Of a stretch of 64,000 bases of DNA, positions 1-64,000 are shown one piece after another (within the stretch, counting starts at the first letter, position 1; each line of letters opens with the position of its first letter). Location of the stretch: contig NZ_JBBKTT010000001.1 in NCBI RefSeq assembly GCF_037892425.1, positions 1,736,001 through 1,800,000 of the forward strand, written 5' to 3'. The position numbers and the translations under genes are program-made. The notes below the pieces were generated by a model that saw nothing but the letters and a program-made list of their open reading frames with translations, ran no database searches and was not told the origin of the DNA. This DNA is from Lacibacter sp. H375 (lineage in GTDB: Bacteria; Bacteroidota; Bacteroidia; Chitinophagales; Chitinophagaceae).

Positions 1-148
1 AAGTACCGAAACCAACCAATGTTACTTTACCGCCACCTTTCAATGTTTTGGTAACAGCTTCTACGAAAGAATCCAATACAGCATTTGCCTGTGTCTTTGA
101 AATTTCTGCATCTTCGGAAAGTTTTGCAACTAATTCAGCTTTGTTCAT
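1..148 (-). CDS. HU-family DNA-binding protein (partial, N-terminal 49 residues)
   Basis: Reverse-strand reading from the ATG at 148 gives MNKAELVAKLSEDAEISKTQ followed by a helix ending in GGGKVTLVGFGT. This is the helical N-terminus and first beta strand of a histone-like HU/IHF protein, which bends DNA non-specifically as a dimer in the nucleoid. About half of the usual 90 residues is present; the rest lies beyond the left edge. It has its own strong promoter (171..201). HU rather than IHF is inferred from the sequence start only. Confidence 0.9.
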   Translation of the reverse strand, partial: MNKAELVAKLSEDAEISKTQANAVLDSFVEAVTKTLKGGGKVTLVGFGT

Positions 149-170
149 AGTGAGAATTTTTTAAGTGGAG

Positions 171-201
171 CAAATATAGAGGGTTTTGCTTTCCAACAAA
201 A
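171..201 (-). promoter_or_regulatory. Bacteroidota-type promoter of the HU gene
   Basis: On the minus strand TTTTG (201..197) is followed after 18 bases by TATATTTG (178..171), a perfect match to TAnnTTTG. The ATG follows 22 bases later. It is one of the two cleanest promoters in the window and supports the phylum call. Confidence 0.75.
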
Positions 202-324
202 TTTTTTTACGTGTTTCGAAAGGTGTAAGAAATCGCTCAAATCCGCACGGGGAAAGGATTCCGCAGTAGTTAAAAAATCTAACAGATGTATGCAAATAAT
301 CACATTGCCCTGAAACTATTGACA

Positions 325-362
325 GACAAGGGTTTCAGAGATGTTGTTCTGAAAGCCTTGTC
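325..362. repeat. Long hairpin between HU and the DUF4286 gene
   Basis: Two 15-base arms (325..339 and 348..362, GACAAGGGTTTCAGA against TCTGAAAGCCTTGTC) pair with one mismatch around an 8-base loop. Part of the arm (GGCTTTCAG) occurs again at 369..377. It lies 57 bases past the stop of the DUF4286 gene, on the path towards the HU promoter. No T-run follows on either strand, so it is not a textbook terminator; it may protect a 3' end. Confidence 0.45.
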
Positions 363-418
363 AGTTAAGGCTTTCAGCGTGTGGATAAAGAAAAATCAGG
401 AGTTGAGTTTTTGCACAA

Positions 419-724
419 TTACTGCACAACTTCCATAATACTACGGAATGCAATGATACGATTGCCCCATTTATCAAATACTTTTTGACGAAGTGCTCCT
501 GCATGGTGCTGCACATATTCTTCCTGCTGTTGTTTTGTTTCAGCAAAATATTGAGCAGTATAAGTTGGTCCGTCTTCTTCATCAATGTCAAGCAGTTTCA
601 ATAATTGCCCGCTTTTGAAATAACCTGTGGCTATCACTTCAGGAATATGTTCTTCGAGCATCCATTTCACCCATGCATCATGAATGCTCCAATCAAGTTT
701 TGAGGTAACATTATATACGATCAT
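419..724 (-). CDS. DUF4286 family protein
   Basis: A 101-residue cytoplasmic protein starting MIVYNVTSKLDWSIHDAWVK and containing the HIPEVIATGYF segment and a central DGPTYTAQYF strand. This matches the small DUF4286 family found almost only in Bacteroidota, which has a ferredoxin-like alpha-beta look but no assigned function. No signal peptide, no catalytic motif. It is separated by one base from the upstream exonuclease III gene, so the two are co-transcribed and translationally linked. A link to DNA repair is only suggested by that neighbour. Confidence 0.8.
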   Translation of the reverse strand: MIVYNVTSKLDWSIHDAWVKWMLEEHIPEVIATGYFKSGQLLKLLDIDEEDGPTYTAQYFAETKQQQEEYVQHHAGALRQKVFDKWGNRIIAFRSIMEVVQ

Positions 725-725
725 G

Positions 726-1496
726 TTATTTTATTTTCAATTCAAGATAAACAGGACAATGATCGCTGTGTTTTACATCAGGATAAATTTCTGCATCCTT
801 TAAATTAGCTTTTAATGGTTCTGTTACACTAATGTAATCAATACGCCATCCTTTGTTCTGCAAACGTACACTGGGGAAACGTTGGCTCCACCAACTATAG
901 CGGTGAGGTTCTGGATGAAATTCACGAAACGTATCAACCCATCCATTCTCATAAAACTTTGTCATCCATTCACGTTCGGCTGGTAAAAATCCACTTGAAT
1001 TTTTGTTGCCTTTGGGATCATGAATATCTATTTCCTTGTGTGCAATGTTATAATCGCCGCAAAGAATAAGTTTAGGATGTTTCTTCTTTAGCTCGTTCAA
1101 CCATGTATAATATTCATCGAGCCACTGATATTTAAATTCCTGGCGAACATCACCACTTGTGCCGCTGGGGAAATAAGTATTGATGAGACGAATATCTCCA
1201 AACTGTAATTGTATCACACGGCCTTCGTCATCACTAGGCCCATGTCCATTGCCAGTTTCAACAGCATCGGGTTTTATTTTAGTGAACACCGCCACACCAC
1301 TGTAACCTTTCTTTTGTGCACTGAACCAATAATCGTGGTAGCCAAGGTCATTGAATAAGGTATAGTCAACATCTTCTTTCTGCGCTTTTGTTTCCTGTAC
1401 ACAAATAATGTCAGCTGGATCTGTTTTCAGCCAATCGATAAAACCTTTTTTAATGGCAGCACGAATACCGTTTACGTTATAAGAAATAATACGCAT
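726..1496 (-). CDS. xth: Exodeoxyribonuclease III (AP endonuclease)
   Basis: A 256-residue Mg-dependent endonuclease/exonuclease/phosphatase-fold enzyme that nicks 5' of abasic sites and removes blocked 3' ends in base excision repair. Visible motifs in order: ISYNVNGIRAA (5-14, metal-site Asn), VQETK with the metal-ligand Glu35, GDYNIAHKEIDI (active-site Asp and Asn), WRIDYISVT, and the terminal SDHCPV with the catalytic Asp-His pair. Length is normal for the ExoA/XthA branch. The stop is one base before the DUF4286 start, so these two form one transcript. Confidence 0.95.
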   Translation of the reverse strand: MRIISYNVNGIRAAIKKGFIDWLKTDPADIICVQETKAQKEDVDYTLFNDLGYHDYWFSAQKKGYSGVAVFTKIKPDAVETGNGHGPSDDEGRVIQLQFGDIRLINTYFPSGTSGDVRQEFKYQWLDEYYTWLNELKKKHPKLILCGDYNIAHKEIDIHDPKGNKNSSGFLPAEREWMTKFYENGWVDTFREFHPEPHRYSWWSQRFPSVRLQNKGWRIDYISVTEPLKANLKDAEIYPDVKHSDHCPVYLELKIK

Positions 1497-1603
1497 GATA
1501 ATTTATTCTTTGGCGAAAGTAAGAAAGGCAAGTAATACTCGATATAAAAAGAAAGGCATTCCTTTTTTTGAAATGCCTTTTTATCAAGAAATAAGAATAA
1601 TAA

Positions 1604-2575
1604 CTATGCTTTTCGCTTATAAAAAGTCTGTTCTATTTTTTTGTCAACCGGTTTTACCGTTTGCAGGAATTTATAGATGGCTTTGATCTCCATATCACTC
1701 ATGCGACTGAAAGGTCCCCATGCCATGGGACTGTGTTTGTTGAGTTTTCCCTGACGTATACGGGTGCGGAACATCTCCTCACTCCAGCCATAAATACGTC
1801 CTGTTCCTTTATGTGGTGTAAGATTTGGACTTTGGCATTCGTAGTTTTTAGGATCAATAACAGATTCCATTTTAAAACCGCCTGCAAAAGGTTCGCCAAT
1901 AAAAGCACCCGTCATCAGATCCCGATCAGTATGACAACCGTTACAATTTGCAACACTAACAGCAAGGTATCTTCCATATTCAACAGTTGTATCTGCTTTT
2001 ACTTCTTTAGGAGGAGTAGCAGTTGGGCCAACAGGTTTTAAAACAAACGCTTTAATGACCATGCCTAACAGATTCATTTTATTTTCAGGTACTTTGTTGT
2101 TCACTGGTTTTATTGTACGGATATATGAAATAACAGCAGCAAGATCAGCATCACTCATATCATGAAAAGGCATAAAGTCGAATAAAGCTCTTCCATCATG
2201 ACCTACACCATAACGGAGAGAACGTGCAATTGCCTCATCAGAAATATTGCCAATACCGGTTTCTTTATCAGGAGTGATATTTCTGGAATAGATATGACCT
2301 ATTGGTAAAGCAAAATCATAACCGCCCGGTAAGTCAACTTCTTCGCCTTTATTCACCAGTTCTTCTGTGCCCTTTTTAGCGTGGCAATCGGCGCAATGTG
2401 CAGGTCCGTACACAAGATATTTACCTCTTGCAAGAACAGCGCTGTCGGTTGTTGCTTTAATGTTGGGATAAGGAGCGTCGTACTTTTTGTTTTGGTTGAG
2501 TAGTACGATAACTGTAACTCCTGCAATGATGAATAAAAGGATAAGCCCTGTCCATTTAAGGATTTTTTTAAACAT
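1604..2575 (-). CDS. Di-haem cytochrome c, membrane-anchored
   Basis: 323 residues when started at the ATG at 2575; an in-frame upstream ATG at 2620 adds an unlikely 15-residue tail before the obvious MFKKILKW membrane anchor (hydrophobic 9-26). Two c-type haem sites are seen, CADCH (61-65) and CNGCH (211-215), each in a cytochrome-c domain with NITPD/NLTPH segments and later Met residues that could be axial ligands. It resembles the small cytochrome subunits of periplasmic dehydrogenases, but no dehydrogenase is adjacent. A close paralogue lies at 33748..34692; unlike that gene, this one lacks the LytTR-type operator. Confidence 0.85.
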   Translation of the reverse strand: MFKKILKWTGLILLFIIAGVTVIVLLNQNKKYDAPYPNIKATTDSAVLARGKYLVYGPAHCADCHAKKGTEELVNKGEEVDLPGGYDFALPIGHIYSRNITPDKETGIGNISDEAIARSLRYGVGHDGRALFDFMPFHDMSDADLAAVISYIRTIKPVNNKVPENKMNLLGMVIKAFVLKPVGPTATPPKEVKADTTVEYGRYLAVSVANCNGCHTDRDLMTGAFIGEPFAGGFKMESVIDPKNYECQSPNLTPHKGTGRIYGWSEEMFRTRIRQGKLNKHSPMAWGPFSRMSDMEIKAIYKFLQTVKPVDKKIEQTFYKRKA

Positions 2576-2720
2576 GATGGTTGGTTTTGGGTGATGATTG
2601 AACAATCTAAGAAAGCACAAAAGATAAAAACAATTTTAAAATAATGCAAGGGGCAGACAAAAAGGTGGTGGCCACTACCGGCACTTTTAAAAAACAGGTA
2701 TTATTGTATAAACGATCAAC

Positions 2721-3224
2721 ATGGAGAATGATCTGAAATATGCCTCTGAGGAAAACACAGCCCAATCATCTGTGTTATCAGATATTGCAACATTGAACTA
2801 TAATTATGCAAGCGCAGTTCAACGTTTTTTTAATTGGTTGATCGATAATTTAGTTATGCGTTTTGCTGTAAGCTATCTTACTGGCGCTGCAGTGGGCCTT
2901 CTTCTGCAGATAGTCTCTCCCGAAATATTATTTGAACTGGCATCGGGAGAACGTGGTTTTGTTTTCTGGGTCGTGAGTTATTTTATCGGCATTTGTAACT
3001 ATCTCTTTTATTATACGCTATGCGAAAAACTTTTCAGGGGTTACACACTCGGTAAATTAATAACAGGCACAAGAGCCATACGAGACGATGATGCCGAACT
3101 AAAATTTAAAGATGCGTTGATGCGTTCACTTTGCCGTATTGTTCCCTTTGAAGTATTGAGTGCCTTAGCCGGTTTTCCCTGGCATGATACATGGACAAAA
3201 ACAAAAGTGGTGAAAACAAGATAA
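2721..3224 (+). CDS. RDD family membrane protein
   Basis: 167 residues. After a soluble N-terminus the sequence has the RDD signature: Arg and Asp in AVQRFFNWLIDNLVMR, two or three hydrophobic spans (about 45-65, 75-100), the motif RGYTLGKLITGTRAI, then DALMRSLCRIVPFEVLSAL. RDD proteins are small inner-membrane proteins; some act as ion antiporters or accessory permeases, but no substrate can be read here. It is a single gene transcribed towards the TonB-dependent receptor (convergent, 13-base gap). Confidence 0.85.
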   Translation: MENDLKYASEENTAQSSVLSDIATLNYNYASAVQRFFNWLIDNLVMRFAVSYLTGAAVGLLLQIVSPEILFELASGERGFVFWVVSYFIGICNYLFYYTLCEKLFRGYTLGKLITGTRAIRDDDAELKFKDALMRSLCRIVPFEVLSALAGFPWHDTWTKTKVVKTR

Positions 3225-3237
3225 AAGTTGAATGGTA

Positions 3238-5451
3238 TTAAAAATGAAATGCCAGCTTCAGTTTTATAAAGAACGGATTGCCCGGTGTGTAATGTAACTC
3301 TGTAACGGGATCGGTTTCATTTCTTAATCTTGATTCAGTTGCAAACTGCGCTTCATTCCATTGGGTGTTGAATAAATTCTCAACAACTGTTGCCAGCTCA
3401 AACTTACTGAACGCATAACTGAGCGAAGCATCAGTTACAAAATATCCTTTTGCTGTAATACTGTAGTCTTCATTAGCAGCACGGTTCGCAAGGTAACGAT
3501 AGCGTAAACTTGCATTCCAGCTGTTGTACTGGTAATTGATTCCACCGGTACTTGTAACAGTTGGTGCAAGCGGAATATAGTTTTCACCTTTTGCATCTTC
3601 AACACTTCTTGCATGCGCAAGATTAATATTGGCATCGGCTGTTAAAGCTTTCAACGGTTGCCAGCGAACAGAAACATCTGCACCATATCTTCTTGTTTTA
3701 CCGCCCGGCTCAACAATACCTTCATCGCCCACATACACAAACTCCTGTTCAAGAAACAAATGCCAGGCTGCGGCATTAATGAGTAAGCTCTTGAATGGTT
3801 TCCAGATAAAACCAAGATCAGAACCGTAAGATGCCGGTAAAACACGTTTACCTGTTTGCGGCAACACCACACGTGTATCATTGCTATGGAAGCCTTTGCC
3901 GTTCTTCAGGTATAGCTGCAATGATTTGTTTACTGTGTAGAAAATATTCAGCTTAGGACTTACAATTGCTTTTTGTTGTGATGCTAAAGACGGGTTTAAC
4001 TTATCGCTGTAATCAAAGTGAAAATAATCAAGTCTTGCCCCAAGGTTTAACAGCCAGTTGCCTTGTTCAATTTTTTCATCGGCATACAGCCATGCATTTG
4101 CTTCTCTTACATTTCCCAATGCAACAGCATCGAGAATTTCTGTTTTATTTTTTGTGCGTGAAAGTTCAGAATTGTCTGTAGCATCAACTCTTACTCCGCT
4201 GCCGATACTGCTGGTGAAAGTAGTTTTGCCTTTGTATTTTTTCGATTGCCAGTTTGATTGCCATCCATAAATGTCTCTTGCTTCCTGTTGCCTGATCTGA
4301 TCTCCATTTACAGGATCGTTCAGGAAAAAAGTAAAGTTTGAAATAAGATTGAAATGGTAACGGGAATAAAACAACTGATGCTCCAGCAGATCATCGTTGC
4401 GTAAACGTTGCTGCAGTTTTGTGCTGATGTTGATACGGCCGGTGTAACCACCTTCGGTATTATCGATAGCACCGAAACGTGAGATAGTTCCATCTTTCAC
4501 TGCACGTTCAGGAATTTGTCCGGATGCATCCCAGCGACTGTTGAATACATTGGCTTGCACAAATAATTTGTTGCGTTCATTCAACTGTGCATTATACTTT
4601 CCCCAGATATTAAAACGGTTAAAGTTCTGCGGACTTTCAAATGCCCCATCAGAATAAATATATTCAGAAGCGATGTAAGCACTTTGTTTTTGATTGGATG
4701 CAGGCAACAGGTTTACCATTGCTAAAGCTCTGTAACTGTTAAATGACCCAACTTCTGTTTGCACAGTGTTTTGCGAAAGACGATTAGCTGTTTGCAGTTC
4801 AACATAACCGGCAGTATTGAAGTTGCCTTGCTCTGCATAATAACTTCCTTTACCATAGTCGATCGTTTTTACGAGTTCAGGAATTACAAAATGCAGATCG
4901 GCATAGCCTTGCCCGTGTGCATGCGAAGGCATATTCACGGGCATGCCATCAACAGTGATTCTTACATCTGTTCCATGATCAACATCAAAGCCACGTAAAA
5001 ATATTTGCTCCGCTTTACCACCACCCTGGTGTTGTGCAATAAACAATCCGGGCACATAGCGTAAAAATTCCTGTGCTGAGTTTACAGGCCGTTGATTCAG
5101 ATCAATCTTGCTGATGGTTGAATACACTTTATTGGCATTGCCCGCAGCGATCACTACCTCTTTCAGGTTGAAAGCAGCACGTGCTAATAATACAGTACTG
5201 TTGTTTGATGTATTGATCTCTTGTGTGGCATAGCCAATTGCAGAAACGATAACGATTGTTTCACCATTTTCCAATGCAATGCTGAAGCGACCATCTCTTG
5301 CTGCAGTTGTTAGCTTGGTTTTGCTTTGTACCACTGCACCTTCAACAGGTTCGTTTGTAACAGCATCAATAATTCGGCTGCTGTAATTAGTTTGTGCGGC
5401 AAGTACAAATACATGAAATGTAAAAATGGAAAGAAATAGAATTGCTTTCAT
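3238..5451 (-). CDS. TonB-dependent outer-membrane receptor
   Basis: 737 residues. Signal peptide at 1-18 (ends VLAAQ), then a carboxypeptidase-regulatory-like beta-sandwich (about 20-100), a plug domain (LRYVPGLFIAQHQGGGKAEQIFLRGFDVDHGTDVRI region, about 125-225) and a 22-strand barrel ending in the aromatic C-terminus KLKLAFHF. It is an outer-membrane importer driven by TonB-ExbBD. The ligand is unknown; the plug sequence with DVDHGTD resembles receptors often near metal or haem uptake genes, but that is weak. Sixteen bases separate it from the TPR lipoprotein upstream, so they form an operon, an arrangement reminiscent of receptor plus surface lipoprotein but without SusD features. Confidence 0.9.
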   Translation of the reverse strand: MKAILFLSIFTFHVFVLAAQTNYSSRIIDAVTNEPVEGAVVQSKTKLTTAARDGRFSIALENGETIVIVSAIGYATQEINTSNNSTVLLARAAFNLKEVVIAAGNANKVYSTISKIDLNQRPVNSAQEFLRYVPGLFIAQHQGGGKAEQIFLRGFDVDHGTDVRITVDGMPVNMPSHAHGQGYADLHFVIPELVKTIDYGKGSYYAEQGNFNTAGYVELQTANRLSQNTVQTEVGSFNSYRALAMVNLLPASNQKQSAYIASEYIYSDGAFESPQNFNRFNIWGKYNAQLNERNKLFVQANVFNSRWDASGQIPERAVKDGTISRFGAIDNTEGGYTGRINISTKLQQRLRNDDLLEHQLFYSRYHFNLISNFTFFLNDPVNGDQIRQQEARDIYGWQSNWQSKKYKGKTTFTSSIGSGVRVDATDNSELSRTKNKTEILDAVALGNVREANAWLYADEKIEQGNWLLNLGARLDYFHFDYSDKLNPSLASQQKAIVSPKLNIFYTVNKSLQLYLKNGKGFHSNDTRVVLPQTGKRVLPASYGSDLGFIWKPFKSLLINAAAWHLFLEQEFVYVGDEGIVEPGGKTRRYGADVSVRWQPLKALTADANINLAHARSVEDAKGENYIPLAPTVTSTGGINYQYNSWNASLRYRYLANRAANEDYSITAKGYFVTDASLSYAFSKFELATVVENLFNTQWNEAQFATESRLRNETDPVTELHYTPGNPFFIKLKLAFHF

Positions 5452-5467
5452 AACAGTTAGTTGATGG

Positions 5468-6769
5468 TTAAAGCGTTTTTAATTCCGCTTTTATTTCATT
5501 AGCAGTTACAGGACCTAACTCAAAGCTGCTTTCCAATGCTTCTGCCAGGTATTGTTTTGCCAGTTTTGGCTTGCCGCTTTTTTTCAGCAGTAATCCTATA
5601 TGATAAAGGGCATCGGGTTCAAATGTTTTGTTGATGATACGGCTCTCTGCAATTTTCACAGCTTCATCGAGTTGTCCGTTCTTATACAACGACCATGCAA
5701 ACAATTCATACGATTGTGGAGTAGGTCGGTTACTGATCTCTTTTTGTGCAATAGACATAGCTGATGATTGATTATTCAATTCATCGCTCATAATTGTAAA
5801 AAGATATTTGTTGTACATGTCGCCGTAGGCTGGGTTACTCACTTTGTCAACAAATGAAGCGAGGTATTGATTCTTTGCCTGGTTGTTTTGTTCAAATGCA
5901 GCGATCTCACTCAGCATCAGATCGTAATCAGGAACAGGATGCTGCTCCTGCAACCAAAGCAATATTTTTTTGGCAAACTCTGTATTCTTATCATGTGAAT
6001 ATGCGATCCATGCAATGCCTTTCCATGCATGATAATAATCGGGATGATCTTTCACCACCTCAGTATACAGTTGATATGATTCACTGATACGGTTGTTATG
6101 GCCATACATATCGGCCAGGTTTGTTTTAACCCAAGGCAGCAATTGATCTTTCTTCGATTCCTTTATATCGGCATATGCTTTTTCCATAAAGCTGATACTT
6201 GCTTCGCTGTTGCCTTTATGATCTTCGAGTTTTGAAGCTCGGGTGTAATAGTCAAAATTATTTTTGTGGCGGAAGGCGTTGAGAATTGCTTCTGCCCGGT
6301 TGTAATTGCCCAGTTCAAGTTTTACATCAAACTGTTGCAAACGGGTCAAATACATATCATCACCCATTGTTGCAGCGGTATCAAGATAGCGTTCGGCTTG
6401 TATAAACTGATGCTGGGTAACACAGTTAGATGCCAATGAACGATAAATGCCTGATGAAAAACGCTTTTGCAATCGGTTAGCTACATGATATAAACTATCA
6501 CTTTTATGTATGTCACTTATCTGGCCGCTGTATTGAAAACGTTGATTGTACAATGATGCCAGTTTGATCTGGCTGCTCATATCATCAGCTGTTATTGCAA
6601 GACGATCATTCCAGAACTTCATATCAGCTGCAATTGTTTCCAACGCTTTTGCAGATGTTGTTTGTTCGAGCAATGCCATGATCTTTTCTTCCTGCACAAC
6701 AGGCTTGCCGTTTTTTGAACAGGCTGCCATCAGAACGGTGCAACAAAGAATGATAAAAGACTTATACAT
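5468..6769 (-). CDS. TPR-repeat lipoprotein
   Basis: 433 residues. Lipoprotein signal with lipobox MAAC (Cys16 is the likely acylated residue). The rest is all helical with successive tetratricopeptide-like units, for example around 120-300 (AERYLDTAA, AEAILNAFR, YYHAWKGIAWIAY) and near the C-terminus (DALYHIGLLLKKSGKPKLAKQYLAEAL). No enzyme motif. It is the first gene of a two-gene unit with the TonB-dependent receptor, so it may be a periplasmic or surface partner of that receptor. A terminator (6805..6832) lies upstream and insulates it from the DUF4331 pair. Confidence 0.75.
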   Translation of the reverse strand: MYKSFIILCCTVLMAACSKNGKPVVQEEKIMALLEQTTSAKALETIAADMKFWNDRLAITADDMSSQIKLASLYNQRFQYSGQISDIHKSDSLYHVANRLQKRFSSGIYRSLASNCVTQHQFIQAERYLDTAATMGDDMYLTRLQQFDVKLELGNYNRAEAILNAFRHKNNFDYYTRASKLEDHKGNSEASISFMEKAYADIKESKKDQLLPWVKTNLADMYGHNNRISESYQLYTEVVKDHPDYYHAWKGIAWIAYSHDKNTEFAKKILLWLQEQHPVPDYDLMLSEIAAFEQNNQAKNQYLASFVDKVSNPAYGDMYNKYLFTIMSDELNNQSSAMSIAQKEISNRPTPQSYELFAWSLYKNGQLDEAVKIAESRIINKTFEPDALYHIGLLLKKSGKPKLAKQYLAEALESSFELGPVTANEIKAELKTL

Positions 6770-6804
6770 AAAAGATGGTTTGTAGTTTACGGTAGTGGTT
6801 TAAA

Positions 6805-6832
6805 AAAGGCGAAGGCTTTCACCTTCGCCTTT
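6805..6832 (-). terminator. Rho-independent terminator after the DUF4331 gene pair
   Basis: Perfect 11-bp stem (AAAGGCGAAGG / CCTTCGCCTTT) with a 6-base loop. On the minus strand it is followed by a run of T, 27 bases after the stop at 6859. Confidence 0.8.
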
Positions 6833-6858
6833 ACTTGTTTCTCTTGGTTCGCCTATAA

Positions 6859-7380
6859 TTAATGAGGTGTAGCCAAATAGGGGAATGAAGTGAGGAATGC
6901 TTTATCGTTTGCATTTACCTTATCACTTGTAAGACCAGGATTTGCACTGCCATCAGGACCACCGAATAACAGTAACAGTTCCACATCAATTACATCATCA
7001 CCCAATGCACGGCCTGTTAAAACATTTGTGCCATCAAAGAATGTTGTCTTTTTATTTGTAGCAACATTCAATACATCCGTTACCAGCAGGCCAATCAACT
7101 GATCAACATTTTGACCTAATGCATTTGTTGTGTAACCCGGATTTAATGCCAGGAAATTTGCTTTGAACTTTGCGAAGAAAGCGGCATTCATTGCTGATGG
7201 AGCTGTTATATTAAAAGCATCTTTATCAGCAGGCGCATTGAATACGGTGTTAATTGCAGGGCGGGCCATTTGATCCTGAATTTCGTAAACCTGTTGTGTA
7301 GCAGGAGCATTTTCTTTCTTACAGGCAACAAAGAACATTGTGCCGGCAAGAACTGTGTATAAACCTATTTTGAGTTTCAT
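6859..7380 (-). CDS. DUF4331 C-terminal-half lipoprotein
   Basis: 173 residues with a lipoprotein signal ending FFVACKKE (Cys20). The mature part (ARPAINTVFNAPADKDAFN, then GRALGDDVIDVELLLLFGG and the end FLTSFPYLATPH) corresponds to the C-terminal half of DUF4331 proteins, where RLGDDV-D and the terminal FPYLA-PH are hallmarks. The N-terminal half is coded by the upstream gene, 34 bases away. The pair therefore looks like one DUF4331 protein split into a secreted part and a lipid-anchored part. Function of DUF4331 is unknown; it is secreted in many bacteria. Confidence 0.75.
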   Translation of the reverse strand: MKLKIGLYTVLAGTMFFVACKKENAPATQQVYEIQDQMARPAINTVFNAPADKDAFNITAPSAMNAAFFAKFKANFLALNPGYTTNALGQNVDQLIGLLVTDVLNVATNKKTTFFDGTNVLTGRALGDDVIDVELLLLFGGPDGSANPGLTSDKVNANDKAFLTSFPYLATPH

Positions 7381-7414
7381 CTGATTATAATTTTGTTTTT
7401 AAAATTTGGTTTGC

Positions 7415-8074
7415 TTAGTTGATCGCTTTTTTTGATTCAGCCCAAACGTTGATGGTGCCGCTTCCTCCTAATTTTGATTTAGGAACTTCAACAACAATAC
7501 TCAATACGTTCGTGCCTTTGAAAGCATCGGTACCGGGATTGTTAAAGCCAGCAGCCATACCACCAACTACTTTTTTGAATTGATTCAGATCAAAGAAGAA
7601 TGGATCATCACGTGGGCCGGCAAAAACTTTAATGCCATTTTCTTCGCCAATGATAGCTGTCTGTCCATACGGAGTAACACTTGCCTGCACACTAAATGCA
7701 CTTGGACTGATAATGCTTTTTGAACCAGTAGAAGCTGGCTTGTAAGGGCCATAAATTCTCATCTTGTTGTTCATCACAACAGCTTGAATAACGAGATCTT
7801 CAACATTATCACCAGTGTTATCAATATTAAATTCTATGAGAGTTTTCTCATCAAATTTTGCAGCGCCGGTGGCTGAAGGTGATAGTAAACCTTGTGTGTT
7901 TGCAACAAATACAAGATTGTTTGTGTTTTCACCCTGGAAAACATACACATCAGTGATGTCAGTTGTCTGGTTAGATACAGCAGGTGCATCGAGGTGATCC
8001 GCAGCATAAATAATGCCCCCGGTTACAGCTACTGCTGCTGCAAGAACAGTCAGTAAAACTTTTCTCTTTTTCAT
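7415..8074 (-). CDS. DUF4331 N-terminal-half secreted protein
   Basis: 219 residues. Signal peptide 1-25 (ends GIIYAA), then the DUF4331 opening ADHLDAPAVSNQTTDITDVY, the edge strand LVFVANTQGLLSP, and a C-terminal LSIVVEVPKSKLGGSGTINVWAESK. Usual family length is near 450-500 residues, so about half is present; the matching second half is the next gene. Because both genes have their own export signals and the split falls at a domain border, this is a stable two-protein arrangement and not a fresh frameshift. The fasciclin gene lies upstream on the same strand but behind a terminator. Confidence 0.8.
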   Translation of the reverse strand: MKKRKVLLTVLAAAVAVTGGIIYAADHLDAPAVSNQTTDITDVYVFQGENTNNLVFVANTQGLLSPSATGAAKFDEKTLIEFNIDNTGDNVEDLVIQAVVMNNKMRIYGPYKPASTGSKSIISPSAFSVQASVTPYGQTAIIGEENGIKVFAGPRDDPFFFDLNQFKKVVGGMAAGFNNPGTDAFKGTNVLSIVVEVPKSKLGGSGTINVWAESKKAIN

Positions 8075-8129
8075 TGTTTGATTTTTTTTGATTAAAAATT
8101 TTTTGATTGATGATTTGTATTCACATTAC

Positions 8130-8153
8130 TCAGGGAGATGAGTTGGTACAGAT
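8130..8153 (-). promoter_or_regulatory. Upstream element of the DUF4331 pair shared with the fasciclin gene
   Basis: On the minus strand ATCTGTAC (8153..8146) is followed 11 bases later by CCTGA (8134..8130). The fasciclin leader carries the same ATCTGTAC (9002..8995) followed by CCTGAAGAAAC (8989..8979). A nearby AAAATCCA is also shared (8191..8184 region here). No TAnnTTTG box is evident, so an alternative sigma factor is possible. Weak evidence. Confidence 0.3.
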
Positions 8154-8272
8154 ATGATAGACTTACGTTAAACTGATGTGAATTGGATTTTAAAACAGAG
8201 AAAATATTTTAATGCTTTGTTTGCATATATAGAACCGGGCGAAAAAATTATTTAGTGTTTATATAAAAAAGA

Positions 8273-8298
8273 AAGCGGATGGTGGAAACCATCCGCTT
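8273..8298 (-). terminator. Terminator of the fasciclin gene
   Basis: Perfect 10-bp stem AAGCGGATGG / CCATCCGCTT with a 6-base loop, followed on the minus strand by TTCTTTTTT. It starts 25 bases after the stop at 8324. Confidence 0.85.
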
Positions 8299-8323
8299 AT
8301 AAACCAAAACCAGGACTACATAT

Positions 8324-8905
8324 TTAGCCTTTCGGCAAAACAACGGCGTCGATAACATGGATAACGCCATTACTTTGATAAACATCTTTGATTGTTACGG
8401 AAGCCATTCCACCTTTCTCATCTTTGATCCAGAGTGTTTTGTCTTTCATCCATAACCATAACTTACCACCTTGCACGGTTGTTAACTCAGCTTTGCCATT
8501 ACCTTCTTTAATAAGGCGTGCAATTTCTTTTGCATCTAAACGGCCGGCTACAACATGATACGTAAGCACTGCTGTAAGTGTTGCTTTGTTTTCAGGCTTC
8601 ACCAATGTTTCAACTGTACCTGCAGGTAATTTTTCAAAGGCTGCATTTGTAGGAGCGAATACGGTAAACGGGCCAGCACTCATTAATGTTTCAACAAGAC
8701 CTCCTGCTTTTACAGCCGCAACCAGTGTTGTATGATCTTTTGAATTAACTGCATTTTCAACAATGTTTTTTGATGGATACATTGGTGCACCACCTACTTC
8801 TACTGTTTTTTCATTCATCTTTTTAGATGTTGAGGTTTGTGCGTTTAGTGTACCAACAGCAATAACTGCTGCAATTGACAAGGCTAACAATTTTACTTTT
8901 TTCAT
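8324..8905 (-). CDS. Secreted fasciclin-domain protein
   Basis: 193 residues. Signal peptide 1-22 (ends GTLNAQ), a basic linker, then one FAS1 domain (about 45-190) with both conserved boxes: H1 around GPFTVFAPTNAAFEKLP and the YHVVAGRLDA segment, ending in VIHVIDAVVLP. FAS1 domains mediate adhesion or matrix contacts; in bacteria they are exported and often placed beside DUF4331 or sigma/anti-sigma genes. The gene is monocistronic, with its own terminator. Confidence 0.9.
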   Translation of the reverse strand: MKKVKLLALSIAAVIAVGTLNAQTSTSKKMNEKTVEVGGAPMYPSKNIVENAVNSKDHTTLVAAVKAGGLVETLMSAGPFTVFAPTNAAFEKLPAGTVETLVKPENKATLTAVLTYHVVAGRLDAKEIARLIKEGNGKAELTTVQGGKLWLWMKDKTLWIKDEKGGMASVTIKDVYQSNGVIHVIDAVVLPKG

Positions 8906-8978
8906 TTTTCTTAAGTTTATAAATTGATGATTGATATACGGGGTTGCCTGATGTGTAGTTGTTGGTTAATACTGCTTT

Positions 8979-9002
8979 GTTTCTTCAGGTTCAAGTACAG
9001 AT
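8979..9002 (-). promoter_or_regulatory. Upstream element of the fasciclin gene
   Basis: ATCTGTAC (9002..8995, minus strand) followed by the 11-mer CCTGAAGAAAC (8989..8979). The same 11-mer occurs before the haloperoxidase-like gene (10569..10559). The distance to the start codon differs (74 versus 31 bases), so a common promoter is only a possibility. Confidence 0.3.
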
Positions 9003-9052
9003 ACGGAGATGCAGTAATTATGGATTTTAGAACAAAACATTTTTTACAGAAA

Positions 9053-9076
9053 AAGCCCCCGACAGATCGGAGGCTT
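9053..9076 (-). terminator. Terminator of the haloperoxidase-like gene
   Basis: Nine-base arms AAGCCCCCG / CGGAGGCTT (one mismatch) around a 6-base loop. Minus-strand reading continues GCTTTTTC, as expected for transcripts ending after the stop at 9161. Confidence 0.7.
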
Positions 9077-9160
9077 GTTTAATTGTACATTTATTCAGGG
9101 CTTTTCCTTGCTGCTGTTTAAACAAAGTGGACATGAGCAGAAAAGATGCAAAACATTTCT

Positions 9161-10528
9161 TTACTCTTTCAAAAATTTTATTGTGCTCAAAATATTCTGC
9201 GACACTTTGGTGCCCTGTACGATGCTTCTTTCGCAGGTAAGTCGATAGTGTAAACCGCCATATATCCTGCTGTTGGCAATATCTAAACCCATTTGGGTAA
9301 ATGAGCTGTAACTGCGTGGTGGATAATTAAGATAATCGTAGGTGTGCAGTGTAATGGGAAATTTTTCTCCAAACACATTACTCATCATGGTTAATGCGCC
9401 ACCTGTTATTGTAGCATGACCCGAAGGAAACTCGGGATGATTAGGAGTTGGAATATATGTATTCCACACAGGATTGATGTATGACCTTATATATGTTATC
9501 GGGCGCATAACATTGAAGATATATTTATTCACAAACAGTACAATCGTAGCATCATGCTGACCTAAACCAACCTTGGCATAGGCAAGAGCTGCCATATCCA
9601 GTTTAAATTGTGCAATGTTAAGTGCCTGAACAAATGCAGCCACATAAGTTCCGCCGGCGCCATAGCCGGGATTATCTTTAAAATAATCTGCCGATGCTTT
9701 TTGCTCATTTGTTAATGTAAGAGAAATATCATACACCTCCTTCACCATTGCGTAGTAAGCAGAAGTGGGGTCTGTTGAAAAGGTCGGCAACGGCGTAAGA
9801 GCAGTGCCGTTTGCTGAACCCGGCACAAGCAGCCTGCGTTGATATGCATAAGGATTTACGGCGGGTGTTGGTGATGTAGGCACCCAAAGTCCAACACCAA
9901 CAGGTGGTACATATGGCGGGTTTACATTTGCTGAACCATCAGTTGCTGCCCATGCAAAAATTCTTGTTGCCACTTCTTTTCCAAATGCAATGGAACGTTG
10001 AAGTGTTGCATCATTTACTTCTGCAGCGTAACTGGCCTGCAAACTGCTTTCAAGATTATTCATCGCAGTTTTGTTGGCTGCTGCTGTAGTGGGGAAAAGC
10101 CTGCGGCTCATTTCAGCCAATGCAGCATTGGCACTTGCTGCCCAATGATAAGCTTTGCCGGGTTCTGTTTTTGGCATTGCCGGAAAATCAGTGAGTTGAT
10201 GTTCGAGCGATTGATAAGCGGGCATGCCATTTACGACTGCTTCATACGCTGCAATACCGCTGTAAGCCATGGCCCGATCAGTAGACTGTGTGCCTGTACC
10301 TGCCGGCAGTGGAAGTCGAAACATATCCAGTTGCATGTTTAGCCAACGGATAATTACATCAGAAGAGAATGTTTTGGCTTGCTGCAGATGTCCGTTCACG
10401 CCGGCCTTGTTTGCTATTGCAGCATTGTTTTCTTGTGTGAGATCTTCACTTACTTCTTTCTGGCAGGAGAAATTTGCGAAGGAAAGAAACAAGAACAGAA
10501 AAAAGGCCCCTTGAAGTTTTTTGCTCAT
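9161..10528 (-). CDS. Vanadium-dependent haloperoxidase / PAP2-type phosphatase lipoprotein
   Basis: 455 residues with a lipoprotein signal (SFANFSCQKE, Cys22). The C-terminal half shows the full vanadate/phosphate-binding triad of the PAP2-haloperoxidase fold: KYIFNVMRP (K-x6-RP), PSGHATITGG, and SRIYGGLHYR (the His that binds vanadate or becomes phosphorylated). Members oxidise halides with H2O2 or act as acid phosphatases; the sequence alone does not decide. Export and lipid anchoring place it in the periplasm or outer membrane. It is a single gene, divergent from the PAS-LuxR regulator, which could control it. Confidence 0.85.
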   Translation of the reverse strand: MSKKLQGAFFLFLFLSFANFSCQKEVSEDLTQENNAAIANKAGVNGHLQQAKTFSSDVIIRWLNMQLDMFRLPLPAGTGTQSTDRAMAYSGIAAYEAVVNGMPAYQSLEHQLTDFPAMPKTEPGKAYHWAASANAALAEMSRRLFPTTAAANKTAMNNLESSLQASYAAEVNDATLQRSIAFGKEVATRIFAWAATDGSANVNPPYVPPVGVGLWVPTSPTPAVNPYAYQRRLLVPGSANGTALTPLPTFSTDPTSAYYAMVKEVYDISLTLTNEQKASADYFKDNPGYGAGGTYVAAFVQALNIAQFKLDMAALAYAKVGLGQHDATIVLFVNKYIFNVMRPITYIRSYINPVWNTYIPTPNHPEFPSGHATITGGALTMMSNVFGEKFPITLHTYDYLNYPPRSYSSFTQMGLDIANSRIYGGLHYRLTCERSIVQGTKVSQNILSTIKFLKE

Positions 10529-10845
10529 AGATTTAAGTTTAATGGTGATGACGAATGAGTTTCTTCAGGATTACGGGTATAAAATCCAGTTAAGCAGTTT
10601 TAGAAAGCAGCTCGTGAAAGTTACTTCAGCATAAAGGAAAGGGATTGCAGATTGGCAGGGAAGTAAGTAAAGTTTTATCGTTAACAGCACATAAATGTAG
10701 TGTTGATAAAAGCTATAAAAAATACCGATTTATAGGTAGTTTTGTCTTTTACACCTGTTTACTCCATTCCCCCTGATCACCTCCAATACGCTGTGAAAGA
10801 AAAGGATAACCCGACTCGTTTCAATCATACTTCAAAAAGTTACTT
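10529..10845. other. Divergent promoter region, haloperoxidase-like / PAS-LuxR
   Basis: Holds the promoters of two divergent genes. GTTTCTTCAGG at 10559..10569 is the element shared with the fasciclin leader. TAGTTTTG at 10737..10744 (plus strand) is a perfect TAnnTTTG, about 100 bases before the regulator start, but no good -33 TTTG is seen at the right distance. No small gene or RNA structure is evident. Confidence 0.5.
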
Positions 10846-11613
10846 ATGAAACAGGAGCCTTTTGATCAAGAGTTTAACAGGATATTCAAGTGGCTTGGTA
10901 ATGATTCATCACCCAGTCAGTTGAAATTTGAACTCGATCTGTATAAAAAGCTTTGGAATTTTTTTCTGATAGGCGATTCGTATTATTTTATTATCAATCA
11001 TCACACGTTGCAGTTTGAGTTTGTAAGTAACGAAGTAGAAACGGTGATGGGTTATCTGCCTTCTGAATTTGATATTCCATTTATGAACGACAAACTTCAT
11101 CCCGATGATCGCTCGTGGTTTTTAGCGATTGGAGCATGTATTGTTGATTTCTTTTCACAACTCCCGGTAGATAAAATCACAAAATATAAAGTGAGATATG
11201 ATATACGCTTCAAAAAAAGGAATGGTGAGTTTGCAAGAATACTTTACCAGGGCATTTTGCTCGAGCATGATGCTTCCGGAAAGTTCTTGAGAACTCTTAG
11301 TGTACATAGTGATATCACCTATCTGAAACTGGAAGGACACCCTGTCTTATCATTTATTGGTATAGATGGCGAGCCGTCTTATTTAGATGTTATTTCAAAT
11401 AATAAATTTGTTGAAAGTAAAGAAGAGTTTACGAAGCGTGAAAAACAGGTGTTAAAATTATTGATCGAAGGGAGACCAAGTAAGGAGATCAGCGGGTTAC
11501 TGAAGATCAGTAAGCAAACAGTGGATACACATCGGAAAAATATGCTTCACAAAAAGCATTTGAATAATACAGGTGAGTTGATCGGAAAGGCAATCAGAAG
11601 TGGTTGGATATGA
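10846..11613 (+). CDS. PAS-domain LuxR-type transcriptional regulator
   Basis: 255 residues, cytoplasmic. N-terminal PAS_3-like domain (about 40-160; features FEFVSNEVETVMGYLPSEF, HPDDRSWF, KKRNGEFARILYQG, SDITYLK), then a LuxR helix-turn-helix at about 195-255 (FTKREKQVLKLLIEGRPSKE, TVDTHRKNMLHK). It probably senses a small ligand or redox signal and binds DNA as a dimer. There is no receiver domain. Stand-alone gene; divergent from the haloperoxidase-like gene, a common layout for a local regulator. Confidence 0.85.
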   Translation: MKQEPFDQEFNRIFKWLGNDSSPSQLKFELDLYKKLWNFFLIGDSYYFIINHHTLQFEFVSNEVETVMGYLPSEFDIPFMNDKLHPDDRSWFLAIGACIVDFFSQLPVDKITKYKVRYDIRFKKRNGEFARILYQGILLEHDASGKFLRTLSVHSDITYLKLEGHPVLSFIGIDGEPSYLDVISNNKFVESKEEFTKREKQVLKLLIEGRPSKEISGLLKISKQTVDTHRKNMLHKKHLNNTGELIGKAIRSGWI

Positions 11614-11615
11614 AA

Positions 11616-11640
11616 AACCCTCACTTGAAAAGTGAGGGTT
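11616..11640. terminator. Bidirectional terminator between PAS-LuxR and metH
   Basis: Perfect 11-bp stem AACCCTCACTT / AAGTGAGGGTT with a 3-base loop, placed 2 bases after the regulator stop and 18 bases after the metH stop on the other strand. Confidence 0.75.
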
Positions 11641-11658
11641 GGTACAATTATTTTTTCA

Positions 11659-14382
11659 TCATTCTAAAATCGGTCGTAACCATCTGTTCATTTCTTCCAG
11701 ACTCATGCCTTTACGTTTTGTATAATCATTCAGCTGATCTTTTTCAATTTTACCTACACCAAAGTATTTCGATTCCGGATGTGCAAAATACCAACCACAA
11801 ACAGATGAAGCGGGATACATCGCCAATGATTCAGTTAAATGAATACCGGTTGCTTCTTCGCCACCAAGCAGTGAAAATAATTTATACTTCTCTGTATGAT
11901 CGGGACAGGCCGGATAACCCGGTGCAGGACGAATACCGAGGTATTGTTCTTTGATGAGATCTTCATTGCTCAAAGTTTCATCTTTTGCATAACCCCAGAA
12001 TTCTTTCCGTGTACGTTGATGCAACACTTCAGCAAATGCTTCAGCCAAACGATCAGCCAATGCCTGCAGCATGATCTTGTTATAATCATCATGTGCTGCT
12101 TCAAAACGTTTGATGTGTTCTTCAATACCGTGAATGGTAACTGAAAATGCTCCGATGTGATCCTGAGCTTTTGTTTCAGCAGGCGCAATAAAATCAGCTA
12201 AGGAGATATTCGGTTGGCCCTCTGTTTTCTTGATCTGCTGACGAAGGAATTGAAGATGCAGTACTTCATCCGGTCCTGCCTGTTCATGTAATACAGCAAC
12301 AGAATCTTTTCCATCACTATTTGCCGGCCAGAAACCAATGGTTCCTTTTGCAGTTAACCATTTTTCTGCAACGATCTTATCCAGTAACGCATTTGCATCA
12401 TTGTAAAGTTTGGTTGCCTCAACACCTACAATGCTGTCGCTTAAGATAGCCGGGAATTTGCCATGCAGTTCCCAGGCAATAAAGAATGGTTGCCAGTCGA
12501 TATAATTCCTGATCTCTTCAAGATCATATGCATCGAATTGTTTTGCTCCGGTGAATGTTGGTGCAACCGGAGTGAAGCCAGCCCAATCAATTTTTACTTT
12601 GTTGTTCTGCGCTTCTTCAAAACGTAAGAATTGTTTTACTACTTTCTTATTATTGAAATCATCACGGAGTTTTTCATACTCAGCTTGTATGCCTTGCAGG
12701 AAAGCTGGCTTCTGTTCAGGACTTAATAAGTTGCCTGCAACAGTCACACTACGACTTGCATCCAACACATGAATCACACCTTCTTCGTACTGCGGATTAA
12801 TTTTTACTGCTGTGTGCATGCGTGAAGTAGTTGCACCACCAATCAACAGTGGTTGCTTCATGCCTCTGCGTTTCATTTCATGTGCCACATGCACCATTTC
12901 ATCAAGCGAAGGAGTGATCAATCCACTCAAGCCAATAATATCTACATTTTCTTTTTGTGCTGTATCTAAAATTTTATCGGTTGCCACCATTACACCCAGG
13001 TCAATTACATCATAACCATTACAACCTAAGACCACACCCACAATGTTCTTTCCAATATCATGTACGTCACCTTTTACGGTAGCCAATAAAATTTTTGCAG
13101 CACCTGCACTTTCTTCATTCACTGTACCTGCTGCAAGATGTGCCTGTTTACGATCTTCTTTTTCCTGTTCAATATATGGCGTAAGAATGGCCACGCTCTT
13201 CTTCATCACCCTTGCACTCTTTACCACCTGTGGCAAAAACATTTTACCTGCACCAAACAAATCGCCCACTACATCCATACCTGCCATGAGTGGTCCTTCA
13301 ATCACTTCAAGCGGCGCACTGTATTTCTGTCTTGCTTCTTCCGTATCAATATCAATATAATCGGTGATGCCATTTACCAACGAATGTTTCAAACGTTCTT
13401 CAACTGAACTGTTGCGCCATGCTTCATCTTTTACAATTTCTTTTCCTTTTGCTTTTACAGTTTCTGCAAAGTTGATGAGCTTTTCGGTGGCTTCGTTGTT
13501 ATCGTTGTTGCGGTTGAGAATTACATCTTCACACAGGTTTCGAAGGTTTGGCTCAATTTCATCATACACCACCAACTGACCTGCATTCACAATACCCATA
13601 TCCATACCTGCTTTGATGGCATAGTAGAGAAACACACTGTGCATGGCTTCACGTACATGTTCATTACCACGGAAGGAGAACGAAAGATTACTTACACCGC
13701 CACTTACTTTCGTGAGCGGCATCAGTTCTTTTATTTCTTTTGTTGCTTCAATAAAATCAACACCATAGTTGTTATGTTCTTCCAAACCTGTTGCAATGGC
13801 AAAAATGTTTGGATCGAAGATGATATCCTGTGGTGCAAAGCCAACCTGCTCCGTTAATATTTTATAAGCACGATGACAGATCTCTACTTTGCGTTGTTTA
13901 GTATCGGCTTGTCCTTTTTCATCAAAGGCCATCACAATAACTGATGCACCATACATGCGACAGATGCGTGCCTGCTCAATAAATTTCTCTTCTCCTTCTT
14001 TCATGGAGATAGAGTTCACAATACTTTTTCCCTGCACGCATTTCAAACCTGCTTCAATGATCTCAAATTTTGAGGAGTCGATCATCACCGGAATCTTAGC
14101 AATGTCCGGTTCGCTTTGCATGAGGTTGATAAACGTAGTCATGGCTTGTACACCATCCAGCAATGCATCATCCATGTTCACATCAATGATCTGTGCACCG
14201 TTCTCTACCTGTTGGCGTGCAATGCTCAATGCTTCTTCGTATTTGTTTTCACGGATCAGGCGTGCAAACTTTTTACTACCGGTTACATTGGTACGTTCAC
14301 CAACGTTCAAAAAGTTGGTTTCTGGCCGAACGACCAATGGTTCTAATCCTGAAAAACGACTATATGGTTTAATAACGCTCAT
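11659..14382 (-). CDS. metH: Methionine synthase, folate/B12/activation part
   Basis: 907 residues carrying three of the four MetH modules: pterin-binding domain (about 1-300; [27 protein letters not shown]), cobalamin domain (about 320-560; DVHDIGKN with the Co-ligating His, later LLIGGATTS) and the reactivation domain (about 580-907; [15 protein letters not shown] binds S-adenosylmethionine). It transfers the methyl of 5-methyl-tetrahydrofolate through cob(I)alamin to homocysteine. The homocysteine/zinc module is a separate gene 22 bases upstream, so the two products must assemble. Single-chain MetH of E. coli is about 1230 residues; the two pieces add up to 1238. Confidence 0.95.
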
Positions 14383-14404
14383 AATTTCTTTGTTGTTAAC
14401 TCAA

Positions 14405-15400
14405 TCAAAACGTTTCTTCCACAACCGGCAATTCTCTCGGTTGTAATTTCTTCACATGATCTGCAATATGTTTGATATGATCAGGCGTGGTACCGCAGCA
14501 TCCGCCAACAATATTCACCCAGCCTTCTTTAGCCCATTCTTCTAAGTAATGACCGGTATCTGAAGGTTCTTCGTCATACTCACCCATAGCATTTGGCAAA
14601 CCGGCATTAGGATAAGCAGATACATAGCAGGAAGCGATCTGAGAAAGCTCTTCAATATGCGGACGCATTTCATGCGCACCTAATGCACAGTTCAACCCAA
14701 CACTTAATGGATTTGCATGCATAACTGAAATGTAAAAAGCCTCAAGTGTTTGTCCGCTCAAGGTTCTTCCACTGGCATCAGTGATAGTACCACTGATCAT
14801 GATCGGCAACTCTGGCTTGTTGGTATCATGAAAATATTTTTTGATAGCGAAGATGGCTGCTTTGGCATTGAGGGTATCGAAAATAGTTTCGATCAACAAT
14901 ACATCTACACCACCATCCACCAAACCTTTGATCTGTTCGTAATAGGCAGCCACCACTTCATCAAATGTAACAGCACGGTAACCCGGGTTGTTTACGTCGG
15001 GTGATAGAGATAATGTTTTATTTAAAGGACCGATTGCACCGGCAACAAACGCTGTCTTGCCCGATTGCTGAATTGCTTCTCTTGCACATTTTGCAGAAGC
15101 AACATTTAACTCATAAGCCAACGATTGCATATCGTAATCGGCTTGTGCGATACTTGTGCTGCTGAATGTATTGGTTTCAATAATATCGGCACCTGCATCT
15201 AAATATTGTTTGTGAATACCGGTAATGATCTGCGGTTGTGTAATGCTCAACAGATCGTTATTGCCTTTTACATCGCAATGCCAATCTTTGAAACGCTCGC
15301 CTCTATAATCAGCTTCTTCAAGTTTATGCCGCTGGATCATGGTGCCCATTGCGCCATCAATAACGAGGATTCTTTTTTCGAGTTCTTTTCTGATGTCCAT
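14405..15400 (-). CDS. metH: Methionine synthase, homocysteine-binding part
   Basis: 331 residues, the Zn-dependent homocysteine S-methyltransferase barrel. Starts with the typical [15 protein letters not shown]; the Zn ligands are the Cys in VGLNCALG and the Cys pair in [12 protein letters not shown]. It is the N-terminal quarter of classical MetH, here a separate chain. Co-transcribed with the folate/B12 part (22-base gap). An alternative reading as a stand-alone betaine- or SMM-methyltransferase is unlikely given the neighbour. A structured leader lies directly upstream (15405..15494). Confidence 0.93.
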
Positions 15401-15404
15401 AGTT

Positions 15405-15494
15405 TATCATTTTAACTGCCCGAACTGAGTGTTCAATAAGGCAGATGAATAATAGCACCAGGCGTACAAGAGTGCGACGCAACAGAAGATGATA
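15405..15494 (-). promoter_or_regulatory. Possible structured 5' leader of metH
   Basis: On the minus strand TATCATCTT (15494..15486) can pair with AAAATGATA (15413..15405), 4 bases before the start codon. Inside, CTGCC and GGCAG enclose GAAC-ACTCA-GTTC, and GGTGCTA occurs. The closing helix and GGTGCTA recall S-box (SAM-I) leaders, but the GGCAACC core is missing and the element is too short. I call it only a candidate structured leader. Further upstream ATAAACGT (15527..15534) and ACGTTTAT (15563..15570) form another inverted repeat. Confidence 0.3.
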
Positions 15495-15672
15495 GCAGCA
15501 TAAAAGCTGGCTACATAATTTAAACTATAAACGTTTCGGAAAACCGGGTGAGAGTTTTATTGACGTTTATTAGTTCCGTTTGGCCGAACAATAAACAAAT
15601 CCGCCTGAATGAAGTGCAAATGTAAATGAAAAACACGCACCAACAAGGGGTTTGGGCTTTTGGGCGAAGAGG

Positions 15673-16056
15673 TTAGTTTTTTACAAAATAGAGCTGATCG
15701 TCTTGTGAAGGGCTGTCGTCTTTGAGTTTGATGCCGGAATTCGTGAATTCGGTTTTGAGCCAGTCGCCATTGAGGTCGCTCATGGCGGGGTTGCTGAAGT
15801 TGATATTGATTCTTGTACCTGTTTGACTCCAGGTACCCGTGATGGTGGTTGAACTGCCATGCGCCATCAACGTGCCGCCATCGAGAAACATAAAATAGTA
15901 ATTGGTATAATTAGATGTTTTATCCTGCTGATCCCAAAAATAACTGATCCGCCAGGTGCCGTCTTTAATGTCAACAGAGGGTTGGTCGGTTGTGCCTGAT
16001 TTCTTGCAAGAAGTAATGCTGATGAACAGTAAAATGTATAGAAAAGTGTTTCGCAT
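15673..16056 (-). CDS. Lipocalin-like small lipoprotein (unknown function)
   Basis: 127 residues with lipoprotein signal FISITSCKK (Cys17). The mature part (DGTWRISYFWDQQDKT, MFLDGGTLMAHGSST, ITGTWSQTGTRININF) has the pattern of small beta-barrel 'lipocalin-like/heat-shock-HslJ-like' lipoproteins that are numerous in Bacteroidota. No catalytic residues. It is 42 bases downstream of the DUF5777 gene and may be the last gene of that operon, though the spacing is looser than within it. Confidence 0.65.
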   Translation of the reverse strand: MRNTFLYILLFISITSCKKSGTTDQPSVDIKDGTWRISYFWDQQDKTSNYTNYYFMFLDGGTLMAHGSSTTITGTWSQTGTRININFSNPAMSDLNGDWLKTEFTNSGIKLKDDSPSQDDQLYFVKN

Positions 16057-16098
16057 GCGACAATGAAGTTCAGCAATGAGCAGCTACCTGCCAAATGC

Positions 16099-17007
16099 TT
16101 ATGCTGTTTTAACCTTTTTTTTCTTTTGTAAGTTGAACATCCTTGAAATGTTGAAACCAAAGAGGATGTTGCCTTTACCCCAACTGCCAGCGGTTTCGCT
16201 GATGAATGTTCGCTCCGTCATGCCACGTGAATTGGTGAAATGGAGTTGAAACACATGGCCGGCAGTTTCAATATCGAAACCAATGGAAAAAGAGTTGGTA
16301 GTGCCATCGAAACGGGAACCCGGCAACAGGTAATAATATTCAGCATTCACCGATACCATTTTGCTGATACGCTGACGACCGCCAATGCCCAACGCCAGAA
16401 TATCATTTGGATCGCTGGCCTTGGGTACAAGATTGTAATGCACCATGGTTGGCATCAGTTGAATGGCCGTTCCTTCAGAAAACTTACGGGCAATGATGAG
16501 TTGATGGGCATATTGCAGACGTGATGAAAACAGATTCTCTCTTGTTGGGTCCTGCCATTTCAACGTCGTAAGCATAATGGATGATGCGATAGCTGCACTG
16601 ATCGGCATATTCCGTTCGCCTTTACTTTGCCGGAGAAAGCGATACTTGCCGAATGCATCGTATTGTTTTTGATAGGTGCTTCTTCCAACCCCGAGCATAA
16701 GATTGGGTGTTAAACCAAAATCAAAACTCATACGCATGCTGGCGTTATCTAGTCCAAACAATTCATAAAAGCCACCATTGAGTGTACCGAAGCGGTGAGC
16801 AATACGAAAATCCATATAACCCTTTGGTGTAATTTCAATGGTATGACTGTTGATGATACGAGTTGATTGAAAGGTATTGGTTATGTATTGCGTTTTAGGT
16901 TTTTCTTTTTCTTCTTCGAGTTCTTTGTTGAGATCGATCTCTTGCGCTGTAAGAAAATAACTACTGATAAGCATTATCAACAACAACGTATATTTTTTAT
17001 CAAGCAT
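16099..17007 (-). CDS. DUF5777-type outer-membrane beta-barrel protein
   Basis: 302 residues with a signal peptide (ends YFLTAQE). The charged linker DLNKELEEEKEKPK is followed by alternating strands (HTIEITPKGYMDFRIAHRFG, GLTPNLMLGVGRS, AEYYYLLPG, HVFQLHFTNSRGMTERTFI). This fits the DUF5777 barrel family of Bacteroidota. It lies 3 bases after the YceI gene and behind a cytochrome c lipoprotein, a combination that suggests an envelope redox or lipid-related complex. No transport substrate can be read. Confidence 0.75.
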   Translation of the reverse strand: MLDKKYTLLLIMLISSYFLTAQEIDLNKELEEEKEKPKTQYITNTFQSTRIINSHTIEITPKGYMDFRIAHRFGTLNGGFYELFGLDNASMRMSFDFGLTPNLMLGVGRSTYQKQYDAFGKYRFLRQSKGERNMPISAAIASSIMLTTLKWQDPTRENLFSSRLQYAHQLIIARKFSEGTAIQLMPTMVHYNLVPKASDPNDILALGIGGRQRISKMVSVNAEYYYLLPGSRFDGTTNSFSIGFDIETAGHVFQLHFTNSRGMTERTFISETAGSWGKGNILFGFNISRMFNLQKKKKVKTA

Positions 17008-17010
17008 GGG

Positions 17011-17577
17011 TTATTTTTTTTTTGGTTGATAGAGTTGGTAATTGCAATTCACCGTCACTTCCACTTTCTCTGCTATTTTTTTTGAGACAATTGTTGGAAC
17101 AGAAATTTTATAATCGACAAGCTTAATTTTGAAGACAGCAGTAGCGGTTACAGTACTACCTTTCACAATGATATTTCCTGCGCTTTTGATCTTATTGCTG
17201 ACACCATGCATGGTGAGTGTGCCTTCAACAGTTACCGGGTAGGTTCCATCTTTTGTAAAATCAACCGTGCTGATGTTGGTGATTATTCCCTTCAGCTCAG
17301 CTTTGGGATAGCGATCTGAATCCATGTAATCTTTTCCATTGAAATGATCCTGCATAGCCGCTTTCCTGAATTGGAAACTTTTAATCAGAACAATGAATTG
17401 AACGCTGCCGGTCTTACGGTTTAAGACAGATGCCACTTCGTTATTGATCGCTTTAATATCTTCCAATGGCGTGGAGGAGAAAAAACTGATCTGCCCATTG
17501 CGGGTCATATAGTTTTCCTGCGCCTGCAATTTCAGAATTAAGAAACAGAGAATAAGTATAAAAGAAATTGTGCGCAT
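17011..17577 (-). CDS. YceI family periplasmic protein
   Basis: 188 residues with signal peptide 1-19 (ends KLQAQE). The YceI lipocalin fold is visible: FFSSTPLEDIKAIN, GSVQFIVLIKSFQF, DRYPKAELKG, GTLTMHGVSNKI and a final EVTVNCNYQLYQP strand. YceI proteins bind isoprenoid or fatty molecules in a barrel in the periplasm; some work with cytochromes. Ten bases separate it from the cytochrome c lipoprotein upstream, 3 from the DUF5777 barrel downstream. Confidence 0.88.
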   Translation of the reverse strand: MRTISFILILCFLILKLQAQENYMTRNGQISFFSSTPLEDIKAINNEVASVLNRKTGSVQFIVLIKSFQFRKAAMQDHFNGKDYMDSDRYPKAELKGIITNISTVDFTKDGTYPVTVEGTLTMHGVSNKIKSAGNIIVKGSTVTATAVFKIKLVDYKISVPTIVSKKIAEKVEVTVNCNYQLYQPKKK

Positions 17578-17587
17578 GTTTTCAGGT

Positions 17588-17944
17588 TTAATTATTCAAC
17601 ATGCCATTTCTGATCCATGTTCTGATTTCAGCAATACGGCACTCCGGAAGTTTGGGAGCAAAATCGGGCATGGCACGGTAACCGGGCGAATGGGTGATTG
17701 CGCCGAGTAGCCGACCATTCATGGCAACTGTACGCACATCTGTATATGTATCAAGCATGATGCCTCCGGGAGCACTTGCACCGGTGTGACAGCCCAGGCA
17801 ATTTGCAGCAATTGTGTTTACTATTTGTACACTGTATTTCACATTGCTGGTATCGCAGGTGTTATTGTACAGCAACTCTTCTTTGTTATAGGTACAGGAA
17901 ACAAGGAGTAATAATGAAAGTGCAACAATAAGAATCGGCTTCAT
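17588..17944 (-). CDS. Cytochrome c lipoprotein (mono-haem)
   Basis: 118 residues with lipoprotein signal LLVSCTYN (Cys17). One haem site CLGCHTG (about 53-57) in the sequence NTIAANCLGCH, followed by APGGIMLDTYTDV and MPDFAPKLPECRIAEIRTWI, typical of the short 'cytochrome c domain with CLGCH' class of Bacteroidota lipoproteins. It probably takes part in electron transfer at the membrane surface. Two bases separate its start from the OB-fold gene stop, so it is tightly operonic. Confidence 0.82.
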   Translation of the reverse strand: MKPILIVALSLLLLVSCTYNKEELLYNNTCDTSNVKYSVQIVNTIAANCLGCHTGASAPGGIMLDTYTDVRTVAMNGRLLGAITHSPGYRAMPDFAPKLPECRIAEIRTWIRNGMLNN

Positions 17945-17946
17945 GT

Positions 17947-18357
17947 TTATTTTTTTATGAGGTAACAGCGAATAAGAATAACATCAGTTGTAAAGCCACT
18001 GCAAACGCCTTTTATTGTAACGGTTTCGCCATCATTTATCGTCGTCTCATTTTCCATGGTACAGTTAATGCCAAATAGCGGATCATTGGTTTGCAACTGT
18101 ACAATTGTTTTTCCTTGCTGGTTTATTGCTGTTGAGCTTACGATGCCTGTTATTTCAAGCACTTTGCCATTGTAGGTTTGTGTTGCCTGGTTCTCATTTT
18201 CTGCAAACTCACGGAAAAGATCAGCTGCGTTTATTCGAACCGCCTCAGCATTTTCAATGCTTTCAGGAGCTTTATTCCATTTTGTATAGATAAAGAATAT
18301 TGCTGCGCCAATCAATACTGCAAACAGAATAAAAACTATGAGCGATCGTTTCTTCAT
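17947..18357 (-). CDS. Membrane-anchored OB-fold protein (tRNA_anti-like)
   Basis: 136 residues from the ATG at 18357; an upstream in-frame ATG at 18423 would add a poor 22-residue tail before the clear anchor MKKRSLIVFILFAVLIGAAI. After the anchor comes an OB-fold (about 45-136): KVLEITGIVSS, KTIVQLQTND, FGINCTMENE, GETVTIKGVCSG, VILIRCYLIKK. This is the 'OB-fold tRNA_anti-like' group seen with YceI and cytochrome genes in Bacteroidota; ligand unknown. First gene of the four-gene operon running to 16099. Confidence 0.7.
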   Translation of the reverse strand: MKKRSLIVFILFAVLIGAAIFFIYTKWNKAPESIENAEAVRINAADLFREFAENENQATQTYNGKVLEITGIVSSTAINQQGKTIVQLQTNDPLFGINCTMENETTINDGETVTIKGVCSGFTTDVILIRCYLIKK

Positions 18358-18643
18358 ACCAAAAGCCGGTTGAGTTACATATATAAAATGGTTAACGGAT
18401 AGTTTTTGAAGCAAGCATTTCACCTAAGCAACAGTCGTCTCCATTGCTATGCTTCACAGGCGAAAGTTCATGAGGTTGCAACCACCAGGCAATATAAAAA
18501 TAACGAAAGGGGTAACTCAACCAGCTTTTAATATCTATCAACCAATTACCAAACTGCTGTATACTAACTATCGTAGCCAGAAGGAATAAGGTTGCCTTTC
18601 TACGAATAATTTTGTAACTTTTATAAAGACTTAAGTCAGGAAT

Positions 18644-19312
18644 TTGGTTTCAGCTAAAATCTTAGACTTAAGGCAACTGTTTATTCTGTCTTTTCGTTAT
18701 TTAGAACAATATCAACCACAGGCTGTGCTGACAAAAGAGGAATTAGTTAATTGCATAGAAGGGTGCAGGCATAATAAGCGTATATATCAAAACAAGATAT
18801 ATGTAGCTTTTTATGATTATGCTATGTCTATATGCTTCAAGTACAGCAACGATAAAGAAGACGCAGTTGAAATCATTAACGATGGGTTCTTAAAGATCTT
18901 CAGGGAAATATACAATTACAAACCTCTTTCAGAAGATATTGCTTTTGGCTTCACATCGTGGTTGAGGCGTATCATGATCAATACCGCAATAGACCATTAC
19001 CGGAAGAACAAGAACAACGCCATTTTCAAAGACCTGAATGAGGAACATACGAATGTAACTGTTGGCGAAGAGAAAGATATGCTGGCAAATATCTCCTACA
19101 ATGAATTGATCAAAATTGTCCAGGAACTGAGTCCTGCTTACCGCATCGTTTTTAACCTGTATGCCATTGAGGGAATGACCCATAAAGAGGTGGGTAAGCA
19201 GTTGAACATAACTGAAGGAACATCTAAATCAAATTTTGCAAAGGCAAGGGCTTTTTTACAGAATAAGCTCCTGCAAAAATCCACTAAAAAAGAAATAAAT
19301 GCCTATCGATGA
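18644..19312 (+). CDS. RNA polymerase sigma factor (ECF/sigma-70-like)
   Basis: Up to 222 residues. Region 2 is visible (YDYAMSICFKYSNDKEDAVE, then INDGFLKIFREI and FTSWLRRIMINTAIDHYRK), then region 4 (LSPAYRIVFNLYAIEGMTHK, EVGKQLNITEGTSKS). There is no ATG early in the frame: the start is TTG at 18644 or GTG at 18725, and the family's usual N-terminus (about 15 residues before NCIEGC) favours 18725. It overlaps the next gene by 14 bases. That partner has a TM segment and is probably the cognate membrane regulator. Confidence 0.9.
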   Translation: MVSAKILDLRQLFILSFRYLEQYQPQAVLTKEELVNCIEGCRHNKRIYQNKIYVAFYDYAMSICFKYSNDKEDAVEIINDGFLKIFREIYNYKPLSEDIAFGFTSWLRRIMINTAIDHYRKNKNNAIFKDLNEEHTNVTVGEEKDMLANISYNELIKIVQELSPAYRIVFNLYAIEGMTHKEVGKQLNITEGTSKSNFAKARAFLQNKLLQKSTKKEINAYR

Positions 19313-20513
19313 TCTATATAAAAAATTAAATGATCCTGCTCCTGACGCATTCCCAAAATTTGAAGAGGAATCGTGGAAGAAGATGGAGATATTGCTGGAT
19401 AAACATTTACCTGAGAACAATGGTAAACCATTCCCGTATATCTTATTGCTGAGTTGTATTATTTTGGCATCGTTAACTACATTCCTTCCTGCAAGGAGGG
19501 CTTCGCAAACCGGAGAAGATAGAATAAACAGCACAAACAGCTTAACTGCGAAACCCATTCCTGCAATTGTAAAAACTGACGTACAAAAAACTCCTGTTGT
19601 AGTTGAGGAACATATTGATCGCTCAACTGATCTTGACATACAACCAAAGAAAACAAGTACGATTGAAATTGTAAAAACCAAACCGAATCAAAATAAGTTG
19701 ACTCATTTCCAAACTGGAAAAGAAGAACTTAAGCAAAAAGATTTTACAGACAACAATATACCCGATGCTCCTGCAGAAGTATTGTTAATTACTCCAACTG
19801 GCAGGGCTACTTCGATTACGCATAAAAACAATTTCCTGTTGTTGAAAAATGTACAGGAGAGAAGTAATAGTTCATTGGTTGTAACCAAAGAAAAAAATGC
19901 AGCGATCAGGAAACCTGCTAAGAACAGTTTTTCCCTGACCTTTAGCACAGGACTTGAAGCGCCAGCCACTTCTTTAAATACATGGGGCAGACTAACCCCG
20001 GTAGTTGGGATAGGAGTTATGTATACCATTGGTAAAAAAATAATTCTACGTACCGGTGTTGCCTCAGCTTCTAAAATCTATGCAGCAAATGATAAGGATT
20101 ACAATCCTGCTAATAATTACTGGGCAAGTTATACTTACTTTAAAAAGATTGATGCTGATTGTAAGGTCATTGAAATTCCTTTGGGTATTGCGTACAGGGT
20201 AGTGAACGTTAGAAAAACCAACGTGTATGTTTCTGCAGGATCCTCTTCTATTATTATGCGCAAAGAAGCTTACGAATATTATTATAAAAACCAGGCAGGG
20301 AGAGATACCGTAACACACCGTGCCTGGAACAACAACAGCTTCCATTTATTTTCAAGCGTAAATTTTTCTGCGATCGCTGAACGAAAAATATCAGACCGCT
20401 TTTCACTGATGGCTGAGCCGGGCATTAAAATACCATCAGGTGGAATTGGTGTTGGTAAGATCCGTTTGTATAATGCAGGATTAACTGTAACAGCAAAGTT
20501 TAAACTGAGATAA
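19299..20513 (+). CDS. Membrane-anchored protein with C-terminal outer-membrane-type barrel, sigma-factor partner
   Basis: 404 residues. A short cytoplasmic N-terminus (PDAFPKFEEESWKKMEILLD), one TM span (about 47-65, YILLLSCIILASLTTF), a long Lys/Pro/Thr-rich linker, then from about 205 a beta-barrel-like domain (FSLTFSTGLEA, VVGIGVMYTIGKKIILRTGV, FSLMAEPGIKIP, GLTVTAKFKLR). The overlap with the sigma gene and the N-terminus plus TM are what an anti-sigma factor looks like in this phylum, but the ZAS motif is absent. How an inner-membrane anchor and a barrel-like domain coexist is unclear; the C-terminus may be a periplasmic sensor. Confidence 0.6.
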   Translation: MPIDDLYKKLNDPAPDAFPKFEEESWKKMEILLDKHLPENNGKPFPYILLLSCIILASLTTFLPARRASQTGEDRINSTNSLTAKPIPAIVKTDVQKTPVVVEEHIDRSTDLDIQPKKTSTIEIVKTKPNQNKLTHFQTGKEELKQKDFTDNNIPDAPAEVLLITPTGRATSITHKNNFLLLKNVQERSNSSLVVTKEKNAAIRKPAKNSFSLTFSTGLEAPATSLNTWGRLTPVVGIGVMYTIGKKIILRTGVASASKIYAANDKDYNPANNYWASYTYFKKIDADCKVIEIPLGIAYRVVNVRKTNVYVSAGSSSIIMRKEAYEYYYKNQAGRDTVTHRAWNNNSFHLFSSVNFSAIAERKISDRFSLMAEPGIKIPSGGIGVGKIRLYNAGLTVTAKFKLR

Positions 20514-20570
20514 TGAGGGATGAGTAATGAATGATGAGTCGTGAATCAGACTCTAACCATTCACCATCAA

Positions 20571-21191
20571 CTATTTCATGCTCACATAATTCGCTACAGG
20601 CTGGCGGTTCTGCAAACTGCGGGCAAGAGTTAATTCATCTGCATACTCCAGTTCGCCACCAAACGCAATGCCACGTGCGATGGTGGTGATCTTAACTGGC
20701 AGGTCTTTTATTTTTTTGCTGATATAAAACAAAGTGGTGTCGCCTTGTATGTTAGGGCTGAGTGCAAAGATGAGTTCTTCCACTTCGTCTTCTTTTAATC
20801 GGTTAATCAATGGCTCGATCGTTAACTGATCCGGTCCTACACCATCCAATGGTGAAATAACGCCACCAAGCACATGATACAACCCGTTGAACTGTTGTGT
20901 GCTTTCAATAGCAATAACATCACGGATATTTTCCACCACACAAATGATCTGTTTTTTTCGGGAGATATTGCTGCAGATATTACAAATTTCTGTATCGGAT
21001 ACATTGCAACATTTGCTGCAGAATTTAATTTCTCTCCGCATACGTGCAATGGTATCAGCAAACAACTGTGTTTCTTCCTGCGGTTGTTTGATGAGATGAA
21101 GCACTAAACGCAACGCTGTTTTTTTACCAATGCCGGGTAGTTTGGCAAATTCATTCACGGCCTGTTCCAATAAAGACGAAGAGAAAGACAT
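20571..21191 (-). CDS. recR: Recombination protein RecR
   Basis: 206 residues. N-terminal helix-hairpin-helix (ELAKLPGIGKKTALRLVLHL region, 14-32), C4 zinc finger (CSKCCNVSDTEICNIC, about 58-73), Toprim domain (IICVVENIRDVIAIE, later GDTTLFYISKKI) and C-terminal IARGIAFGGELEYADELTL. RecR works with RecO and RecF to load RecA on gapped DNA. Single gene; length is standard. Confidence 0.97.
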   Translation of the reverse strand: MSFSSSLLEQAVNEFAKLPGIGKKTALRLVLHLIKQPQEETQLFADTIARMRREIKFCSKCCNVSDTEICNICSNISRKKQIICVVENIRDVIAIESTQQFNGLYHVLGGVISPLDGVGPDQLTIEPLINRLKEDEVEELIFALSPNIQGDTTLFYISKKIKDLPVKITTIARGIAFGGELEYADELTLARSLQNRQPVANYVSMK

Positions 21192-21235
21192 GCAGCGAAA
21201 GTACGAAGGATGCTGAATTAAAAACAGAAAGAGGT

Positions 21236-22654
21236 TTACTGAAGATCCGGCGTTTTGCTTTGTGCTTTACCCGGTTCTATCACCAGTTCATTATCCCAGT
21301 TTTCTTTTACAGTAACTGAATAATTGAGCGGTTGAACTAGTTCCGGCTGACGTTTCGGTTTTGCAAAATAATCGCCTGGATCCCAAACACCGTTCTTATT
21401 GGTATCGAACAACAAACCAAGTTTGTAGGAGCCGGGTTTAAATTGAGCACGATAAAATTCTTTGCCGGTTAATGGATAGCGGCCAACAATTTGATCATTG
21501 CTGTAAAAAATCAATACCGGGTGAGTGGCGGTATCAATTTCTTTAAAACGAATACGAAGCGTACCATATTCTTTTTCTGTTTTTACACGGAAAGAAAGCG
21601 TATCGTTCTTCAATGATTTTAACCCGGAAGTGTCAGCTGCATAATCTTTATCAAGGTAAAGTTTGTAAGTGCCACCGGATTTCCACGCATAATTGAAAAG
21701 TAATTGTTTGCGAACACTGTCATTAACTATGGTGAAATCGGTGATGAACTTTGTTGAATCCTGCTGCAAACGGATCTTTGACAAATCGTAACTGCGGATG
21801 GGTTTCGTATAGATCAGCCTGAATGTGTCAAGAATATCCAAAGCGTTGCTCTCAAGGTTTGAAGAAACAACAAGTCCACGTTTAGTATCCTGTGTGGCAG
21901 TTGATTTTTGTCGTTCCTTCTCAGTTGCAAATGCATACAGCTGAACAGCAGGAGTAGTAGTGGTTACATTAATTGTTGAATCAAGAAATGCAAACTGCTC
22001 AATACCTTGTGTATATTTTTTGTTGCCATCTTCATCACGCAAGGCATACACGTAAAACTTACCTGCCGGTAAATTATTGAAACGGAAATTACCTTGCCCA
22101 TCAACCCTTGCTACATACATGGGCTTTTCTTTGTACACGGTTGAATCTTCTTCTTTGCGATACAACAAAGCAAACATGGTGCTGTCTGTCTTTCCTGTTT
22201 CTGCAAGAATAACTTTTCCCGAAAGTTCATTTGAATCAATAGAAGTGCCGGTTGAAAAACTGTATTGAAAATCTTTAAGAATATTTCCTTCGTTCAAGTC
22301 AACAATAGCATCACCAAAGTTGATGTTGTAGGTTGTATTGGGTAAGAGTGAATCTTTTAAACGTACAGTAACGGTGCGTAATTTGAATTCGATCACTGGG
22401 TCTTTGACAGGATAGGGTGAAATGATCACTTTTTGATTTGGCTCTTTTAATTCAACAAATTCATCAAACGTGATGGTGATCTTTTGCTCCTTCACCATTG
22501 TGGCTGAATCTTTTGGTGAAGCTGAAACCGGAACAGGAGGCAAACTGTCTCTTGGTCCACCACTTGGTGGTACGATGTTGGCACAGCCCGTCGTTTGAAC
22601 CATCATGGCGGGGATGCAAAGGAGTATTAAAATGAATGGAAAAAATCTTTTCAT
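21236..22654 (-). CDS. Ig-like domain lipoprotein of the PPSGGPRD type
   Basis: 472 residues from the ATG at 22654 (another ATG 18 bases upstream is possible). Lipobox TTGC, directly followed by ANIVPPSGGPRDSLPP, a hallmark of a widespread Bacteroidota lipoprotein. Next a bacterial Ig-like (SbsA/Big_5-type) domain (about 35-125; KITITFDEFVELKEPN, VRLKDSLLPNTTYNINFGDA), then a prealbumin-like segment (GNFRFNNLPAGKFYVYALRD) and further beta-rich repeats ending with a Gln-rich tail. Likely an outer-membrane-anchored structural protein; no enzyme motif. Confidence 0.78.
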   Translation of the reverse strand: MKRFFPFILILLCIPAMMVQTTGCANIVPPSGGPRDSLPPVPVSASPKDSATMVKEQKITITFDEFVELKEPNQKVIISPYPVKDPVIEFKLRTVTVRLKDSLLPNTTYNINFGDAIVDLNEGNILKDFQYSFSTGTSIDSNELSGKVILAETGKTDSTMFALLYRKEEDSTVYKEKPMYVARVDGQGNFRFNNLPAGKFYVYALRDEDGNKKYTQGIEQFAFLDSTINVTTTTPAVQLYAFATEKERQKSTATQDTKRGLVVSSNLESNALDILDTFRLIYTKPIRSYDLSKIRLQQDSTKFITDFTIVNDSVRKQLLFNYAWKSGGTYKLYLDKDYAADTSGLKSLKNDTLSFRVKTEKEYGTLRIRFKEIDTATHPVLIFYSNDQIVGRYPLTGKEFYRAQFKPGSYKLGLLFDTNKNGVWDPGDYFAKPKRQPELVQPLNYSVTVKENWDNELVIEPGKAQSKTPDLQ

Positions 22655-22739
22655 GTAGTAACGCCGCTTCAATTACAAAGTGCAAACATACTTGCTTTCA
22701 AATGAATTCTTTTCCTGCAAATCCTAATAATCCGATAAA

Positions 22740-25700
22740 TCATGGTTCAGCCTCGTCTTCTTCCAGCTCATGCAATACCACCGCCATTTCATTGGTCTTT
22801 ACAAAATTGCACCAGTGGCAATCTTCTTTGCCGCAGCCGATGTAAAACTCACGGTTCTGAATTTTTTCCCAAACCGTAACGATCTGTTGTGTTACCGTTT
22901 CAATATCGGCCGGAGTAATAACGATCTTTTCTTTGCGATATTCTTTCTTCTTGTCCGGTTCAATAAAATCAAATTCGGTGCTAACAACTTTCCAGTCTTT
23001 TGCTTCGTAATTGTCGACAAGAATTTTATAGAACACCGCTTGTCGCCAGTAATCACCGCCATCCGTTTGTTTATCACTGGGGCCTTGCAGTTTTTCTTTC
23101 GCATTATCAACATTGCCGGTTTTATAATCCACCACATTCACCGCTTTGCCGTCGAACTCAAGTTTATCAAGCTTTCCTTTCAACGGAACGCCTTTGATCA
23201 TCACATTGCGGATGTTGCGTTCAATGGCTACAATAGTGGAGAAGCTGTTGATGTATTTATCATAGTAATTACTCAATACTTCCTGTCCATATTCCATCCT
23301 TCGTGCAAACTGTTCTTTGGTAAAACTTTCACGGTGGCGATGCATATACCATTCAAAGTCGGCAATGAACTGTTGCTTTGAATGAAAAGTATCTGTTTTC
23401 GTCTCCTGCATCTTGCGAAACAATTGCTCCAATGCATAGTGAACAGATGAACCGAATTCAGTTGCTTCATTTTTAGGTGATGGAATACGAATGAGATTTT
23501 TGAAATAAAATTCCAGCGGACATTTTAAATAGTTGTTCAACGCCGTAACATTCATCACAAATTTTTCCAGTATCGGCTGAATAAAACTTTCTTCGATCTT
23601 TTCAATTTCCGGTGCCTGTGCTTCACCAAACAACAATGCAGTGAATTCACTCAATGCTTCCGGACTCAGCATTACCGGCACAATATCGATCGGCTGTTCT
23701 TCTCTTATTTCTTCGAGGAACATCGATGGTTCCAGTTCTTTCCCATCGTTTTTAAATTGACTAAATGAAAGATTGAGATGTGTTTCTGCTCTTGTGATCG
23801 CTACATAAAACAATCGACGTAATTCTTCCGTAGATGTTTCTTTTGTTACAGATGAAGTCGTGAAAATGGTATCCGGTAATTTATACCCATTAGAAGGATT
23901 ACGTTTCTTTTCCCAATAACCGGAATTGCAACCGGCTACAAACACATGTTCAAATTCCAAACCTTTGGATCCATGTGCAGTTAAAAGATTTACACCGTTG
24001 TCGCTGCCGCTTACCTGTACCAATGGTAATTTCAACTCTTCTTTTTCCATCAGTTCAATAATGGATACCAAACCTTGTAATGAGAGTGAAGGATCACGCC
24101 TTGTTTCTTCTTTTACAAAATCGAATAAACCTGTGAGTACTTTTAATTGCCAATGTTTATCCGGGCTTTGCATGATGTGTTTGAGAATGCCTGTTTCACG
24201 AATGATGTTGTCGAACAAATGCTGCAACGTCACATTCGGCACATCCCCAACCAGTTTTTCAAAAATACCGCTGGCTGCTTTTAAGCCATGATGAATGCCT
24301 TGCGAAAAAAGATCTTTGGCTGGTGCATGTGCTTTTTCATACAATAATCTTCTGAGCGATGTTTTGTTATCGCTGAATTGAGTTGAAGAAACTTCAACAG
24401 TAAGCTTTGCAATTTCAATGGGTGGAATATGAAACCAACTAAAGTGTAATAATTCAAACAGCATTTCATCGCCACCATATGGAACATCATGCTCGGCAGC
24501 TAAATATTTCAGTATAAGAATTATCTTTTGTGCCAATGGCAACTCCAGTATATTCAAATGTCGTTTGCTGTAAAAGGGAATACCAAGGTGATTGAAGTAA
24601 TGCGTTAACTCTTCGCCATATTTATTTTCTTTATAGATCACCGCAATGCGACCGGGAAGAATGCCTTCTTTCAACAGCTGTTGCACCTGTAAAGTAATGT
24701 CGATCATTTCCTCCCGTTGCGTTTGGTAACTTCTGATCGAAGGATTGTGCAGCAGATGATTGATCTTGCTGTTGCTAGCCAAAAGATCCTTTGTTAAGCC
24801 CCGTATTTTTTTAATTAACCGTTCTTCATTTCTGCTGATGAGTGATTTTGAAATGTCAAGTATTGGTTGTGTTGAACGATAGTTGTTTGATAGCACAACT
24901 GTTACGAGGTCGTTTGCATACAAGCCGGCAAAGCCTTCCATATTCTCCACGTTGGCACCTTGGAAACGGAAGATGCTTTGATCATCATCACCCACCACAA
25001 ATACATTCGGTTGATCCCAATAGCTGATGAGTAATTCAACGATTTTATTTTGTGTACCGCTTGAATCCTGGAACTCATCCACTAAAATATATTGGAACTG
25101 TTCCTGGTAATTGGCCAGCATATTTTTATTTTCTTCAAATGCCTTGATGACCCACGTGATCATATCATCAAAATCGTAGCGGTTGCGTTTGCGCATGAGT
25201 TGCTGAAAACGATCGAACTCTTTTACGGCCGCACGGAGTTTTTCCATGCGTTCGGTTTCTTCATCCAGCTTTTCTTTTTTAAGATCACCAGCGTTGAATT
25301 GTTTGTACTTGCGTTTGTAAACATAGTCATCACGTGTAGGAAGATCAGCAAGGTATTCATTGATCTTTTGCTCAATGAAAGTAGGTGTCCAGCCTTCTTT
25401 CTTCATCGTACTGAACAAGCGATCAAGATTGGTGATCTCAAAATACACATCACCTCTGTATCGTTTCAGCGGATGGTTTTTTGGAAATGAATCAATGAGC
25501 TCTTTAAACAACTCGATCTTTTCCAGATCGGATAAAGGATCGAGTGCTGTTTTTTCAAACTGCGAAAGATTCTCCTGTATTACATCATTACAAAAAGCAT
25601 GATAAGTGTAGATATTTACTTTGTATGCATCGGGGCCAATGAATTTTAATAGACGTTTGCGCATGGCCACTACACCGGCATCAGTATAGGTAAGACATAA

Positions 25701-25898
25701 AATGTTTTGAGGAAGCGCATCAGTCTCAAGCAAAATTTTTCCAATGCGGCTGGCAAGTATCTGTGTTTTACCTGTACCGGGTCCGGCAATAACCATTACT
25801 GGTCCTTCAATATGATCAACCGCCAGCTTCTGTTTTTCATTGAGCCTTTCGTATTCTTCAAGGAAACGTTGTTCCAGGCGTTCTTTGTTAATGGACAT
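22740..25898 (-). CDS. UvrD/AddB-like helicase with C-terminal PD-(D/E)XK nuclease
   Basis: 1052 residues. Superfamily-1A helicase core: Walker A MVIAGPGTGKTQI (about 35-47), YDFDDMI, DEFQDSS (Walker B), DDDQSIFRFQGA, NNYRSTQPI, and LLTAHGSKGLEFEHVFV and RRLFYVAITRAE near 640-720. The last 250 residues form a RecB-type nuclease: GSSVHYALEQLF, KLDKLEFDGKAVNVVDYKTG. One Cys in NYLKCPLEFYF and three in CGKEDCHWC make a probable 4Fe-4S staple as in AddB. It likely processes DNA ends. No AddA/RecC-like partner is next to it. Confidence 0.85.
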   Translation of the reverse strand: MSINKERLEQRFLEEYERLNEKQKLAVDHIEGPVMVIAGPGTGKTQILASRIGKILLETDALPQNILCLTYTDAGVVAMRKRLLKFIGPDAYKVNIYTYHAFCNDVIQENLSQFEKTALDPLSDLEKIELFKELIDSFPKNHPLKRYRGDVYFEITNLDRLFSTMKKEGWTPTFIEQKINEYLADLPTRDDYVYKRKYKQFNAGDLKKEKLDEETERMEKLRAAVKEFDRFQQLMRKRNRYDFDDMITWVIKAFEENKNMLANYQEQFQYILVDEFQDSSGTQNKIVELLISYWDQPNVFVVGDDDQSIFRFQGANVENMEGFAGLYANDLVTVVLSNNYRSTQPILDISKSLISRNEERLIKKIRGLTKDLLASNSKINHLLHNPSIRSYQTQREEMIDITLQVQQLLKEGILPGRIAVIYKENKYGEELTHYFNHLGIPFYSKRHLNILELPLAQKIILILKYLAAEHDVPYGGDEMLFELLHFSWFHIPPIEIAKLTVEVSSTQFSDNKTSLRRLLYEKAHAPAKDLFSQGIHHGLKAASGIFEKLVGDVPNVTLQHLFDNIIRETGILKHIMQSPDKHWQLKVLTGLFDFVKEETRRDPSLSLQGLVSIIELMEKEELKLPLVQVSGSDNGVNLLTAHGSKGLEFEHVFVAGCNSGYWEKKRNPSNGYKLPDTIFTTSSVTKETSTEELRRLFYVAITRAETHLNLSFSQFKNDGKELEPSMFLEEIREEQPIDIVPVMLSPEALSEFTALLFGEAQAPEIEKIEESFIQPILEKFVMNVTALNNYLKCPLEFYFKNLIRIPSPKNEATEFGSSVHYALEQLFRKMQETKTDTFHSKQQFIADFEWYMHRHRESFTKEQFARRMEYGQEVLSNYYDKYINSFSTIVAIERNIRNVMIKGVPLKGKLDKLEFDGKAVNVVDYKTGNVDNAKEKLQGPSDKQTDGGDYWRQAVFYKILVDNYEAKDWKVVSTEFDFIEPDKKKEYRKEKIVITPADIETVTQQIVTVWEKIQNREFYIGCGKEDCHWCNFVKTNEMAVVLHELEEDEAEP

Positions 25899-26091
25899 GC
25901 TTCAAAGTTAATTCTCTGCCCTTGTGCCCGTAAAGATTTTTGAATAGTCAGGAAAATGGCTTCTCACCCGTTTGTGGATAAAGCTTGCAAAAGATAAAGC
26001 AGCAAAAAGTTAAACAGAAATGGTTTTAGCCTAATTTTCAAGTACTAACTACGAAGCCCGTTTTTAAAATCCAGCCAGCCGTACAGTATTG

Positions 26092-26123
26092 ACCGTCTTT
26101 TTTAGTAAAAAAGGCGGTTTTTT
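26092..26123 (+). terminator. Orphan plus-strand terminator
   Basis: Twelve-bp stem (ACCGTCTTTTTT / AAAAAAGGCGGT, one G-T wobble) with a 3-base loop and a T6 run. No plus-strand gene lies within 5 kb upstream, so it marks an unannotated transcript. Confidence 0.65.
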
Positions 26124-26266
26124 ATTTGAGTGAGATGTAGAATATACCCTAAAAGTGGTATTTTTTGGATGAGGTGGTAGGGGTACTTTTACAATGTTGA
26201 AGGTTTTAGCCGTTGTTGTCCTACCACACCCGCTGATTATTTATCAGCTTACCTGTAAAAAGATTT

Positions 26267-26316
26267 AAGAGGCAGAAAAATAGCTATCCATTCATAAAAT
26301 ACCGTTTCTGCCTCTT
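26267..26316 (-). terminator. Hairpin after the TPR membrane-protein gene
   Basis: Perfect 12-bp arms AAGAGGCAGAAA (26267..26278) and TTTCTGCCTCTT (26305..26316) enclosing 26 bases, starting 7 bases past the stop at 26324. The minus strand continues AAATCTTTTT. Confidence 0.55.
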
Positions 26317-26323
26317 ACTTTGC

Positions 26324-26983
26324 CTAGCCCGGCATCCGGGAAATATATTTCTCCATTTGTTTTATCTGATCGGCCAATTGTTGAGTAGAAGGTTTCAGCG
26401 CCTTTGCCTTGCGGAAAAACTCTTTTGCTGCCCTGAATTCCCTCTTATTCATCATAATACTGCACATCTGAAGATTTGCAGCTGCCTGGTTTTCTTTGTC
26501 GGGTAACCCTTTGCGTAAAGCCTGGCGGATATAACTTTCAGCTTGTTTGAAATTGTTCTTTTGCATGGCCAGCATCCCCATTTGCAATAAGCTTGCTCCT
26601 TCCGTACCCTGCATGAGTGAAGAGCCTGAGCCGAGATCCATTCCTTTTTTCATCATTTTCTCTGCACCATCAAAATCCTGCTTCATCATAGCGATGTTAC
26701 CCTTGAGGGTGTAAAACACGGAGCGAATTGGCTTGAAAAGTAAACCAGGAAATGTAACGGAATTCAGGATCTTTTCTGCACCATCCATATCACCGGCTTC
26801 CATATACTCCTGAATAAGACGGAGAGGGCCAAAGAAGAAATGACCGACAATGCTCACAATAGCAATAAGGTAAATGATAAACGATGGCCAAAAGCTTGTG
26901 TAGTAATGCACCACACCTGCAACCACCAGTAATACAATACCAATAATCAGCCTGTACCGGATATAAACGTTCAATAATTTCAT
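26324..26983 (-). CDS. TPR protein with N-terminal membrane hairpin
   Basis: 219 residues. Two adjacent TM spans (about 13-29 and 33-52) joined by a short turn, then TPR-type helices: MDGAEKILNSVTFPG, GNIAMMKQDFDGAEKMMKKG, MGMLAMQKNNFKQAESYIRQ, KREFRAAKEFFRKAKALKPS. TPRs face the cytoplasm or periplasm and probably scaffold other proteins. No known name. Single gene with a downstream terminator hairpin. Confidence 0.75.
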   Translation of the reverse strand: MKLLNVYIRYRLIIGIVLLVVAGVVHYYTSFWPSFIIYLIAIVSIVGHFFFGPLRLIQEYMEAGDMDGAEKILNSVTFPGLLFKPIRSVFYTLKGNIAMMKQDFDGAEKMMKKGMDLGSGSSLMQGTEGASLLQMGMLAMQKNNFKQAESYIRQALRKGLPDKENQAAANLQMCSIMMNKREFRAAKEFFRKAKALKPSTQQLADQIKQMEKYISRMPG

Positions 26984-27032
26984 ACGAAAAAGAATTGGGC
27001 TGCAAAGGTAGGGTTTGAGGTCAGATTTCCCG

Positions 27033-27061
27033 TTGCAGATTCCTGAATTCTGCTATTTTTG
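27033..27061 (+). promoter_or_regulatory. Promoter of tRNA-Arg
   Basis: TTG (27033..27035) and the perfect -7 box TATTTTTG (27054..27061) are 18 bases apart; the tRNA begins 35 bases further on. Confidence 0.7.
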
Positions 27062-27096
27062 CCGCCCGAAGGAGCCAGTTTTACTGCTGTACTTCC

Positions 27097-27168
27097 GGTC
27101 CCGTAGTTCAATGGATAGAATAGAAGTTTCCTAAACTTTAGATACAGGTTCGATTCCTGTCGGGACTA
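27097..27168 (+). tRNA. tRNA-Arg (anticodon CCU)
   Basis: 72-nt cloverleaf: acceptor GGTCCCG with CGGGACT, D-arm GTTC/GAAT, anticodon stem GAAGT/ACTTT around loop TTCCTAA (anticodon CCT), a short 4-base variable loop, T-arm ACAGG-TTCGATT-CCTGT, discriminator A. The 3' CCA is not encoded. It reads AGG codons. Confidence 0.95.
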
Positions 27169-27169
27169 C

Positions 27170-27215
27170 AAGATGAAAGCGCTTTGCAATTAATTGCAAA
27201 GCGCTTTCATCTTTT
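27170..27215 (+). terminator. 44-bp perfect palindrome / terminator after tRNA-Arg
   Basis: A completely perfect palindrome from 27170 to 27213 (22-bp arms centred on AATT|AATT) followed by TTTT. It begins 2 bases after the tRNA end. Its stem is much longer than needed for termination. Confidence 0.85.
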
Positions 27216-27254
27216 GCTTGGTCCTGGCAATTTAATTTAAATCAATTTGATTCA

Positions 27255-27689
27255 TTATTCCCGTTTCAGACTAATGCAATGTTCTGTGTACGATCCGGAC
27301 CCAAGGTCTACACGGGTAATAAGAATAACAGACATAGCCGTTAAATCCCTGATTTCATAAATTCTTCCATCAAATTCTACTATGGAATCGTTTTGAATTG
27401 TGTACGGCAATGTTCTAGCGCCCAATTGGTTTATAATTACCAGGTTGCCGTTATCCTGGAAATCCATCAGGGTTCTTTCAAATGGTTCCTTATACGTGTG
27501 AATTAAAATGGAGTTGTCATACTCATTGTAAACGGTATTTTCGGCAATCCATTTACCTTTCAATGTCTTGATGCCTTCATCGAAAGACATACCACCTTGT
27601 CTGATTGATGTGAAATTGTCTTCATTGTTTTTTTTGCAAGCCGATAATATTAATACTACTACCAGGCTAAGAATTAATGTTCTTTTCAT
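27255..27689 (-). CDS. Small lipoprotein, unknown function
   Basis: 144 residues. Lipobox VLILSACKK (Cys18). The mature protein begins with a polar linker, then GKWIAENTVYNEYDNSILIH, TLMDFQDNGNLVIINQLGA, LPYTIQNDSIVEFDGRIYEIRDL: the strand pattern and GKW start of lipocalin-like (DUF5004/DUF4847-style) Bacteroidota lipoproteins. No catalytic residue. Isolated gene; a 400-base regulatory gap separates it from the amino-sugar cluster. Confidence 0.6.
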   Translation of the reverse strand: MKRTLILSLVVVLILSACKKNNEDNFTSIRQGGMSFDEGIKTLKGKWIAENTVYNEYDNSILIHTYKEPFERTLMDFQDNGNLVIINQLGARTLPYTIQNDSIVEFDGRIYEIRDLTAMSVILITRVDLGSGSYTEHCISLKRE

Positions 27690-28090
27690 GATGTTTTGTT
27701 TTGATTGTGAATGTTGATTTGTTTACTACTAAACCCTGCACAAAGATGATTAGCTCAATTCCCGATTACTAATCGATTGCTGGCTTGAAAGAAGATTTGT
27801 TTTGCAGCTTTTCACGAAAAAAACAACAGCTTAGAAAGCGTTAGTAAGAATTAATAACGAACGGAAGCGGACTTGCATTTATCTCAAAAAATCAAAAAAT
27901 GATCTTTCATTCTATAAATTGAAGGAGGTATTTGTGTGTGTGCAATGTGCTTCAGCAAAAAACATCTTCAGACTTTTTATGCGGTTAGTTTCTTATCTGC
28001 GCATACGTTTGTGCACACGCAACCCTTTTATATTTCTTACATTTATCAACTTGAGTATTATTGTGTTTAAACAGGTTTAATAGAGAAGCG
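27690..28090. other. Regulatory gap before the CBM9-lacI unit
   Basis: No gene is seen in these 400 bases. It carries the LacI-type operator at 27998..28015 and a probable promoter: TTTG at 28008..28011 (inside the operator) and TATATTTC at 28029..28036, 17 bases apart. The first half is AT-rich without recognisable structure. Confidence 0.5.
27998..28015. promoter_or_regulatory. Candidate LacI-type operator 1
   Basis: TGCGCATACGTTTGTGCA, an imperfect palindrome (7 of 9 pairs) centred on CG as is usual for LacI-family operators. Shares the core TGCGCAYMCGTTTG with 29884 and 30052. It overlaps the presumed -33 box of the CBM9-lacI unit, which suggests autorepression. Confidence 0.55.
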
Positions 28091-28747
28091 ATGGTAAACA
28101 ACATGCGGATACTTCATATTCCATATATCGAGATTACACACGAATTGTCTTTAATAAAACAGCCCATTGTGCTAAAGCAATCTGTTCCTTTACAACAAAT
28201 AGCAGAACAGCCCTGGCCATCTTATTCCTATAAACCTGATGTAAAATTTTCCATAGCACATACAGGTGAGCATATTGTACTCACGTTTGATGTGGAGGAA
28301 GTGGAGGTTCGTCATGAAAATACGGCCATCAACTCATCGGTTTGGGAAGACAGTTGTGTGGAATTCTTCATCAGTTTTGACGACAAAGGCTATTACAATT
28401 TTGAATTTAACTGCATCGGCACTGCATTGGTTGGTTTTGGTAAAAATCGAAAGGAAAGAAAACTCTTGCCGGTTACGTTGGTAAAATGCATTCAGTGTTT
28501 TGCACAAATGGAAAAAAAAACAAAAACCTTTCAATGGCAAATGCAGGCCATTATTCCGTTGAGTGTGTTTATGTACCATAATGTTTTTAACCTGGAAGGA
28601 AAGAAATGCAGGGCAAATTTTTATAAGTGTGGCGATAAGTTGTCACAACCTCATTTTCTCTCATGGAAACGTATAGAAACAGTTGAACCGGATTTTCACC
28701 AACCGGCCTTTTTTGGTGATATTGAATTTGAAGCGAAAGTTTCATAA
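28091..28747 (+). CDS. CBM9-like carbohydrate-binding protein
   Basis: 218 residues from the ATG at 28091 (28061 or 28103 are possible starts; MRILHIPYI at 28103 fits relatives best). It matches the 'carbohydrate-binding family 9-like' module: KFSIAHTGEHIVLTFDVEE, VWEDSCVEFFISFDDKGYYNFEFN, RANFYKCGDKLSQPHFLSW. The Trp/Asp/Cys cluster VWEDSCVEFF is the most conserved part of the fold. No signal peptide, so it is probably cytoplasmic or exported by an unknown route. Six bases separate it from the lacI-type gene, so the pair is one transcript. Confidence 0.8.
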   Translation: MVNNMRILHIPYIEITHELSLIKQPIVLKQSVPLQQIAEQPWPSYSYKPDVKFSIAHTGEHIVLTFDVEEVEVRHENTAINSSVWEDSCVEFFISFDDKGYYNFEFNCIGTALVGFGKNRKERKLLPVTLVKCIQCFAQMEKKTKTFQWQMQAIIPLSVFMYHNVFNLEGKKCRANFYKCGDKLSQPHFLSWKRIETVEPDFHQPAFFGDIEFEAKVS

Positions 28748-28753
28748 TCTTGT

Positions 28754-29797
28754 ATGGGTATGGAGAAATTGCCAACGATAAAAGAAATTGCTAAGCAACT
28801 GAAGGTATCAGTATCAACTGTATCGAGAGCATTGAGCGATCATCCTCGTATTGGTCTTGGCACAAAGCTGAAAGTTCAGCAATTGGCAAAAGAGATGGGT
28901 TATGAGCCAAATGCACAAGCTATTTTTTTTAAGCAAAAGAAAACATATGTTATTGGCGTGGTGATACCGTATATACGGGAGGAGTTTTTTTCGCAGGCCA
29001 TCAGTGGTATTGAATCGGCTGCTATGGAACATCAATACACCATCTTATTTGGGCAGAGTTATGATGACCCCGAAAGAGAGAAAGCTGTAGTGGATGCAAT
29101 GAAAAAACAACGGGTTGATGGTTTGATCATTTCTTTATCGAAGCAAACAAATAAGTACGATCATCTGGAGGCGTTGAATAAGTTTGAAATACCGGTTGTG
29201 TATTTTGATCGGGTACCTCCTTTCAAAGAAGCGCACAAAGTATTTTGTAACCTGTACAAAGGAACTGTTGATATGGTTGGATGGCTTTTCAACAAAGGTT
29301 ACAGACGCATTGCATTTATTAACGGACCCGATAAGTTGAATGCAAGCAAAGAACGCATGAACGGATACATTGAGGGCATCTCCAGACAAAAACTGAAAGT
29401 GGATATGCAGATGGTGGAGAAAACAGACCTGTCGAAAGAAAGCACACATCATGCAATGAAGAAACTACTTGCATTAAAGCATCCGCCAACAGCAATTATT
29501 ACATTTAACGACTATGTGCATATGGATGCTGTGCAATATGCTCAGAAGCATAATATAATGGTGAATAAGGATATTGTGTTTGTGAGTTATGCCAACCTTC
29601 CAATTACAAGTTATACAGCTTTTCCTCCTCTTGTTTCAGTTGAGCAGTATCCATATGGTCAAGGTGAACGTGCTATGGAACTGATGATAAAAATCCTGAG
29701 CGAAAAAACTGATAATAAGATCACCTCATCATCTTTTTATGTGGAAGAATTGCCTGCAACATTAGTTGCATATCAACAGGCAACAACAGGTGCCTGA
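28754..29797 (+). CDS. LacI family transcriptional regulator
   Basis: 347 residues. LacI helix-turn-helix at 8-32 (TIKEIAKQLKVSVSTVSRAL) with hinge helix up to about 60, then a periplasmic-binding-protein-like effector domain (VIGVVIPYIREEFFSQAISG, FDRVPPF, AFINGPDKLNASKERMNGY, PPTAIITFNDYVHMDAVQ, VSVEQYPYGQGERAMELM). It should bind the three TGCGCAYMCGTTTG sites nearby and release them on binding a sugar. The downstream genes point to an amino sugar as effector. Confidence 0.92.
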   Translation: MGMEKLPTIKEIAKQLKVSVSTVSRALSDHPRIGLGTKLKVQQLAKEMGYEPNAQAIFFKQKKTYVIGVVIPYIREEFFSQAISGIESAAMEHQYTILFGQSYDDPEREKAVVDAMKKQRVDGLIISLSKQTNKYDHLEALNKFEIPVVYFDRVPPFKEAHKVFCNLYKGTVDMVGWLFNKGYRRIAFINGPDKLNASKERMNGYIEGISRQKLKVDMQMVEKTDLSKESTHHAMKKLLALKHPPTAIITFNDYVHMDAVQYAQKHNIMVNKDIVFVSYANLPITSYTAFPPLVSVEQYPYGQGERAMELMIKILSEKTDNKITSSSFYVEELPATLVAYQQATTGA

Positions 29798-29883
29798 TAA
29801 ATTTCTGTTACTTCGGTAGTTTTTTTAATACTTACTGAACAGCCTGCATTAAGTCTGCTGCTTTTCCAGCTTGTGCTCGATTT

Positions 29884-29901
29884 TGCGCATCCGTTTGCAT
29901 T
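29884..29901. promoter_or_regulatory. Candidate LacI-type operator 2
   Basis: TGCGCATCCGTTTGCATT; with three extra 5' bases it shares ATTTTGCGCAYCCGTTTGCAT with operator 3. It is 87 bases past the lacI stop and before the terminator at 29996. Confidence 0.5.
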
Positions 29902-29995
29902 AAAAAAAGTCTTCCCGGCACAATAACTTGCTTTCTGTTTATTGAATAAGCATGTAAGCAGTTTTCTCATAATCAATAGTTATAGTTTACAACCG

Positions 29996-30022
29996 AACCG
30001 GCTTTTCAGTCGGTTTTTTTTA
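29996..30022 (+). terminator. Terminator after lacI
   Basis: AACCGGC (29996..30002) pairs with GTCGGTT (30009..30015) across a 6-base loop, with one G-T pair; a run of T follows to 30020. It ends the CBM9-lacI transcript about 200 bases after the stop. Confidence 0.65.
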
Positions 30023-30051
30023 TAAGGGTTGCACAATGGCAGCTTCAATTT

Positions 30052-30069
30052 TGCGCACCCGTTTGCATG
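30052..30069. promoter_or_regulatory. Candidate LacI-type operator 3
   Basis: TGCGCACCCGTTTGCATG, 150 bases before the GH109 start, almost identical to operator 2 over 21 bases. Confidence 0.5.
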
Positions 30070-30217
30070 CTAAAACTGAAAATTTATGTATTATTTTCAT
30101 TCTTCCAAGGAAGAGTACAAACTTTCGGATACTCCGGTTTACTTCAATGGCCGGCACTAACGGTGTTTTACAACTGCTTGTTATAACAAAGTCATCTCTA
30201 ATTTTTCAATCAATTGT

Positions 30218-31570
30218 ATGCATAGAAAAGATTTTATAAAGAATACCGGTTTAACCGCCGCCTCATTGGCCATCTTGCCAACGGGTTCGTTATTTGCAAA
30301 AGATGCAGATGCTAAAGTGAAAATGGTAATGATCGGCGTGGGTTTACGTGGGCAGAGTCATCTTGATCTTGTGTTGCGTCGCAATGATGTAGACCTTATT
30401 GCCATTTGCGATATTGATGATCGTATGCTTACACGCTCAAAAGAGATGATCACAAAGAGTGGAAAGAAAATGCCGCAGATCTTTACCGGCGATCCTTATG
30501 CATGGAAGAAGATGCTTGAACTGAAAGGCATTGATGGTATTATTATTTCTACACCGTGGGAGTGGCACAAAGAAATGATCATTGGTTCATTACAGGCAGG
30601 TATTAAATACGTGGGTAGTGAAGTAATGATCGGTATTACGTTGCAGGATCATTGGGATGTGGTAAAAGCTGCAGAGCAATACAATGCGCATGTAATGATG
30701 CTGGAAAATGTTTGCTACCGCAGAGATGTGATGGCTGCATTGAACATGGTGCGCCAGGGATTGTTTGGTGAACTGGTACACCTGCAAGGCGGTTACCAAC
30801 ACGACCTGCGTGAAGTGAAATTCAACAATGGTGTTGATGCATATGGTAAGGGGTGTGAATTTGGTGATAAGGGATGGAGCGAAGCAAGATGGAGAACACA
30901 TCACTCCGTATATCGTAATGGCGATTTGTATCCAACACATGGTATCGGACCTGTTGCACACTACATCAACATCAACCGTGGCAACAGGTTTGTCAATATA
31001 TCTTCCTTCTCATCAAAGGCGAGAGGCCTTCATGAACATATTGTAAAGAAATGCGGACCTGAACATCCCAATGCGAAAATTAATTTCAAATTAGGTGATG
31101 TTGTTACTACTTCTATAGGTTGTGCAAATGGAGAAACCATCTTGTTGCAACATGATACCAACTTACCACGACCTTATTCATTAGGTTTCCGTGTGCAAGG
31201 CACCAACGGTATCTGGATGGATGTAAATAAAGGGGTACACATCGAGGGCAAATCAAAACCGCATCAATGGGATGCTTCAAAAGATTGGTTCGACAAATAT
31301 GATCATCCATTGTGGGCACGCTGGAGTAAAGAAACTGAAGGGGCAGGGCACGGTGGTATGGACTTCTTCGTGATCCATTCGTTTGTTGAAAGCATTAAAC
31401 GTAAAACCGCTACACCGATGGATGTGTATGATGCAGCGGCATGGAGTGCCATTACTCCATTGAGTGAACTCTCTGTTGAAAAAGGAAATGAAACAATTGA
31501 GTTCCCTGATTTTACCGGTGGAAAATGGATGTATCGCAAACCTGTGTTTGCATTGAATGATGATTATTAA
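30218..31570 (+). CDS. GH109-like Gfo/Idh/MocA glycosidase (alpha-N-acetylgalactosaminidase type)
   Basis: 450 residues. A twin-arginine-like or Sec export signal (MHRKDFIKNTGLTAASLAIL) precedes a Rossmann NAD-binding domain (KVKMVMIGVGLRGQSHLDL, CDIDDRML, GIDGIIISTPWEWHKEM). The catalytic half has GLYPTHG-like DLYPTHGIGPVAHY, HLQGGYQHDL and the family hallmark GHGGMDFFVIHSF. GH109 enzymes use tightly bound NAD+ to cleave alpha-GalNAc glycosides by redox chemistry. Substrate is inferred from family and from the kinase next door. Tat-type RR is replaced by RK, so the export route is uncertain. Confidence 0.85.
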   Translation: MHRKDFIKNTGLTAASLAILPTGSLFAKDADAKVKMVMIGVGLRGQSHLDLVLRRNDVDLIAICDIDDRMLTRSKEMITKSGKKMPQIFTGDPYAWKKMLELKGIDGIIISTPWEWHKEMIIGSLQAGIKYVGSEVMIGITLQDHWDVVKAAEQYNAHVMMLENVCYRRDVMAALNMVRQGLFGELVHLQGGYQHDLREVKFNNGVDAYGKGCEFGDKGWSEARWRTHHSVYRNGDLYPTHGIGPVAHYININRGNRFVNISSFSSKARGLHEHIVKKCGPEHPNAKINFKLGDVVTTSIGCANGETILLQHDTNLPRPYSLGFRVQGTNGIWMDVNKGVHIEGKSKPHQWDASKDWFDKYDHPLWARWSKETEGAGHGGMDFFVIHSFVESIKRKTATPMDVYDAAAWSAITPLSELSVEKGNETIEFPDFTGGKWMYRKPVFALNDDY

Positions 31571-31645
31571 TAAAGAAGTGGCCGTTGCTGAACGAATTAT
31601 CGATGATGATTGTATAAAAGGAATGGAACTGCCATAAGCGAGAAT

Positions 31646-32746
31646 ATGACATATAATATTTTGGAATATCAGCAAATAATGTCGCAATCCGTATTGCCTG
31701 TTTTTGGCCTCACGGAAAAGAGAGTGAAACTGGAAGCTTTTGGAAGCGGCCTGATCAACAGTACCTGGAAAGTAACCACCACATCAGATGAATATATTCT
31801 GCAACGGTTAAATCATTTGGTGTTTAATGAGCCGGAAGATATTGCATATAACATCAGTTTAATTGCAAACTATCTCAAACAACATTATCCCGGTTACTCA
31901 TTTGCGGCACCCATTACTTCAGAAGATGGTGCTTCACTTGTTTACTTAGAGAATGAAGGCTTTTTTCGATTATTCCCTTTTGTAAAAGGCTCGTATGCAA
32001 AAGAAGTGGTGGAAACTGCAAATGAAGCTTATGAAGCAGCAGTGCAGTTTGGACGATTTACGCATTTGTTAAGCGGACTAGATACAACGCAACTTAAAAT
32101 TACGATCCCGTCTTTTCATGATCTGTCGTTGCGTTATCGTCAGTTCATGATGGCTTTGGAAAATGGTAATACAGAACGGATTATTGAAGCCGATGCGTTG
32201 ATAAAGAAAGTGATGGATAACAGATCCATTGCAGAACAATACCAGCAGATCAAAACAAATCCGGATTGCAAGCTGAGGGTTACACATCACGATACAAAGA
32301 TCAGCAATGTGTTGTTTAATAAAGATGGCAATGGATTGTGTGTAATAGATCTTGATACGGTGATGCCCGGCTATTTCATCAGTGATGTGGGCGATATGAT
32401 GCGCACTTATTTGTCGCCGGTGAGCGAAGAGGAAAGTGATTTCAGTAAAATTGAAATACGTGCATCAATTTTTGAAGCCATCGTTCAAGGTTATTATAGC
32501 GAAATGAAAACCGATCTTACAGAAACAGAGAAGCAGCTGTTCTTTTATGCCGGCAAGTTCATGATCTATATGCAAGCCATTCGCTTCTTAACTGATTACC
32601 TGAATGATGATGTGTACTACGGTGCACGTTACGAAAAACATAATTTCATCAGGGCATCAAACCAATTGGTGCTGCTTGAGAAACTCATCGCAAAAGAAAA
32701 CGAATTAGTTCCTTTGATCAACCGGATTCTTTCAACCAGTGAATAA
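31646..32746 (+). CDS. Phosphotransferase, N-acetylhexosamine 1-kinase (NahK)-like
   Basis: 366 residues from the ATG at 31646 (31610 and 31679 also possible). APH-fold kinase: FGSGLINSTWKVTT (nucleotide loop), EYILQRLNHLVF, Brenner motif THHDTKISNVLF (catalytic Asp in HHDTKISN) and metal site VIDLDTVMPGYFISDVGDMMR. The sequence fits NahK-type enzymes that phosphorylate GlcNAc/GalNAc at C1, the step that follows release by the GH109 enzyme 75 bases upstream. Aminoglycoside resistance is unlikely. The stop lies inside the terminator at 32742. Confidence 0.78.
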   Translation: MTYNILEYQQIMSQSVLPVFGLTEKRVKLEAFGSGLINSTWKVTTTSDEYILQRLNHLVFNEPEDIAYNISLIANYLKQHYPGYSFAAPITSEDGASLVYLENEGFFRLFPFVKGSYAKEVVETANEAYEAAVQFGRFTHLLSGLDTTQLKITIPSFHDLSLRYRQFMMALENGNTERIIEADALIKKVMDNRSIAEQYQQIKTNPDCKLRVTHHDTKISNVLFNKDGNGLCVIDLDTVMPGYFISDVGDMMRTYLSPVSEEESDFSKIEIRASIFEAIVQGYYSEMKTDLTETEKQLFFYAGKFMIYMQAIRFLTDYLNDDVYYGARYEKHNFIRASNQLVLLEKLIAKENELVPLINRILSTSE

Positions 32747-32779
32747 AATATCCCCCGATACAACGGGGGATATTTTATT
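32742..32779. terminator. Bidirectional terminator between kinase and DUF4345 genes
   Basis: Perfect 15-bp stem (AATAAAATATCCCCC / GGGGGATATTTTATT) with an 8-base loop; it includes the kinase stop codon and ends 2 bases from the convergent gene. Confidence 0.85.
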
Positions 32780-32781
32780 AC

Positions 32782-33195
32782 TTAAGCTTTTGCTTCCTGC
32801 AATTTTACCCGAATGATCAATAATGTAACTGCAACAATACAAAGTATACTTTCTATCATGAGCCATTGCTGACCAAATGAACCCAGCGGTCCCTCAAGCG
32901 AAATGGTCATCAATCTTGACAATGCATAGCTTCCCCAGAGAATGGATGCAAATGCCAATCCTTTGGTATGATCTTTAAATGCCAGATACACTAAGCTGAT
33001 GAAAATAGTTAGCCCAACGCCACCGTATACTCCACGAATGGAACTAAAGGCATCGTTGTTGGTGAGCTTTACCTGCACCAGGTCCATCACGGCTTGCGGG
33101 TTTTGAAAAGCCATGAGGCTTACCATTAAAATAGAAAAAGCTGAAAAGCCGATGAGTGTGGCAGAAGAGATGCGTAAAAGTTTGTGCTGTTTCAT
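32782..33195 (-). CDS. DUF4345 family membrane protein
   Basis: 137 residues from the ATG at 33195 (an ORF start at 33216 adds seven unlikely residues). Four TM spans (about 9-28, 50-70, 76-95, 110-130) with SSIRGVYGGVGLTIFISLVYLAF, the motif of DUF4345, and GLAFASILWGSYALSRLMTI. Small integral proteins of unknown function. It lies 85 bases after the Cys-rich gene, so it may be the second gene of the LytTR-controlled unit starting at the promoter near 33565, though a weak hairpin lies between. Confidence 0.75.
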   Translation of the reverse strand: MKQHKLLRISSATLIGFSAFSILMVSLMAFQNPQAVMDLVQVKLTNNDAFSSIRGVYGGVGLTIFISLVYLAFKDHTKGLAFASILWGSYALSRLMTISLEGPLGSFGQQWLMIESILCIVAVTLLIIRVKLQEAKA

Positions 33196-33280
33196 ATATG
33201 TGTTTTTTGTTAACACAAAAATCGAAACAGCACAGAACTTGGTTCTTGGTGTTTGCCAAGATTTTCAGACGATCATGCGA

Positions 33281-33496
33281 TCAGGCTGCAAAAGATTGGT
33301 TGTTGCTGTTAAAAATCCTTGCTTTCAATTCTTCACTTGGCTGCAATTGAAACGCAGCTGCATCGCACAATGCCTGCCAGAATGAATAGGGCTGATGCAT
33401 ACAGCCACGGTACGTGTAGCAATTGCTGCAGGTGTTTGTGCTGCACTGATCTTCCGCAACGGCTTCCCCGTTTTTTAAAGGTTGTTTTTCGGCCAT
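33281..33496 (-). CDS. Small Cys-rich protein, unknown family
   Basis: 71 residues from the ATG at 33496. Five Cys in the pattern C-x4-C-x2-C-x5-C-x11-C (Cys18, 23, 26, 32, 44) with His34, inside DQCSTNTCSNCYTYRGCMHQ, then an amphipathic tail with SEELKARIF. No signal peptide. I do not recognise the family; the spacing could hold a metal ion or a small Fe-S cluster. It is supported as a real gene by the best LytTR-type promoter in the window (operator 33574..33605, TTTG at 33565, TATGTTTG at 33542) and a leader with AAACCTTAT. Confidence 0.6.
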   Translation of the reverse strand: MAEKQPLKNGEAVAEDQCSTNTCSNCYTYRGCMHQPYSFWQALCDAAAFQLQPSEELKARIFNSNNQSFAA

Positions 33497-33534
33497 GATA
33501 AATAAGGTTAGATGATAAGGTTTAAATAACAATA

Positions 33535-33605
33535 CAAACATAAGTTCACTCATCTCCAATACAAACAACTGCTAACATGAACTGGAAAAACAAGCGGATG
33601 AATTG
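33535..33605 (-). promoter_or_regulatory. LytTR-type operator and promoter A (Cys-rich gene)
   Basis: Minus strand: CAATTCATCC (33605..33596) and CAGTTCATGT (33584..33575), starts exactly 21 bp apart. TTTG (33565..33562) begins 19 bp and the perfect -7 TATGTTTG (33542..33535) 42 bp after the second repeat start. Confidence 0.8.
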
Positions 33606-33656
33606 GTTTATTCCGCACATGCATAAGAAAGCAGAAGCTGTCAGTTACCGCTTTAG

Positions 33657-33727
33657 CAGTTCATCAATCAAAAAATACAATTCATGCAAAGCCTTCTTTT
33701 GAATGCAGTTGCGCCCAAACATCTTTG
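33657..33727 (+). promoter_or_regulatory. LytTR-type operator and promoter B (cytochrome/OmpA operon)
   Basis: CAGTTCATCA (33657..33666) and CAATTCATGC (33678..33687), 21 bp apart. TTTTG at 33697 (+19) and CATCTTTG at 33720..33727 (+42). The cytochrome start codon follows 20 bases later. Confidence 0.8.
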
Positions 33728-33747
33728 CCATTCAAAACCTTATTATC

Positions 33748-34692
33748 ATGAAGCGATTCAAAAAAATTGCGAAGTGGACAGGCTTTATTCTGCTGTTCAT
33801 TATCGTTGCACTTACAGCCTTAACCGCTACCCGCCAGGATCTTCGTTTTGAAGCACCTTATCCTGCCATTAAAGCATCAACCGACAGTACAGTTATTGCA
33901 CAGGGAAAACATCTTGTTTACAGTATGGCGCATTGTGCCGATTGTCACAGTAATCAAAACACTGATTCGTTGGCTCAGCTTGGTATTGAACCTACATTAA
34001 GTGGGGGCCGCAAATTTGCGTTTGAACTCGGAAATTTTTACAGCAGAAATATTACTTCCGATGAAGAAACAGGTATTGGTAAATTAACTGATGGCGAGAT
34101 TGCCCGCACGTTATACTATGGCGTTAACTCTAAAGGGCAGGCAATGATCGACTTTATGCCTTTTCATAACGTTAGTGAAGAAGATATGACAGCCATCATT
34201 TCTTACCTGCGTACACTTAAACCGGTAAAAAATGTTGTACCTGAAAATGAATACAGCACGCTGGGAAAAGTGTTGAAAGCATTTTTAGTAAAACCTGTTG
34301 GACCCAAAGGCACAATTCCAAAAACAGTAACACCAGATACAACGGCTGCATATGGTGACTACATTGTAAATAATGTGGCCAACTGCTCCGGATGTCATAC
34401 ACTGCGTGGTCCAACAGGTGATTATATAGGTGAGCCTCTTGCCGGTGGTAATGCATTTGTTGAACCGGGGTTAGATACATTAACACCTCCTAATCTTACG
34501 CCACATCCTGAAAGCCGCATCTACGGTTGGAGTAAACAGAACTTCATTGAGCGTGTTCGTATGGGAAAACTTATTAAGCACAGTCATATGCCGTGGAACT
34601 CGTATAAGAAAATGACTGATGATGAATTGACTGCGATCTATAATTACCTGCAATCGGTAAAACCAGCTAAAACATCAGTTGAAGAAAAATAA
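33748..34692 (+). CDS. Di-haem cytochrome c, membrane-anchored (LytTR-controlled paralogue)
   Basis: 314 residues from the ATG at 33748; the in-frame ATG at 33703 lies between the -33 and -7 boxes and cannot be used. N-terminal anchor (10-26), haem sites CADCH and CSGCH spaced as in the paralogue at 1604..2575, and the same landmarks (YSRNITSDEETGIG, FMPFHNVSEEDM, PPNLTPHPESRIYGWS, HSHMPW). It probably carries electrons between a membrane donor and a periplasmic acceptor. First gene of an operon with the OmpA-family protein (11-base gap) and a membrane protein. Confidence 0.87.
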   Translation: MKRFKKIAKWTGFILLFIIVALTALTATRQDLRFEAPYPAIKASTDSTVIAQGKHLVYSMAHCADCHSNQNTDSLAQLGIEPTLSGGRKFAFELGNFYSRNITSDEETGIGKLTDGEIARTLYYGVNSKGQAMIDFMPFHNVSEEDMTAIISYLRTLKPVKNVVPENEYSTLGKVLKAFLVKPVGPKGTIPKTVTPDTTAAYGDYIVNNVANCSGCHTLRGPTGDYIGEPLAGGNAFVEPGLDTLTPPNLTPHPESRIYGWSKQNFIERVRMGKLIKHSHMPWNSYKKMTDDELTAIYNYLQSVKPAKTSVEEK

Positions 34693-34703
34693 AATAACTA
34701 ATC

Positions 34704-35978
34704 ATGAACAAACATCTTCTTATTGCAGCTTTGTTTTTATTGCCGTTGATGACGCAGGCACAGATCGGCAATGTATTGAACCGGGCAAAAGCAAAAGTAA
34801 ACCAGCGTGTCAATAACAAAATTGATAAAGGCATTGATGAAGCATTAGATGAAGTGGAAGGAAAAGGCAAACCAAAGCCTGCGGTCAACAACACAAATGA
34901 TGCAGCTGCTCCGTCAACCAAAAAGAATGTTGGGTATGCAAGCACATTCGATTTTATTCCGGGTGAAAAATTATTGTACACCGAAGATTTTTCGCAGGAT
35001 GCTATTGGTGAATTACCACTTAACTGGAATACAACCGGCAAAGGTGAAGTAGTAACAGTAGATGGGTTGAGCGGTAAGTGGACAAAGATGTATCAGAATT
35101 CTTTTTACCTCACCGGTAATAAAACAGAATTTCCAAAAAACTTCACAGTTGAATTTGATCTGTTGCTGGCATTTAACTACAAAAGTTATACGCTTCCATT
35201 AGTTACGTTTGGTTTATTGTCAAGTAGTGACTTGGCTACTACAGAGAATGAGCTAATGACCAATCACAGTAAATACCAATCAACAGAAGTAATGCTTCGC
35301 CCGGGTTATAAGAGTACACCCAGTTATGCCGGCGTAAAAAGTTTTATTGAGCGAAGAGATTTTTACAAAAGTGCCGACCAGGAGTTGAACAGCTTCGATG
35401 ATAATTATAATAAGGTAATACACATCGCCATGCAGATGCAGGAAAGCCGCTTACGCATCTGGATAAACAGTGAAAAAGTGTTTGATATACCAAAAGCATT
35501 AGCAACGCAATACATGTTTAATCAACTGTTCTTTAAGATCCATAACTCGGGATATAAAGAAAATGAAATTGGTTTTTATCTGGGCAACATCAAAGTGGCC
35601 ACAGGTATTCCTGATACAAGACATAAGTTGATGGAAGAGGGTAAATTTTCTACCACAGGTATTCTCTTCAATGTAAACGAAGCAACATTGCAACCTGCAT
35701 CTTATGGCGTGATCCGTGAAATTGCAGCAGTGTTAAAAGCAAACCCATCAGTTCGTATCAGCATTACAGGGCATACAGACAGCGATGGTGCTGATGCAGC
35801 CAATCTCACACTCTCACAAAAGCGGGCAGCAACAGTAAAAGATGTATTGGTAAATGAGTTTGCAATTGATGCAGCCAGGATGGAAACCGATGGCAAAGGA
35901 GAAAGTAAACCTGTTGCTGATAATAAAACCAAAGAGGGAAAAGCGGCTAACCGAAGAGTAGAATTTACAAAACTGTAA
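34704..35978 (+). CDS. OmpA-family protein with N-terminal lectin-like domain
   Basis: 424 residues. Signal peptide 1-20 (ends MTQAQI), a Lys/Asn-rich helical stretch, then a concanavalin-type beta-sandwich (about 90-300; GEKLLYTEDFSQDAIGELPL, YLTGNKTEFPKNFTVEFDLL, SRLRIWINSEKVFDIPK) and a C-terminal OmpA peptidoglycan-binding domain (about 315-424; VRISITGHTDSDGADAANLT, LSQKRAATVKDVLV, ANRRVEFTKL). It likely fastens a sugar- or surface-binding domain to peptidoglycan. Between the cytochrome and the membrane protein in one operon (11-base gaps). Confidence 0.85.
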   Translation: MNKHLLIAALFLLPLMTQAQIGNVLNRAKAKVNQRVNNKIDKGIDEALDEVEGKGKPKPAVNNTNDAAAPSTKKNVGYASTFDFIPGEKLLYTEDFSQDAIGELPLNWNTTGKGEVVTVDGLSGKWTKMYQNSFYLTGNKTEFPKNFTVEFDLLLAFNYKSYTLPLVTFGLLSSSDLATTENELMTNHSKYQSTEVMLRPGYKSTPSYAGVKSFIERRDFYKSADQELNSFDDNYNKVIHIAMQMQESRLRIWINSEKVFDIPKALATQYMFNQLFFKIHNSGYKENEIGFYLGNIKVATGIPDTRHKLMEEGKFSTTGILFNVNEATLQPASYGVIREIAAVLKANPSVRISITGHTDSDGADAANLTLSQKRAATVKDVLVNEFAIDAARMETDGKGESKPVADNKTKEGKAANRRVEFTKL

Positions 35979-35989
35979 AGCAATTAATT

Positions 35990-36454
35990 ATGGAACTGAA
36001 AATTTTAATCTTATTGAATCTTTTTATCTATAGCGTGATTGTAAGCCAATCATTCATGTATATGATTGCTATGCGTAATGTGCAGGAAAGTATGGGCGCA
36101 GCATCTTACATTGAATTACGAAAATTATTAGACAGGAATTTCCTGAAAAAATTTAAGCCCGTTGTTTATTCGGCACTGGTACTCGGTCTTGTGTTGGTAG
36201 TGGCGGCTGTTTTCCAGTCATCTATAATATTACTTGCCGGCAGCAGTATAGCTTTTGCAGGTTTGCTGACAGATGTTGTACTGATCTTAAAAGGTGATAT
36301 GCCCATTAACCGTATCATCAACAGCTGGACACTGGAAACATTTCCTGCTAATTGGGTTGAATACCGGAGTAAATGGCTCTACTGGTTTTCGTGGAGGCAG
36401 GTTGCAAACATCAGCGGATTTATTGCATTACTGATAGCGGCAGTTTTCGGTTAA
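35990..36454 (+). CDS. Small integral membrane protein, unknown function
   Basis: 154 residues with four predicted TM spans (about 4-24, 53-72, 76-98, 133-152). Features: YSVIVSQSFMYMIAMRNVQE near the start and a Trp-rich loop NWVEYRSKWLYWFSWRQ before the last span. It resembles small Bacteroidota membrane proteins of unassigned role; no motif. Third gene of operon B; its stop (TAA at 36452..36454) directly abuts the next LytTR-type operator (36456). Confidence 0.65.
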   Translation: MELKILILLNLFIYSVIVSQSFMYMIAMRNVQESMGAASYIELRKLLDRNFLKKFKPVVYSALVLGLVLVVAAVFQSSIILLAGSSIAFAGLLTDVVLILKGDMPINRIINSWTLETFPANWVEYRSKWLYWFSWRQVANISGFIALLIAAVFG

Positions 36455-36455
36455 A

Positions 36456-36526
36456 CAATTCATCCTTTATTTTTTGCAATTCAGTCATGCTCCACTTGAA
36501 ATGGCTTTTGTTGTGATCTACATTGC
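36456..36526 (+). promoter_or_regulatory. LytTR-type operator and promoter C (mono-haem cytochrome)
   Basis: CAATTCATCC (36456..36465) and CAATTCAGTC (36477..36486), 21 bp apart. TTG at 36496 (+19) and a weak -7 TACATTGC at 36519..36526 (+42). Confidence 0.65.
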
Positions 36527-36549
36527 AGTTGAATTAAACCTTATCAGAA

Positions 36550-37143
36550 ATGAAGAATACATTTATTCTTGTTACGATTGTAGCAGCTGGTATCGTAACA
36601 TTTGTTGCAGCTTGTACCGGCACATCAGCAAACAATGATGCAGTAAAAAAACCTCTCACGAATGCGGAGCTCATAAAACGAGGCGAATACCTCGTGAGTT
36701 CTGTTGGTTGTGATGATTGTCATTCGCCAAAAATTATGGGCCCCGGTGAACCACAAATTATTCCCGAGTTGCGATTCTCAGGTTATCCATCAACAAGACC
36801 TTTGCAAAAAGCAGATAGTAATGTAGTGAAAAGCGGGTGGGGTTTGTTTGGGAGTGATCTTACTGCATGGGTTGGCCCTTGGGGAATGTCGTTTGCAGCA
36901 AACATCAGCAGCGATGCGACCGGTATCGGCAACTGGACCGAAGCACAATTCTTTAAAGCAATACGTGAAGGAAAATATAAAGGGCTTGATAACAGCCGGC
37001 CGTTGCTGCCACCTATGCCTTGGTTTGTATATAAGAACTTCAGTGACGAAGACATCAAAGCAATTTTTGCTTTTCTGAAATCAACCAAGCCTGTTGAAAA
37101 TGTAGTACCGGCACCTGTGCCATTTACAGCTTTAAAAAATTAA
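36550..37143 (+). CDS. Mono-haem cytochrome c lipoprotein
   Basis: 197 residues. Lipoprotein signal FVAACTGTSAN (Cys22). One haem site CDDCH (about 56-60) in RGEYLVSSVGCDDCHSPKIMGPGEP, later GPWGMSFAANISSDATGIGN, PLLPPMPWFVYKNFSDEDIK with a possible Met ligand. It resembles cytochrome subunits of alcohol or aldose dehydrogenases but stands without an enzyme. LytTR-type promoter C lies upstream and a terminator-like hairpin (37183..37206) downstream. Confidence 0.83.
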   Translation: MKNTFILVTIVAAGIVTFVAACTGTSANNDAVKKPLTNAELIKRGEYLVSSVGCDDCHSPKIMGPGEPQIIPELRFSGYPSTRPLQKADSNVVKSGWGLFGSDLTAWVGPWGMSFAANISSDATGIGNWTEAQFFKAIREGKYKGLDNSRPLLPPMPWFVYKNFSDEDIKAIFAFLKSTKPVENVVPAPVPFTALKN

Positions 37144-37182
37144 TACGCATTAGGATTGTTTAGTGTTTAGGTATAATTACCT

Positions 37183-37206
37183 GCCCGACGGGCTCTCCCG
37201 TTGGGC
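37183..37206 (+). terminator. Hairpin after the mono-haem cytochrome gene
   Basis: GCCCGACGGG / CCCGTTGGGC, 10 bp with one G-T pair and a CTCT loop, 40 bases past the stop. Only a weak T-rich tail follows. Confidence 0.5.
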
Positions 37207-37364
37207 ATTACTATTTCAAAAAAAAATTGCCGATTACTTCTTTCAGCAACATCAAATTCTAACTTATGCCATCACCGGTTACATTTCAGAAATACAGATC
37301 ATGGAGAAGCCACCCGTTTATGTGGTTGTTTCGCTATGCACTGCTTTTATCTTTACCATCGTTT

Positions 37365-38783
37365 ATGAAAAAAATAATACCTGTTGTCTTCTTACTATTT
37401 TCATTTGGCACTGTGTATGCACAAGCACAGGGAGCGGACAGCTCGGCTTTATTCAATGCAGAACAATTACGTGCAGATCTTGATACACTTCACCACTGGG
37501 TACTTTCTTCTCACCCAAAACTCTACGGCAATGCCGACAGTGTGGAAACAGAAAAAAAATGGCAGCAGGTAAGGAGTGAATTAAACGGAAGTTTGTCCCG
37601 GCCGGCATTTATGAAAATACTTGCTCCTTTGCTGGCTCAGTATAACGATGGGCATACGTTTGTTGAAACTGATTTTGAAAGCCAGGAACTAAAAGCGTTT
37701 AAAGCCGGTGGTGGGCGTTTTCTTTCGTATGAAATCACCATACAGGAAAACGAAGTGTGGGTTAAACAAGATCATGATACATTAATGCAGGTAAAGCCGG
37801 GCAGTCGCATTTTATCCATCAACAATAAACCGATAAACGAAATTATAACAGAGTTGTACAACGCAATGTCTGGTGATCACAAAGCCAATCGGCTCGCAAC
37901 TGCTTCACGTTTGTTTGGATTTTTATTGTGGAATCAATACGGTTGGTCTGCACCATTCTCCCTGCAAGTGCAGGAACCTGGTGGAACGATACGGAATGTA
38001 AAATCGGTTGCAGTTTCGGTTGATGATTACCTGAAGAATTTATTTCCTTCTCCTTTATGGACGATGGATATTTATCCCGAGGAAAATTTAGCTGTAATTG
38101 AATGCAGAAGTTATTCGGGGAATATGGAGCGTATCCGAGAAAAACTCGATTCTTTTTTCACCATCATCAAACAAAGAAATATTCAGCATGTGGCGCTTGA
38201 TCTGCGGAGGAATGGAGGCGGCAACTCAATGATCGGCACGTTGTTTTTATCTTATCTCACGCAAAAGCCGTTGCTGTCGGTCAATTCAAAATCATTTCGT
38301 GAATCAAAACGCTTACATGCGTTGCCTGCAGATTTTTGGTTGAAGAAGCAATTTGATAATGCGTTAAAAACCTGGAAAAGAGACGGCGAATTTCTTACCA
38401 CTTATTTTGAATCAGACAATCCATTGCAACTAACAAAGCCGGAGTTGTTTTTTAAGGGCAATTTTTATTTGCTTACCAGTGCCCGCACTTATTCATCGGC
38501 ACACATGACGGCCATGCAGGTGAAGTGTTCGAAACTGGGAGTTATCATCGGTCAACCAACCGGAGAGCAAATTGATCTTACAGGTGAAATACTCAACAGT
38601 AAATTACCACACTCAAATATTTTCGTGTATATCCCCACAGCTATGTTTACTGCTTCCTGTAAATGGAAAGAGAAGATGGGAGTGCAGCCAGATCATATTA
38701 CTGCATTTGATCCAAATCATTTAGCGAATGCTGTTGATACTGAGTTGGCTTTCCTGAAACAACTTATCAATGCAAAGAAATGA
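37365..38783 (+). CDS. S41 family (tail-specific-protease-like) peptidase
   Basis: 472 residues from the ATG at 37365, which opens a clear signal peptide (MKKIIPVVFLLFSFGTVYAQ); the ORF extends 33 codons upstream without a signal. A helical N-terminal part (ADLDTLHHWVLSSHPKLYG, ILAPLLAQYNDGHTFVETD), a PDZ-like segment (QVKPGSRILSINNKPINEII) and the S41 catalytic part (LDLRRNGGGNSMIG, LTSARTYSSAHMTAMQV with the likely Ser nucleophile, GVIIGQPTGEQ). It acts in the periplasm. No clear LytTR-type operator; only degenerate TTCAG repeats lie upstream. Confidence 0.85.
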   Translation: MKKIIPVVFLLFSFGTVYAQAQGADSSALFNAEQLRADLDTLHHWVLSSHPKLYGNADSVETEKKWQQVRSELNGSLSRPAFMKILAPLLAQYNDGHTFVETDFESQELKAFKAGGGRFLSYEITIQENEVWVKQDHDTLMQVKPGSRILSINNKPINEIITELYNAMSGDHKANRLATASRLFGFLLWNQYGWSAPFSLQVQEPGGTIRNVKSVAVSVDDYLKNLFPSPLWTMDIYPEENLAVIECRSYSGNMERIREKLDSFFTIIKQRNIQHVALDLRRNGGGNSMIGTLFLSYLTQKPLLSVNSKSFRESKRLHALPADFWLKKQFDNALKTWKRDGEFLTTYFESDNPLQLTKPELFFKGNFYLLTSARTYSSAHMTAMQVKCSKLGVIIGQPTGEQIDLTGEILNSKLPHSNIFVYIPTAMFTASCKWKEKMGVQPDHITAFDPNHLANAVDTELAFLKQLINAKK

Positions 38784-38793
38784 TTTGGCTAGA

Positions 38794-38864
38794 CAGATCA
38801 TGCAATGAAATAACCAGTTCATGCATGTGTAATTAGTGGAAGCTGTTTGTGTGCGTTAAGTTTG
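38794..38864 (+). promoter_or_regulatory. LytTR-type operator and promoter D (glycosyltransferase)
   Basis: CAGATCATGC (38794..38803) and CAGTTCATGC (38815..38824), 21 bp apart. A perfect -7 TAAGTTTG at 38857..38864 (+42); the -33 is poor (TTAG). Confidence 0.75.
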
Positions 38865-38895
38865 TTCATTATAAACCTTATCAATTTATTCTACC

Positions 38896-40251
38896 ATGAA
38901 CAAACAACTTGCTGCAGGTAACGGAAAGAAAATTCTGTTTGCCTCAGTTCCTGCTGATGGACATTTCAATCCGCTTACAGGGTTGGCTAAACATCTCCAA
39001 TCACTCGGTTATGAAGTACGTTGGTACACATCAACTTACTATGCAGCGAAATTGGAGAAACTTGCAATTCCTCATTATCCGTTTGTAAAAGCGCTGGATA
39101 TTACGGCAACTGAGATCGACGAGATGTTTCCTGAGCGCACAAAGATCAAAAGCAAGGTCCAAAAACTCAATTACGATCTAAAGAACTATTTCATTCTCCG
39201 TGCGCCGGAGTATTACAATGATATCAAAGACATTTACAAGGAGTTTAAGTTTGATCTGTTTGTGGCAGATGTTCTGTTTACGGCCATCCCGTTTGTTGCT
39301 GACCTTATGGAGATACCTGTTTTTTCAATGGGCATTGTGCCATTGATGCAAACATCAAAAGATCTCCCACCTGCAGGTTTGGGATTAACACCTGGTACTA
39401 CATGGCTTAGTAAAGTGAGAGACAGTATGCTTCGCTTTATGGCTGAGAATATTTTATTCAGCAAGTCAGATAAGTTGATGAAAAAAATATTGGAAGGTTA
39501 TTATATTGATCATGATAATAAATTTCTTTTCGACCTTGGTATCAGCAAGGCAACTTATTACCTGCAAAGTGGTACACCCGGTTTTGAGTATAAGCGTAGC
39601 GACATGATGGAGAATGTTCGGTTTATCGGCTCAATGCTTCCTTACAGCAGTAATCAAAACAAAGAACAGTGGTTCGATGAACGATTGAATCAATACAAAC
39701 GAGTGGTGCTTGTAACACAAGGAACTGTAGAAAAAGATGTCAATAAACTACTGGTGCCAACTTTTGAGGCATTTAAACATTCAGATACGCTTGTTGTAGT
39801 TACAACCGGCGGTTCGCAAACAAGTGAGTTGCGTGCAAGCTATCCGCAGAACAATATCATAATAGAAGATTTTATTGCCTTTGATGATATTATGCCTTAT
39901 GCTGATGTATATGTAACCAATGGTGGTTATGGAGGCGTAATGCTTGCAATTGAAAACCGTGTGCCAATGGTAACAGCAGGTGTTCATGAAGGGAAGAATG
40001 AAATTTGTGCAAGGGTTGGATATTTCAAAATAGGTGTTGATCTGAAAACCGAATTACCCAAAGTTGAACAGATCAGGAAGGCGGTTGACGAAGTAACCGG
40101 AACCGATGAATACAAAATCAATATTCAAAACCTGGCGAATGAATTTCAGCAGTACGATGCTAACAGTCTGTTTGCAAACCTTGTTGCTGAAGTATTGCAA
40201 CCGGCAAATGATCTTATCATTTCAAACAGATACAGCGAAAAAATATTCTAG
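38896..40251 (+). CDS. GT1-family (MGT-type) glycosyltransferase
   Basis: 451 residues, cytoplasmic GT-B fold. N-terminal acceptor half: ILFASVPADGHFNPLTGLAK and DLFVADVLFTAIPFVADL. C-terminal UDP-sugar half: VVLVTQGTVEKD, IIEDFIAFDDIMPYADVYVT, NGGYGGVMLAIENRVPMV. Relatives glycosylate macrolides, flavonoids, sterols or carotenoids; the acceptor here is unknown. It stands alone under LytTR-type promoter D, followed by a hairpin (40263..40294). Confidence 0.88.
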   Translation: MNKQLAAGNGKKILFASVPADGHFNPLTGLAKHLQSLGYEVRWYTSTYYAAKLEKLAIPHYPFVKALDITATEIDEMFPERTKIKSKVQKLNYDLKNYFILRAPEYYNDIKDIYKEFKFDLFVADVLFTAIPFVADLMEIPVFSMGIVPLMQTSKDLPPAGLGLTPGTTWLSKVRDSMLRFMAENILFSKSDKLMKKILEGYYIDHDNKFLFDLGISKATYYLQSGTPGFEYKRSDMMENVRFIGSMLPYSSNQNKEQWFDERLNQYKRVVLVTQGTVEKDVNKLLVPTFEAFKHSDTLVVVTTGGSQTSELRASYPQNNIIIEDFIAFDDIMPYADVYVTNGGYGGVMLAIENRVPMVTAGVHEGKNEICARVGYFKIGVDLKTELPKVEQIRKAVDEVTGTDEYKINIQNLANEFQQYDANSLFANLVAEVLQPANDLIISNRYSEKIF

Positions 40252-40262
40252 GGTTGACGGGT

Positions 40263-40294
40263 CTGGCCGGATGGTTTTTTAACCCTCCCGCCAG
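40263..40294. terminator. Hairpin after the glycosyltransferase gene
   Basis: CTGGC-c-GGATGGTT / AACCCTCC-c-GCCAG with a TTTT loop, two mismatches. It sits 11 bases after the stop and ends 5 bases before operator E. No T-run follows. Confidence 0.45.
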
Positions 40295-40299
40295 GCCTA

Positions 40300-40332
40300 C
40301 AATTCATCCCCGTTTTTACTCAATTCATACAG
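40300..40332 (+). promoter_or_regulatory. LytTR-type operator E (kinase-kinase-regulator operon)
   Basis: CAATTCATCC (40300..40309) and CAATTCATAC (40321..40330), 21 bp apart. No TAnnTTTG is present at +42; the only near match is TAATTTG at 40383. The site still implies autoregulation. Confidence 0.65.
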
Positions 40333-40399
40333 GATGATCCGTTTTTCCTTTCCGTCATATCAACAAAACCAGCAAAAGATGGTAATTTGTAAAATAGAT

Positions 40400-41461
40400 A
40401 TGCAGATCAAATTACCATCTTATACCACAAGGGATTATGCGGTTCTTGCGATCATTCTGTTACCCATCAGCATCATCATAAATTCAATTTTGCTGGGGGC
40501 TGGCTATTATTCAAGCCTGGGCGTTTTTTTGCTGGCTACGGTTTTAGGTTGCATAGGTTTCGCTATCAATTTCATTTTTTGTGGCGGATGGGCGGTTCTC
40601 ATGAAAAAACGTTTTCCAGATGAAAACCAGGTAAGTACCCGGCTTACATTTATGATTCTTACGTTTATCGTAATTACCGGTTTGTTTTTATACCTCATGT
40701 TCCGGGGTTACGAGCAAATAGCGTTTTTCAATTACAGGTTTAATGAAAATATGTTTCTGTTGGCCTATATCGGCATGAGCATCGTTAATGTATTTATTAC
40801 GTTAATGATGGAAGGTGTGGACCGTTATGAAAAATGGAAGGACAGTTTAAAAGAAACAGAAGAGTTACAAAAAGTATTCAGGCAAAGTCAGCTGCAGGGT
40901 TTAAAAAGTCAACTGAATCCGCATTTTCTTTTTAATAGCTTAAACTCTTTGTCAAGTCTTATTAGTGAAGATGAAGATCAGGCTGAACGTTTTTTGAATG
41001 AGATGAGTAAAGTATACCGTTACATGCTGCGGAACGATGAAGACCAGATGGTGTCCTTAGAAACGGAATTGCAGTTTGTAGAATCTTATCTCTATTTGTT
41101 GAAAGCAAGATATGGTGATGGGTTGCAGCTGTCGGTAAACGTATCTGAGGCTGCAGCGCAAACGATGTTGCCGCCTTTATCGTTACAGGTACTGATCGAA
41201 AATGCGTTTACGCAGAACAGCTTGAGTAAATCAAGCCCGTTGAAAATTCAGATCGATTCAGAAGACGATAAATGGATTGTTGTACGTAACAATCTGCAAC
41301 CAAAAGTGGTTGCAGAAACCGTTGATGTGGAAGCGGGACTCGATAACCTCATCAATCGCTACCAGTTGATCAATCGCTCAGAAGTAATCATTACCGATCA
41401 GCCAGGTGAACGCATCATCCGTTTACCATTGATCTGCAAAACAGCGGAGGTAATGCTATGA
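40400..41461 (+). CDS. LytS/YehU-type sensor histidine kinase 1
   Basis: 353 residues from the ATG at 40400; the ORF opens at 40334 but that start touches operator E, so 40379 or 40400 is used. Four TM spans (about 13-33, 38-65, 80-100, 115-137) and a coiled linker lead to the His_kinase domain LKSQLNPHFLFNSLNSLSSLI with phospho-acceptor His175. The ATPase N-box reads VLIENAFTQN, where relatives have ENAxKH, so activity may be altered. No extracytoplasmic sensor domain; the signal is probably sensed in the membrane. Overlaps kinase 2 by 4 bases (ATGA). Confidence 0.88.
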   Translation: MQIKLPSYTTRDYAVLAIILLPISIIINSILLGAGYYSSLGVFLLATVLGCIGFAINFIFCGGWAVLMKKRFPDENQVSTRLTFMILTFIVITGLFLYLMFRGYEQIAFFNYRFNENMFLLAYIGMSIVNVFITLMMEGVDRYEKWKDSLKETEELQKVFRQSQLQGLKSQLNPHFLFNSLNSLSSLISEDEDQAERFLNEMSKVYRYMLRNDEDQMVSLETELQFVESYLYLLKARYGDGLQLSVNVSEAAAQTMLPPLSLQVLIENAFTQNSLSKSSPLKIQIDSEDDKWIVVRNNLQPKVVAETVDVEAGLDNLINRYQLINRSEVIITDQPGERIIRLPLICKTAEVML

Positions 41462-42549
41462 GTGTGTGGAATAAACCAACGAAGCTTCAGCTGTATTCTT
41501 TTGTAGCATCAATGCCAATCATTGACATAATGCTCAACTTTATTTTGTACGATGAAAAGTTTTTTCATGATATCAATATCTGGCTTGTTTCGTTTCCATT
41601 GATCTTTATAATCGGAATAGGTTCATGGCGGGGGCACGTATTTATTGGCAACTACATCAAACATAGGTTTCATGGATTAAAGCAAACAAAGAAGAGAATA
41701 TTATTGCAGGCATTCTGTCTTATTCCTTTCATGTCGTTCTCTGTTACATTGATCTTCCTGCTGTATGATGCATTGCATATTCTTGGGTACAATTTTTCAT
41801 GGGAAGATTTTAAACAGGGCCTTATCGTGGGCTTTTGTGTAAACCTCATCTTTGAAACACTGTATGAAGCGGATTATGTGCTGGAGCGTTATAAAGAAAG
41901 TGTGGAAGAGAAACAACACATGCAACAGCTTTCTATGTTTCATGAGTTTGATAGTTTAAAGAACCAGGTAAATCCACATTTCCTGTTTAATTGCTTCAAC
42001 ACCCTTTCATCACTTATCAGTGAAGACAAAAAGAAAGCAGAAAAGTTCTTGAATGAGTTGAGTAAAGTATATCGATACTTGTTACGTAATAACGAAGATG
42101 GATTGAGCACAGTGGATAATGAAATACGGTTTATCCGTTCGTATTATCAATTATTACAAACAAGGCATGGCGAAGCGGTGCAGTTGAATATTGAAATTGA
42201 CAAGCGTTACGATTCATACATGTTGCCATCACTTACGTTACAGTTGTTGGTAGAGAATGTTGTGAAGCATAATGTGCTTTCAAAGAATAAACCATTGGTG
42301 ATCGATATTTTTACTACTGCAGGGAATAAACTGGTGGTGAATAACAACCTGCAACGTCGTACTGTGAAAGCGCCGAGTAATAAGGTGGGGTTAGAGAACA
42401 TTCGTGCAAAGTATGATCTGTTGAAGCAACCGGGTTTCCAGGTAATGGAAGATGAAAAGAATTATACAGTGGTGCTTCCGCTTATCTGGAATAATAATGG
42501 AGAGATGAAACGAGCAATATTAACTGAGGCGAAGAACAGCTTACTGTAA
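41458..42549 (+). CDS. LytS/YehU-type sensor histidine kinase 2
   Basis: 363 residues with the same plan as kinase 1: four TM spans (about 12-30, 38-58, 80-100, 118-140), linker, His_kinase motif LKNQVNPHFLFNCFNTLSSLI with His174, N-box LLVENVVKHN (canonical) and G-box NKVGLENIRAKYDLL. Probably a tandem duplicate of kinase 1; the pair may work as a heterodimer. Translation is coupled to kinase 1 by the overlap. The regulator gene follows after 70 bases. Confidence 0.9.
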   Translation: MSVWNKPTKLQLYSFVASMPIIDIMLNFILYDEKFFHDINIWLVSFPLIFIIGIGSWRGHVFIGNYIKHRFHGLKQTKKRILLQAFCLIPFMSFSVTLIFLLYDALHILGYNFSWEDFKQGLIVGFCVNLIFETLYEADYVLERYKESVEEKQHMQQLSMFHEFDSLKNQVNPHFLFNCFNTLSSLISEDKKKAEKFLNELSKVYRYLLRNNEDGLSTVDNEIRFIRSYYQLLQTRHGEAVQLNIEIDKRYDSYMLPSLTLQLLVENVVKHNVLSKNKPLVIDIFTTAGNKLVVNNNLQRRTVKAPSNKVGLENIRAKYDLLKQPGFQVMEDEKNYTVVLPLIWNNNGEMKRAILTEAKNSLL

Positions 42550-42619
42550 TGAGAATAAAAATTTTAAAAGATATAACCCCGAGTTATCGGGAAGGCAATA
42601 ATCAACAAAAAACAGGCAA

Positions 42620-43399
42620 ATGAGAATACTTATTGTAGAAGATGAAGAACTTGCAGTGAAGAAACTGCAAAAAACATTGGCAGCTGTTGATGCAACAGCA
42701 TCGGTGATTGGTGTAACAGATAGTATCAAAGCAACCGTCGATTGGTTACAAAGCAATCAACAACCCGATCTTATCCTGATGGATATTGAGCTTGCCGATG
42801 GGCAGAGCTTTGAAGTATTTAATTTAGCAGAAGTGAAGAGCCCGGTAATCTTTACTACTTCGTATGACGAATATGCATTGAAAGCTTTTAAAGTGAACAG
42901 TGTTGACTATTTGCTGAAACCTATTCAAAAGGAGGAGCTGCAGGCAGCTTTGCAGAAATACCGTCACCTGCATGCAACAGCAAAAGCACCCGATGGAAAA
43001 TCGGATATGAATCTTGAAAGTCTTGTACGTGAATTGCAACAGAAACTGCAACCTAAGGAATTCAGAAAGCGTTTCCTGGTGAAGCATGCGCAGAAACTGG
43101 TATCGGTTGAAATTGACGAGATCGCTTATTTCTACAGCGATGGACGACTCAACTTTTTCAAAACAAGCGATAACAAAAAATATGTAGTTGATTATACAAT
43201 GGATGAGCTGGAGGATATGCTTGATCCTGAAAAGTATTTCCGCATCAGCCGTTCGTTTTATGTTTCAGTAAGCAGTATCGATAAAATCGACGATTACTTT
43301 GGTAACCGTCTGATACTCCAATTAAAGCCAGCGGTTGATAAAGAAGCATTGGTAAGCAGAGAGAAGGTAACCGAGTTTAAAAAGTGGATGGGTAAATAA
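42620..43399 (+). CDS. LytTR-family response regulator
   Basis: 259 residues. Receiver domain 1-120 (acidic pocket VEDEE, phospho-acceptor Asp55 in LILMDIELADG, Thr in FTTSYDEYALKAF, Lys in LLKPIQKEEL), a linker, then the LytTR DNA-binding domain at about 150-257 (FLVKHAQKLVSVEIDEIAYF, FRISRSFYVSVSSIDKI, VSREKVTEFKKWMG). LytTR domains bind two 9-bp direct repeats about 12 bp apart; such repeats lie before nine local transcription units, including this operon. Confidence 0.95.
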   Translation: MRILIVEDEELAVKKLQKTLAAVDATASVIGVTDSIKATVDWLQSNQQPDLILMDIELADGQSFEVFNLAEVKSPVIFTTSYDEYALKAFKVNSVDYLLKPIQKEELQAALQKYRHLHATAKAPDGKSDMNLESLVRELQQKLQPKEFRKRFLVKHAQKLVSVEIDEIAYFYSDGRLNFFKTSDNKKYVVDYTMDELEDMLDPEKYFRISRSFYVSVSSIDKIDDYFGNRLILQLKPAVDKEALVSREKVTEFKKWMGK

Positions 43400-43420
43400 T
43401 ATTCAACCATTTAAAAAATA

Positions 43421-43450
43421 AAAAAAGAACAGCAATTGCTGTTCTTTTTT
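43421..43450. terminator. Bidirectional terminator after the response regulator
   Basis: Perfect 30-bp palindrome, AAAAAAGAACAGCAA and its complement, with A- and T-runs at either end; 21 bases after the regulator stop and 22 after the convergent DUF2807 stop. Confidence 0.88.
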
Positions 43451-43472
43451 TTATGTTGATAACGGTGTTTCT

Positions 43473-43985
43473 TTATTGTCCTAAACCACTCCTGTATTCT
43501 CTAGGTAGTTTTTTCAGGAAGTTATAACCTATCTCAGCACTGCTTCTGATCTCAATAGTACCTGTTGATTTCAGATTTACCATGCATTCGTCGTACAGGG
43601 TGATCACAAGATCTTTCGATTGTAAGGTGTTCATGCCTGTAACAAAAGATTTTGCATAAATATCAACTGCAGCAAGATTTTTAACCGGTAGACCGATGTA
43701 AATTTTATTCTTATAACTTCTGTCTTTGCTTGCTTCAATAGTCAATACGCCGTTTTCCTGTTTTACAGAAATTTCATTGAAGTATTGTTTATCGCCTTCA
43801 ATGTAAAGAATGCCGGGTTCGTTGTCTTCGATCAACAACACATCAATTGAAGCATTGATCACCAGTTTGTGAAAAGGTTGAACAGTTACTTTACTAATGG
43901 CTGATTTCTTTTTTTCTGTTGTTTGTGCTGAGGCTGCAGTAGTAACCAGCAAAAGAACTACAGTGAGCAGGTGTTTTACATTCAT
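43473..43985 (-). CDS. DUF2807 (GIN-domain-like) secreted protein
   Basis: 170 residues. Signal peptide 1-20 (ends ASAQT), then a parallel-beta-helix-like GIN domain: VQPFHKLVINASIDVLLIED, GILYIEGDKQYFNEISVKQE, LAAVDIYAKSFVTGMNTL, IEIRSSAEIG. About half the normal length, so only one turn set is present. DUF2807 proteins are periplasmic or surface structural proteins; function unknown. Its promoter is LytTR-type site F, in the canonical geometry. It is divergent from nothing and ends against the regulator terminator. Confidence 0.8.
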   Translation of the reverse strand: MNVKHLLTVVLLLVTTAASAQTTEKKKSAISKVTVQPFHKLVINASIDVLLIEDNEPGILYIEGDKQYFNEISVKQENGVLTIEASKDRSYKNKIYIGLPVKNLAAVDIYAKSFVTGMNTLQSKDLVITLYDECMVNLKSTGTIEIRSSAEIGYNFLKKLPREYRSGLGQ

Positions 43986-44021
43986 GATGAAAAGGTTTAA
44001 TGATGATAAAGTTTAACCATG

Positions 44022-44092
44022 CAAAGATGCTCAGCTATGAACATAGCGGAAAAACACATCTGTATGAAACGTTACAGCTGCTGTATGAAATG
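44022..44092 (-). promoter_or_regulatory. LytTR-type operator and promoter F (DUF2807 gene)
   Basis: Minus strand: CATTTCATAC (44092..44083) and CGTTTCATAC (44071..44062), 21 bp apart, both followed by AG. The -7 CATCTTTG (44029..44022) is at +42, identical to those of promoters B and H. Confidence 0.78.
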
Positions 44093-44107
44093 AATATGTA
44101 ATGAAGG

Positions 44108-47100
44108 TTATGCTACCGGAACCAGCAACACAAAAATGGAGCTGCTTTTGTGTACCTGCACATCAAGCTGTGCTTTTATGGTTTTGAGCCTGTTTTCCAT
44201 ATCCTGCCGCTGCAGCAGATTGTTGAGCTGTTGCATATCGCAACAATCATTTTTAAACTGCATGGTAAACTGCAGTCGTGGTTTTTCGTAACTGATATGG
44301 ATATTGCATTTTTGAGCACCTGCATAGATCAGGCTTTTAACTGCTTCTTTAAACAAAAGAAATGATTCGTGGCGAAGCTTCATGTTGAGCGAAAGAGCTT
44401 CTACATTCTTATCAACAAGAATGTCGATCTCGGCGCCATTACGATTGTTGAGTGCATCAAGGTATTCCTTCATGCGTTCAACCGTTTTGGTCATATTATC
44501 ATTATCAGGATCAATGCTCCATAACATATCGTCCATAGCAATCATCATATTATGGCTTTTAGTATGGATCTGCTCAATATATTCTTTCGATTTCTCTGGA
44601 TCCTTATCTGCTTTCAGTTTTGCCATTTCACTCAGGATATTAATATTGCTGAGAGCAGTATTCACTTCTTTATGCAGATTGTCGGCAATGCCTGAACGCA
44701 TTTCCTGCATTGCTTCTTTACGTTTCATACGTTCACGGTCGAGCCAAAAAATGATTGCCCCTCCTGCCAATATCAATAAACTGTAGAACCACCATGATTT
44801 CCAGAAAGGTGGATTCATTTTTATAACAAGTTTTGTATCCTGCTCTGTAAAGCGTCCTTCTTCGTCCATTACCCGAAGCCTGAATGTATGCGTGCCGATT
44901 GGTAAAAATGAATAAACAGCCTGGTTGTTATTGTCGGCCGATTGCCAGTCTTTGTCAATCTTATCCATTTTGTATTGAATAACACTCGATGTATTGTATT
45001 GCAGATTCGAAAATTCAATGATTACCGAGTTGTTGCCGGGGGACAGATTTATGAGTTCGAGCTTTAATAATGAATCAACCGGAATTGATTTGTTTCTTAC
45101 TTTAAAATCTGTAATCGTTACTTTGGGTTTTGCATTATTTAAAACAATTGAAACCGGATCAAATACAACAAAATGATTACTGCTTCCAAAAATTAAACGA
45201 CCGTCACGAAATCGCCTCGAAGAGGAGAGTGCAAAATCTTCGTTGTCAATTCCGTCTGTCTTACCAAAACGAATAAAGAGATTTTTTTGAATACTGATGC
45301 GGTATAAACCACTTGTACTGCTAAGCCATATGTATCCATTACGGTCTTTCTCAAGTGATGCGATGTAGCCGGAAATAGTTTCAGCATTCCCAAGTAGTCT
45401 TGTTTTGTTGCTTATCCGGTTAAATAGTAAAATTTGAGAACCTGTTGTAATGATCATGGTGCTGTCGTTATACTCAAGTAATGCCGAAACGCCTTCTTGT
45501 GGTAATTTATATGCACCTGATTTGGTATTACTGAAATGGTAGATCACTTTATCTGTTGATGGGTCAATGGCATAAATTCCATCTGTTGCAAAGGCAATCC
45601 ATACTAAGCCTTTAGAATCAACTATAATCTTATTTACCTGGTTGGTGGGTAACGAAGAGACATGTTTGATGCCTTCAGCATAATCTTTTTTACCTGTGGA
45701 TGCATTCCATTTAAATAATCCGATTGATTGCATACCAAACCAAAGGTTGCCCAACTTATCTTCTGCAATTTGTCTTACAGTTCTGTTTTGTAATACAGGC
45801 GGGTTGTAATATGCGGAAGTGCGGGTTTGTTGATTTATTTTCACAAAACCCGGTTGTGCAGAGAGCCAGATAGTATTACTGTCTTGTGAAGCATACATGC
45901 TCCAGATTGAATATGTGAGCCTTTCGTCAAGTCCTTTGATGTTTATTGGGATAGGCTTTAAGTTTTTATCATAATGATAAAGCCCATCACCCCATGCCGA
46001 TACCAGTATTGTGCCGTCTTTCATCTCGATGGAAGAGAGTACACCTCCCCGTCCTTGCAGTCCGGTTACACGGTTGATATGAGTTACATTCTGAAAAACA
46101 TGCTCTGCCGGATTAAAACGATATAAGCCATTATTATTTGTAGCAACCCAGAGGTTGTTTTCACGATCTTCTGTTAATCCACGTACATGCTCATACGCTA
46201 TACTTCGTTCTGACGTATAGCCATTGTTTACAAAATCAAATGTTTTGGTTGTTTCATTGAAGCGTGCAAATATCTGAAGTCCCCTTATCCAAATGCTGCC
46301 ATCTTTCTGTTCAAGAAATCCATGCACTTCATAATAAGATTTGATATAGCTATGCAACTCTGCCTTTGGAAAATAGAGATCATTCTTCTTCAGGTCATAA
46401 CAATAGATATATGGAAACCCGTTTCCCCAACTTAAGAACCAAACCCTGTTCTTTGAATCGAAGAAATAGCCGTAAGGGCCGATTACACCTTTATATTGAT
46501 CGATTATTTTTTCTTTTTCAATATTATTATAAGCAGTGCTTAAGTTCTTTGTTGCGTTATTATAAATGGCAATAGTTCCGTCTTTAGTAGTGAACCAGTA
46601 TTTGCCGGCATTTGGCTGCTCAGCAAAATCTCCAATATGCCAGCCATCCGGAATTTTGAATCTTTTATGTGCTGAAACAAATGCGTGTTTATTTGCATCG
46701 TACACCAATAACTCATGGCCGCCTAATATCATGAATACATCGCCTTTACTGTCGAGTACTACTTTTTTGATCGATGTTTTTAATGCGTCTTTATCCAGCA
46801 TATGCAAGGGTGTTTCGCTGAATCTGAAATTTTTTGTATTAAAAATTCCGATACGGCCATCTGACATAAGGATCCAGAGATTCTTACTGCTATCGATCAG
46901 TAGTTGCGAAATAGGATTGGAGGAAATAGTTGTACTGTCATTTTTACGATGACGAAAGGTTTTGTAACGGATTCCATCGAATCGTTGCAGCCCGTCAACT
47001 GAGCCGGTCCAGATATATCCCTGCTCATCCTGTACTACTGTATTTACCTGGTTAGATAAAAGACCAGAGCTTGTATTGTAATGTGTAAATGTATAGTTGA

Positions 47101-47170
47101 GGGTTTCTTGTGCAGCAGCGCTGTTCAGGAAACAGAAAAATATACAAATGAAGGATAGTTTGTGGGGCAT
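44108..47170 (-). CDS. Two-component-regulator propeller sensor with degenerate kinase domain
   Basis: 1020 residues from the ATG at 47170 (47188 falls in the -7 box). Signal peptide, then about 14 propeller repeats (GYIWTGSVDGLQRFDG, NLWVATNNNGLYRF, GLVWIAFATDGIYAID), a Y_Y_Y domain (about 690-760), one TM (WWFYSLLILAGGAIIFWL) and a HisKA_3-like helix IADNLHKEVNTALSNI that keeps His. The ATPase part lacks the Asn of the N-box (KEAVKSL) and has no DxGxG box, so it is probably an inactive kinase or a non-catalytic sensor. No regulator gene is attached. Controlled by site G. Confidence 0.85.
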   Translation of the reverse strand: MPHKLSFICIFFCFLNSAAAQETLNYTFTHYNTSSGLLSNQVNTVVQDEQGYIWTGSVDGLQRFDGIRYKTFRHRKNDSTTISSNPISQLLIDSSKNLWILMSDGRIGIFNTKNFRFSETPLHMLDKDALKTSIKKVVLDSKGDVFMILGGHELLVYDANKHAFVSAHKRFKIPDGWHIGDFAEQPNAGKYWFTTKDGTIAIYNNATKNLSTAYNNIEKEKIIDQYKGVIGPYGYFFDSKNRVWFLSWGNGFPYIYCYDLKKNDLYFPKAELHSYIKSYYEVHGFLEQKDGSIWIRGLQIFARFNETTKTFDFVNNGYTSERSIAYEHVRGLTEDRENNLWVATNNNGLYRFNPAEHVFQNVTHINRVTGLQGRGGVLSSIEMKDGTILVSAWGDGLYHYDKNLKPIPINIKGLDERLTYSIWSMYASQDSNTIWLSAQPGFVKINQQTRTSAYYNPPVLQNRTVRQIAEDKLGNLWFGMQSIGLFKWNASTGKKDYAEGIKHVSSLPTNQVNKIIVDSKGLVWIAFATDGIYAIDPSTDKVIYHFSNTKSGAYKLPQEGVSALLEYNDSTMIITTGSQILLFNRISNKTRLLGNAETISGYIASLEKDRNGYIWLSSTSGLYRISIQKNLFIRFGKTDGIDNEDFALSSSRRFRDGRLIFGSSNHFVVFDPVSIVLNNAKPKVTITDFKVRNKSIPVDSLLKLELINLSPGNNSVIIEFSNLQYNTSSVIQYKMDKIDKDWQSADNNNQAVYSFLPIGTHTFRLRVMDEEGRFTEQDTKLVIKMNPPFWKSWWFYSLLILAGGAIIFWLDRERMKRKEAMQEMRSGIADNLHKEVNTALSNINILSEMAKLKADKDPEKSKEYIEQIHTKSHNMMIAMDDMLWSIDPDNDNMTKTVERMKEYLDALNNRNGAEIDILVDKNVEALSLNMKLRHESFLLFKEAVKSLIYAGAQKCNIHISYEKPRLQFTMQFKNDCCDMQQLNNLLQRQDMENRLKTIKAQLDVQVHKSSSIFVLLVPVA

Positions 47171-47185
47171 AGTGTTCAGGTACTT

Positions 47186-47234
47186 CAAATTTAACGATTG
47201 CCTGCATAAACTGGGGAAATGACTGTATGAACTG
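47186..47234 (-). promoter_or_regulatory. LytTR-type operator and promoter G (propeller sensor)
   Basis: Minus strand: CAGTTCATAC (47234..47225) and CAGTTTATGC (47213..47204), 21 bp apart. The perfect -7 TAAATTTG (47193..47186) starts only 20 bp after the second repeat start, so the second repeat overlaps the -33 region. This differs from the other sites and would suit repression or another mode. Confidence 0.68.
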
Positions 47235-47320
47235 TTGATATCGTTATTGAATTGTGCGATTGTACGGATGAGTTGTAAACGCCAAATGGATGATTAGTTG
47301 TTGCTGTAGACATGCAACTA

Positions 47321-47391
47321 CAATTCACTGCTTTAATACTACAATTCATGCACAACAGTATTTCTTTCTGCTGCTGTCCATAACATCTTTG
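47321..47391 (+). promoter_or_regulatory. LytTR-type operator and promoter H (His-rich lipoprotein)
   Basis: CAATTCACTG (47321..47330) and CAATTCATGC (47342..47351), 21 bp apart. TTTC at 47361 (+19) and CATCTTTG at 47384..47391 (+42). Confidence 0.78.
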
Positions 47392-47430
47392 TGTCGTTAA
47401 TCATTCAATCATTAAACCTCAAACAAAACA

Positions 47431-48198
47431 ATGAAACGGTTTTTTATTTTAACTCTGTTGGCAGGCACCATCTTAACTTCCTGTAAGAAAGAAGACAAAC
47501 AAAAAGTATTTAACGGTCCGGTAGTTCCATTTCAACACGGAAAAGCCTGGACATGGTACGAAGTAGATGAAAGTGATAAACCACTTCGTTTAGCTGTTGC
47601 TATTGATGAAGCTGCAATGAGCAGCCTCGATCGTGGTGGCGATAATACCGGTGGGCACAATCACAGCAACAATGTTACATTGCAGTTGCACCCCAAAGCG
47701 AAATCAGTATTCAATCATGTTGGTCTTGGTTGGAATCCACATGGTCATGAACCGGAATTCATTTACGGATTGCCACACTTCGATTTTCATTTCTACACTA
47801 TTTCACCAGAAGCAGTGGATGCAATTCCTCCTTACGAAGTTGACAGCAGCAAACACAAGAACACGCCTGCACCTGAGTATTTCCCTGCTACTTATTTTAA
47901 CCCGGGTGGTGGTGTTCCAAAGATGGGTGTTCATTGGCTCGACTTTACTTCTCCTGAATTAAGTGGTGCGCCATTTACACAAACATTTATCTATGGTTCT
48001 TATGATGGTAAAGTGACATTTTACGAACCAATGATCACTGAGGCATTTATTTTAGCCAACTCTGGATTCGTGCGTGACATTCCACAGCCCGCAAAGGTTC
48101 AGGTAACCGGTTACTATCCAACGAAGATGCGCATTCAAAAAATCGCTGGTATCACCAATATTATACTGGAAGGATTTGTATTAAGACAGGCATCGTAA
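47431..48198 (+). CDS. His-rich lipoprotein (DUF5602/TTHB210-like)
   Basis: 255 residues with lipobox ILTSCKKE (Cys18). The body has many His: GGHNHSNNVTLQLH, WNPHGHEPEFIYGLPHFDFH, KMGVHWLDFTSPEL. The GLPHFDFHFY and GVHWLD motifs match proteins annotated DUF5602 or TTHB210-like; binding of a metal by the His clusters is plausible but unproven. Monocistronic: own LytTR-type promoter H and a strong terminator (48247..48280). Confidence 0.75.
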   Translation: MKRFFILTLLAGTILTSCKKEDKQKVFNGPVVPFQHGKAWTWYEVDESDKPLRLAVAIDEAAMSSLDRGGDNTGGHNHSNNVTLQLHPKAKSVFNHVGLGWNPHGHEPEFIYGLPHFDFHFYTISPEAVDAIPPYEVDSSKHKNTPAPEYFPATYFNPGGGVPKMGVHWLDFTSPELSGAPFTQTFIYGSYDGKVTFYEPMITEAFILANSGFVRDIPQPAKVQVTGYYPTKMRIQKIAGITNIILEGFVLRQAS

Positions 48199-48246
48199 AA
48201 GCGGTTTCACTCCGTAAAGTGACCACTGCTAACACAAGCAAGAAAG

Positions 48247-48280
48247 ATAAGCCGGAAGTGCCGTAACACTTCCGGCTTAT
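48247..48280 (+). terminator. Terminator after the His-rich lipoprotein gene
   Basis: Perfect 14-bp stem ATAAGCCGGAAGTG / CACTTCCGGCTTAT with a 6-base loop, then GTATTTTATT. Confidence 0.8.
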
Positions 48281-48330
48281 GTATTTTATTGCAAGGAATA
48301 GTGACCTGTACATTTCTTTTATAGCATCAA

Positions 48331-48401
48331 CATTTCATGCAGTAAAAAAAACAACTCATCACATTATGAGTTTTCAATGGGGCAATTGTGCATCAACTTT
48401 A
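48331..48401 (+). promoter_or_regulatory. LytTR-type operator and promoter I (hemerythrin-like gene)
   Basis: CATTTCATGC (48331..48340) and CAACTCATCA (48352..48361), 21 bp apart. TTTTC at 48371 (+19) and -7 CAACTTTA at 48394..48401 (+42). Confidence 0.7.
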
Positions 48402-48436
48402 CATCATTATCATTATTTCACCATTAAACCTTATTT

Positions 48437-49117
48437 ATGAAACGTTACAATATTTTCAACCAGGTACACAAGGGGCTCCGTGCATTACTTTATGAAACCA
48501 TCATAAAACTGCAGCAAACAGATTTTACCGACGCAGAAGATGCTGATGAAGCTGTTCAGCAGGTGAAGATCGTTCTTGATCTGTTTGATGAACATGCACA
48601 CACAGAAGATACGTTTATCCTCCCCGCCATTGTAGAGTATGAACCATCAGTTGTTGATGTGTTTGCTCAGGAGCACGTACAAGATCTTGCACTCAGCAAT
48701 AAACTCAATGGTTTGTTGCAGGCTTTTTCACTAACAATTTCTCCCGATTCAAAACGTGATATTGGCGCTGCTGTTAGCACTGCTGTGTTTGAATTCATGT
48801 TGTTTAACCTTGCGCACATGAAGAAAGAAGAAGATGTGCTGAATAAATTACTATGGCGCTATTATGATGATGAAGTATTGCACGGAATTACCATGAATAT
48901 TATTGCAAACGTTCCTGCTGATAAAATGCCTTTGTACAATAAATGGATGATGCGTGGACTTTCTAACACCGAGATCATTGGTTGGCTGAAGCAGGTAAAA
49001 AACAACGCACCTGAATTTGTCTTTAACGCATATGTTGACCTGGCAGAAAATGAACTGGCAGAATGTCGTTGGCAAAAAATACAGGAACAACTTACAGAAG
49101 GCGCAATGCTCGCTTAA
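48437..49117 (+). CDS. Hemerythrin-like protein
   Basis: 226 residues, cytoplasmic, all-helical. Ligand pattern of the four-helix hemerythrin fold: His11 (NQVHKGLRALL), EHAHTEDTFILP, AQEHVQDL and NLAHMKKEED supply the His and acidic residues for a di-iron centre. The C-terminal third is an extra helical part with RGLSNTEIIGWLK. Such proteins sense or bind O2, NO or iron. First gene of a unit with the lipoprotein at 49146 (28-base gap), under LytTR-type promoter I. Confidence 0.8.
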   Translation: MKRYNIFNQVHKGLRALLYETIIKLQQTDFTDAEDADEAVQQVKIVLDLFDEHAHTEDTFILPAIVEYEPSVVDVFAQEHVQDLALSNKLNGLLQAFSLTISPDSKRDIGAAVSTAVFEFMLFNLAHMKKEEDVLNKLLWRYYDDEVLHGITMNIIANVPADKMPLYNKWMMRGLSNTEIIGWLKQVKNNAPEFVFNAYVDLAENELAECRWQKIQEQLTEGAMLA

Positions 49118-49145
49118 TCATTTCTAAACAATAATAACCATCACA

Positions 49146-49985
49146 ATGAAAAAAACTAATTATATAGCCAAAGGCATTAAAGTGTTAAGTATTGCTGCTA
49201 TAATTACAGCAGCAAGTTGTTCACTCATTTCGTTCACCGTTCGTTCGCTGGGCGATGATTTCTTAAAACAACTGGGATTAACAAAGCCCGGTGCTGAAGA
49301 AAAGATCAGGCAGGGAATTCTCGGCGGTTCACTTGATATATATGGCATTAAGGGCCTAAAAAGTATCGCAACAGGAAATCGTGCTGCCGTAGCAGGAGAT
49401 ATTCTTTCTTATACAAAAAAGTATGTAGGCACTACCGATTTTATTAAAAACTACAATGAGATGCGGGATTATTATAAACCCAAATTTCAAAAATTACAAA
49501 CACCGGAAGAAATGCGTTCTGAGATGATCGCTAATCAGAAAAAGGGTATTGCTCAAATTGAAGAAACTATTAAAAAATCAGATGCTGCTAACAAACCCAT
49601 ATTTGAAAAAGTGCTCATCAGCGCAAAAGAAGACTTAAAAAAAGTAGAAGATCCGAACAACAAACATGTAGTTGCCTACGCAAAAAATTACGAGCAGGGT
49701 GTTAAACAAAATCAACAGAATTACGATAGGCAGATTGCCGATTGGGAAGCTAAGTATCCATCAAATCATTTACTGTATGTAAAGAAAAGACTCCAGGAGT
49801 TTTTAAATGAAACAGCAGATATTGATTTTGAAGCAGAACTTATTGTCAAGAATGGTAAAAAGTATTTTGTAAACCGGGCTTACGAAAGCAAAGGCAATCG
49901 TTGGAAAATGGCCTTCCGTGCAGGAAAAGATGTTATTACAACAGCAAGAACATTTGCCGAAAAATGGATGAGCGAGATCAAATAA
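49146..49985 (+). CDS. Helical lipoprotein, unknown function
   Basis: 279 residues. Lipobox-like TAASCSLIS (Cys26). Mostly alpha-helical with charged coiled-coil segments (KGIAQIEETIKKSD, GVKQNQQNYDRQIADWEAKY) and a small C-terminal beta part (DFEAELIVKNGKKYFVNRAYE). I do not recognise a family. Behind the hemerythrin-like gene and before a strong terminator, so it probably shares its regulation. Confidence 0.6.
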   Translation: MKKTNYIAKGIKVLSIAAIITAASCSLISFTVRSLGDDFLKQLGLTKPGAEEKIRQGILGGSLDIYGIKGLKSIATGNRAAVAGDILSYTKKYVGTTDFIKNYNEMRDYYKPKFQKLQTPEEMRSEMIANQKKGIAQIEETIKKSDAANKPIFEKVLISAKEDLKKVEDPNNKHVVAYAKNYEQGVKQNQQNYDRQIADWEAKYPSNHLLYVKKRLQEFLNETADIDFEAELIVKNGKKYFVNRAYESKGNRWKMAFRAGKDVITTARTFAEKWMSEIK

Positions 49986-50008
49986 TATTAACAGGCGGTT
50001 TTTTGGTT

Positions 50009-50038
50009 AAAGCCCCCGTTGTAACGGGGGCTTTTTTT
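50009..50038 (+). terminator. Terminator of the hemerythrin unit
   Basis: Twelve-bp stem AAAGCCCCCGTT / AACGGGGGCTTT followed by a T-run in which the convergent MATE gene ends. Confidence 0.85.
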
Positions 50039-51435
50039 TATACCTGTACTGATTTCCATTTGCCTTTCTTGAAATAATACCAGGCCATTAATGCAATTAA
50101 CGTTTCTGCTACGGGTATGGCAATGAATGCACCGGTTGATTTCAGATCAAGTCCTTTAGCTAATAAATAAGCAAGCGGTATCTGGAACAACCAGAAGCAA
50201 ATAAAATTGATCACTGTTGGTGTTTTGGTATCACCGGCACCGTTGAGCGCCTGCACCATCACCATGCCAATGCCATAAAAAATATAACCTGCACCAATGA
50301 TCTGCAATGCTCTTGCACCATAAGCAACAACGGCTTCTTCCTGTGAAAAGATGCGGATGATTGGTGTGGCAAAGAATACAAACAGTACTGTTACAAAACT
50401 CATGAAAATGGCATTATACTTTGCTGCGAGCAAAACACTTTGCTCTGCACGTTGTATTTCTTTGGCACCAAGGTTTTGTCCCACCAAAGTTGCTGCTGCG
50501 TTACTCAATCCCCATGCAGGTAATATAAAGAACACCACATTACGGATGGCAATCTGGTAACCTGCTGATGCTGTGGTGCCGCCACTTTCCGCAACTAATT
50601 TTGCCAATACGATCCAGCTGCCTGTTGCAATAATAAATTGAAAGGTTGCAGGTGATGCAATAGTTGTGAGTGATCGGATCAATGGACCATCGAAATGAAA
50701 ATGTTTCTTTTTCATTTGCAATAAACCACTGCCTTTAAACAAATGCCAGCATTGATAAGCCACACCTGAACTTCGGCCAAGTACAGTAGCAATAGCAGCA
50801 CCTTTCAAACCCATAAAATGAATAAGAATGGGGCAGAGGATGATATTCAACAAGCTGGCGATCCATAAACTTTTCATGGCCATAGCAGCATCACCTGCTC
50901 CCCTGAAAATACCATTGATCAGAAACAGAAGAAGAATGACAACACTTCCGCCCAACATAATGCGGGTGAAAATTGCACCTTCTTTTACAACATCACTTGC
51001 AGCGCCCATTAACTGTAAAATCTCGCTTGCATAAATAACACCAACGATACTGATCACAATAGCAACGCTGATGCCCAGCACCATTGCCTGTGCACCGGCA
51101 TGTGCCGCAGCATCCGGATTTTTTTCACCAATTCGTCTTGCTACAACAGCTGTGGCAGCGGTACTTAAGCCAATGGCAACAGAGTAAACGATCATGATCA
51201 CCGATTCTGTTAAGCCAACGGTGGCAATAGCATTCTTACCGAGCTTGCCTACAAAGAACATATCCACTACTGCGAATACGCTTTCAAGACTCAGCTCAAG
51301 GATCATGGGAATAGCTAGGAGAAACACAGCTTTGCGGATACTTCCTTGTGTATAATCCTGCTCCTCACCATTAAGTGATTGTTTAAATGTTTGATAGATA
51401 TATGATAGCCTGTTACGGTTATTAGTCGTCGTCAT
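50038..51435 (-). CDS. MATE-family efflux transporter
   Basis: 465 residues with twelve TM spans arranged as two MatE repeats. Landmarks: AIPMILELSLESVFAVVDMF and FVGKLGKNAIATVGLTESV in the first half, INGIFRGAGDAAMAMKSLW, then FFILPAWGLSNAAATLVGQN and VQALNGAGDTKTPTVINF in the second. MATE proteins export cationic drugs or metabolites against Na+ or H+. Single gene. Its leader has TTAAACCTTTTT before the ATG but no LytTR-type repeats. Confidence 0.93.
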   Translation of the reverse strand: MTTTNNRNRLSYIYQTFKQSLNGEEQDYTQGSIRKAVFLLAIPMILELSLESVFAVVDMFFVGKLGKNAIATVGLTESVIMIVYSVAIGLSTAATAVVARRIGEKNPDAAAHAGAQAMVLGISVAIVISIVGVIYASEILQLMGAASDVVKEGAIFTRIMLGGSVVILLLFLINGIFRGAGDAAMAMKSLWIASLLNIILCPILIHFMGLKGAAIATVLGRSSGVAYQCWHLFKGSGLLQMKKKHFHFDGPLIRSLTTIASPATFQFIIATGSWIVLAKLVAESGGTTASAGYQIAIRNVVFFILPAWGLSNAAATLVGQNLGAKEIQRAEQSVLLAAKYNAIFMSFVTVLFVFFATPIIRIFSQEEAVVAYGARALQIIGAGYIFYGIGMVMVQALNGAGDTKTPTVINFICFWLFQIPLAYLLAKGLDLKSTGAFIAIPVAETLIALMAWYYFKKGKWKSVQV

Positions 51436-51713
51436 GAAAAAGGTTTAATAATATATAAAATGGAATAGCTGAAGTGTTACTTCAGGTAATTGGTGTTTCG
51501 GCGTGTGTGTCTTTTATAAAAAGACGAAAAGGAGCTTCATATGCGTAGAAATAAGAGTCGCAAAACTAATCTTTTTCTTTTTGAACCAAAAACATGGTTG
51601 TTGACCAAAGGAAACTATCCGTGGAAGACGGTATTTTAAGCTGTTGACAGGGTTTTGATTGTGTGTTGTAAAACAAGTTTGTACTTTTATACCACAACCA
51701 ACACGAACATGAA

Positions 51714-51809
51714 ATGAGCCATGAAATTTTCGGAGCTAAATCTATCAACCCCGATAAAAATTATATGGTGAATAATCCCGAAAGCTTTCGGGAGCTAAAA
51801 GCAAAATAA
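51714..51809 (+). CDS. Possible 31-residue small protein
   Basis: An ORF of 31 codons (ATG 51714, TAA 51807) starting MSHEIFGAKS and ending SFRELKAK, followed after 9 bases by the start of the PsbP-like gene. Charged, no TM or signal. Its position suggests a co-transcribed microprotein or a leader peptide. There is a TACTTTTA sequence (51682..51689) close to TAnnTTTG before it. Coding is not proven. Confidence 0.35.
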   Translation: MSHEIFGAKSINPDKNYMVNNPESFRELKAK

Positions 51810-51818
51810 AAACAGCGC

Positions 51819-52433
51819 ATGAAAAAGTTAGTCGTAGCCCTTATCCTTGTTGTGTCTTCAGCTGCTGCATGGGCGCAGCCCGCACGTATTCCGGTGAATG
51901 ACCTGAATACAGGTACTAACAACAAACCAAATAATAACACAACAAACTCTCCCAATACACCCACTACAACCAGTAGCGAGTTAAAAAAGTATAGCGATCC
52001 GAAAGGCCGGTTTACCATTGGCTATCCCGGCGATTGGAACTTTGATGACAAATTGGGAACAGCTGTTTTTAAAATAACCTCGCCGGCAGAGAATGGAGAA
52101 GATAAATTTTTCCAGTACCTGAACCTCCAGATCGAAGAATTAAACTCCGGCACTACAGTTGATGATTATGTAAAAACGAATATGGATGCGGTAAAAGATT
52201 TTGTGAAAGGTTATCGTGAAGTTTCTTCGATGTTCTTTAACCGGAATGGTTCACGTGCTTACCAGATCATTTACAAAGGCAAGCCTGGCGAAATGACTTA
52301 TGATGTGCAGATTAAACAATTATTCTGTATAAATAATGGTAAAGGTTATGTGCTTACTTATATAAGTAAAGAAGGAGAACGTGATGCATATGAAACAACT
52401 GCTAATAAAATATTCAACTCGTTCAAATTCTAA
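51819..52433 (+). CDS. Secreted PsbP-like protein
   Basis: 204 residues. Signal peptide 1-19 (ends AAAWAQ), an Asn/Thr-rich linker (NTGTNNKPNNNTTNSPNTPT), then a PsbP/Mog1-like alpha-beta domain (about 55-204): YSDPKGRFTIGYPGDWNFDD, FFQYLNLQIEELN, AYQIIYKGKPGEM, GYVLTYISKEGERDAYE, IFNSFKF. The domain is common in secreted bacterial proteins of unknown role. Convergent with the POT transporter across a bidirectional terminator. Confidence 0.75.
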   Translation: MKKLVVALILVVSSAAAWAQPARIPVNDLNTGTNNKPNNNTTNSPNTPTTTSSELKKYSDPKGRFTIGYPGDWNFDDKLGTAVFKITSPAENGEDKFFQYLNLQIEELNSGTTVDDYVKTNMDAVKDFVKGYREVSSMFFNRNGSRAYQIIYKGKPGEMTYDVQIKQLFCINNGKGYVLTYISKEGERDAYETTANKIFNSFKF

Positions 52434-52446
52434 GAAGCTTTTAATA

Positions 52447-52485
52447 AATAAAGAGGGCGGTCGCAAAGCGACCGCCCTCTTTATT
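52447..52485. terminator. Bidirectional terminator, PsbP-like / POT genes
   Basis: Perfect 18-bp stem (52447..52464 with 52468..52485, GC-rich centre GAGGGCGGTCGC) and an AAA loop, flanked by A- and T-rich ends. Confidence 0.9.
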
Positions 52486-52494
52486 TTAGTTTGA

Positions 52495-54006
52495 CTATTG
52501 CTGATCTGTATGCATCATCGTCTGTAATTTCTTTGTAAGGAGAAAGAGAATGAGCGATGCTACACCTGCCATGACTACAAAAAGCATGAAGAAGTCATAA
52601 TTATTACTCATTTCATACCCCAGGAATGTCTTAGTCTTTCCATCGGGATATAAAGCACTTAATACTCCAGCGAGTTTATTCGCAAATGCGTTACCTAAAA
52701 ACCAAACGGCCATCAATAACGATGCATACTTAAATGGAGCCAGTTTGTTAGCTAATGATAAACCGATCGGCGACAAGCAAAGCTCACCCCAGGTGTGCAA
52801 CGCATACATACCGGTTAACCAGATCATACTTACTTTAATTCCTGTGCCAACATTCTTTACACCAAATGCGATCCACAAATATCCAATGGCAAGTAAGAAT
52901 AAACCAATGGCCATTTTTGTTGGAGCGGAAGGCTCGTTTTTGCCAAGTTTGATCCATAACCATGCAAAAACCGGGGCAAACGCTACTACAAATATTGAGT
53001 TAAGTGATTGGAACCAGCTTGCTGGAACAGTAAAAAAGCCAAGGTCACGTTGGGTTTGCTCTTCGGCAAAGAACGTAAGTGACGCACCGGCCTGTTCAAA
53101 GGCACTCCAGAAAAAGATCACAAAAAATACAACTGTGAAAAGAACAATCACCCTGTTCTTTTCAAATTTGTTCAAAGTTTTGTCAGTCATCACCATCACA
53201 AAAATCAGGATCGCTGAGCCGGCAAGCAAATAAGTCATGTAGCTTACTACTTTGGCATCAATATAAAGCATGCCGATCGCTAATGCCGAGAAAGCTGCAA
53301 GGCCAAGGATAATAGCAATTGGTTTTATCCAGATTGCTGGAGAATTTGCCGGGGTAAGACCAAGCACTTTATTATCGGGACCAAGCACATATTTTTTATG
53401 AAACATTAATTGCACCGCCACACTTATCAGCATACCAATACCGCCGGCTAAGAATGCCCACTTGAAATCAGCAGGGTCGCCGGTGTCGCCAACAAGTCCG
53501 CAAATAAACGGACCAAGAGCACCACCCACATTAATACCCATATAGAAGATGGTATAAGCAGGGTCAATTCTTTTATCGTTCTTAGGATATAGTTGCCCAA
53601 CGAGCGACGAAATATTCGGCTTGAAAAAACCATTACCGGCAATCATTAAACCGAGGCCGGAAAAGAATAATAAAGAAGATAATTCAGGTGAAGAAGAGTA
53701 AGTTGAACCGCAAAAGAATAATAAAAATTCACCTAAGGCCATTACAATACCACCGGCAATAATCGAACGTTGGTTGCCCCAATAACGATCTGCAATATAA
53801 CCACCAATCAAAGGAGTGAGGTAAACGAGACTGGTGTAACTGCCATATAAATTAGAGGCAAATGCTTTATCGAACAGCAATGCTTTTGTCATGAATAAAA
53901 CCAGTACGGCACGCATGCCATAATAGTTGAATCGTTCCCACATTTCTGTGCCGAATAAAACCCAAAGGCCTTTCGGATGCCCTTTTTGTGCGGTTGTTTC
54001 GCTCAT
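52495..54006 (-). CDS. POT/PTR2-family peptide transporter
   Basis: 503 residues, 12-14 TM spans. POT signatures: EMWERFNYYGMRAVLVLF (ExxERFxYYG, about 16-34), the second motif GGYIADRYWGNQRSI (65-80), NGFFKPNISSLVGQLY and, in the second half, FWSAFEQAGASLTFFAE. It imports di- and tripeptides with protons. Single gene, terminated against the PsbP-like gene; about 150 bases separate it from divergent purD. Confidence 0.93.
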   Translation of the reverse strand: MSETTAQKGHPKGLWVLFGTEMWERFNYYGMRAVLVLFMTKALLFDKAFASNLYGSYTSLVYLTPLIGGYIADRYWGNQRSIIAGGIVMALGEFLLFFCGSTYSSSPELSSLLFFSGLGLMIAGNGFFKPNISSLVGQLYPKNDKRIDPAYTIFYMGINVGGALGPFICGLVGDTGDPADFKWAFLAGGIGMLISVAVQLMFHKKYVLGPDNKVLGLTPANSPAIWIKPIAIILGLAAFSALAIGMLYIDAKVVSYMTYLLAGSAILIFVMVMTDKTLNKFEKNRVIVLFTVVFFVIFFWSAFEQAGASLTFFAEEQTQRDLGFFTVPASWFQSLNSIFVVAFAPVFAWLWIKLGKNEPSAPTKMAIGLFLLAIGYLWIAFGVKNVGTGIKVSMIWLTGMYALHTWGELCLSPIGLSLANKLAPFKYASLLMAVWFLGNAFANKLAGVLSALYPDGKTKTFLGYEMSNNYDFFMLFVVMAGVASLILFLLTKKLQTMMHTDQQ

Positions 54007-54156
54007 ATAATTGGTTTAAGTTTTTAATTCGTGGAGTGCCGAAAGTAAGGAATAAATGGAAACGGCTAATTACCGTTCGCATTCTTACAGTTTTGACGAA
54101 AGGTTTAGGAAGTTGCGGCAGTATGGGCTAATTTCGGGCCTGAAGTAAAATCCGAC

Positions 54157-55461
54157 ATGAATATACTACTGCTTGGCTCCGGTGGCCGTGAACATGCCTT
54201 GTCCTGGAAATTTGTACAAAGTCCTTTGTGCGACGAATTGTATATCGCACCTGGCAACGCCGGCACTGCTTTGTGCGGCACGAATATCTCTTTACGGGTG
54301 GATGGTGATTTTGAAGCGATGGAACAGTTCTGTCGTGACAAACAGATTCACCTGATAGTTGTAGGTCCCGAAGATCCTCTGGTGAAAGGAGTATACGATC
54401 ATTTTGAAGAAGCACATAAATCCAATCCATTTTCAGAAGGATGGTTGGGTGTCATAGGCCCATCAAAATATGCAGCCCAGCTCGAAGGAAGTAAAGCCTT
54501 TGCTAAAGCTTTCATGGAGCGCTATAATATACCCACTGCTTCATACAAAGAATTTACTGACGAGAATTTTGATGAAGGCCGTGAATATCTCATGAGCCAT
54601 GCATTGCCCGTTGTGTTAAAAGCCGACGGTTTAGCAGCAGGTAAGGGAGTGATCATTTGTACCAATCATCTGGAAGCGGTTGCTGAATTTGATATGATGA
54701 TCAATCAACACAAATTTGGTGATGCAGGTAAGAAAGTGGTGATCGAAGAATTTCTGAATGGTATCGAAGTGAGCGTATTTGTCTTGACCGATGGCAAAAA
54801 CTATTGCATTTTACCTGAAGCCAAGGATTACAAACGTATTGGCGAAGGCGACACTGGTCTTAACACGGGCGGTATGGGCGCAGTAAGCCCGGTACCTTTT
54901 GCAGATGATGTGTTTATGCAAAAAGTAAAAGAAAGGATCATTGAGCCGACAATTAATGGGTTTAATCAAGAGGGTTTTGTATACAAAGGTTTTGTCTTTA
55001 TCGGTCTCATTAAAGTGAACAACGAGCCGTATGTAATTGAATATAACTGCCGCATGGGCGACCCCGAAACAGAGGTGGTAATTCCACGACTGAAAAATGA
55101 TCTTGTTGAAATGCTTGTTTCAACAGCAAAAGGAGAAGTTGATCAAATCAAGATCGAGCAGGACCCACGTTTTGCAGTGACAATGGTAGCTGTAAGCGGC
55201 GGGTATCCAGGTGATTATATCAAGGGCTATGAAATTACCGGCCTCGATCAGTCAAATGCTGAAACAGTTATTTTCCATTCAGGAACTTTGGAAGAAGAAG
55301 GCAAAATTGTGAGTAATGGTGGCAGGGTTTTAACGGTTACTTCTTTCGGAAAAGATGTAGCTGAATCGGTAGCAAGATCAAAGCAGGTATTGGAAGGAAT
55401 ACGCTTCATGAAAATGTATTACCGCAGTGACATTGGTTATGAGTTTATAACAACTAACTGA
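54157..55461 (+). CDS. purD: Phosphoribosylamine--glycine ligase
   Basis: 434 residues. ATP-grasp enzyme joining phosphoribosylamine and glycine in purine synthesis. Visible: start MNILLLGSGGREHALSWK, GNAGTALCGTNI, VVGPEDPLVKGVYD, ALPVVLKADGLAAGKGVIIC, KVVIEEFLNGIEVSVF, DTGLNTGGMGAVSPVP and EYNCRMGDPETEVVIPRL. Length and motifs are standard. It is 190 bases upstream of mreB on the same strand with a separate promoter in the gap. Confidence 0.97.
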   Translation: MNILLLGSGGREHALSWKFVQSPLCDELYIAPGNAGTALCGTNISLRVDGDFEAMEQFCRDKQIHLIVVGPEDPLVKGVYDHFEEAHKSNPFSEGWLGVIGPSKYAAQLEGSKAFAKAFMERYNIPTASYKEFTDENFDEGREYLMSHALPVVLKADGLAAGKGVIICTNHLEAVAEFDMMINQHKFGDAGKKVVIEEFLNGIEVSVFVLTDGKNYCILPEAKDYKRIGEGDTGLNTGGMGAVSPVPFADDVFMQKVKERIIEPTINGFNQEGFVYKGFVFIGLIKVNNEPYVIEYNCRMGDPETEVVIPRLKNDLVEMLVSTAKGEVDQIKIEQDPRFAVTMVAVSGGYPGDYIKGYEITGLDQSNAETVIFHSGTLEEEGKIVSNGGRVLTVTSFGKDVAESVARSKQVLEGIRFMKMYYRSDIGYEFITTN

Positions 55462-55540
55462 CAAGTATAAACGAAGTTTTTGAAACCCTTGTTTTGTTTT
55501 TCCTGTTATTGATGAAATTCTTTGCAGGCAAGGCTTCAAC

Positions 55541-55548
55541 TAGTTTTG
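55541..55548 (+). promoter_or_regulatory. -7 box before mreB
   Basis: TAGTTTTG fits TAnnTTTG; TTTG at 55521..55524 lies 16 bases upstream, shorter than the usual 18-20. About 105 bases before the mreB ATG. Confidence 0.4.
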
Positions 55549-55653
55549 AAAAATTTGGCGGGAAAAACACTTACGGGCACGGTTTTAGCGTTGTTATTCC
55601 AAATTTTTCACTCAAATTTGCAACCATCGGAATTATAATTTCCAGTAACCAAT

Positions 55654-56682
55654 ATGGGACTCTTCAACTTTTTTATTCAGGAAATAGCAATGGACCTGGG
55701 TACCGCTAATACCCTCATTATACATAACGATGAAATTGTGGTGAATGAACCATCCATCGTAGCACTAGATCGTAATAACCCCAAGAATGTGTTGGCAGTG
55801 GGTAAGAAGGCATTGATGATGCATGAAAAAACCCATGAAAGTATCCGCACTGTTCGTCCGTTGAAAGATGGCGTAATTGCCGATTTCAATGCGGCTGAGT
55901 TAATGATCCGTGAACTCATCAAATTAGTATTGACCAAAAAACCGTTGTTCGCCCCCAAATGGCGAATGATGATCTGTATACCTTCCAGCATTACCGAAGT
56001 AGAAAAAAGAGCTGTGCGTGACAGCGCAGAGCAGGCAGGTGCACAGGAAGTATATCTTCTTCATGAACCAATGGCAGCTGCTCTTGGTATTGGCATTGAT
56101 GTGGAAGAACCGGTTGGTAATATGATCGTTGATATTGGTGGCGGTACTACCGGAATTACGGTAATTGCACTTGCCGGTATTGTTTGCGACCAAAGTATTC
56201 GTATTGCAGGTGATGAATTTACGGCTGATATTATGGAAGCCCTCCGTCGCTATCACAGTTTACTTATTGGTGAACGTACAGCCGAACAGATCAAAATACA
56301 GATCGGTGCTGCAATGAAAGAACTCGATAGTCCGCCCGATGATATTCCCGTGAATGGTCGTGATCTTGTAACGGGTATTCCTAAGCAGATTATGGTGAGC
56401 TACCAGGAAATTGCCGAAGCATTGGATAAGAGCATTTTCAAAATTGAAGAAGCTATCCTGAAAGCACTTGAGATGACTCCTCCTGAGCTGGCTGCTGATA
56501 TTTACCGTCGTGGTATTTACATCACCGGTGGTGGTGCCTTGCTCCGTGGCTTAGATAAACGTCTCAATCAAAAAATCAAATTACCTGTTCATATTGCTGA
56601 TGATCCGCTGAAAAGCGTGGTAAGAGGCACAGGTATTGCACTTAAAAATTACAATCGCTATCCGTTTGTGATGCGCAACTGA
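55654..56682 (+). CDS. mreB: Rod-shape-determining actin MreB
   Basis: 342 residues. Actin fold: IAMDLGTANTLI (phosphate 1), IADFNAAELMIRELIK, MICIPSSITEVEKRAVRDSA, LLHEPMAAALGIGID, VDIGGGTTGITVIAL (phosphate 2), GRDLVTGIPKQIMVS, IYITGGGALLRGLDKRL (adenosine). Forms membrane-bound filaments that guide the elongasome. First gene of the mre-mrdA-rodA cluster; 44 bases before mreC. Confidence 0.97.
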   Translation: MGLFNFFIQEIAMDLGTANTLIIHNDEIVVNEPSIVALDRNNPKNVLAVGKKALMMHEKTHESIRTVRPLKDGVIADFNAAELMIRELIKLVLTKKPLFAPKWRMMICIPSSITEVEKRAVRDSAEQAGAQEVYLLHEPMAAALGIGIDVEEPVGNMIVDIGGGTTGITVIALAGIVCDQSIRIAGDEFTADIMEALRRYHSLLIGERTAEQIKIQIGAAMKELDSPPDDIPVNGRDLVTGIPKQIMVSYQEIAEALDKSIFKIEEAILKALEMTPPELAADIYRRGIYITGGGALLRGLDKRLNQKIKLPVHIADDPLKSVVRGTGIALKNYNRYPFVMRN

Positions 56683-56726
56683 CTGGGACATTCATAAACG
56701 GAAGAACCAATTAAAACCCACCTTTC

Positions 56727-57575
56727 GTGCGGAATCTTTTTGCTTTTATCAGGCGTTTTTCGGTTTTGTTGTTTTTCCTGCTTTTACAGGTAGTGAGTAT
56801 GTCTCTGCTTTTCAGGTATAATAAATTTCACCAGGCAGCTTATATGGATACTGCTGGCGAAATAACCGGCAGTATAGAAAAACAGTACAGCAAAGTAAGT
56901 GGCTACTTCAGTCTTAAAAAAGAAAATGAAGCGCTGCGTAAACGATTGGCTGAAGTGCAAAACAAACTTTCTGAAAATTTTCAAAGTCCAGATACTACAC
57001 AACGGATTGTTACAGACTCAATTCCTGTAGACACCACAGGTGTTTTGCGTAAGTATTTATATATGGAGGCGGCAGTTGTAAATAATTCTGTTGCTCAGCC
57101 AAATAACTATTTCACCATTCATCGGGGTAGTAAACAAGGTGTGCAGCCGGGTATGGTGGTGATCACTGCAAGCGGTGTGGCAGGGGTGGTACTTGATGTG
57201 ACGGAAAATTTTGCAACTGCAATGAGCATGCTTAATAAGCAAAGCCGCATTAGTGCTCGGTTAAAGAAAACAGGTGAAAGTGGCCGCATTGAATGGGATG
57301 GGAAAAATCCAAGAATTGTACAGCTGCGTGATATACCAAAAAGTGTAAAGCTTGGGAAAGGTGATACTGTTATAACGAGTCAGTATTCAGATTTTCCCTC
57401 GGGCATTATGATTGGCGTTATTGAAAAAGTGTTGCTCGAAAAGAGCACGAATAATTACCTGTTGTACGTTCGCCCTGCAAACGACTTCAGCAATTTGCAG
57501 AATGTATTTGTGGTGGCTAACCTGCAACGAGAAGAACAACTTGAACTTGAAAAACGTATCAAGCAAAAGAAATGA
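56727..57575 (+). CDS. mreC: Rod-shape-determining protein MreC
   Basis: 282 residues from a GTG start at 56727. N-terminal TM (about 10-28), coiled coil (KKENEALRKRLAEVQNKLSE), then the MreC beta domain (VVNNSVAQPNNYFTIHRGSK, GVQPGMVVITASGVAGVVLD, GRIEWDGKNPRIVQLRDIP, GDTVITSQYSDFPSGIMIG). It scaffolds PBP2 and MreD in the periplasm. The last 4 bases overlap mreD. Confidence 0.93.
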   Translation: MRNLFAFIRRFSVLLFFLLLQVVSMSLLFRYNKFHQAAYMDTAGEITGSIEKQYSKVSGYFSLKKENEALRKRLAEVQNKLSENFQSPDTTQRIVTDSIPVDTTGVLRKYLYMEAAVVNNSVAQPNNYFTIHRGSKQGVQPGMVVITASGVAGVVLDVTENFATAMSMLNKQSRISARLKKTGESGRIEWDGKNPRIVQLRDIPKSVKLGKGDTVITSQYSDFPSGIMIGVIEKVLLEKSTNNYLLYVRPANDFSNLQNVFVVANLQREEQLELEKRIKQKK

Positions 57576-58102
57576 GCAACCTCCTGCGAAATATCATCCG
57601 TTTGATCTTATTCACGTTGGTACAAGTATTTGTACTTAACCAGGTGCCGCCTTTACATCAGTACATCACACCCTACATTTATTTCCTGTTTATTCTTTGG
57701 TTGCCTTTTAATATCAGCCGTGGCAGTTTGTTGTTAGTGTCGTTTATTTGCGGTATCAGTCTCGATTTATTTACAAAAACTCCTGGTCTGCATGCAGCAG
57801 CTTGTGTATTGATCGGTTACCTTCGTCCTTTTCTTATTAATTTATTAGTGCCACAACAAGGAGTTGAATTCAACTATCGTGAACCTTCTGTTGCAAGTCT
57901 TGGCTTTACTCAATATATCACATACGTTTCAGCACTCACGCTGTTTCACCATGGTTGGTTGTTTACCATCCAGGCTTTTCAATTTGGCAATATCTTATAT
58001 CTTTTATTAAAAACTTTAGGCTCTACCGTAGTAAGTTTGTTGTTGATAACAGTAATTGAAATTATCTTTATACGAAAGCAGAAGTTTTTAACCAATACCT
58101 GA
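57572..58102 (+). CDS. mreD: Rod-shape-determining protein MreD
   Basis: 176 residues, five to six TM spans (about 10-28, 33-50, 56-75, 82-100, 118-136, 145-165). Bacteroidota-type MreD with VFVLNQVPPLHQYITPYIYF and the conserved GISLDLFTKTPGLHAAACVL segment. Translationally coupled to mreC by the 4-base overlap. 32 bases before mrdA. Confidence 0.88.
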   Translation: MSNLLRNIIRLILFTLVQVFVLNQVPPLHQYITPYIYFLFILWLPFNISRGSLLLVSFICGISLDLFTKTPGLHAAACVLIGYLRPFLINLLVPQQGVEFNYREPSVASLGFTQYITYVSALTLFHHGWLFTIQAFQFGNILYLLLKTLGSTVVSLLLITVIEIIFIRKQKFLTNT

Positions 58103-58134
58103 TGCGCAAATTTTGAAAAACCTTATAAAAGGCC

Positions 58135-60225
58135 ATGGCCGAATTTAATCAATCACGACAAACAACCCTCCGTATTATTATAGCAATTGTGTTTGCCATC
58201 ATTCTTGTACGATTGATGACATTACAACTGTTTACTTCGAAGTATTCAAAACTGGCAAACGACCAGGCTATTCTCCGCAAAATTGTTTATCCAAGCCGTG
58301 GCATCATATTCGATCGTAAAGGCAAAGCGATCCTTGATAACACAACCATGTATGATCTGATGGTTACACCATCTCAATTGAAAGGAATAGATACAGCTAC
58401 GCTTTGCCGCATACTTGGTATTGACACAGCTCAGTTTAAAGAAAGAGTAGTAACAGCTATTATCAAGAACTCACGCAACAGACCGTCGGTGTTTGAACCG
58501 TTGCTGTCGCCTGAAAAATATGCACGGGTAAATGAGAATTTGTTTCGCTTTCAGCCCGCTTTCTTTTTACAGGAACGACCAATTCGTACCTATCCGTTCA
58601 AAGCTGCTGCTCATATTCTTGGTTATGTAGGTGAAGTTGATTCTCCAATGTTGAAGCGATCAAACTTCTTTTACCAGATGGGAGATTTTGCCGGCCGAAG
58701 TGGGTTGGAAAGTTATTATGAAAAAATATTGATGGGTCAACGTGGTATTCAATACATCCTGCGTGATAATTTCAACAGGCCTATTGGTAAATATGAGAAT
58801 GGTGAATTTGATACGGCTTCTGTTGCAGGTCGTCATCTTAACACTTACATAGATGTGGAAGTGCAACAACTTGCGGAGAAATTAATGAATGGCAAAGTTG
58901 GAAGTGTGGTAGCTATTGAACCAAGCACCGGGGGCATCATTGCCATGACATCGGGACCAACTTATGATCCTAATGAGTTAACAGGTTCTGAATCGAGAAA
59001 AAATTTCAGCCGGTTGTTTTTAGATCCTGCATCACCATTACTCAATCGAGGCATGCAAGGTGTTTATCCTCCGGGTTCAACCTTTAAACCATTGGGTGCA
59101 CTGGTTGCTTTAGATGAAGGATTGATCACTCCTGAATTTGGTTACTCCTGTTTTGGACGTTACGGTCCTTGTGGCCGACCAGCCTGTACACACAGTAATG
59201 CCGGCCATGCTGCAAATCTTAGTTTATCCATTGCCAATTCCTGCAACTCCTATTATGCACATGTATTACGCATGGCACTCGACAATAAAAAATATGGAAA
59301 TATTGAAGGTGGTTTAATGAAGTGGAAAGAATACATGTCGGGTTTTGGTTTGGGACATCGTCTTGGTATTGATCTGCCCGGTGAATACGCTGGTTATATT
59401 CCTGATACGGCACGTTACAACAAAGTTTTTAGAAAAGGTGGCTGGAGTTCATGTACCATCGCATCGTTAGGAATTGGACAAGGTGAAATACAGGCCACAC
59501 CTATGCAAATGGCCAATGCCATGTGTTTAATTGCGAACAGAGGTTGGTATTACACGCCGCACTTTGTAAAAGACATTGATGGTGAAACAGCTGAAGACAC
59601 ATTGCTGCGTAAGTATCGTCAAAAGATATCACCGCTTCATATTCCAAACGATTATTACCAGGCGGTAATTGATGGTATGGAAATGGTGGTAACCAATGGT
59701 ACGGCACGCAATGCTGCTATTGATGGTTTTGCTGTTTGTGCAAAGACCGGAACAGTAGAAAATTATTTTAGAAATAAAAAGCAACAGAACCATTCATTCT
59801 TTGTGGCCTTTGCACCAAAGGATAATCCGAGGATCGCTATTTGTGTGGTGGTGGAAAATGCAGGCTTTGGTTCAACGTGGGCTGCACCAATTGCATCTTT
59901 GCTGATGGAAAAGTTCCTGACTGATTCTATTGCAGGCGATCATCGCAAGGCTGAGATCGAGCGTATCAGTAATGTTATTATTACCCCGGCAAAGATCAGG
60001 TATGAATTACACCGGAGAGATTCGATCAAACAGGTGAGAGATTCTGCACAACGTGTAAAAGAAAGACGCATGCGACTTGATTCAACAGCAGTCGGTCAAT
60101 TACGTACTACACCTTCGTCTCCTGCGAAGCAACCGGCAAGAAAGGAAAAACAAATAAAGCTCATTGCCATTATACCCACTGAGCGATTACAATCATTTAA
60201 AGAAGCGAAGCAACGTAACAGCTGA
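58135..60225 (+). CDS. mrdA: Penicillin-binding protein 2 (transpeptidase)
   Basis: 696 residues. One TM near the N-terminus (about 12-30), PBP dimerisation domain (RGIIFDRKGKAILDNTTMYD, RTYPFKAAAHILGYVGEV), then the transpeptidase domain: SxxK in VYPPGSTFKPLGA, SxN in ANSCNSYYA (as S-C-N), and KTG in VCAKTGTVENYF. Crosslinks peptidoglycan in the elongasome. The C-terminal 90 residues are a basic Arg/Lys-rich tail not seen in E. coli PBP2. The stop overlaps the rodA start by one base. Confidence 0.95.
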   Translation: MAEFNQSRQTTLRIIIAIVFAIILVRLMTLQLFTSKYSKLANDQAILRKIVYPSRGIIFDRKGKAILDNTTMYDLMVTPSQLKGIDTATLCRILGIDTAQFKERVVTAIIKNSRNRPSVFEPLLSPEKYARVNENLFRFQPAFFLQERPIRTYPFKAAAHILGYVGEVDSPMLKRSNFFYQMGDFAGRSGLESYYEKILMGQRGIQYILRDNFNRPIGKYENGEFDTASVAGRHLNTYIDVEVQQLAEKLMNGKVGSVVAIEPSTGGIIAMTSGPTYDPNELTGSESRKNFSRLFLDPASPLLNRGMQGVYPPGSTFKPLGALVALDEGLITPEFGYSCFGRYGPCGRPACTHSNAGHAANLSLSIANSCNSYYAHVLRMALDNKKYGNIEGGLMKWKEYMSGFGLGHRLGIDLPGEYAGYIPDTARYNKVFRKGGWSSCTIASLGIGQGEIQATPMQMANAMCLIANRGWYYTPHFVKDIDGETAEDTLLRKYRQKISPLHIPNDYYQAVIDGMEMVVTNGTARNAAIDGFAVCAKTGTVENYFRNKKQQNHSFFVAFAPKDNPRIAICVVVENAGFGSTWAAPIASLLMEKFLTDSIAGDHRKAEIERISNVIITPAKIRYELHRRDSIKQVRDSAQRVKERRMRLDSTAVGQLRTTPSSPAKQPARKEKQIKLIAIIPTERLQSFKEAKQRNS

Positions 60226-61568
60226 TGGAGAAACAGGCAAGCATAGGAAAAGGAGTTGATGCTACAACGGTATTGTTGTATTACGCCTTGGTGCTGGTGG
60301 GTTTTATTGCCATATTCTCAGTTGAGTTTCGAATGGGCGATTCGTTTGTTCAATCATTACTTGAGTTAAAGAAAAACTATTCACGGCAGGTATTGTTCAT
60401 TGGTATCAGCTCACTGGTGGGTGTGTTTATTCTATTAACTGATAGCAAGTTTTTTACCACCATTGCCAATCTCTTGTATATGGCCGGTATCTTACTGATG
60501 TTGTTGACGTTTGTGATCGGGAAAGATATCAGTGGTTCCAAATCATGGATCGCTTTAGGTGGAGGGTTTAATTTGCAACCTGCCGAATTATGTAAAGTAT
60601 TTACTGCGTTAGCATTGGCAAAATATTTAAGCCGACAGGAAACAGAATTCAATAATCTCCGGTCGCACCTTATTGCATTTGCTTTAACACTCGGTCCCGC
60701 ACTATTATCTATTGCACAAAAGGAAACCGGTCTTGCGTTGGTTTATTTTTCTTTCTTTTTGGTGATGTACCGTGAGGGGTTACCTGCAATGTATTTGATC
60801 GTTGGTTTCTCCTTTGTGGTATTGTTTATCTCGTCAATCGTATTGTCGTTTTTGGTGTATGCAATTGCGCTGGGTATTATTGCCTTGATCATTATTTATT
60901 ATTTCTGGCGACAGATCAAACGTAACATGTTTTTATTACTCGCTCTGATCATTATTTATCTTGTGTTGCTGGGCTTTCATATGTTTGTGAATATTGTTGT
61001 ATTTGATAAGATCATGAAACCTTACCAGGCTGCACGTGTTTTAAACATGTTTGGTAAGAGTTATATTCCAAGATCGGCTGAACGTATTGCACAATTTGAA
61101 AAGGAGCAGGCAAGTGGTAAGAAAAGAGATTACACGTATAATGTAAAACAATCAAAAATCGCAATTGGTTCCGGCGGATTGGCAGGTAAAGGATTTTTAA
61201 AAGGAGTTACCACGCAAGGCGATTTTGTACCTGAGCAACATACCGATTTTATTTTCACAGCTATTGCCGAAAGTTTTGGTTTTTGGGGCAGCGCTTTGCT
61301 GCTTGGGTTATATTTCTTTCTCTTATATCGCATTATAACGCTTGCTGAACGACAACGCAGTACATTTTCAAGGGTGTATTGTTATAGTGTAGCTGCTATT
61401 CTACTCTTTCATGTCATGATCAATATCAGCATGACAATTGGTTTAATGCCAGTAATCGGGATTACACTACCTTTACTAAGCTATGGTGGATCTTCACTTG
61501 TTACATTCACCATCCTGATCTTTATTATGCTGCGCCTCGATGCAGATCGTAGTATGGTGCTTCGGTAA
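60225..61568 (+). CDS. rodA: Peptidoglycan glycosyltransferase RodA
   Basis: 447 residues with about ten TM spans. SEDS-family motifs: KSWIALGGGFNLQPAELCKV, ALLSIAQKETGLALVYF, and near the end LPLLSYGGSSLVTF. It polymerises glycan strands from lipid II together with PBP2. The large loop carrying VKQSKIAIGSGGLAGKGFLK, then TQGDFVPEQHTDFIFTAIAE, is conserved. It overlaps mrdA by one base (TGATG), so the partners are coupled. Confidence 0.96.
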   Translation: MEKQASIGKGVDATTVLLYYALVLVGFIAIFSVEFRMGDSFVQSLLELKKNYSRQVLFIGISSLVGVFILLTDSKFFTTIANLLYMAGILLMLLTFVIGKDISGSKSWIALGGGFNLQPAELCKVFTALALAKYLSRQETEFNNLRSHLIAFALTLGPALLSIAQKETGLALVYFSFFLVMYREGLPAMYLIVGFSFVVLFISSIVLSFLVYAIALGIIALIIIYYFWRQIKRNMFLLLALIIIYLVLLGFHMFVNIVVFDKIMKPYQAARVLNMFGKSYIPRSAERIAQFEKEQASGKKRDYTYNVKQSKIAIGSGGLAGKGFLKGVTTQGDFVPEQHTDFIFTAIAESFGFWGSALLLGLYFFLLYRIITLAERQRSTFSRVYCYSVAAILLFHVMINISMTIGLMPVIGITLPLLSYGGSSLVTFTILIFIMLRLDADRSMVLR

Positions 61569-61623
61569 AAAAGATCAACGCTTGTCTGCCGCTCTGTTAT
61601 TGATCAAGTTAAACCGTTCGTGT

Positions 61624-61917
61624 ATGAAAAAATATCTCTGCACATTTTACCTCCCCGATTTACTGGAAGATGATTTTTGGGCAAGTATTCCAAGCCATCG
61701 GCAACATATCAATGATTTGATGCGTGAAGAAGTGATCATTACTTATTCAGTAAATGGGTTGCGTACCAAAGGCTGGGTAGTATTAAACGCTGATTCTGAA
61801 ATTGAAGCTGCAGAAATGATCGATAAATTTCCCATCCGCAAGTTTATTCAGTACGAGTTGGATGAACTCTTCATTTTTGATACCATGATCGGCGCACCAA
61901 AACTGGTGATGAATTGA
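61624..61917 (+). CDS. Small YciI/muconolactone-isomerase-size protein
   Basis: 97 residues from the ATG at 61624 (the frame is open further upstream into rodA). Alpha-beta pattern MKKYLCTFYLPDLLEDDFWA, INDLMREEVIITYSVN, KGWVVLNADSEIEAAEMIDK, FPIRKFIQYELDELFIFD, fitting a ferredoxin-like dimeric barrel as in YciI or muconolactone isomerase. No metal or catalytic residues are conserved enough to name a reaction. It probably shares transcription with rodA. Confidence 0.65.
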   Translation: MKKYLCTFYLPDLLEDDFWASIPSHRQHINDLMREEVIITYSVNGLRTKGWVVLNADSEIEAAEMIDKFPIRKFIQYELDELFIFDTMIGAPKLVMN

Positions 61918-61994
61918 TTAAACTTCCTGCCTGTATCTTTGCAACCTGTTAAATGAATTCAGGCAACAGCAGTTGCACGTAAATAATAAGATAC

Positions 61995-62738
61995 ATGAGA
62001 ATAATTCCACTTTCAGAAGGTAGTTTCACAGTTGATGGTTCCAAGAAATTTGTTCCTTTTGATCCCGAAAAAGATAATATAAAAGATCGCCCGGCAGGTA
62101 GTTTACTGGTTGAAGTGCAGCCATTTGTTGTTATTACCGAGAAGGATATTTTGTTACTTGATACAGGCTTAGGTTTTACAATGCCCGATGGCACATTGCA
62201 GATACATCATAACCTGATGCAGGCAGGCATCAATCCAATGGAAGTAACAAAAGTGTTGATGAGTCATTTGCATAGAGATCATGCAGGTGGTGTGAGTAAA
62301 GAAGATGCCGTATTGCAACAACGCTTTATCAGTTTTCCAAACGCAACATACATCGTCAATAAACAGGAACTTGAAATTGCTGTGAGCAAATTATCAAAGT
62401 CGTATGCAATTGATGATGTAAGCATATTGCCAGAATCAGATCATTTGCAGCTTGTAGAAAGCTCAGGCGTGATCGATGATTATATTCATTACGAATGGAC
62501 AGGTGGGCATAGTCCATGGCACCAGGCATTCTGGATAAAAGAAAATAACGAAACCGTTTTCTTTGGTGGTGATGTTGCACCACAATTGTTCCAGATGAAA
62601 ACAAAGTTTGTTACGAAATATGATTTTGATGGGAAGCTTGCTGCTGATCTTCGTGTGAAGTGGTGGGCGCAAGGACAGAAAGAAAACTGGAAGTTTTTAT
62701 TCTACCATGATCTCAAAACACCGGTATTTAGTTTTTAA
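61995..62738 (+). CDS. MBL-fold metallo-hydrolase
   Basis: 247 residues. Metallo-beta-lactamase fold: LLDTGLGFTMPDG, the zinc motif SHLHRDHAGGVSK (HxHxDH), YEWTGGHSPWHQAFWI with a third His and FFGGDVAPQLFQMK with the bridging Asp. Substrates of this subclass (quorum lactonases, sulfatase-like, glyoxalase II-like) cannot be told apart here. The gene stands 78 bases after the small protein, same strand. Confidence 0.85.
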   Translation: MRIIPLSEGSFTVDGSKKFVPFDPEKDNIKDRPAGSLLVEVQPFVVITEKDILLLDTGLGFTMPDGTLQIHHNLMQAGINPMEVTKVLMSHLHRDHAGGVSKEDAVLQQRFISFPNATYIVNKQELEIAVSKLSKSYAIDDVSILPESDHLQLVESSGVIDDYIHYEWTGGHSPWHQAFWIKENNETVFFGGDVAPQLFQMKTKFVTKYDFDGKLAADLRVKWWAQGQKENWKFLFYHDLKTPVFSF

Positions 62739-62922
62739 TATGAGCTGTTTTTAAGGACACAACACACTCTATAAGCTTCATATATATTTTTCTTTAAAGT
62801 CATCATTAAACCCATTGTTTTTGTAAAGTTGTCTGAAGTAAACTACTAGCTGAAGATGGCTTTCTTGTTTTTATTGGATGGCTGAAATGCAGTGCTGCAG
62901 CGGGTTTCAGGGCAAAAAAATA

Positions 62923-62946
62923 GGCCAACCCTGAAAAGAGTCGGCC
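62923..62946 (-). terminator. Terminator of the 63009..63434 gene
   Basis: GGCCAAC / GTCGGCC 7-bp stem (one G-T on the minus strand) with a 10-base loop, followed on the minus strand by TATTTTTTTG; 60 bases past the stop. Confidence 0.65.
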
Positions 62947-63008
62947 GTTGCTAACCTATGAAAAACACCTATTCGCAAATTTATAACATAAGAACCTAAA
63001 ATTCCAAA

Positions 63009-63434
63009 TTAATTTCTCTTTTGACGTTGCAACATTGGCTTGTTTGGGCGGTTCTTTAACTGATTCAATAACACTCCACGAAACTCACGTTCAGCCTGGA
63101 AAAATTTATTCATTCTGGGCTGTCCTATTACACCAACAAAACGATCACGATATTTTTTTCTGATGTCTAATATTCTTTGCTCATCATCAACCACATCTTT
63201 ATTCGGATTGTTTCGTTGTGTAAGCATTACCTGGTTTACATCACGTTTATACTCGTTATAAATAGGCCAGAATCGTTGCGCTTCATTTTCTGTTAAGTTG
63301 AGTTTCCGGCTAATGAATGCAACTTCAAGTGCTTTGATCTTTTCTTGTTGTTTAGGGTCTGGTTGTTCATCCTGTGCAAATGCAAAGCCAGTAATTCCTA
63401 ATGCAAGAACCAACATCATCATTATCTTTTTCAT
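63009..63434 (-). CDS. Spy/CpxP-like periplasmic protein
   Basis: 141 residues with signal peptide 1-20 (ends FAFAQD). Then an all-helical body: KIKALEVAFISRKLNLTENE, AQRFWPIYNEYKRDVNQV, and a Lys/Arg/Asn-rich C-terminus. The LNLTENEAQRFWPIYNEY motif is frequent in Bacteroidota proteins related to the Spy/CpxP helical chaperones and the 'sensor of ECF-sigma' group. It lies 20 bases after the membrane protein gene, suggesting an envelope-stress pair. Confidence 0.65.
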   Translation of the reverse strand: MKKIMMMLVLALGITGFAFAQDEQPDPKQQEKIKALEVAFISRKLNLTENEAQRFWPIYNEYKRDVNQVMLTQRNNPNKDVVDDEQRILDIRKKYRDRFVGVIGQPRMNKFFQAEREFRGVLLNQLKNRPNKPMLQRQKRN

Positions 63435-63454
63435 TATACTATCCTCCGGGTGTT

Positions 63455-64000
63455 TTAATTTATTTGTGTGTTAGTAGTGGTTGTTGTTTTTTCGAGTTCT
63501 TTCATAAATGATTCAAGAAACTCGTCATCCATATAATCTGTTTCTTCAGGCAACTTACTGTGATCAATTGATTCGTTGATCTTCTCTACATCTTTTGTGT
63601 CAGCATTCATTTGAAGGTAACTCACAATTGCATCATCACTCAAACCTGCTAATTCGTTGTTGAATTGTTTTTGAGTTTTTATATGCTCAACCTGTGCAAT
63701 GTCAGAAGCAATTGCACTTGATTGTTGTTTCAGCAAAAGGTTTATTCCAAATGCAATCATGGTAAACACAACTGCAGCGGCTGCATAACGGATGATCAGT
63801 TTGCGACTGAAAATAGAAACCACTTTTGTTTCTTCTTTCAACTGCTTGTTTACAGCTTCCTCAAAACCATCGAAGTAGCCAGCTGGCACTTCATATACAT
63901 TCTGTTTGCTGATGCCAGCAAGTAAAGGAGATAATGAAGCCAACTCTTCCCTTGCTGATTGCTCTGGTTGAGCTTTTACTTTATCAAGAATACTTTCAGA
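63455..64000 (-). CDS. Anti-sigma-like membrane protein (partial, start outside window)
   Basis: 181 residues visible; the frame is open to the right edge (begins SESILDKVKAQ), so the real start lies outside. The TTG at 63943 is not a needed start. Features: VYEVPAGYFDGFEEAVNKQL (the VP-GYFD motif of Bacteroidota anti-sigma-like proteins), one TM (about 70-90, RYAAAAVVFTMIAFGINLLL) and an acidic C-terminus (LSDDAIVSYLQMNADTKD, EETDYMDDEFLESFMKELEK). Probably follows a sigma factor gene located to the right; together with the Spy-like gene it would make a stress operon. Confidence 0.65.
   Translation of the reverse strand, partial: SESILDKVKAQPEQSAREELASLSPLLAGISKQNVYEVPAGYFDGFEEAVNKQLKEETKVVSIFSRKLIIRYAAAAVVFTMIAFGINLLLKQQSSAIASDIAQVEHIKTQKQFNNELAGLSDDAIVSYLQMNADTKDVEKINESIDHSKLPEETDYMDDEFLESFMKELEKTTTTTNTQIN

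Follow-up and report, generated by a model that had tools for sequence, protein, structure and literature searches.

Around the gene for a LytTR response regulator in Lacibacter sp. H375, pairs of a short direct repeat stand before neighboring genes. This raises the question of whether the pairs are operators of that regulator and, if so, what its binding would do at the promoters behind them. We addressed the question in the window, the whole 64-kb stretch of DNA analysed here, in the complete genome, and in related genomes.

Nine repeat pairs around a LytTR regulator gene

The original prediction described nine pairs of the form CARTTCATnC-N11-CARTTCATnC within 15 kb. All nine were confirmed at the predicted positions with a 21-bp period, and each is intergenic and oriented toward a gene. 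The motif itself held less strictly: only one pair (40300-40330) is an exact match, while five carry one mismatch, one carries two (47321), and two carry three (44062 and 48331). Sites and spacing are thus features of the DNA itself, and we consider the nine pairs very probably to be operators of the regulator encoded at 42620..43399, a prediction made from sequence comparison. The predicted operators and the genes behind them are listed below, with box positions counted from the operator start.

33575..33605, minus: operator 1, one mismatch; box TATGTTTG at +64
32782..33496, minus: unit after operator 1; small Cys-containing ORF (ATG 33496, no family match), then DUF4345 protein
33657..33687, plus: operator 2, one mismatch; box CATCTTTG at +64
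33703..36454, plus: unit after operator 2; three genes, namely cytochrome c protein (likely ATG 33748), OmpA-family protein, likely membrane protein
34704..35978, plus: OmpA-family protein of the operator 2 unit
35990..36454, plus: likely membrane protein (by eye) of the operator 2 unit
36456..36486, plus: operator 3, one mismatch; weak box TACATTGC at +64, two mismatches
36550..38783, plus: unit after operator 3; cytochrome c protein (36550..37143), S41 peptidase (37266..38783)
38794..38824, plus: operator 4, one mismatch; box TAAGTTTG at +64
38896..40251, plus: glycosyltransferase (UDPGT; MGT model below its cut-off)
40300..40330, plus: operator 5, exact match, preceding the regulator operon; TAATTTGT at +84, TAnnTTGY type
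40334..41461, plus: LytS1 (His_kinase, PF06580; likely start 40400)
41458..42549, plus: LytS2 (His_kinase, PF06580)
42620..43399, plus: response regulator with receiver and LytTR domains
43473..43985, minus: DUF2807 protein
44062..44092, minus: operator 6, three mismatches; box CATCTTTG at +64
44108..47170, minus: propeller-repeat sensor (Reg_prop, Y_Y_Y, sub-cut-off HisKA_3 match)
47204..47234, minus: operator 7, one mismatch; promoter-proximal pair of a four-half-site array
47245..47275, minus: second, weaker pair in tandem beside operator 7, three mismatches; 8.9 bits in the profile
47321..47351, plus: operator 8, two mismatches; box CATCTTTG at +64
47431..48198, plus: lipoprotein-like protein (by eye; sub-cut-off TTHB210-like match)
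48331..48361, plus: operator 9, three mismatches; weak box CAACTTTA at +64, two mismatches
48437..49985, plus: unit after operator 9; hemerythrin-domain protein (48437..49117), then the following protein
49146..49985, plus: protein without Pfam match, exported by eye

Matches of this kind were rare in the background. Allowing three mismatches, the window held 12 matches, compared with a mean of 0.48 and a maximum of 4 across 100 dinucleotide shuffles. Of the three beyond the nine, one is a weaker pair (47275..47245, minus) placed in tandem with the pair at 47234, and two lie far away, at 19099 on the minus strand and 22764 on the plus strand; at these two a profile scan found nothing above 9.1 bits. 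That profile, covering 75 positions and trained on 63 sites including 8 from the window but leaving out 40300, gave nine window matches of at least 22.0 bits, the next best being 10.1. Across the whole 5.08-Mb genome, there were 7 matches with at most one mismatch (6 inside the 15-kb stretch), 14 with at most two (7 inside), and 83 with at most three, versus 4 for the pattern read backwards. We looked for an even genome-wide spread and did not find one, as close matches concentrate in the 15-kb stretch.

The original prediction gave the repeat as CARTTCATnC and, shifted by one base, as the 9-mer form known for LytTR sites. The pairing stands, and we favor the 10-mer CARTTCATnC as its unit because position 10 is mostly C (91% and 78% in 137 sites). 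Half-site distances in 80 loci, the best 80 of 382 relatives, fell at 21 bp (145), 20 bp (25), and 41 bp (14), with all remaining distances between 10 and 60 bp having 0-4 each. Period 20 replaces 21 in some loci, such as several from Niastella. The available part of PMC4847170 defines a LytTR operator as two repeats, each 9-11 nt long and separated by 11-13 nt, and that of PMC4064291 describes LytTR sites as a pair of imperfect direct repeats with about 12 bp separating them. With 10-mers, 11 nt between them, and a 21-bp period, the pairs look like LytTR operators and fit the former definition.

The regulator and its own site were also as originally described: 42620..43399 contains receiver (PF00072, E 5.2e-16) and LytTR (PF04397, E 3.7e-20) domains, and operator 5 stands before its operon. 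Two PF06580 proteins are encoded upstream in the same operon. ATP-binding motifs are poorly conserved in LytS1 and conserved in LytS2 (32 loci). Among the 55 of 81 loci, window included, that passed our filters, our own gene calling found two LytS-type kinase genes in 32 and one in 23. A search of solved-structure sequences listed 43 matches, each aligned within or starting in the receiver domain.

Co-occurrence of sites and regulator in relatives

We called an orthologue at 70% or more identity to the LytTR gene, which 16 of 99 genomes possess. At least two sites with at most one mismatch were present in 13/16 genomes with an orthologue versus 0/83 without, and at least one site in 16/16 versus 12/83, each of these 12 having a single match; such counts treat genomes and loci as independent and overstate the number of independent events because both are related by descent. 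In all 16 orthologue-bearing genomes, the regulator's contig carries a site with at most two mismatches close to the regulator gene. Of 75 named loci, 70 have a pair at 20 or 21 bp with at most two mismatches ahead of LytS or LytTR, compared with 1 of 1600 shuffles. The other five were L144, L189, and L195 (4-6 mismatches) and L215 and L220 (3 mismatches). Relatives that keep the regulator but have lost the repeats were sought and not found, since the repeats are kept with it. Genes downstream of sites in relatives belong mainly to the window's own target families. Hence, the comparative data agree with the original reading of the pairs as LytTR operators.

This co-occurrence makes it exceedingly improbable that the pairs are a promoter-associated repeat or a chance likeness with no dedicated regulator. 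Such an origin might account for the 83 genome matches at three mismatches and for six of nine examined matches outside the cluster lying inside long open frames, but not for the clear separation of the nine window matches from background or for the half-site period spectrum.

A different regulator, such as another LytTR protein, could instead read operators that merely adjoin this one. The genome encodes 12 complete LytTR genes, the regulator and 11 others that might read the same predicted site, and binding by any of them is a prediction. Of 13 LytTR loci (L031-L043, with L035 the regulator itself), perfect 9-mers paired at 21 bp occur in L041, and L032 has an 8-of-9 pair; ten show no 9-mer pair within 1.5 kb on each side, an absence that means little because the loci reach only that far. 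Against this alternative, four members of the genus (G002, G010, G011, and G012) that lack the orthologue, while encoding other LytTR-type relatives at 40-50% identity, contain 1, 1, 0, and 0 sites of at most one mismatch, and pairs precede LytS or LytTR in nearly all orthologue loci. We therefore regard another reader as quite unlikely.

Promoter register and predicted mode of action

At effector genes, a -7 box of the Bacteroidota type lies at +64, counted from where the operator starts. Using the promoter box of PMC9723704, TAnnTTTG with at most one mismatch occurred at +64 in 35/77 target rows, versus a maximum of 6 in 2000 random-offset trials, while the remaining 42 had two or more mismatches there. 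T was present at +41 in 79% and at +42 in 77% of target rows. The predicted operator thus adjoins the promoter's -35/-33 element on its upstream side, with effector operators spanning about -75..-45 relative to predicted starts. In the window, where equally good boxes were resolved in favor of +64, operators 3 and 9 have a box there with two mismatches and the box of operator 7 is not at +64. At the regulator operon and propeller sensor gene, the box lies about 19-21 bp farther from the operator start. The array before the sensor gene (47204..47275, minus) has half-sites at 0, 21, 41, and 62, and TAAATTTG (47193..47186) is at +83 from the weaker pair.

Promoter elements in register with the operator point to an activator, which is most likely what the regulator is, because binding just upstream of -33 would help RNA polymerase. 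Judging from their families, the LytS pair of the operon would phosphorylate the regulator, which would then occupy a pair of neighboring CARTTCATnC half-sites on the same DNA face. Bound about 9-10 bp upstream of the -33 element, it would aid RNA polymerase at genes for cytochromes c, OmpA-like, S41 peptidase, glycosyltransferase, hemerythrin-domain, and lipoprotein-like proteins. The shifted box of the regulator operon and propeller sensor gene, partly with a third or fourth half-site between, may provide feedback on signalling genes through a different geometry. Co-occurrence and promoter register, like the sites and their spacing, can be read in the sequences; from them we infer binding, phosphotransfer, activation, and a part played in the physiology of cytochromes, heme, and the envelope.

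The same regulator might repress through these operators, or activate effectors while repressing or tuning its own operon and the propeller sensor gene. Consistent with repression, the proximal pair at 47204..47275 covers about -53 to -23 from the start implied by TAAATTTG, and LytS operons differ in register and box type. Effector operators nevertheless stand at a fixed distance upstream of -33, as in S. mutans LytTR autoactivation in the available part of PMC6193735, and this alternative, in either form, appears unlikely to us. Returning to activation, we tentatively propose, at somewhat less than even odds, a two-layer promoter code, conserved across much of Chitinophagaceae, within one cytochrome c, heme, and envelope regulon. 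Effectors would combine two half-sites with a sigma-A-type TAnnTTTG box at +64, and at the regulator's own signalling genes the box would stand at +82 to +85, partly accompanied by additional half-sites and, at the LytS operon, of the TAnnTTGY type. In Flavobacterium psychrophilum, an alternative sigma factor is named as the most likely reader of the TAnnTTGY box. If this is true, a pair of LytS sensors, one active and the other degenerate, would be tied to genes for cytochrome c, heme synthesis, and the envelope. The fixed register may become a rule for predicting LytTR regulons in this phylum, which uses a promoter type of its own.

A leader motif, TTAAACCTTA, was considered as part of the operator and dropped because it is also found elsewhere. 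It was enriched before targets, LytS and LytTR rows left out, with 19/105 versus 51/1199 for other genes in the 80 loci and 5/8 versus 4/52 in the window. The window contained 3 exact and 10 one-mismatch copies against a shuffle mean of 7.1 (3 of 100 shuffles equally high), and a longer form had 17 genome matches versus 7 for the pattern read backwards.

Known systems and distal sites

The nearest parallels are partial. YpdA/YpdB of E. coli likewise joins a LytS-type kinase to a LytTR response regulator, and, in the available part of PMC4847170, YpdB binds a direct repeat of GGCATTTCAT, of which CATTTCAT is one base off CARTTCAT. That source gives YpdB one target gene, whereas here nine units lie within 15 kb and others farther away, the operon encodes two kinases, and the promoters are of the Bacteroidota type. 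The LRS systems HdrRM and BrsRM of Streptococcus mutans resemble ours in direct-repeat spacing (9-bp repeats with a gap of 12 bp, sometimes 11 or 13), in position (biased to 10 bp upstream of -35), and in autoregulation, as far as the available part of PMC6193735 describes them. However, in an LRS a membrane inhibitor accompanies the LytTR regulator, and the receiver domain and adjoining His_kinase genes here place the system outside that group, as they do not describe an inhibitor-held regulator. AlgZ/AlgR of Pseudomonas aeruginosa is a parallel of theme only: AlgR is a LytTR regulator whose targets include hemN and cytochrome oxidase genes, but it represses them (PMC4064291, available part). 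Among the papers we searched, none dealt with a LytTR regulon in Chitinophagaceae. We view this regulon as a new, well supported example of an already known kind of gene control, with operator, regulator, and targets nameable precisely enough for testing.

The original prediction called the regulon local. Sites do cluster near the regulator, but the description is incomplete because they also occur at distal genes and at displaced homologues in the relative G017, where sites accompany cytochrome c, OmpA-type, hemerythrin, and 47431-type genes that are remote from the regulator. Outside the cluster, sites precede a TPR-like protein gene and occupy the hemH/hemA divergent region, and both are probably regulon members in some of the genomes. 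The hemH/hemA region has a site with at most three mismatches in 8/14 regulator-bearing genomes versus 0/10 without the regulator; the other six have 4-7 mismatches. This distal sample comprises 20 stretches and is biased because they were picked by eye among the matches listed, favoring likeness to known sites. Several were set aside as lying inside long frames or lacking a plausible gene (e.g., L237, L238, L239, L241, and L242). Separately, five regulator-bearing members of the genus show possible weak sites ahead of a cNMP-binding-domain gene (3-4 mismatches), and three show them ahead of a Cupin gene (4 mismatches); in both cases the flanks are conserved too.

Operator pairs and their probable regulator

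The original prediction placed nine direct-repeat pairs, with the consensus CARTTCATnC-N11-CARTTCATnC, around a LytTR regulator gene. All nine pairs were found where they had been placed, with a 21-bp period and each upstream of a gene. The consensus itself held less well: it was exact in only one pair, with one mismatch in five, two in one, and three in two. The window contained 12 matches at ≤ 3 mismatches, versus a mean of 0.48 and a maximum of 4 in 100 shuffles. When the whole genome (5.08 Mb in three contigs) was scanned with the pattern, 7 matches had ≤ 1 mismatch and 14 had ≤ 2, of which 6 and 7, respectively, fell in the operator stretch. A profile built from 63 target sites, including 8 from the window, returned nine matches in the window scoring 22.0-34.8 bits, and the next best scored 10.1.

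We searched 99 genomes (own, genus, family, and order) for the pattern at ≤ 1 mismatch and for homologues of the LytTR protein. An orthologue with at least 70% identity was present in 16 genomes, all of which had a site. The repeats had been predicted to accompany the regulator, and they did so in relatives: two or more sites occurred in 13/16 genomes with the orthologue versus 0/83 without it (12 of the 83 had exactly one), although the genomes are related and the counts are therefore not independent events. Fourteen of the 16 orthologue-bearing genomes had a site no more than about 15 kb from the regulator at ≤ 1 mismatch, and G021 and G041 had one near it once two mismatches were allowed. 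Genus members without an orthologue (G002, G005-G008, G010-G012) had 0 or 1 match at ≤ 1 mismatch. Best profile E-values were 4.4e-6 to 1.9e-9 in all six regulator-bearing genomes tested and 1.3e-3 to 1.5e-2 in all five genus members tested that lack the regulator; these values are rough, with 150 candidates scored per genome and both G000 (the own genome) and G001 partly in the training set.

Spacing was examined in the best 80 of 382 relatives' loci, each with at least 71% identity and totaling 1.45 Mb. Many were named Chitinophagaceae, Ferruginibacter, Niastella, Terrimonas, Flavisolibacter, Flavihumibacter, Chitinophaga, or Lacibacter, some only Bacteroidota, and three Emticicia or Arenibacter. 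Same-strand half-site pairs (≤ 1 mismatch per half-site) in these loci numbered 145 at 21 bp, 25 at 20 bp, and 14 at 41 bp, with 0-4 at every other distance from 10 to 60. Upstream sequence of at least 2.5 kb was available for 75 loci. In 70 of them, the 2.7 kb upstream of the LytTR gene contained a pair spaced by 20 or 21 bp (≤ 2 mismatches), versus 1 of 1600 shuffles; the spacing was 21 bp in 56 and 20 bp in 14. No such pair was found in that interval of L144, L189, L195, L215, or L220. In some loci, including L178, L184, L193, L194, and L198, LytS and LytTR were each preceded by a 20-bp pair. Three records that carry names from outside Chitinophagaceae, L200 and L209 (Emticicia) and L222 (Arenibacter), also contain a regulator orthologue (74-76% identity) and a pair upstream of the regulator genes; this may reflect either transfer or misassigned records.

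Downstream units and promoter register

Delimited by gene order rather than transcripts, nine units with about 16 genes in total follow the nine operators:

Small Cys-containing ORF and DUF4345 gene
Cytochrome c, OmpA-family protein, and likely membrane protein
Cytochrome c and S41 peptidase
Glycosyltransferase
LytS1-LytS2-LytTR
DUF2807 protein
Propeller sensor
Lipoprotein-like protein
Hemerythrin-domain protein and exported protein

Across loci, 184 genes, including the window's own, directly followed intergenic sites (≤ 3 mismatches, start within 250 bp, genes from our own simple gene caller). They clustered into LytS (51), LytTR (20), propeller sensor (16), 49146 type (exported protein, 14), OmpA type (13), cytochrome c (13), 47431 type (lipoprotein-like, 9), hemerythrin (9), glycosyltransferase (8), and DUF2807 (3) families, plus three further pairs and 22 singletons. 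The window has members of all ten named families.

With operator bases numbered 1-31, T occupied positions 41 and 42 in 79% and 77% of 77 target rows. TAnnTTTG occurred at 64 with ≤ 1 mismatch in 35/77 target rows, versus a random-offset mean of 0.95 and maximum of 6 in 2000 trials, and with 0-2 mismatches after 7/8 non-LytS operators of the window. In F. psychrophilum, TAnnTTTG is the sigma-A -7 box, at -12 to -5, and TAnnTTGY (motif SM5) is most likely under alternative sigma factor control (PMC9723704). Transcription of target genes would then start near +76, placing the operator near -75 to -45. TAnnTTGY started at +80 to +90 in 21/47 LytS rows, the window's row included, versus 0/77 target rows; a TAnnTTGY-type box stood at +64 in 7/77 target rows. 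Propeller-sensor rows had a box (≤ 1 mismatch) at 82-84, counted from the first base of the scored pair, in 10/16 cases. A third half-site at 42-43 was present in 7/16 propeller-sensor rows and 12/51 LytS rows. In the window, the pairs at 47275 and 47234 together make an array of four half-sites; measured from the outer pair, TAAATTTG lies at +83.

The combined data support a LytTR response regulator that would work at a fixed promoter distance through predicted binding, most likely as an activator. YpdB, S. mutans LRS, and AlgR are known parallels. In a library containing few subscription papers, no title on LytTR in Chitinophaga, Flavobacterium, or Bacteroidota, on LytTR and heme biosynthesis, or on regulons and operators in Chitinophagaceae named such a regulon.

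Many targets carry a leader motif similar to TTAAACCTTA shortly 5' of the start codon, and across the 80 related loci this motif is commoner before targets than before other genes. Its positions in the window are:

33516-33525 (-), leader motif
36534-36543 (+), leader motif
38871-38880 (+), leader motif
43991-44016 (-), leader motif
47412-47421 (+), leader motif
48424-48433 (+), leader motif

Distant sites, sensors, and other LytTR genes

Between hemH and hemA-hemC, a pair with ≤ 3 mismatches was present in 8/14 regulator-bearing genomes, five oriented toward hemH and three toward hemA, and the best pair in the remaining six had 4-7 mismatches. No such pair occurred in 10 genomes without the regulator (best 5-7 mismatches); this comparison obtained a hemH match in 24/30 genomes. 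Because the hemH site of the own genome had a profile E-value of only 0.012, it rests on conservation rather than a single score. In G000, G003, and G004, a site also accompanied a gene whose TPR matches are weak (below the Pfam cut-off). In G017, from another genus, homologues of five local gene types lie 0.15-1.5 Mb from the regulator: cytochrome c (56% identity), OmpA type (51%), hemerythrin (51%), propeller sensor (43%), and 47431 type (57%). The first three are preceded by sites with 2, 2, and 3 mismatches, respectively; two more sites (1 and 3 mismatches) lie in the divergent region between the sensor and 47431-type genes, both directed at the latter. A 49146-type homologue (42%) that G020 carries on another contig has a site with 2 mismatches.

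Where our gene caller found two LytS genes (32 loci), LytS2 retained EN.VKHN and GL.NI, and LytS1 retained the histidine box with neither pattern in full. Judged from these motifs, LytS1 may be a weak or inactive kinase partner. No other response-regulator gene was found among the scanned neighbours of the propeller sensor (44108-47170, -), which is nevertheless a conserved target with a multi-half-site array.

Another LytTR gene of the own genome (locus L041) is followed by a perfect direct repeat, CTACACTTC (about 2740-2772 of L041; G000:C1 near 2040870), which has a 21-bp period but differs from the operator and perhaps represents another operator type. At L043 (G000:C1:2032485-2032724), a LytTR-domain match is interrupted by two in-frame stops and is likely a LytTR remnant.
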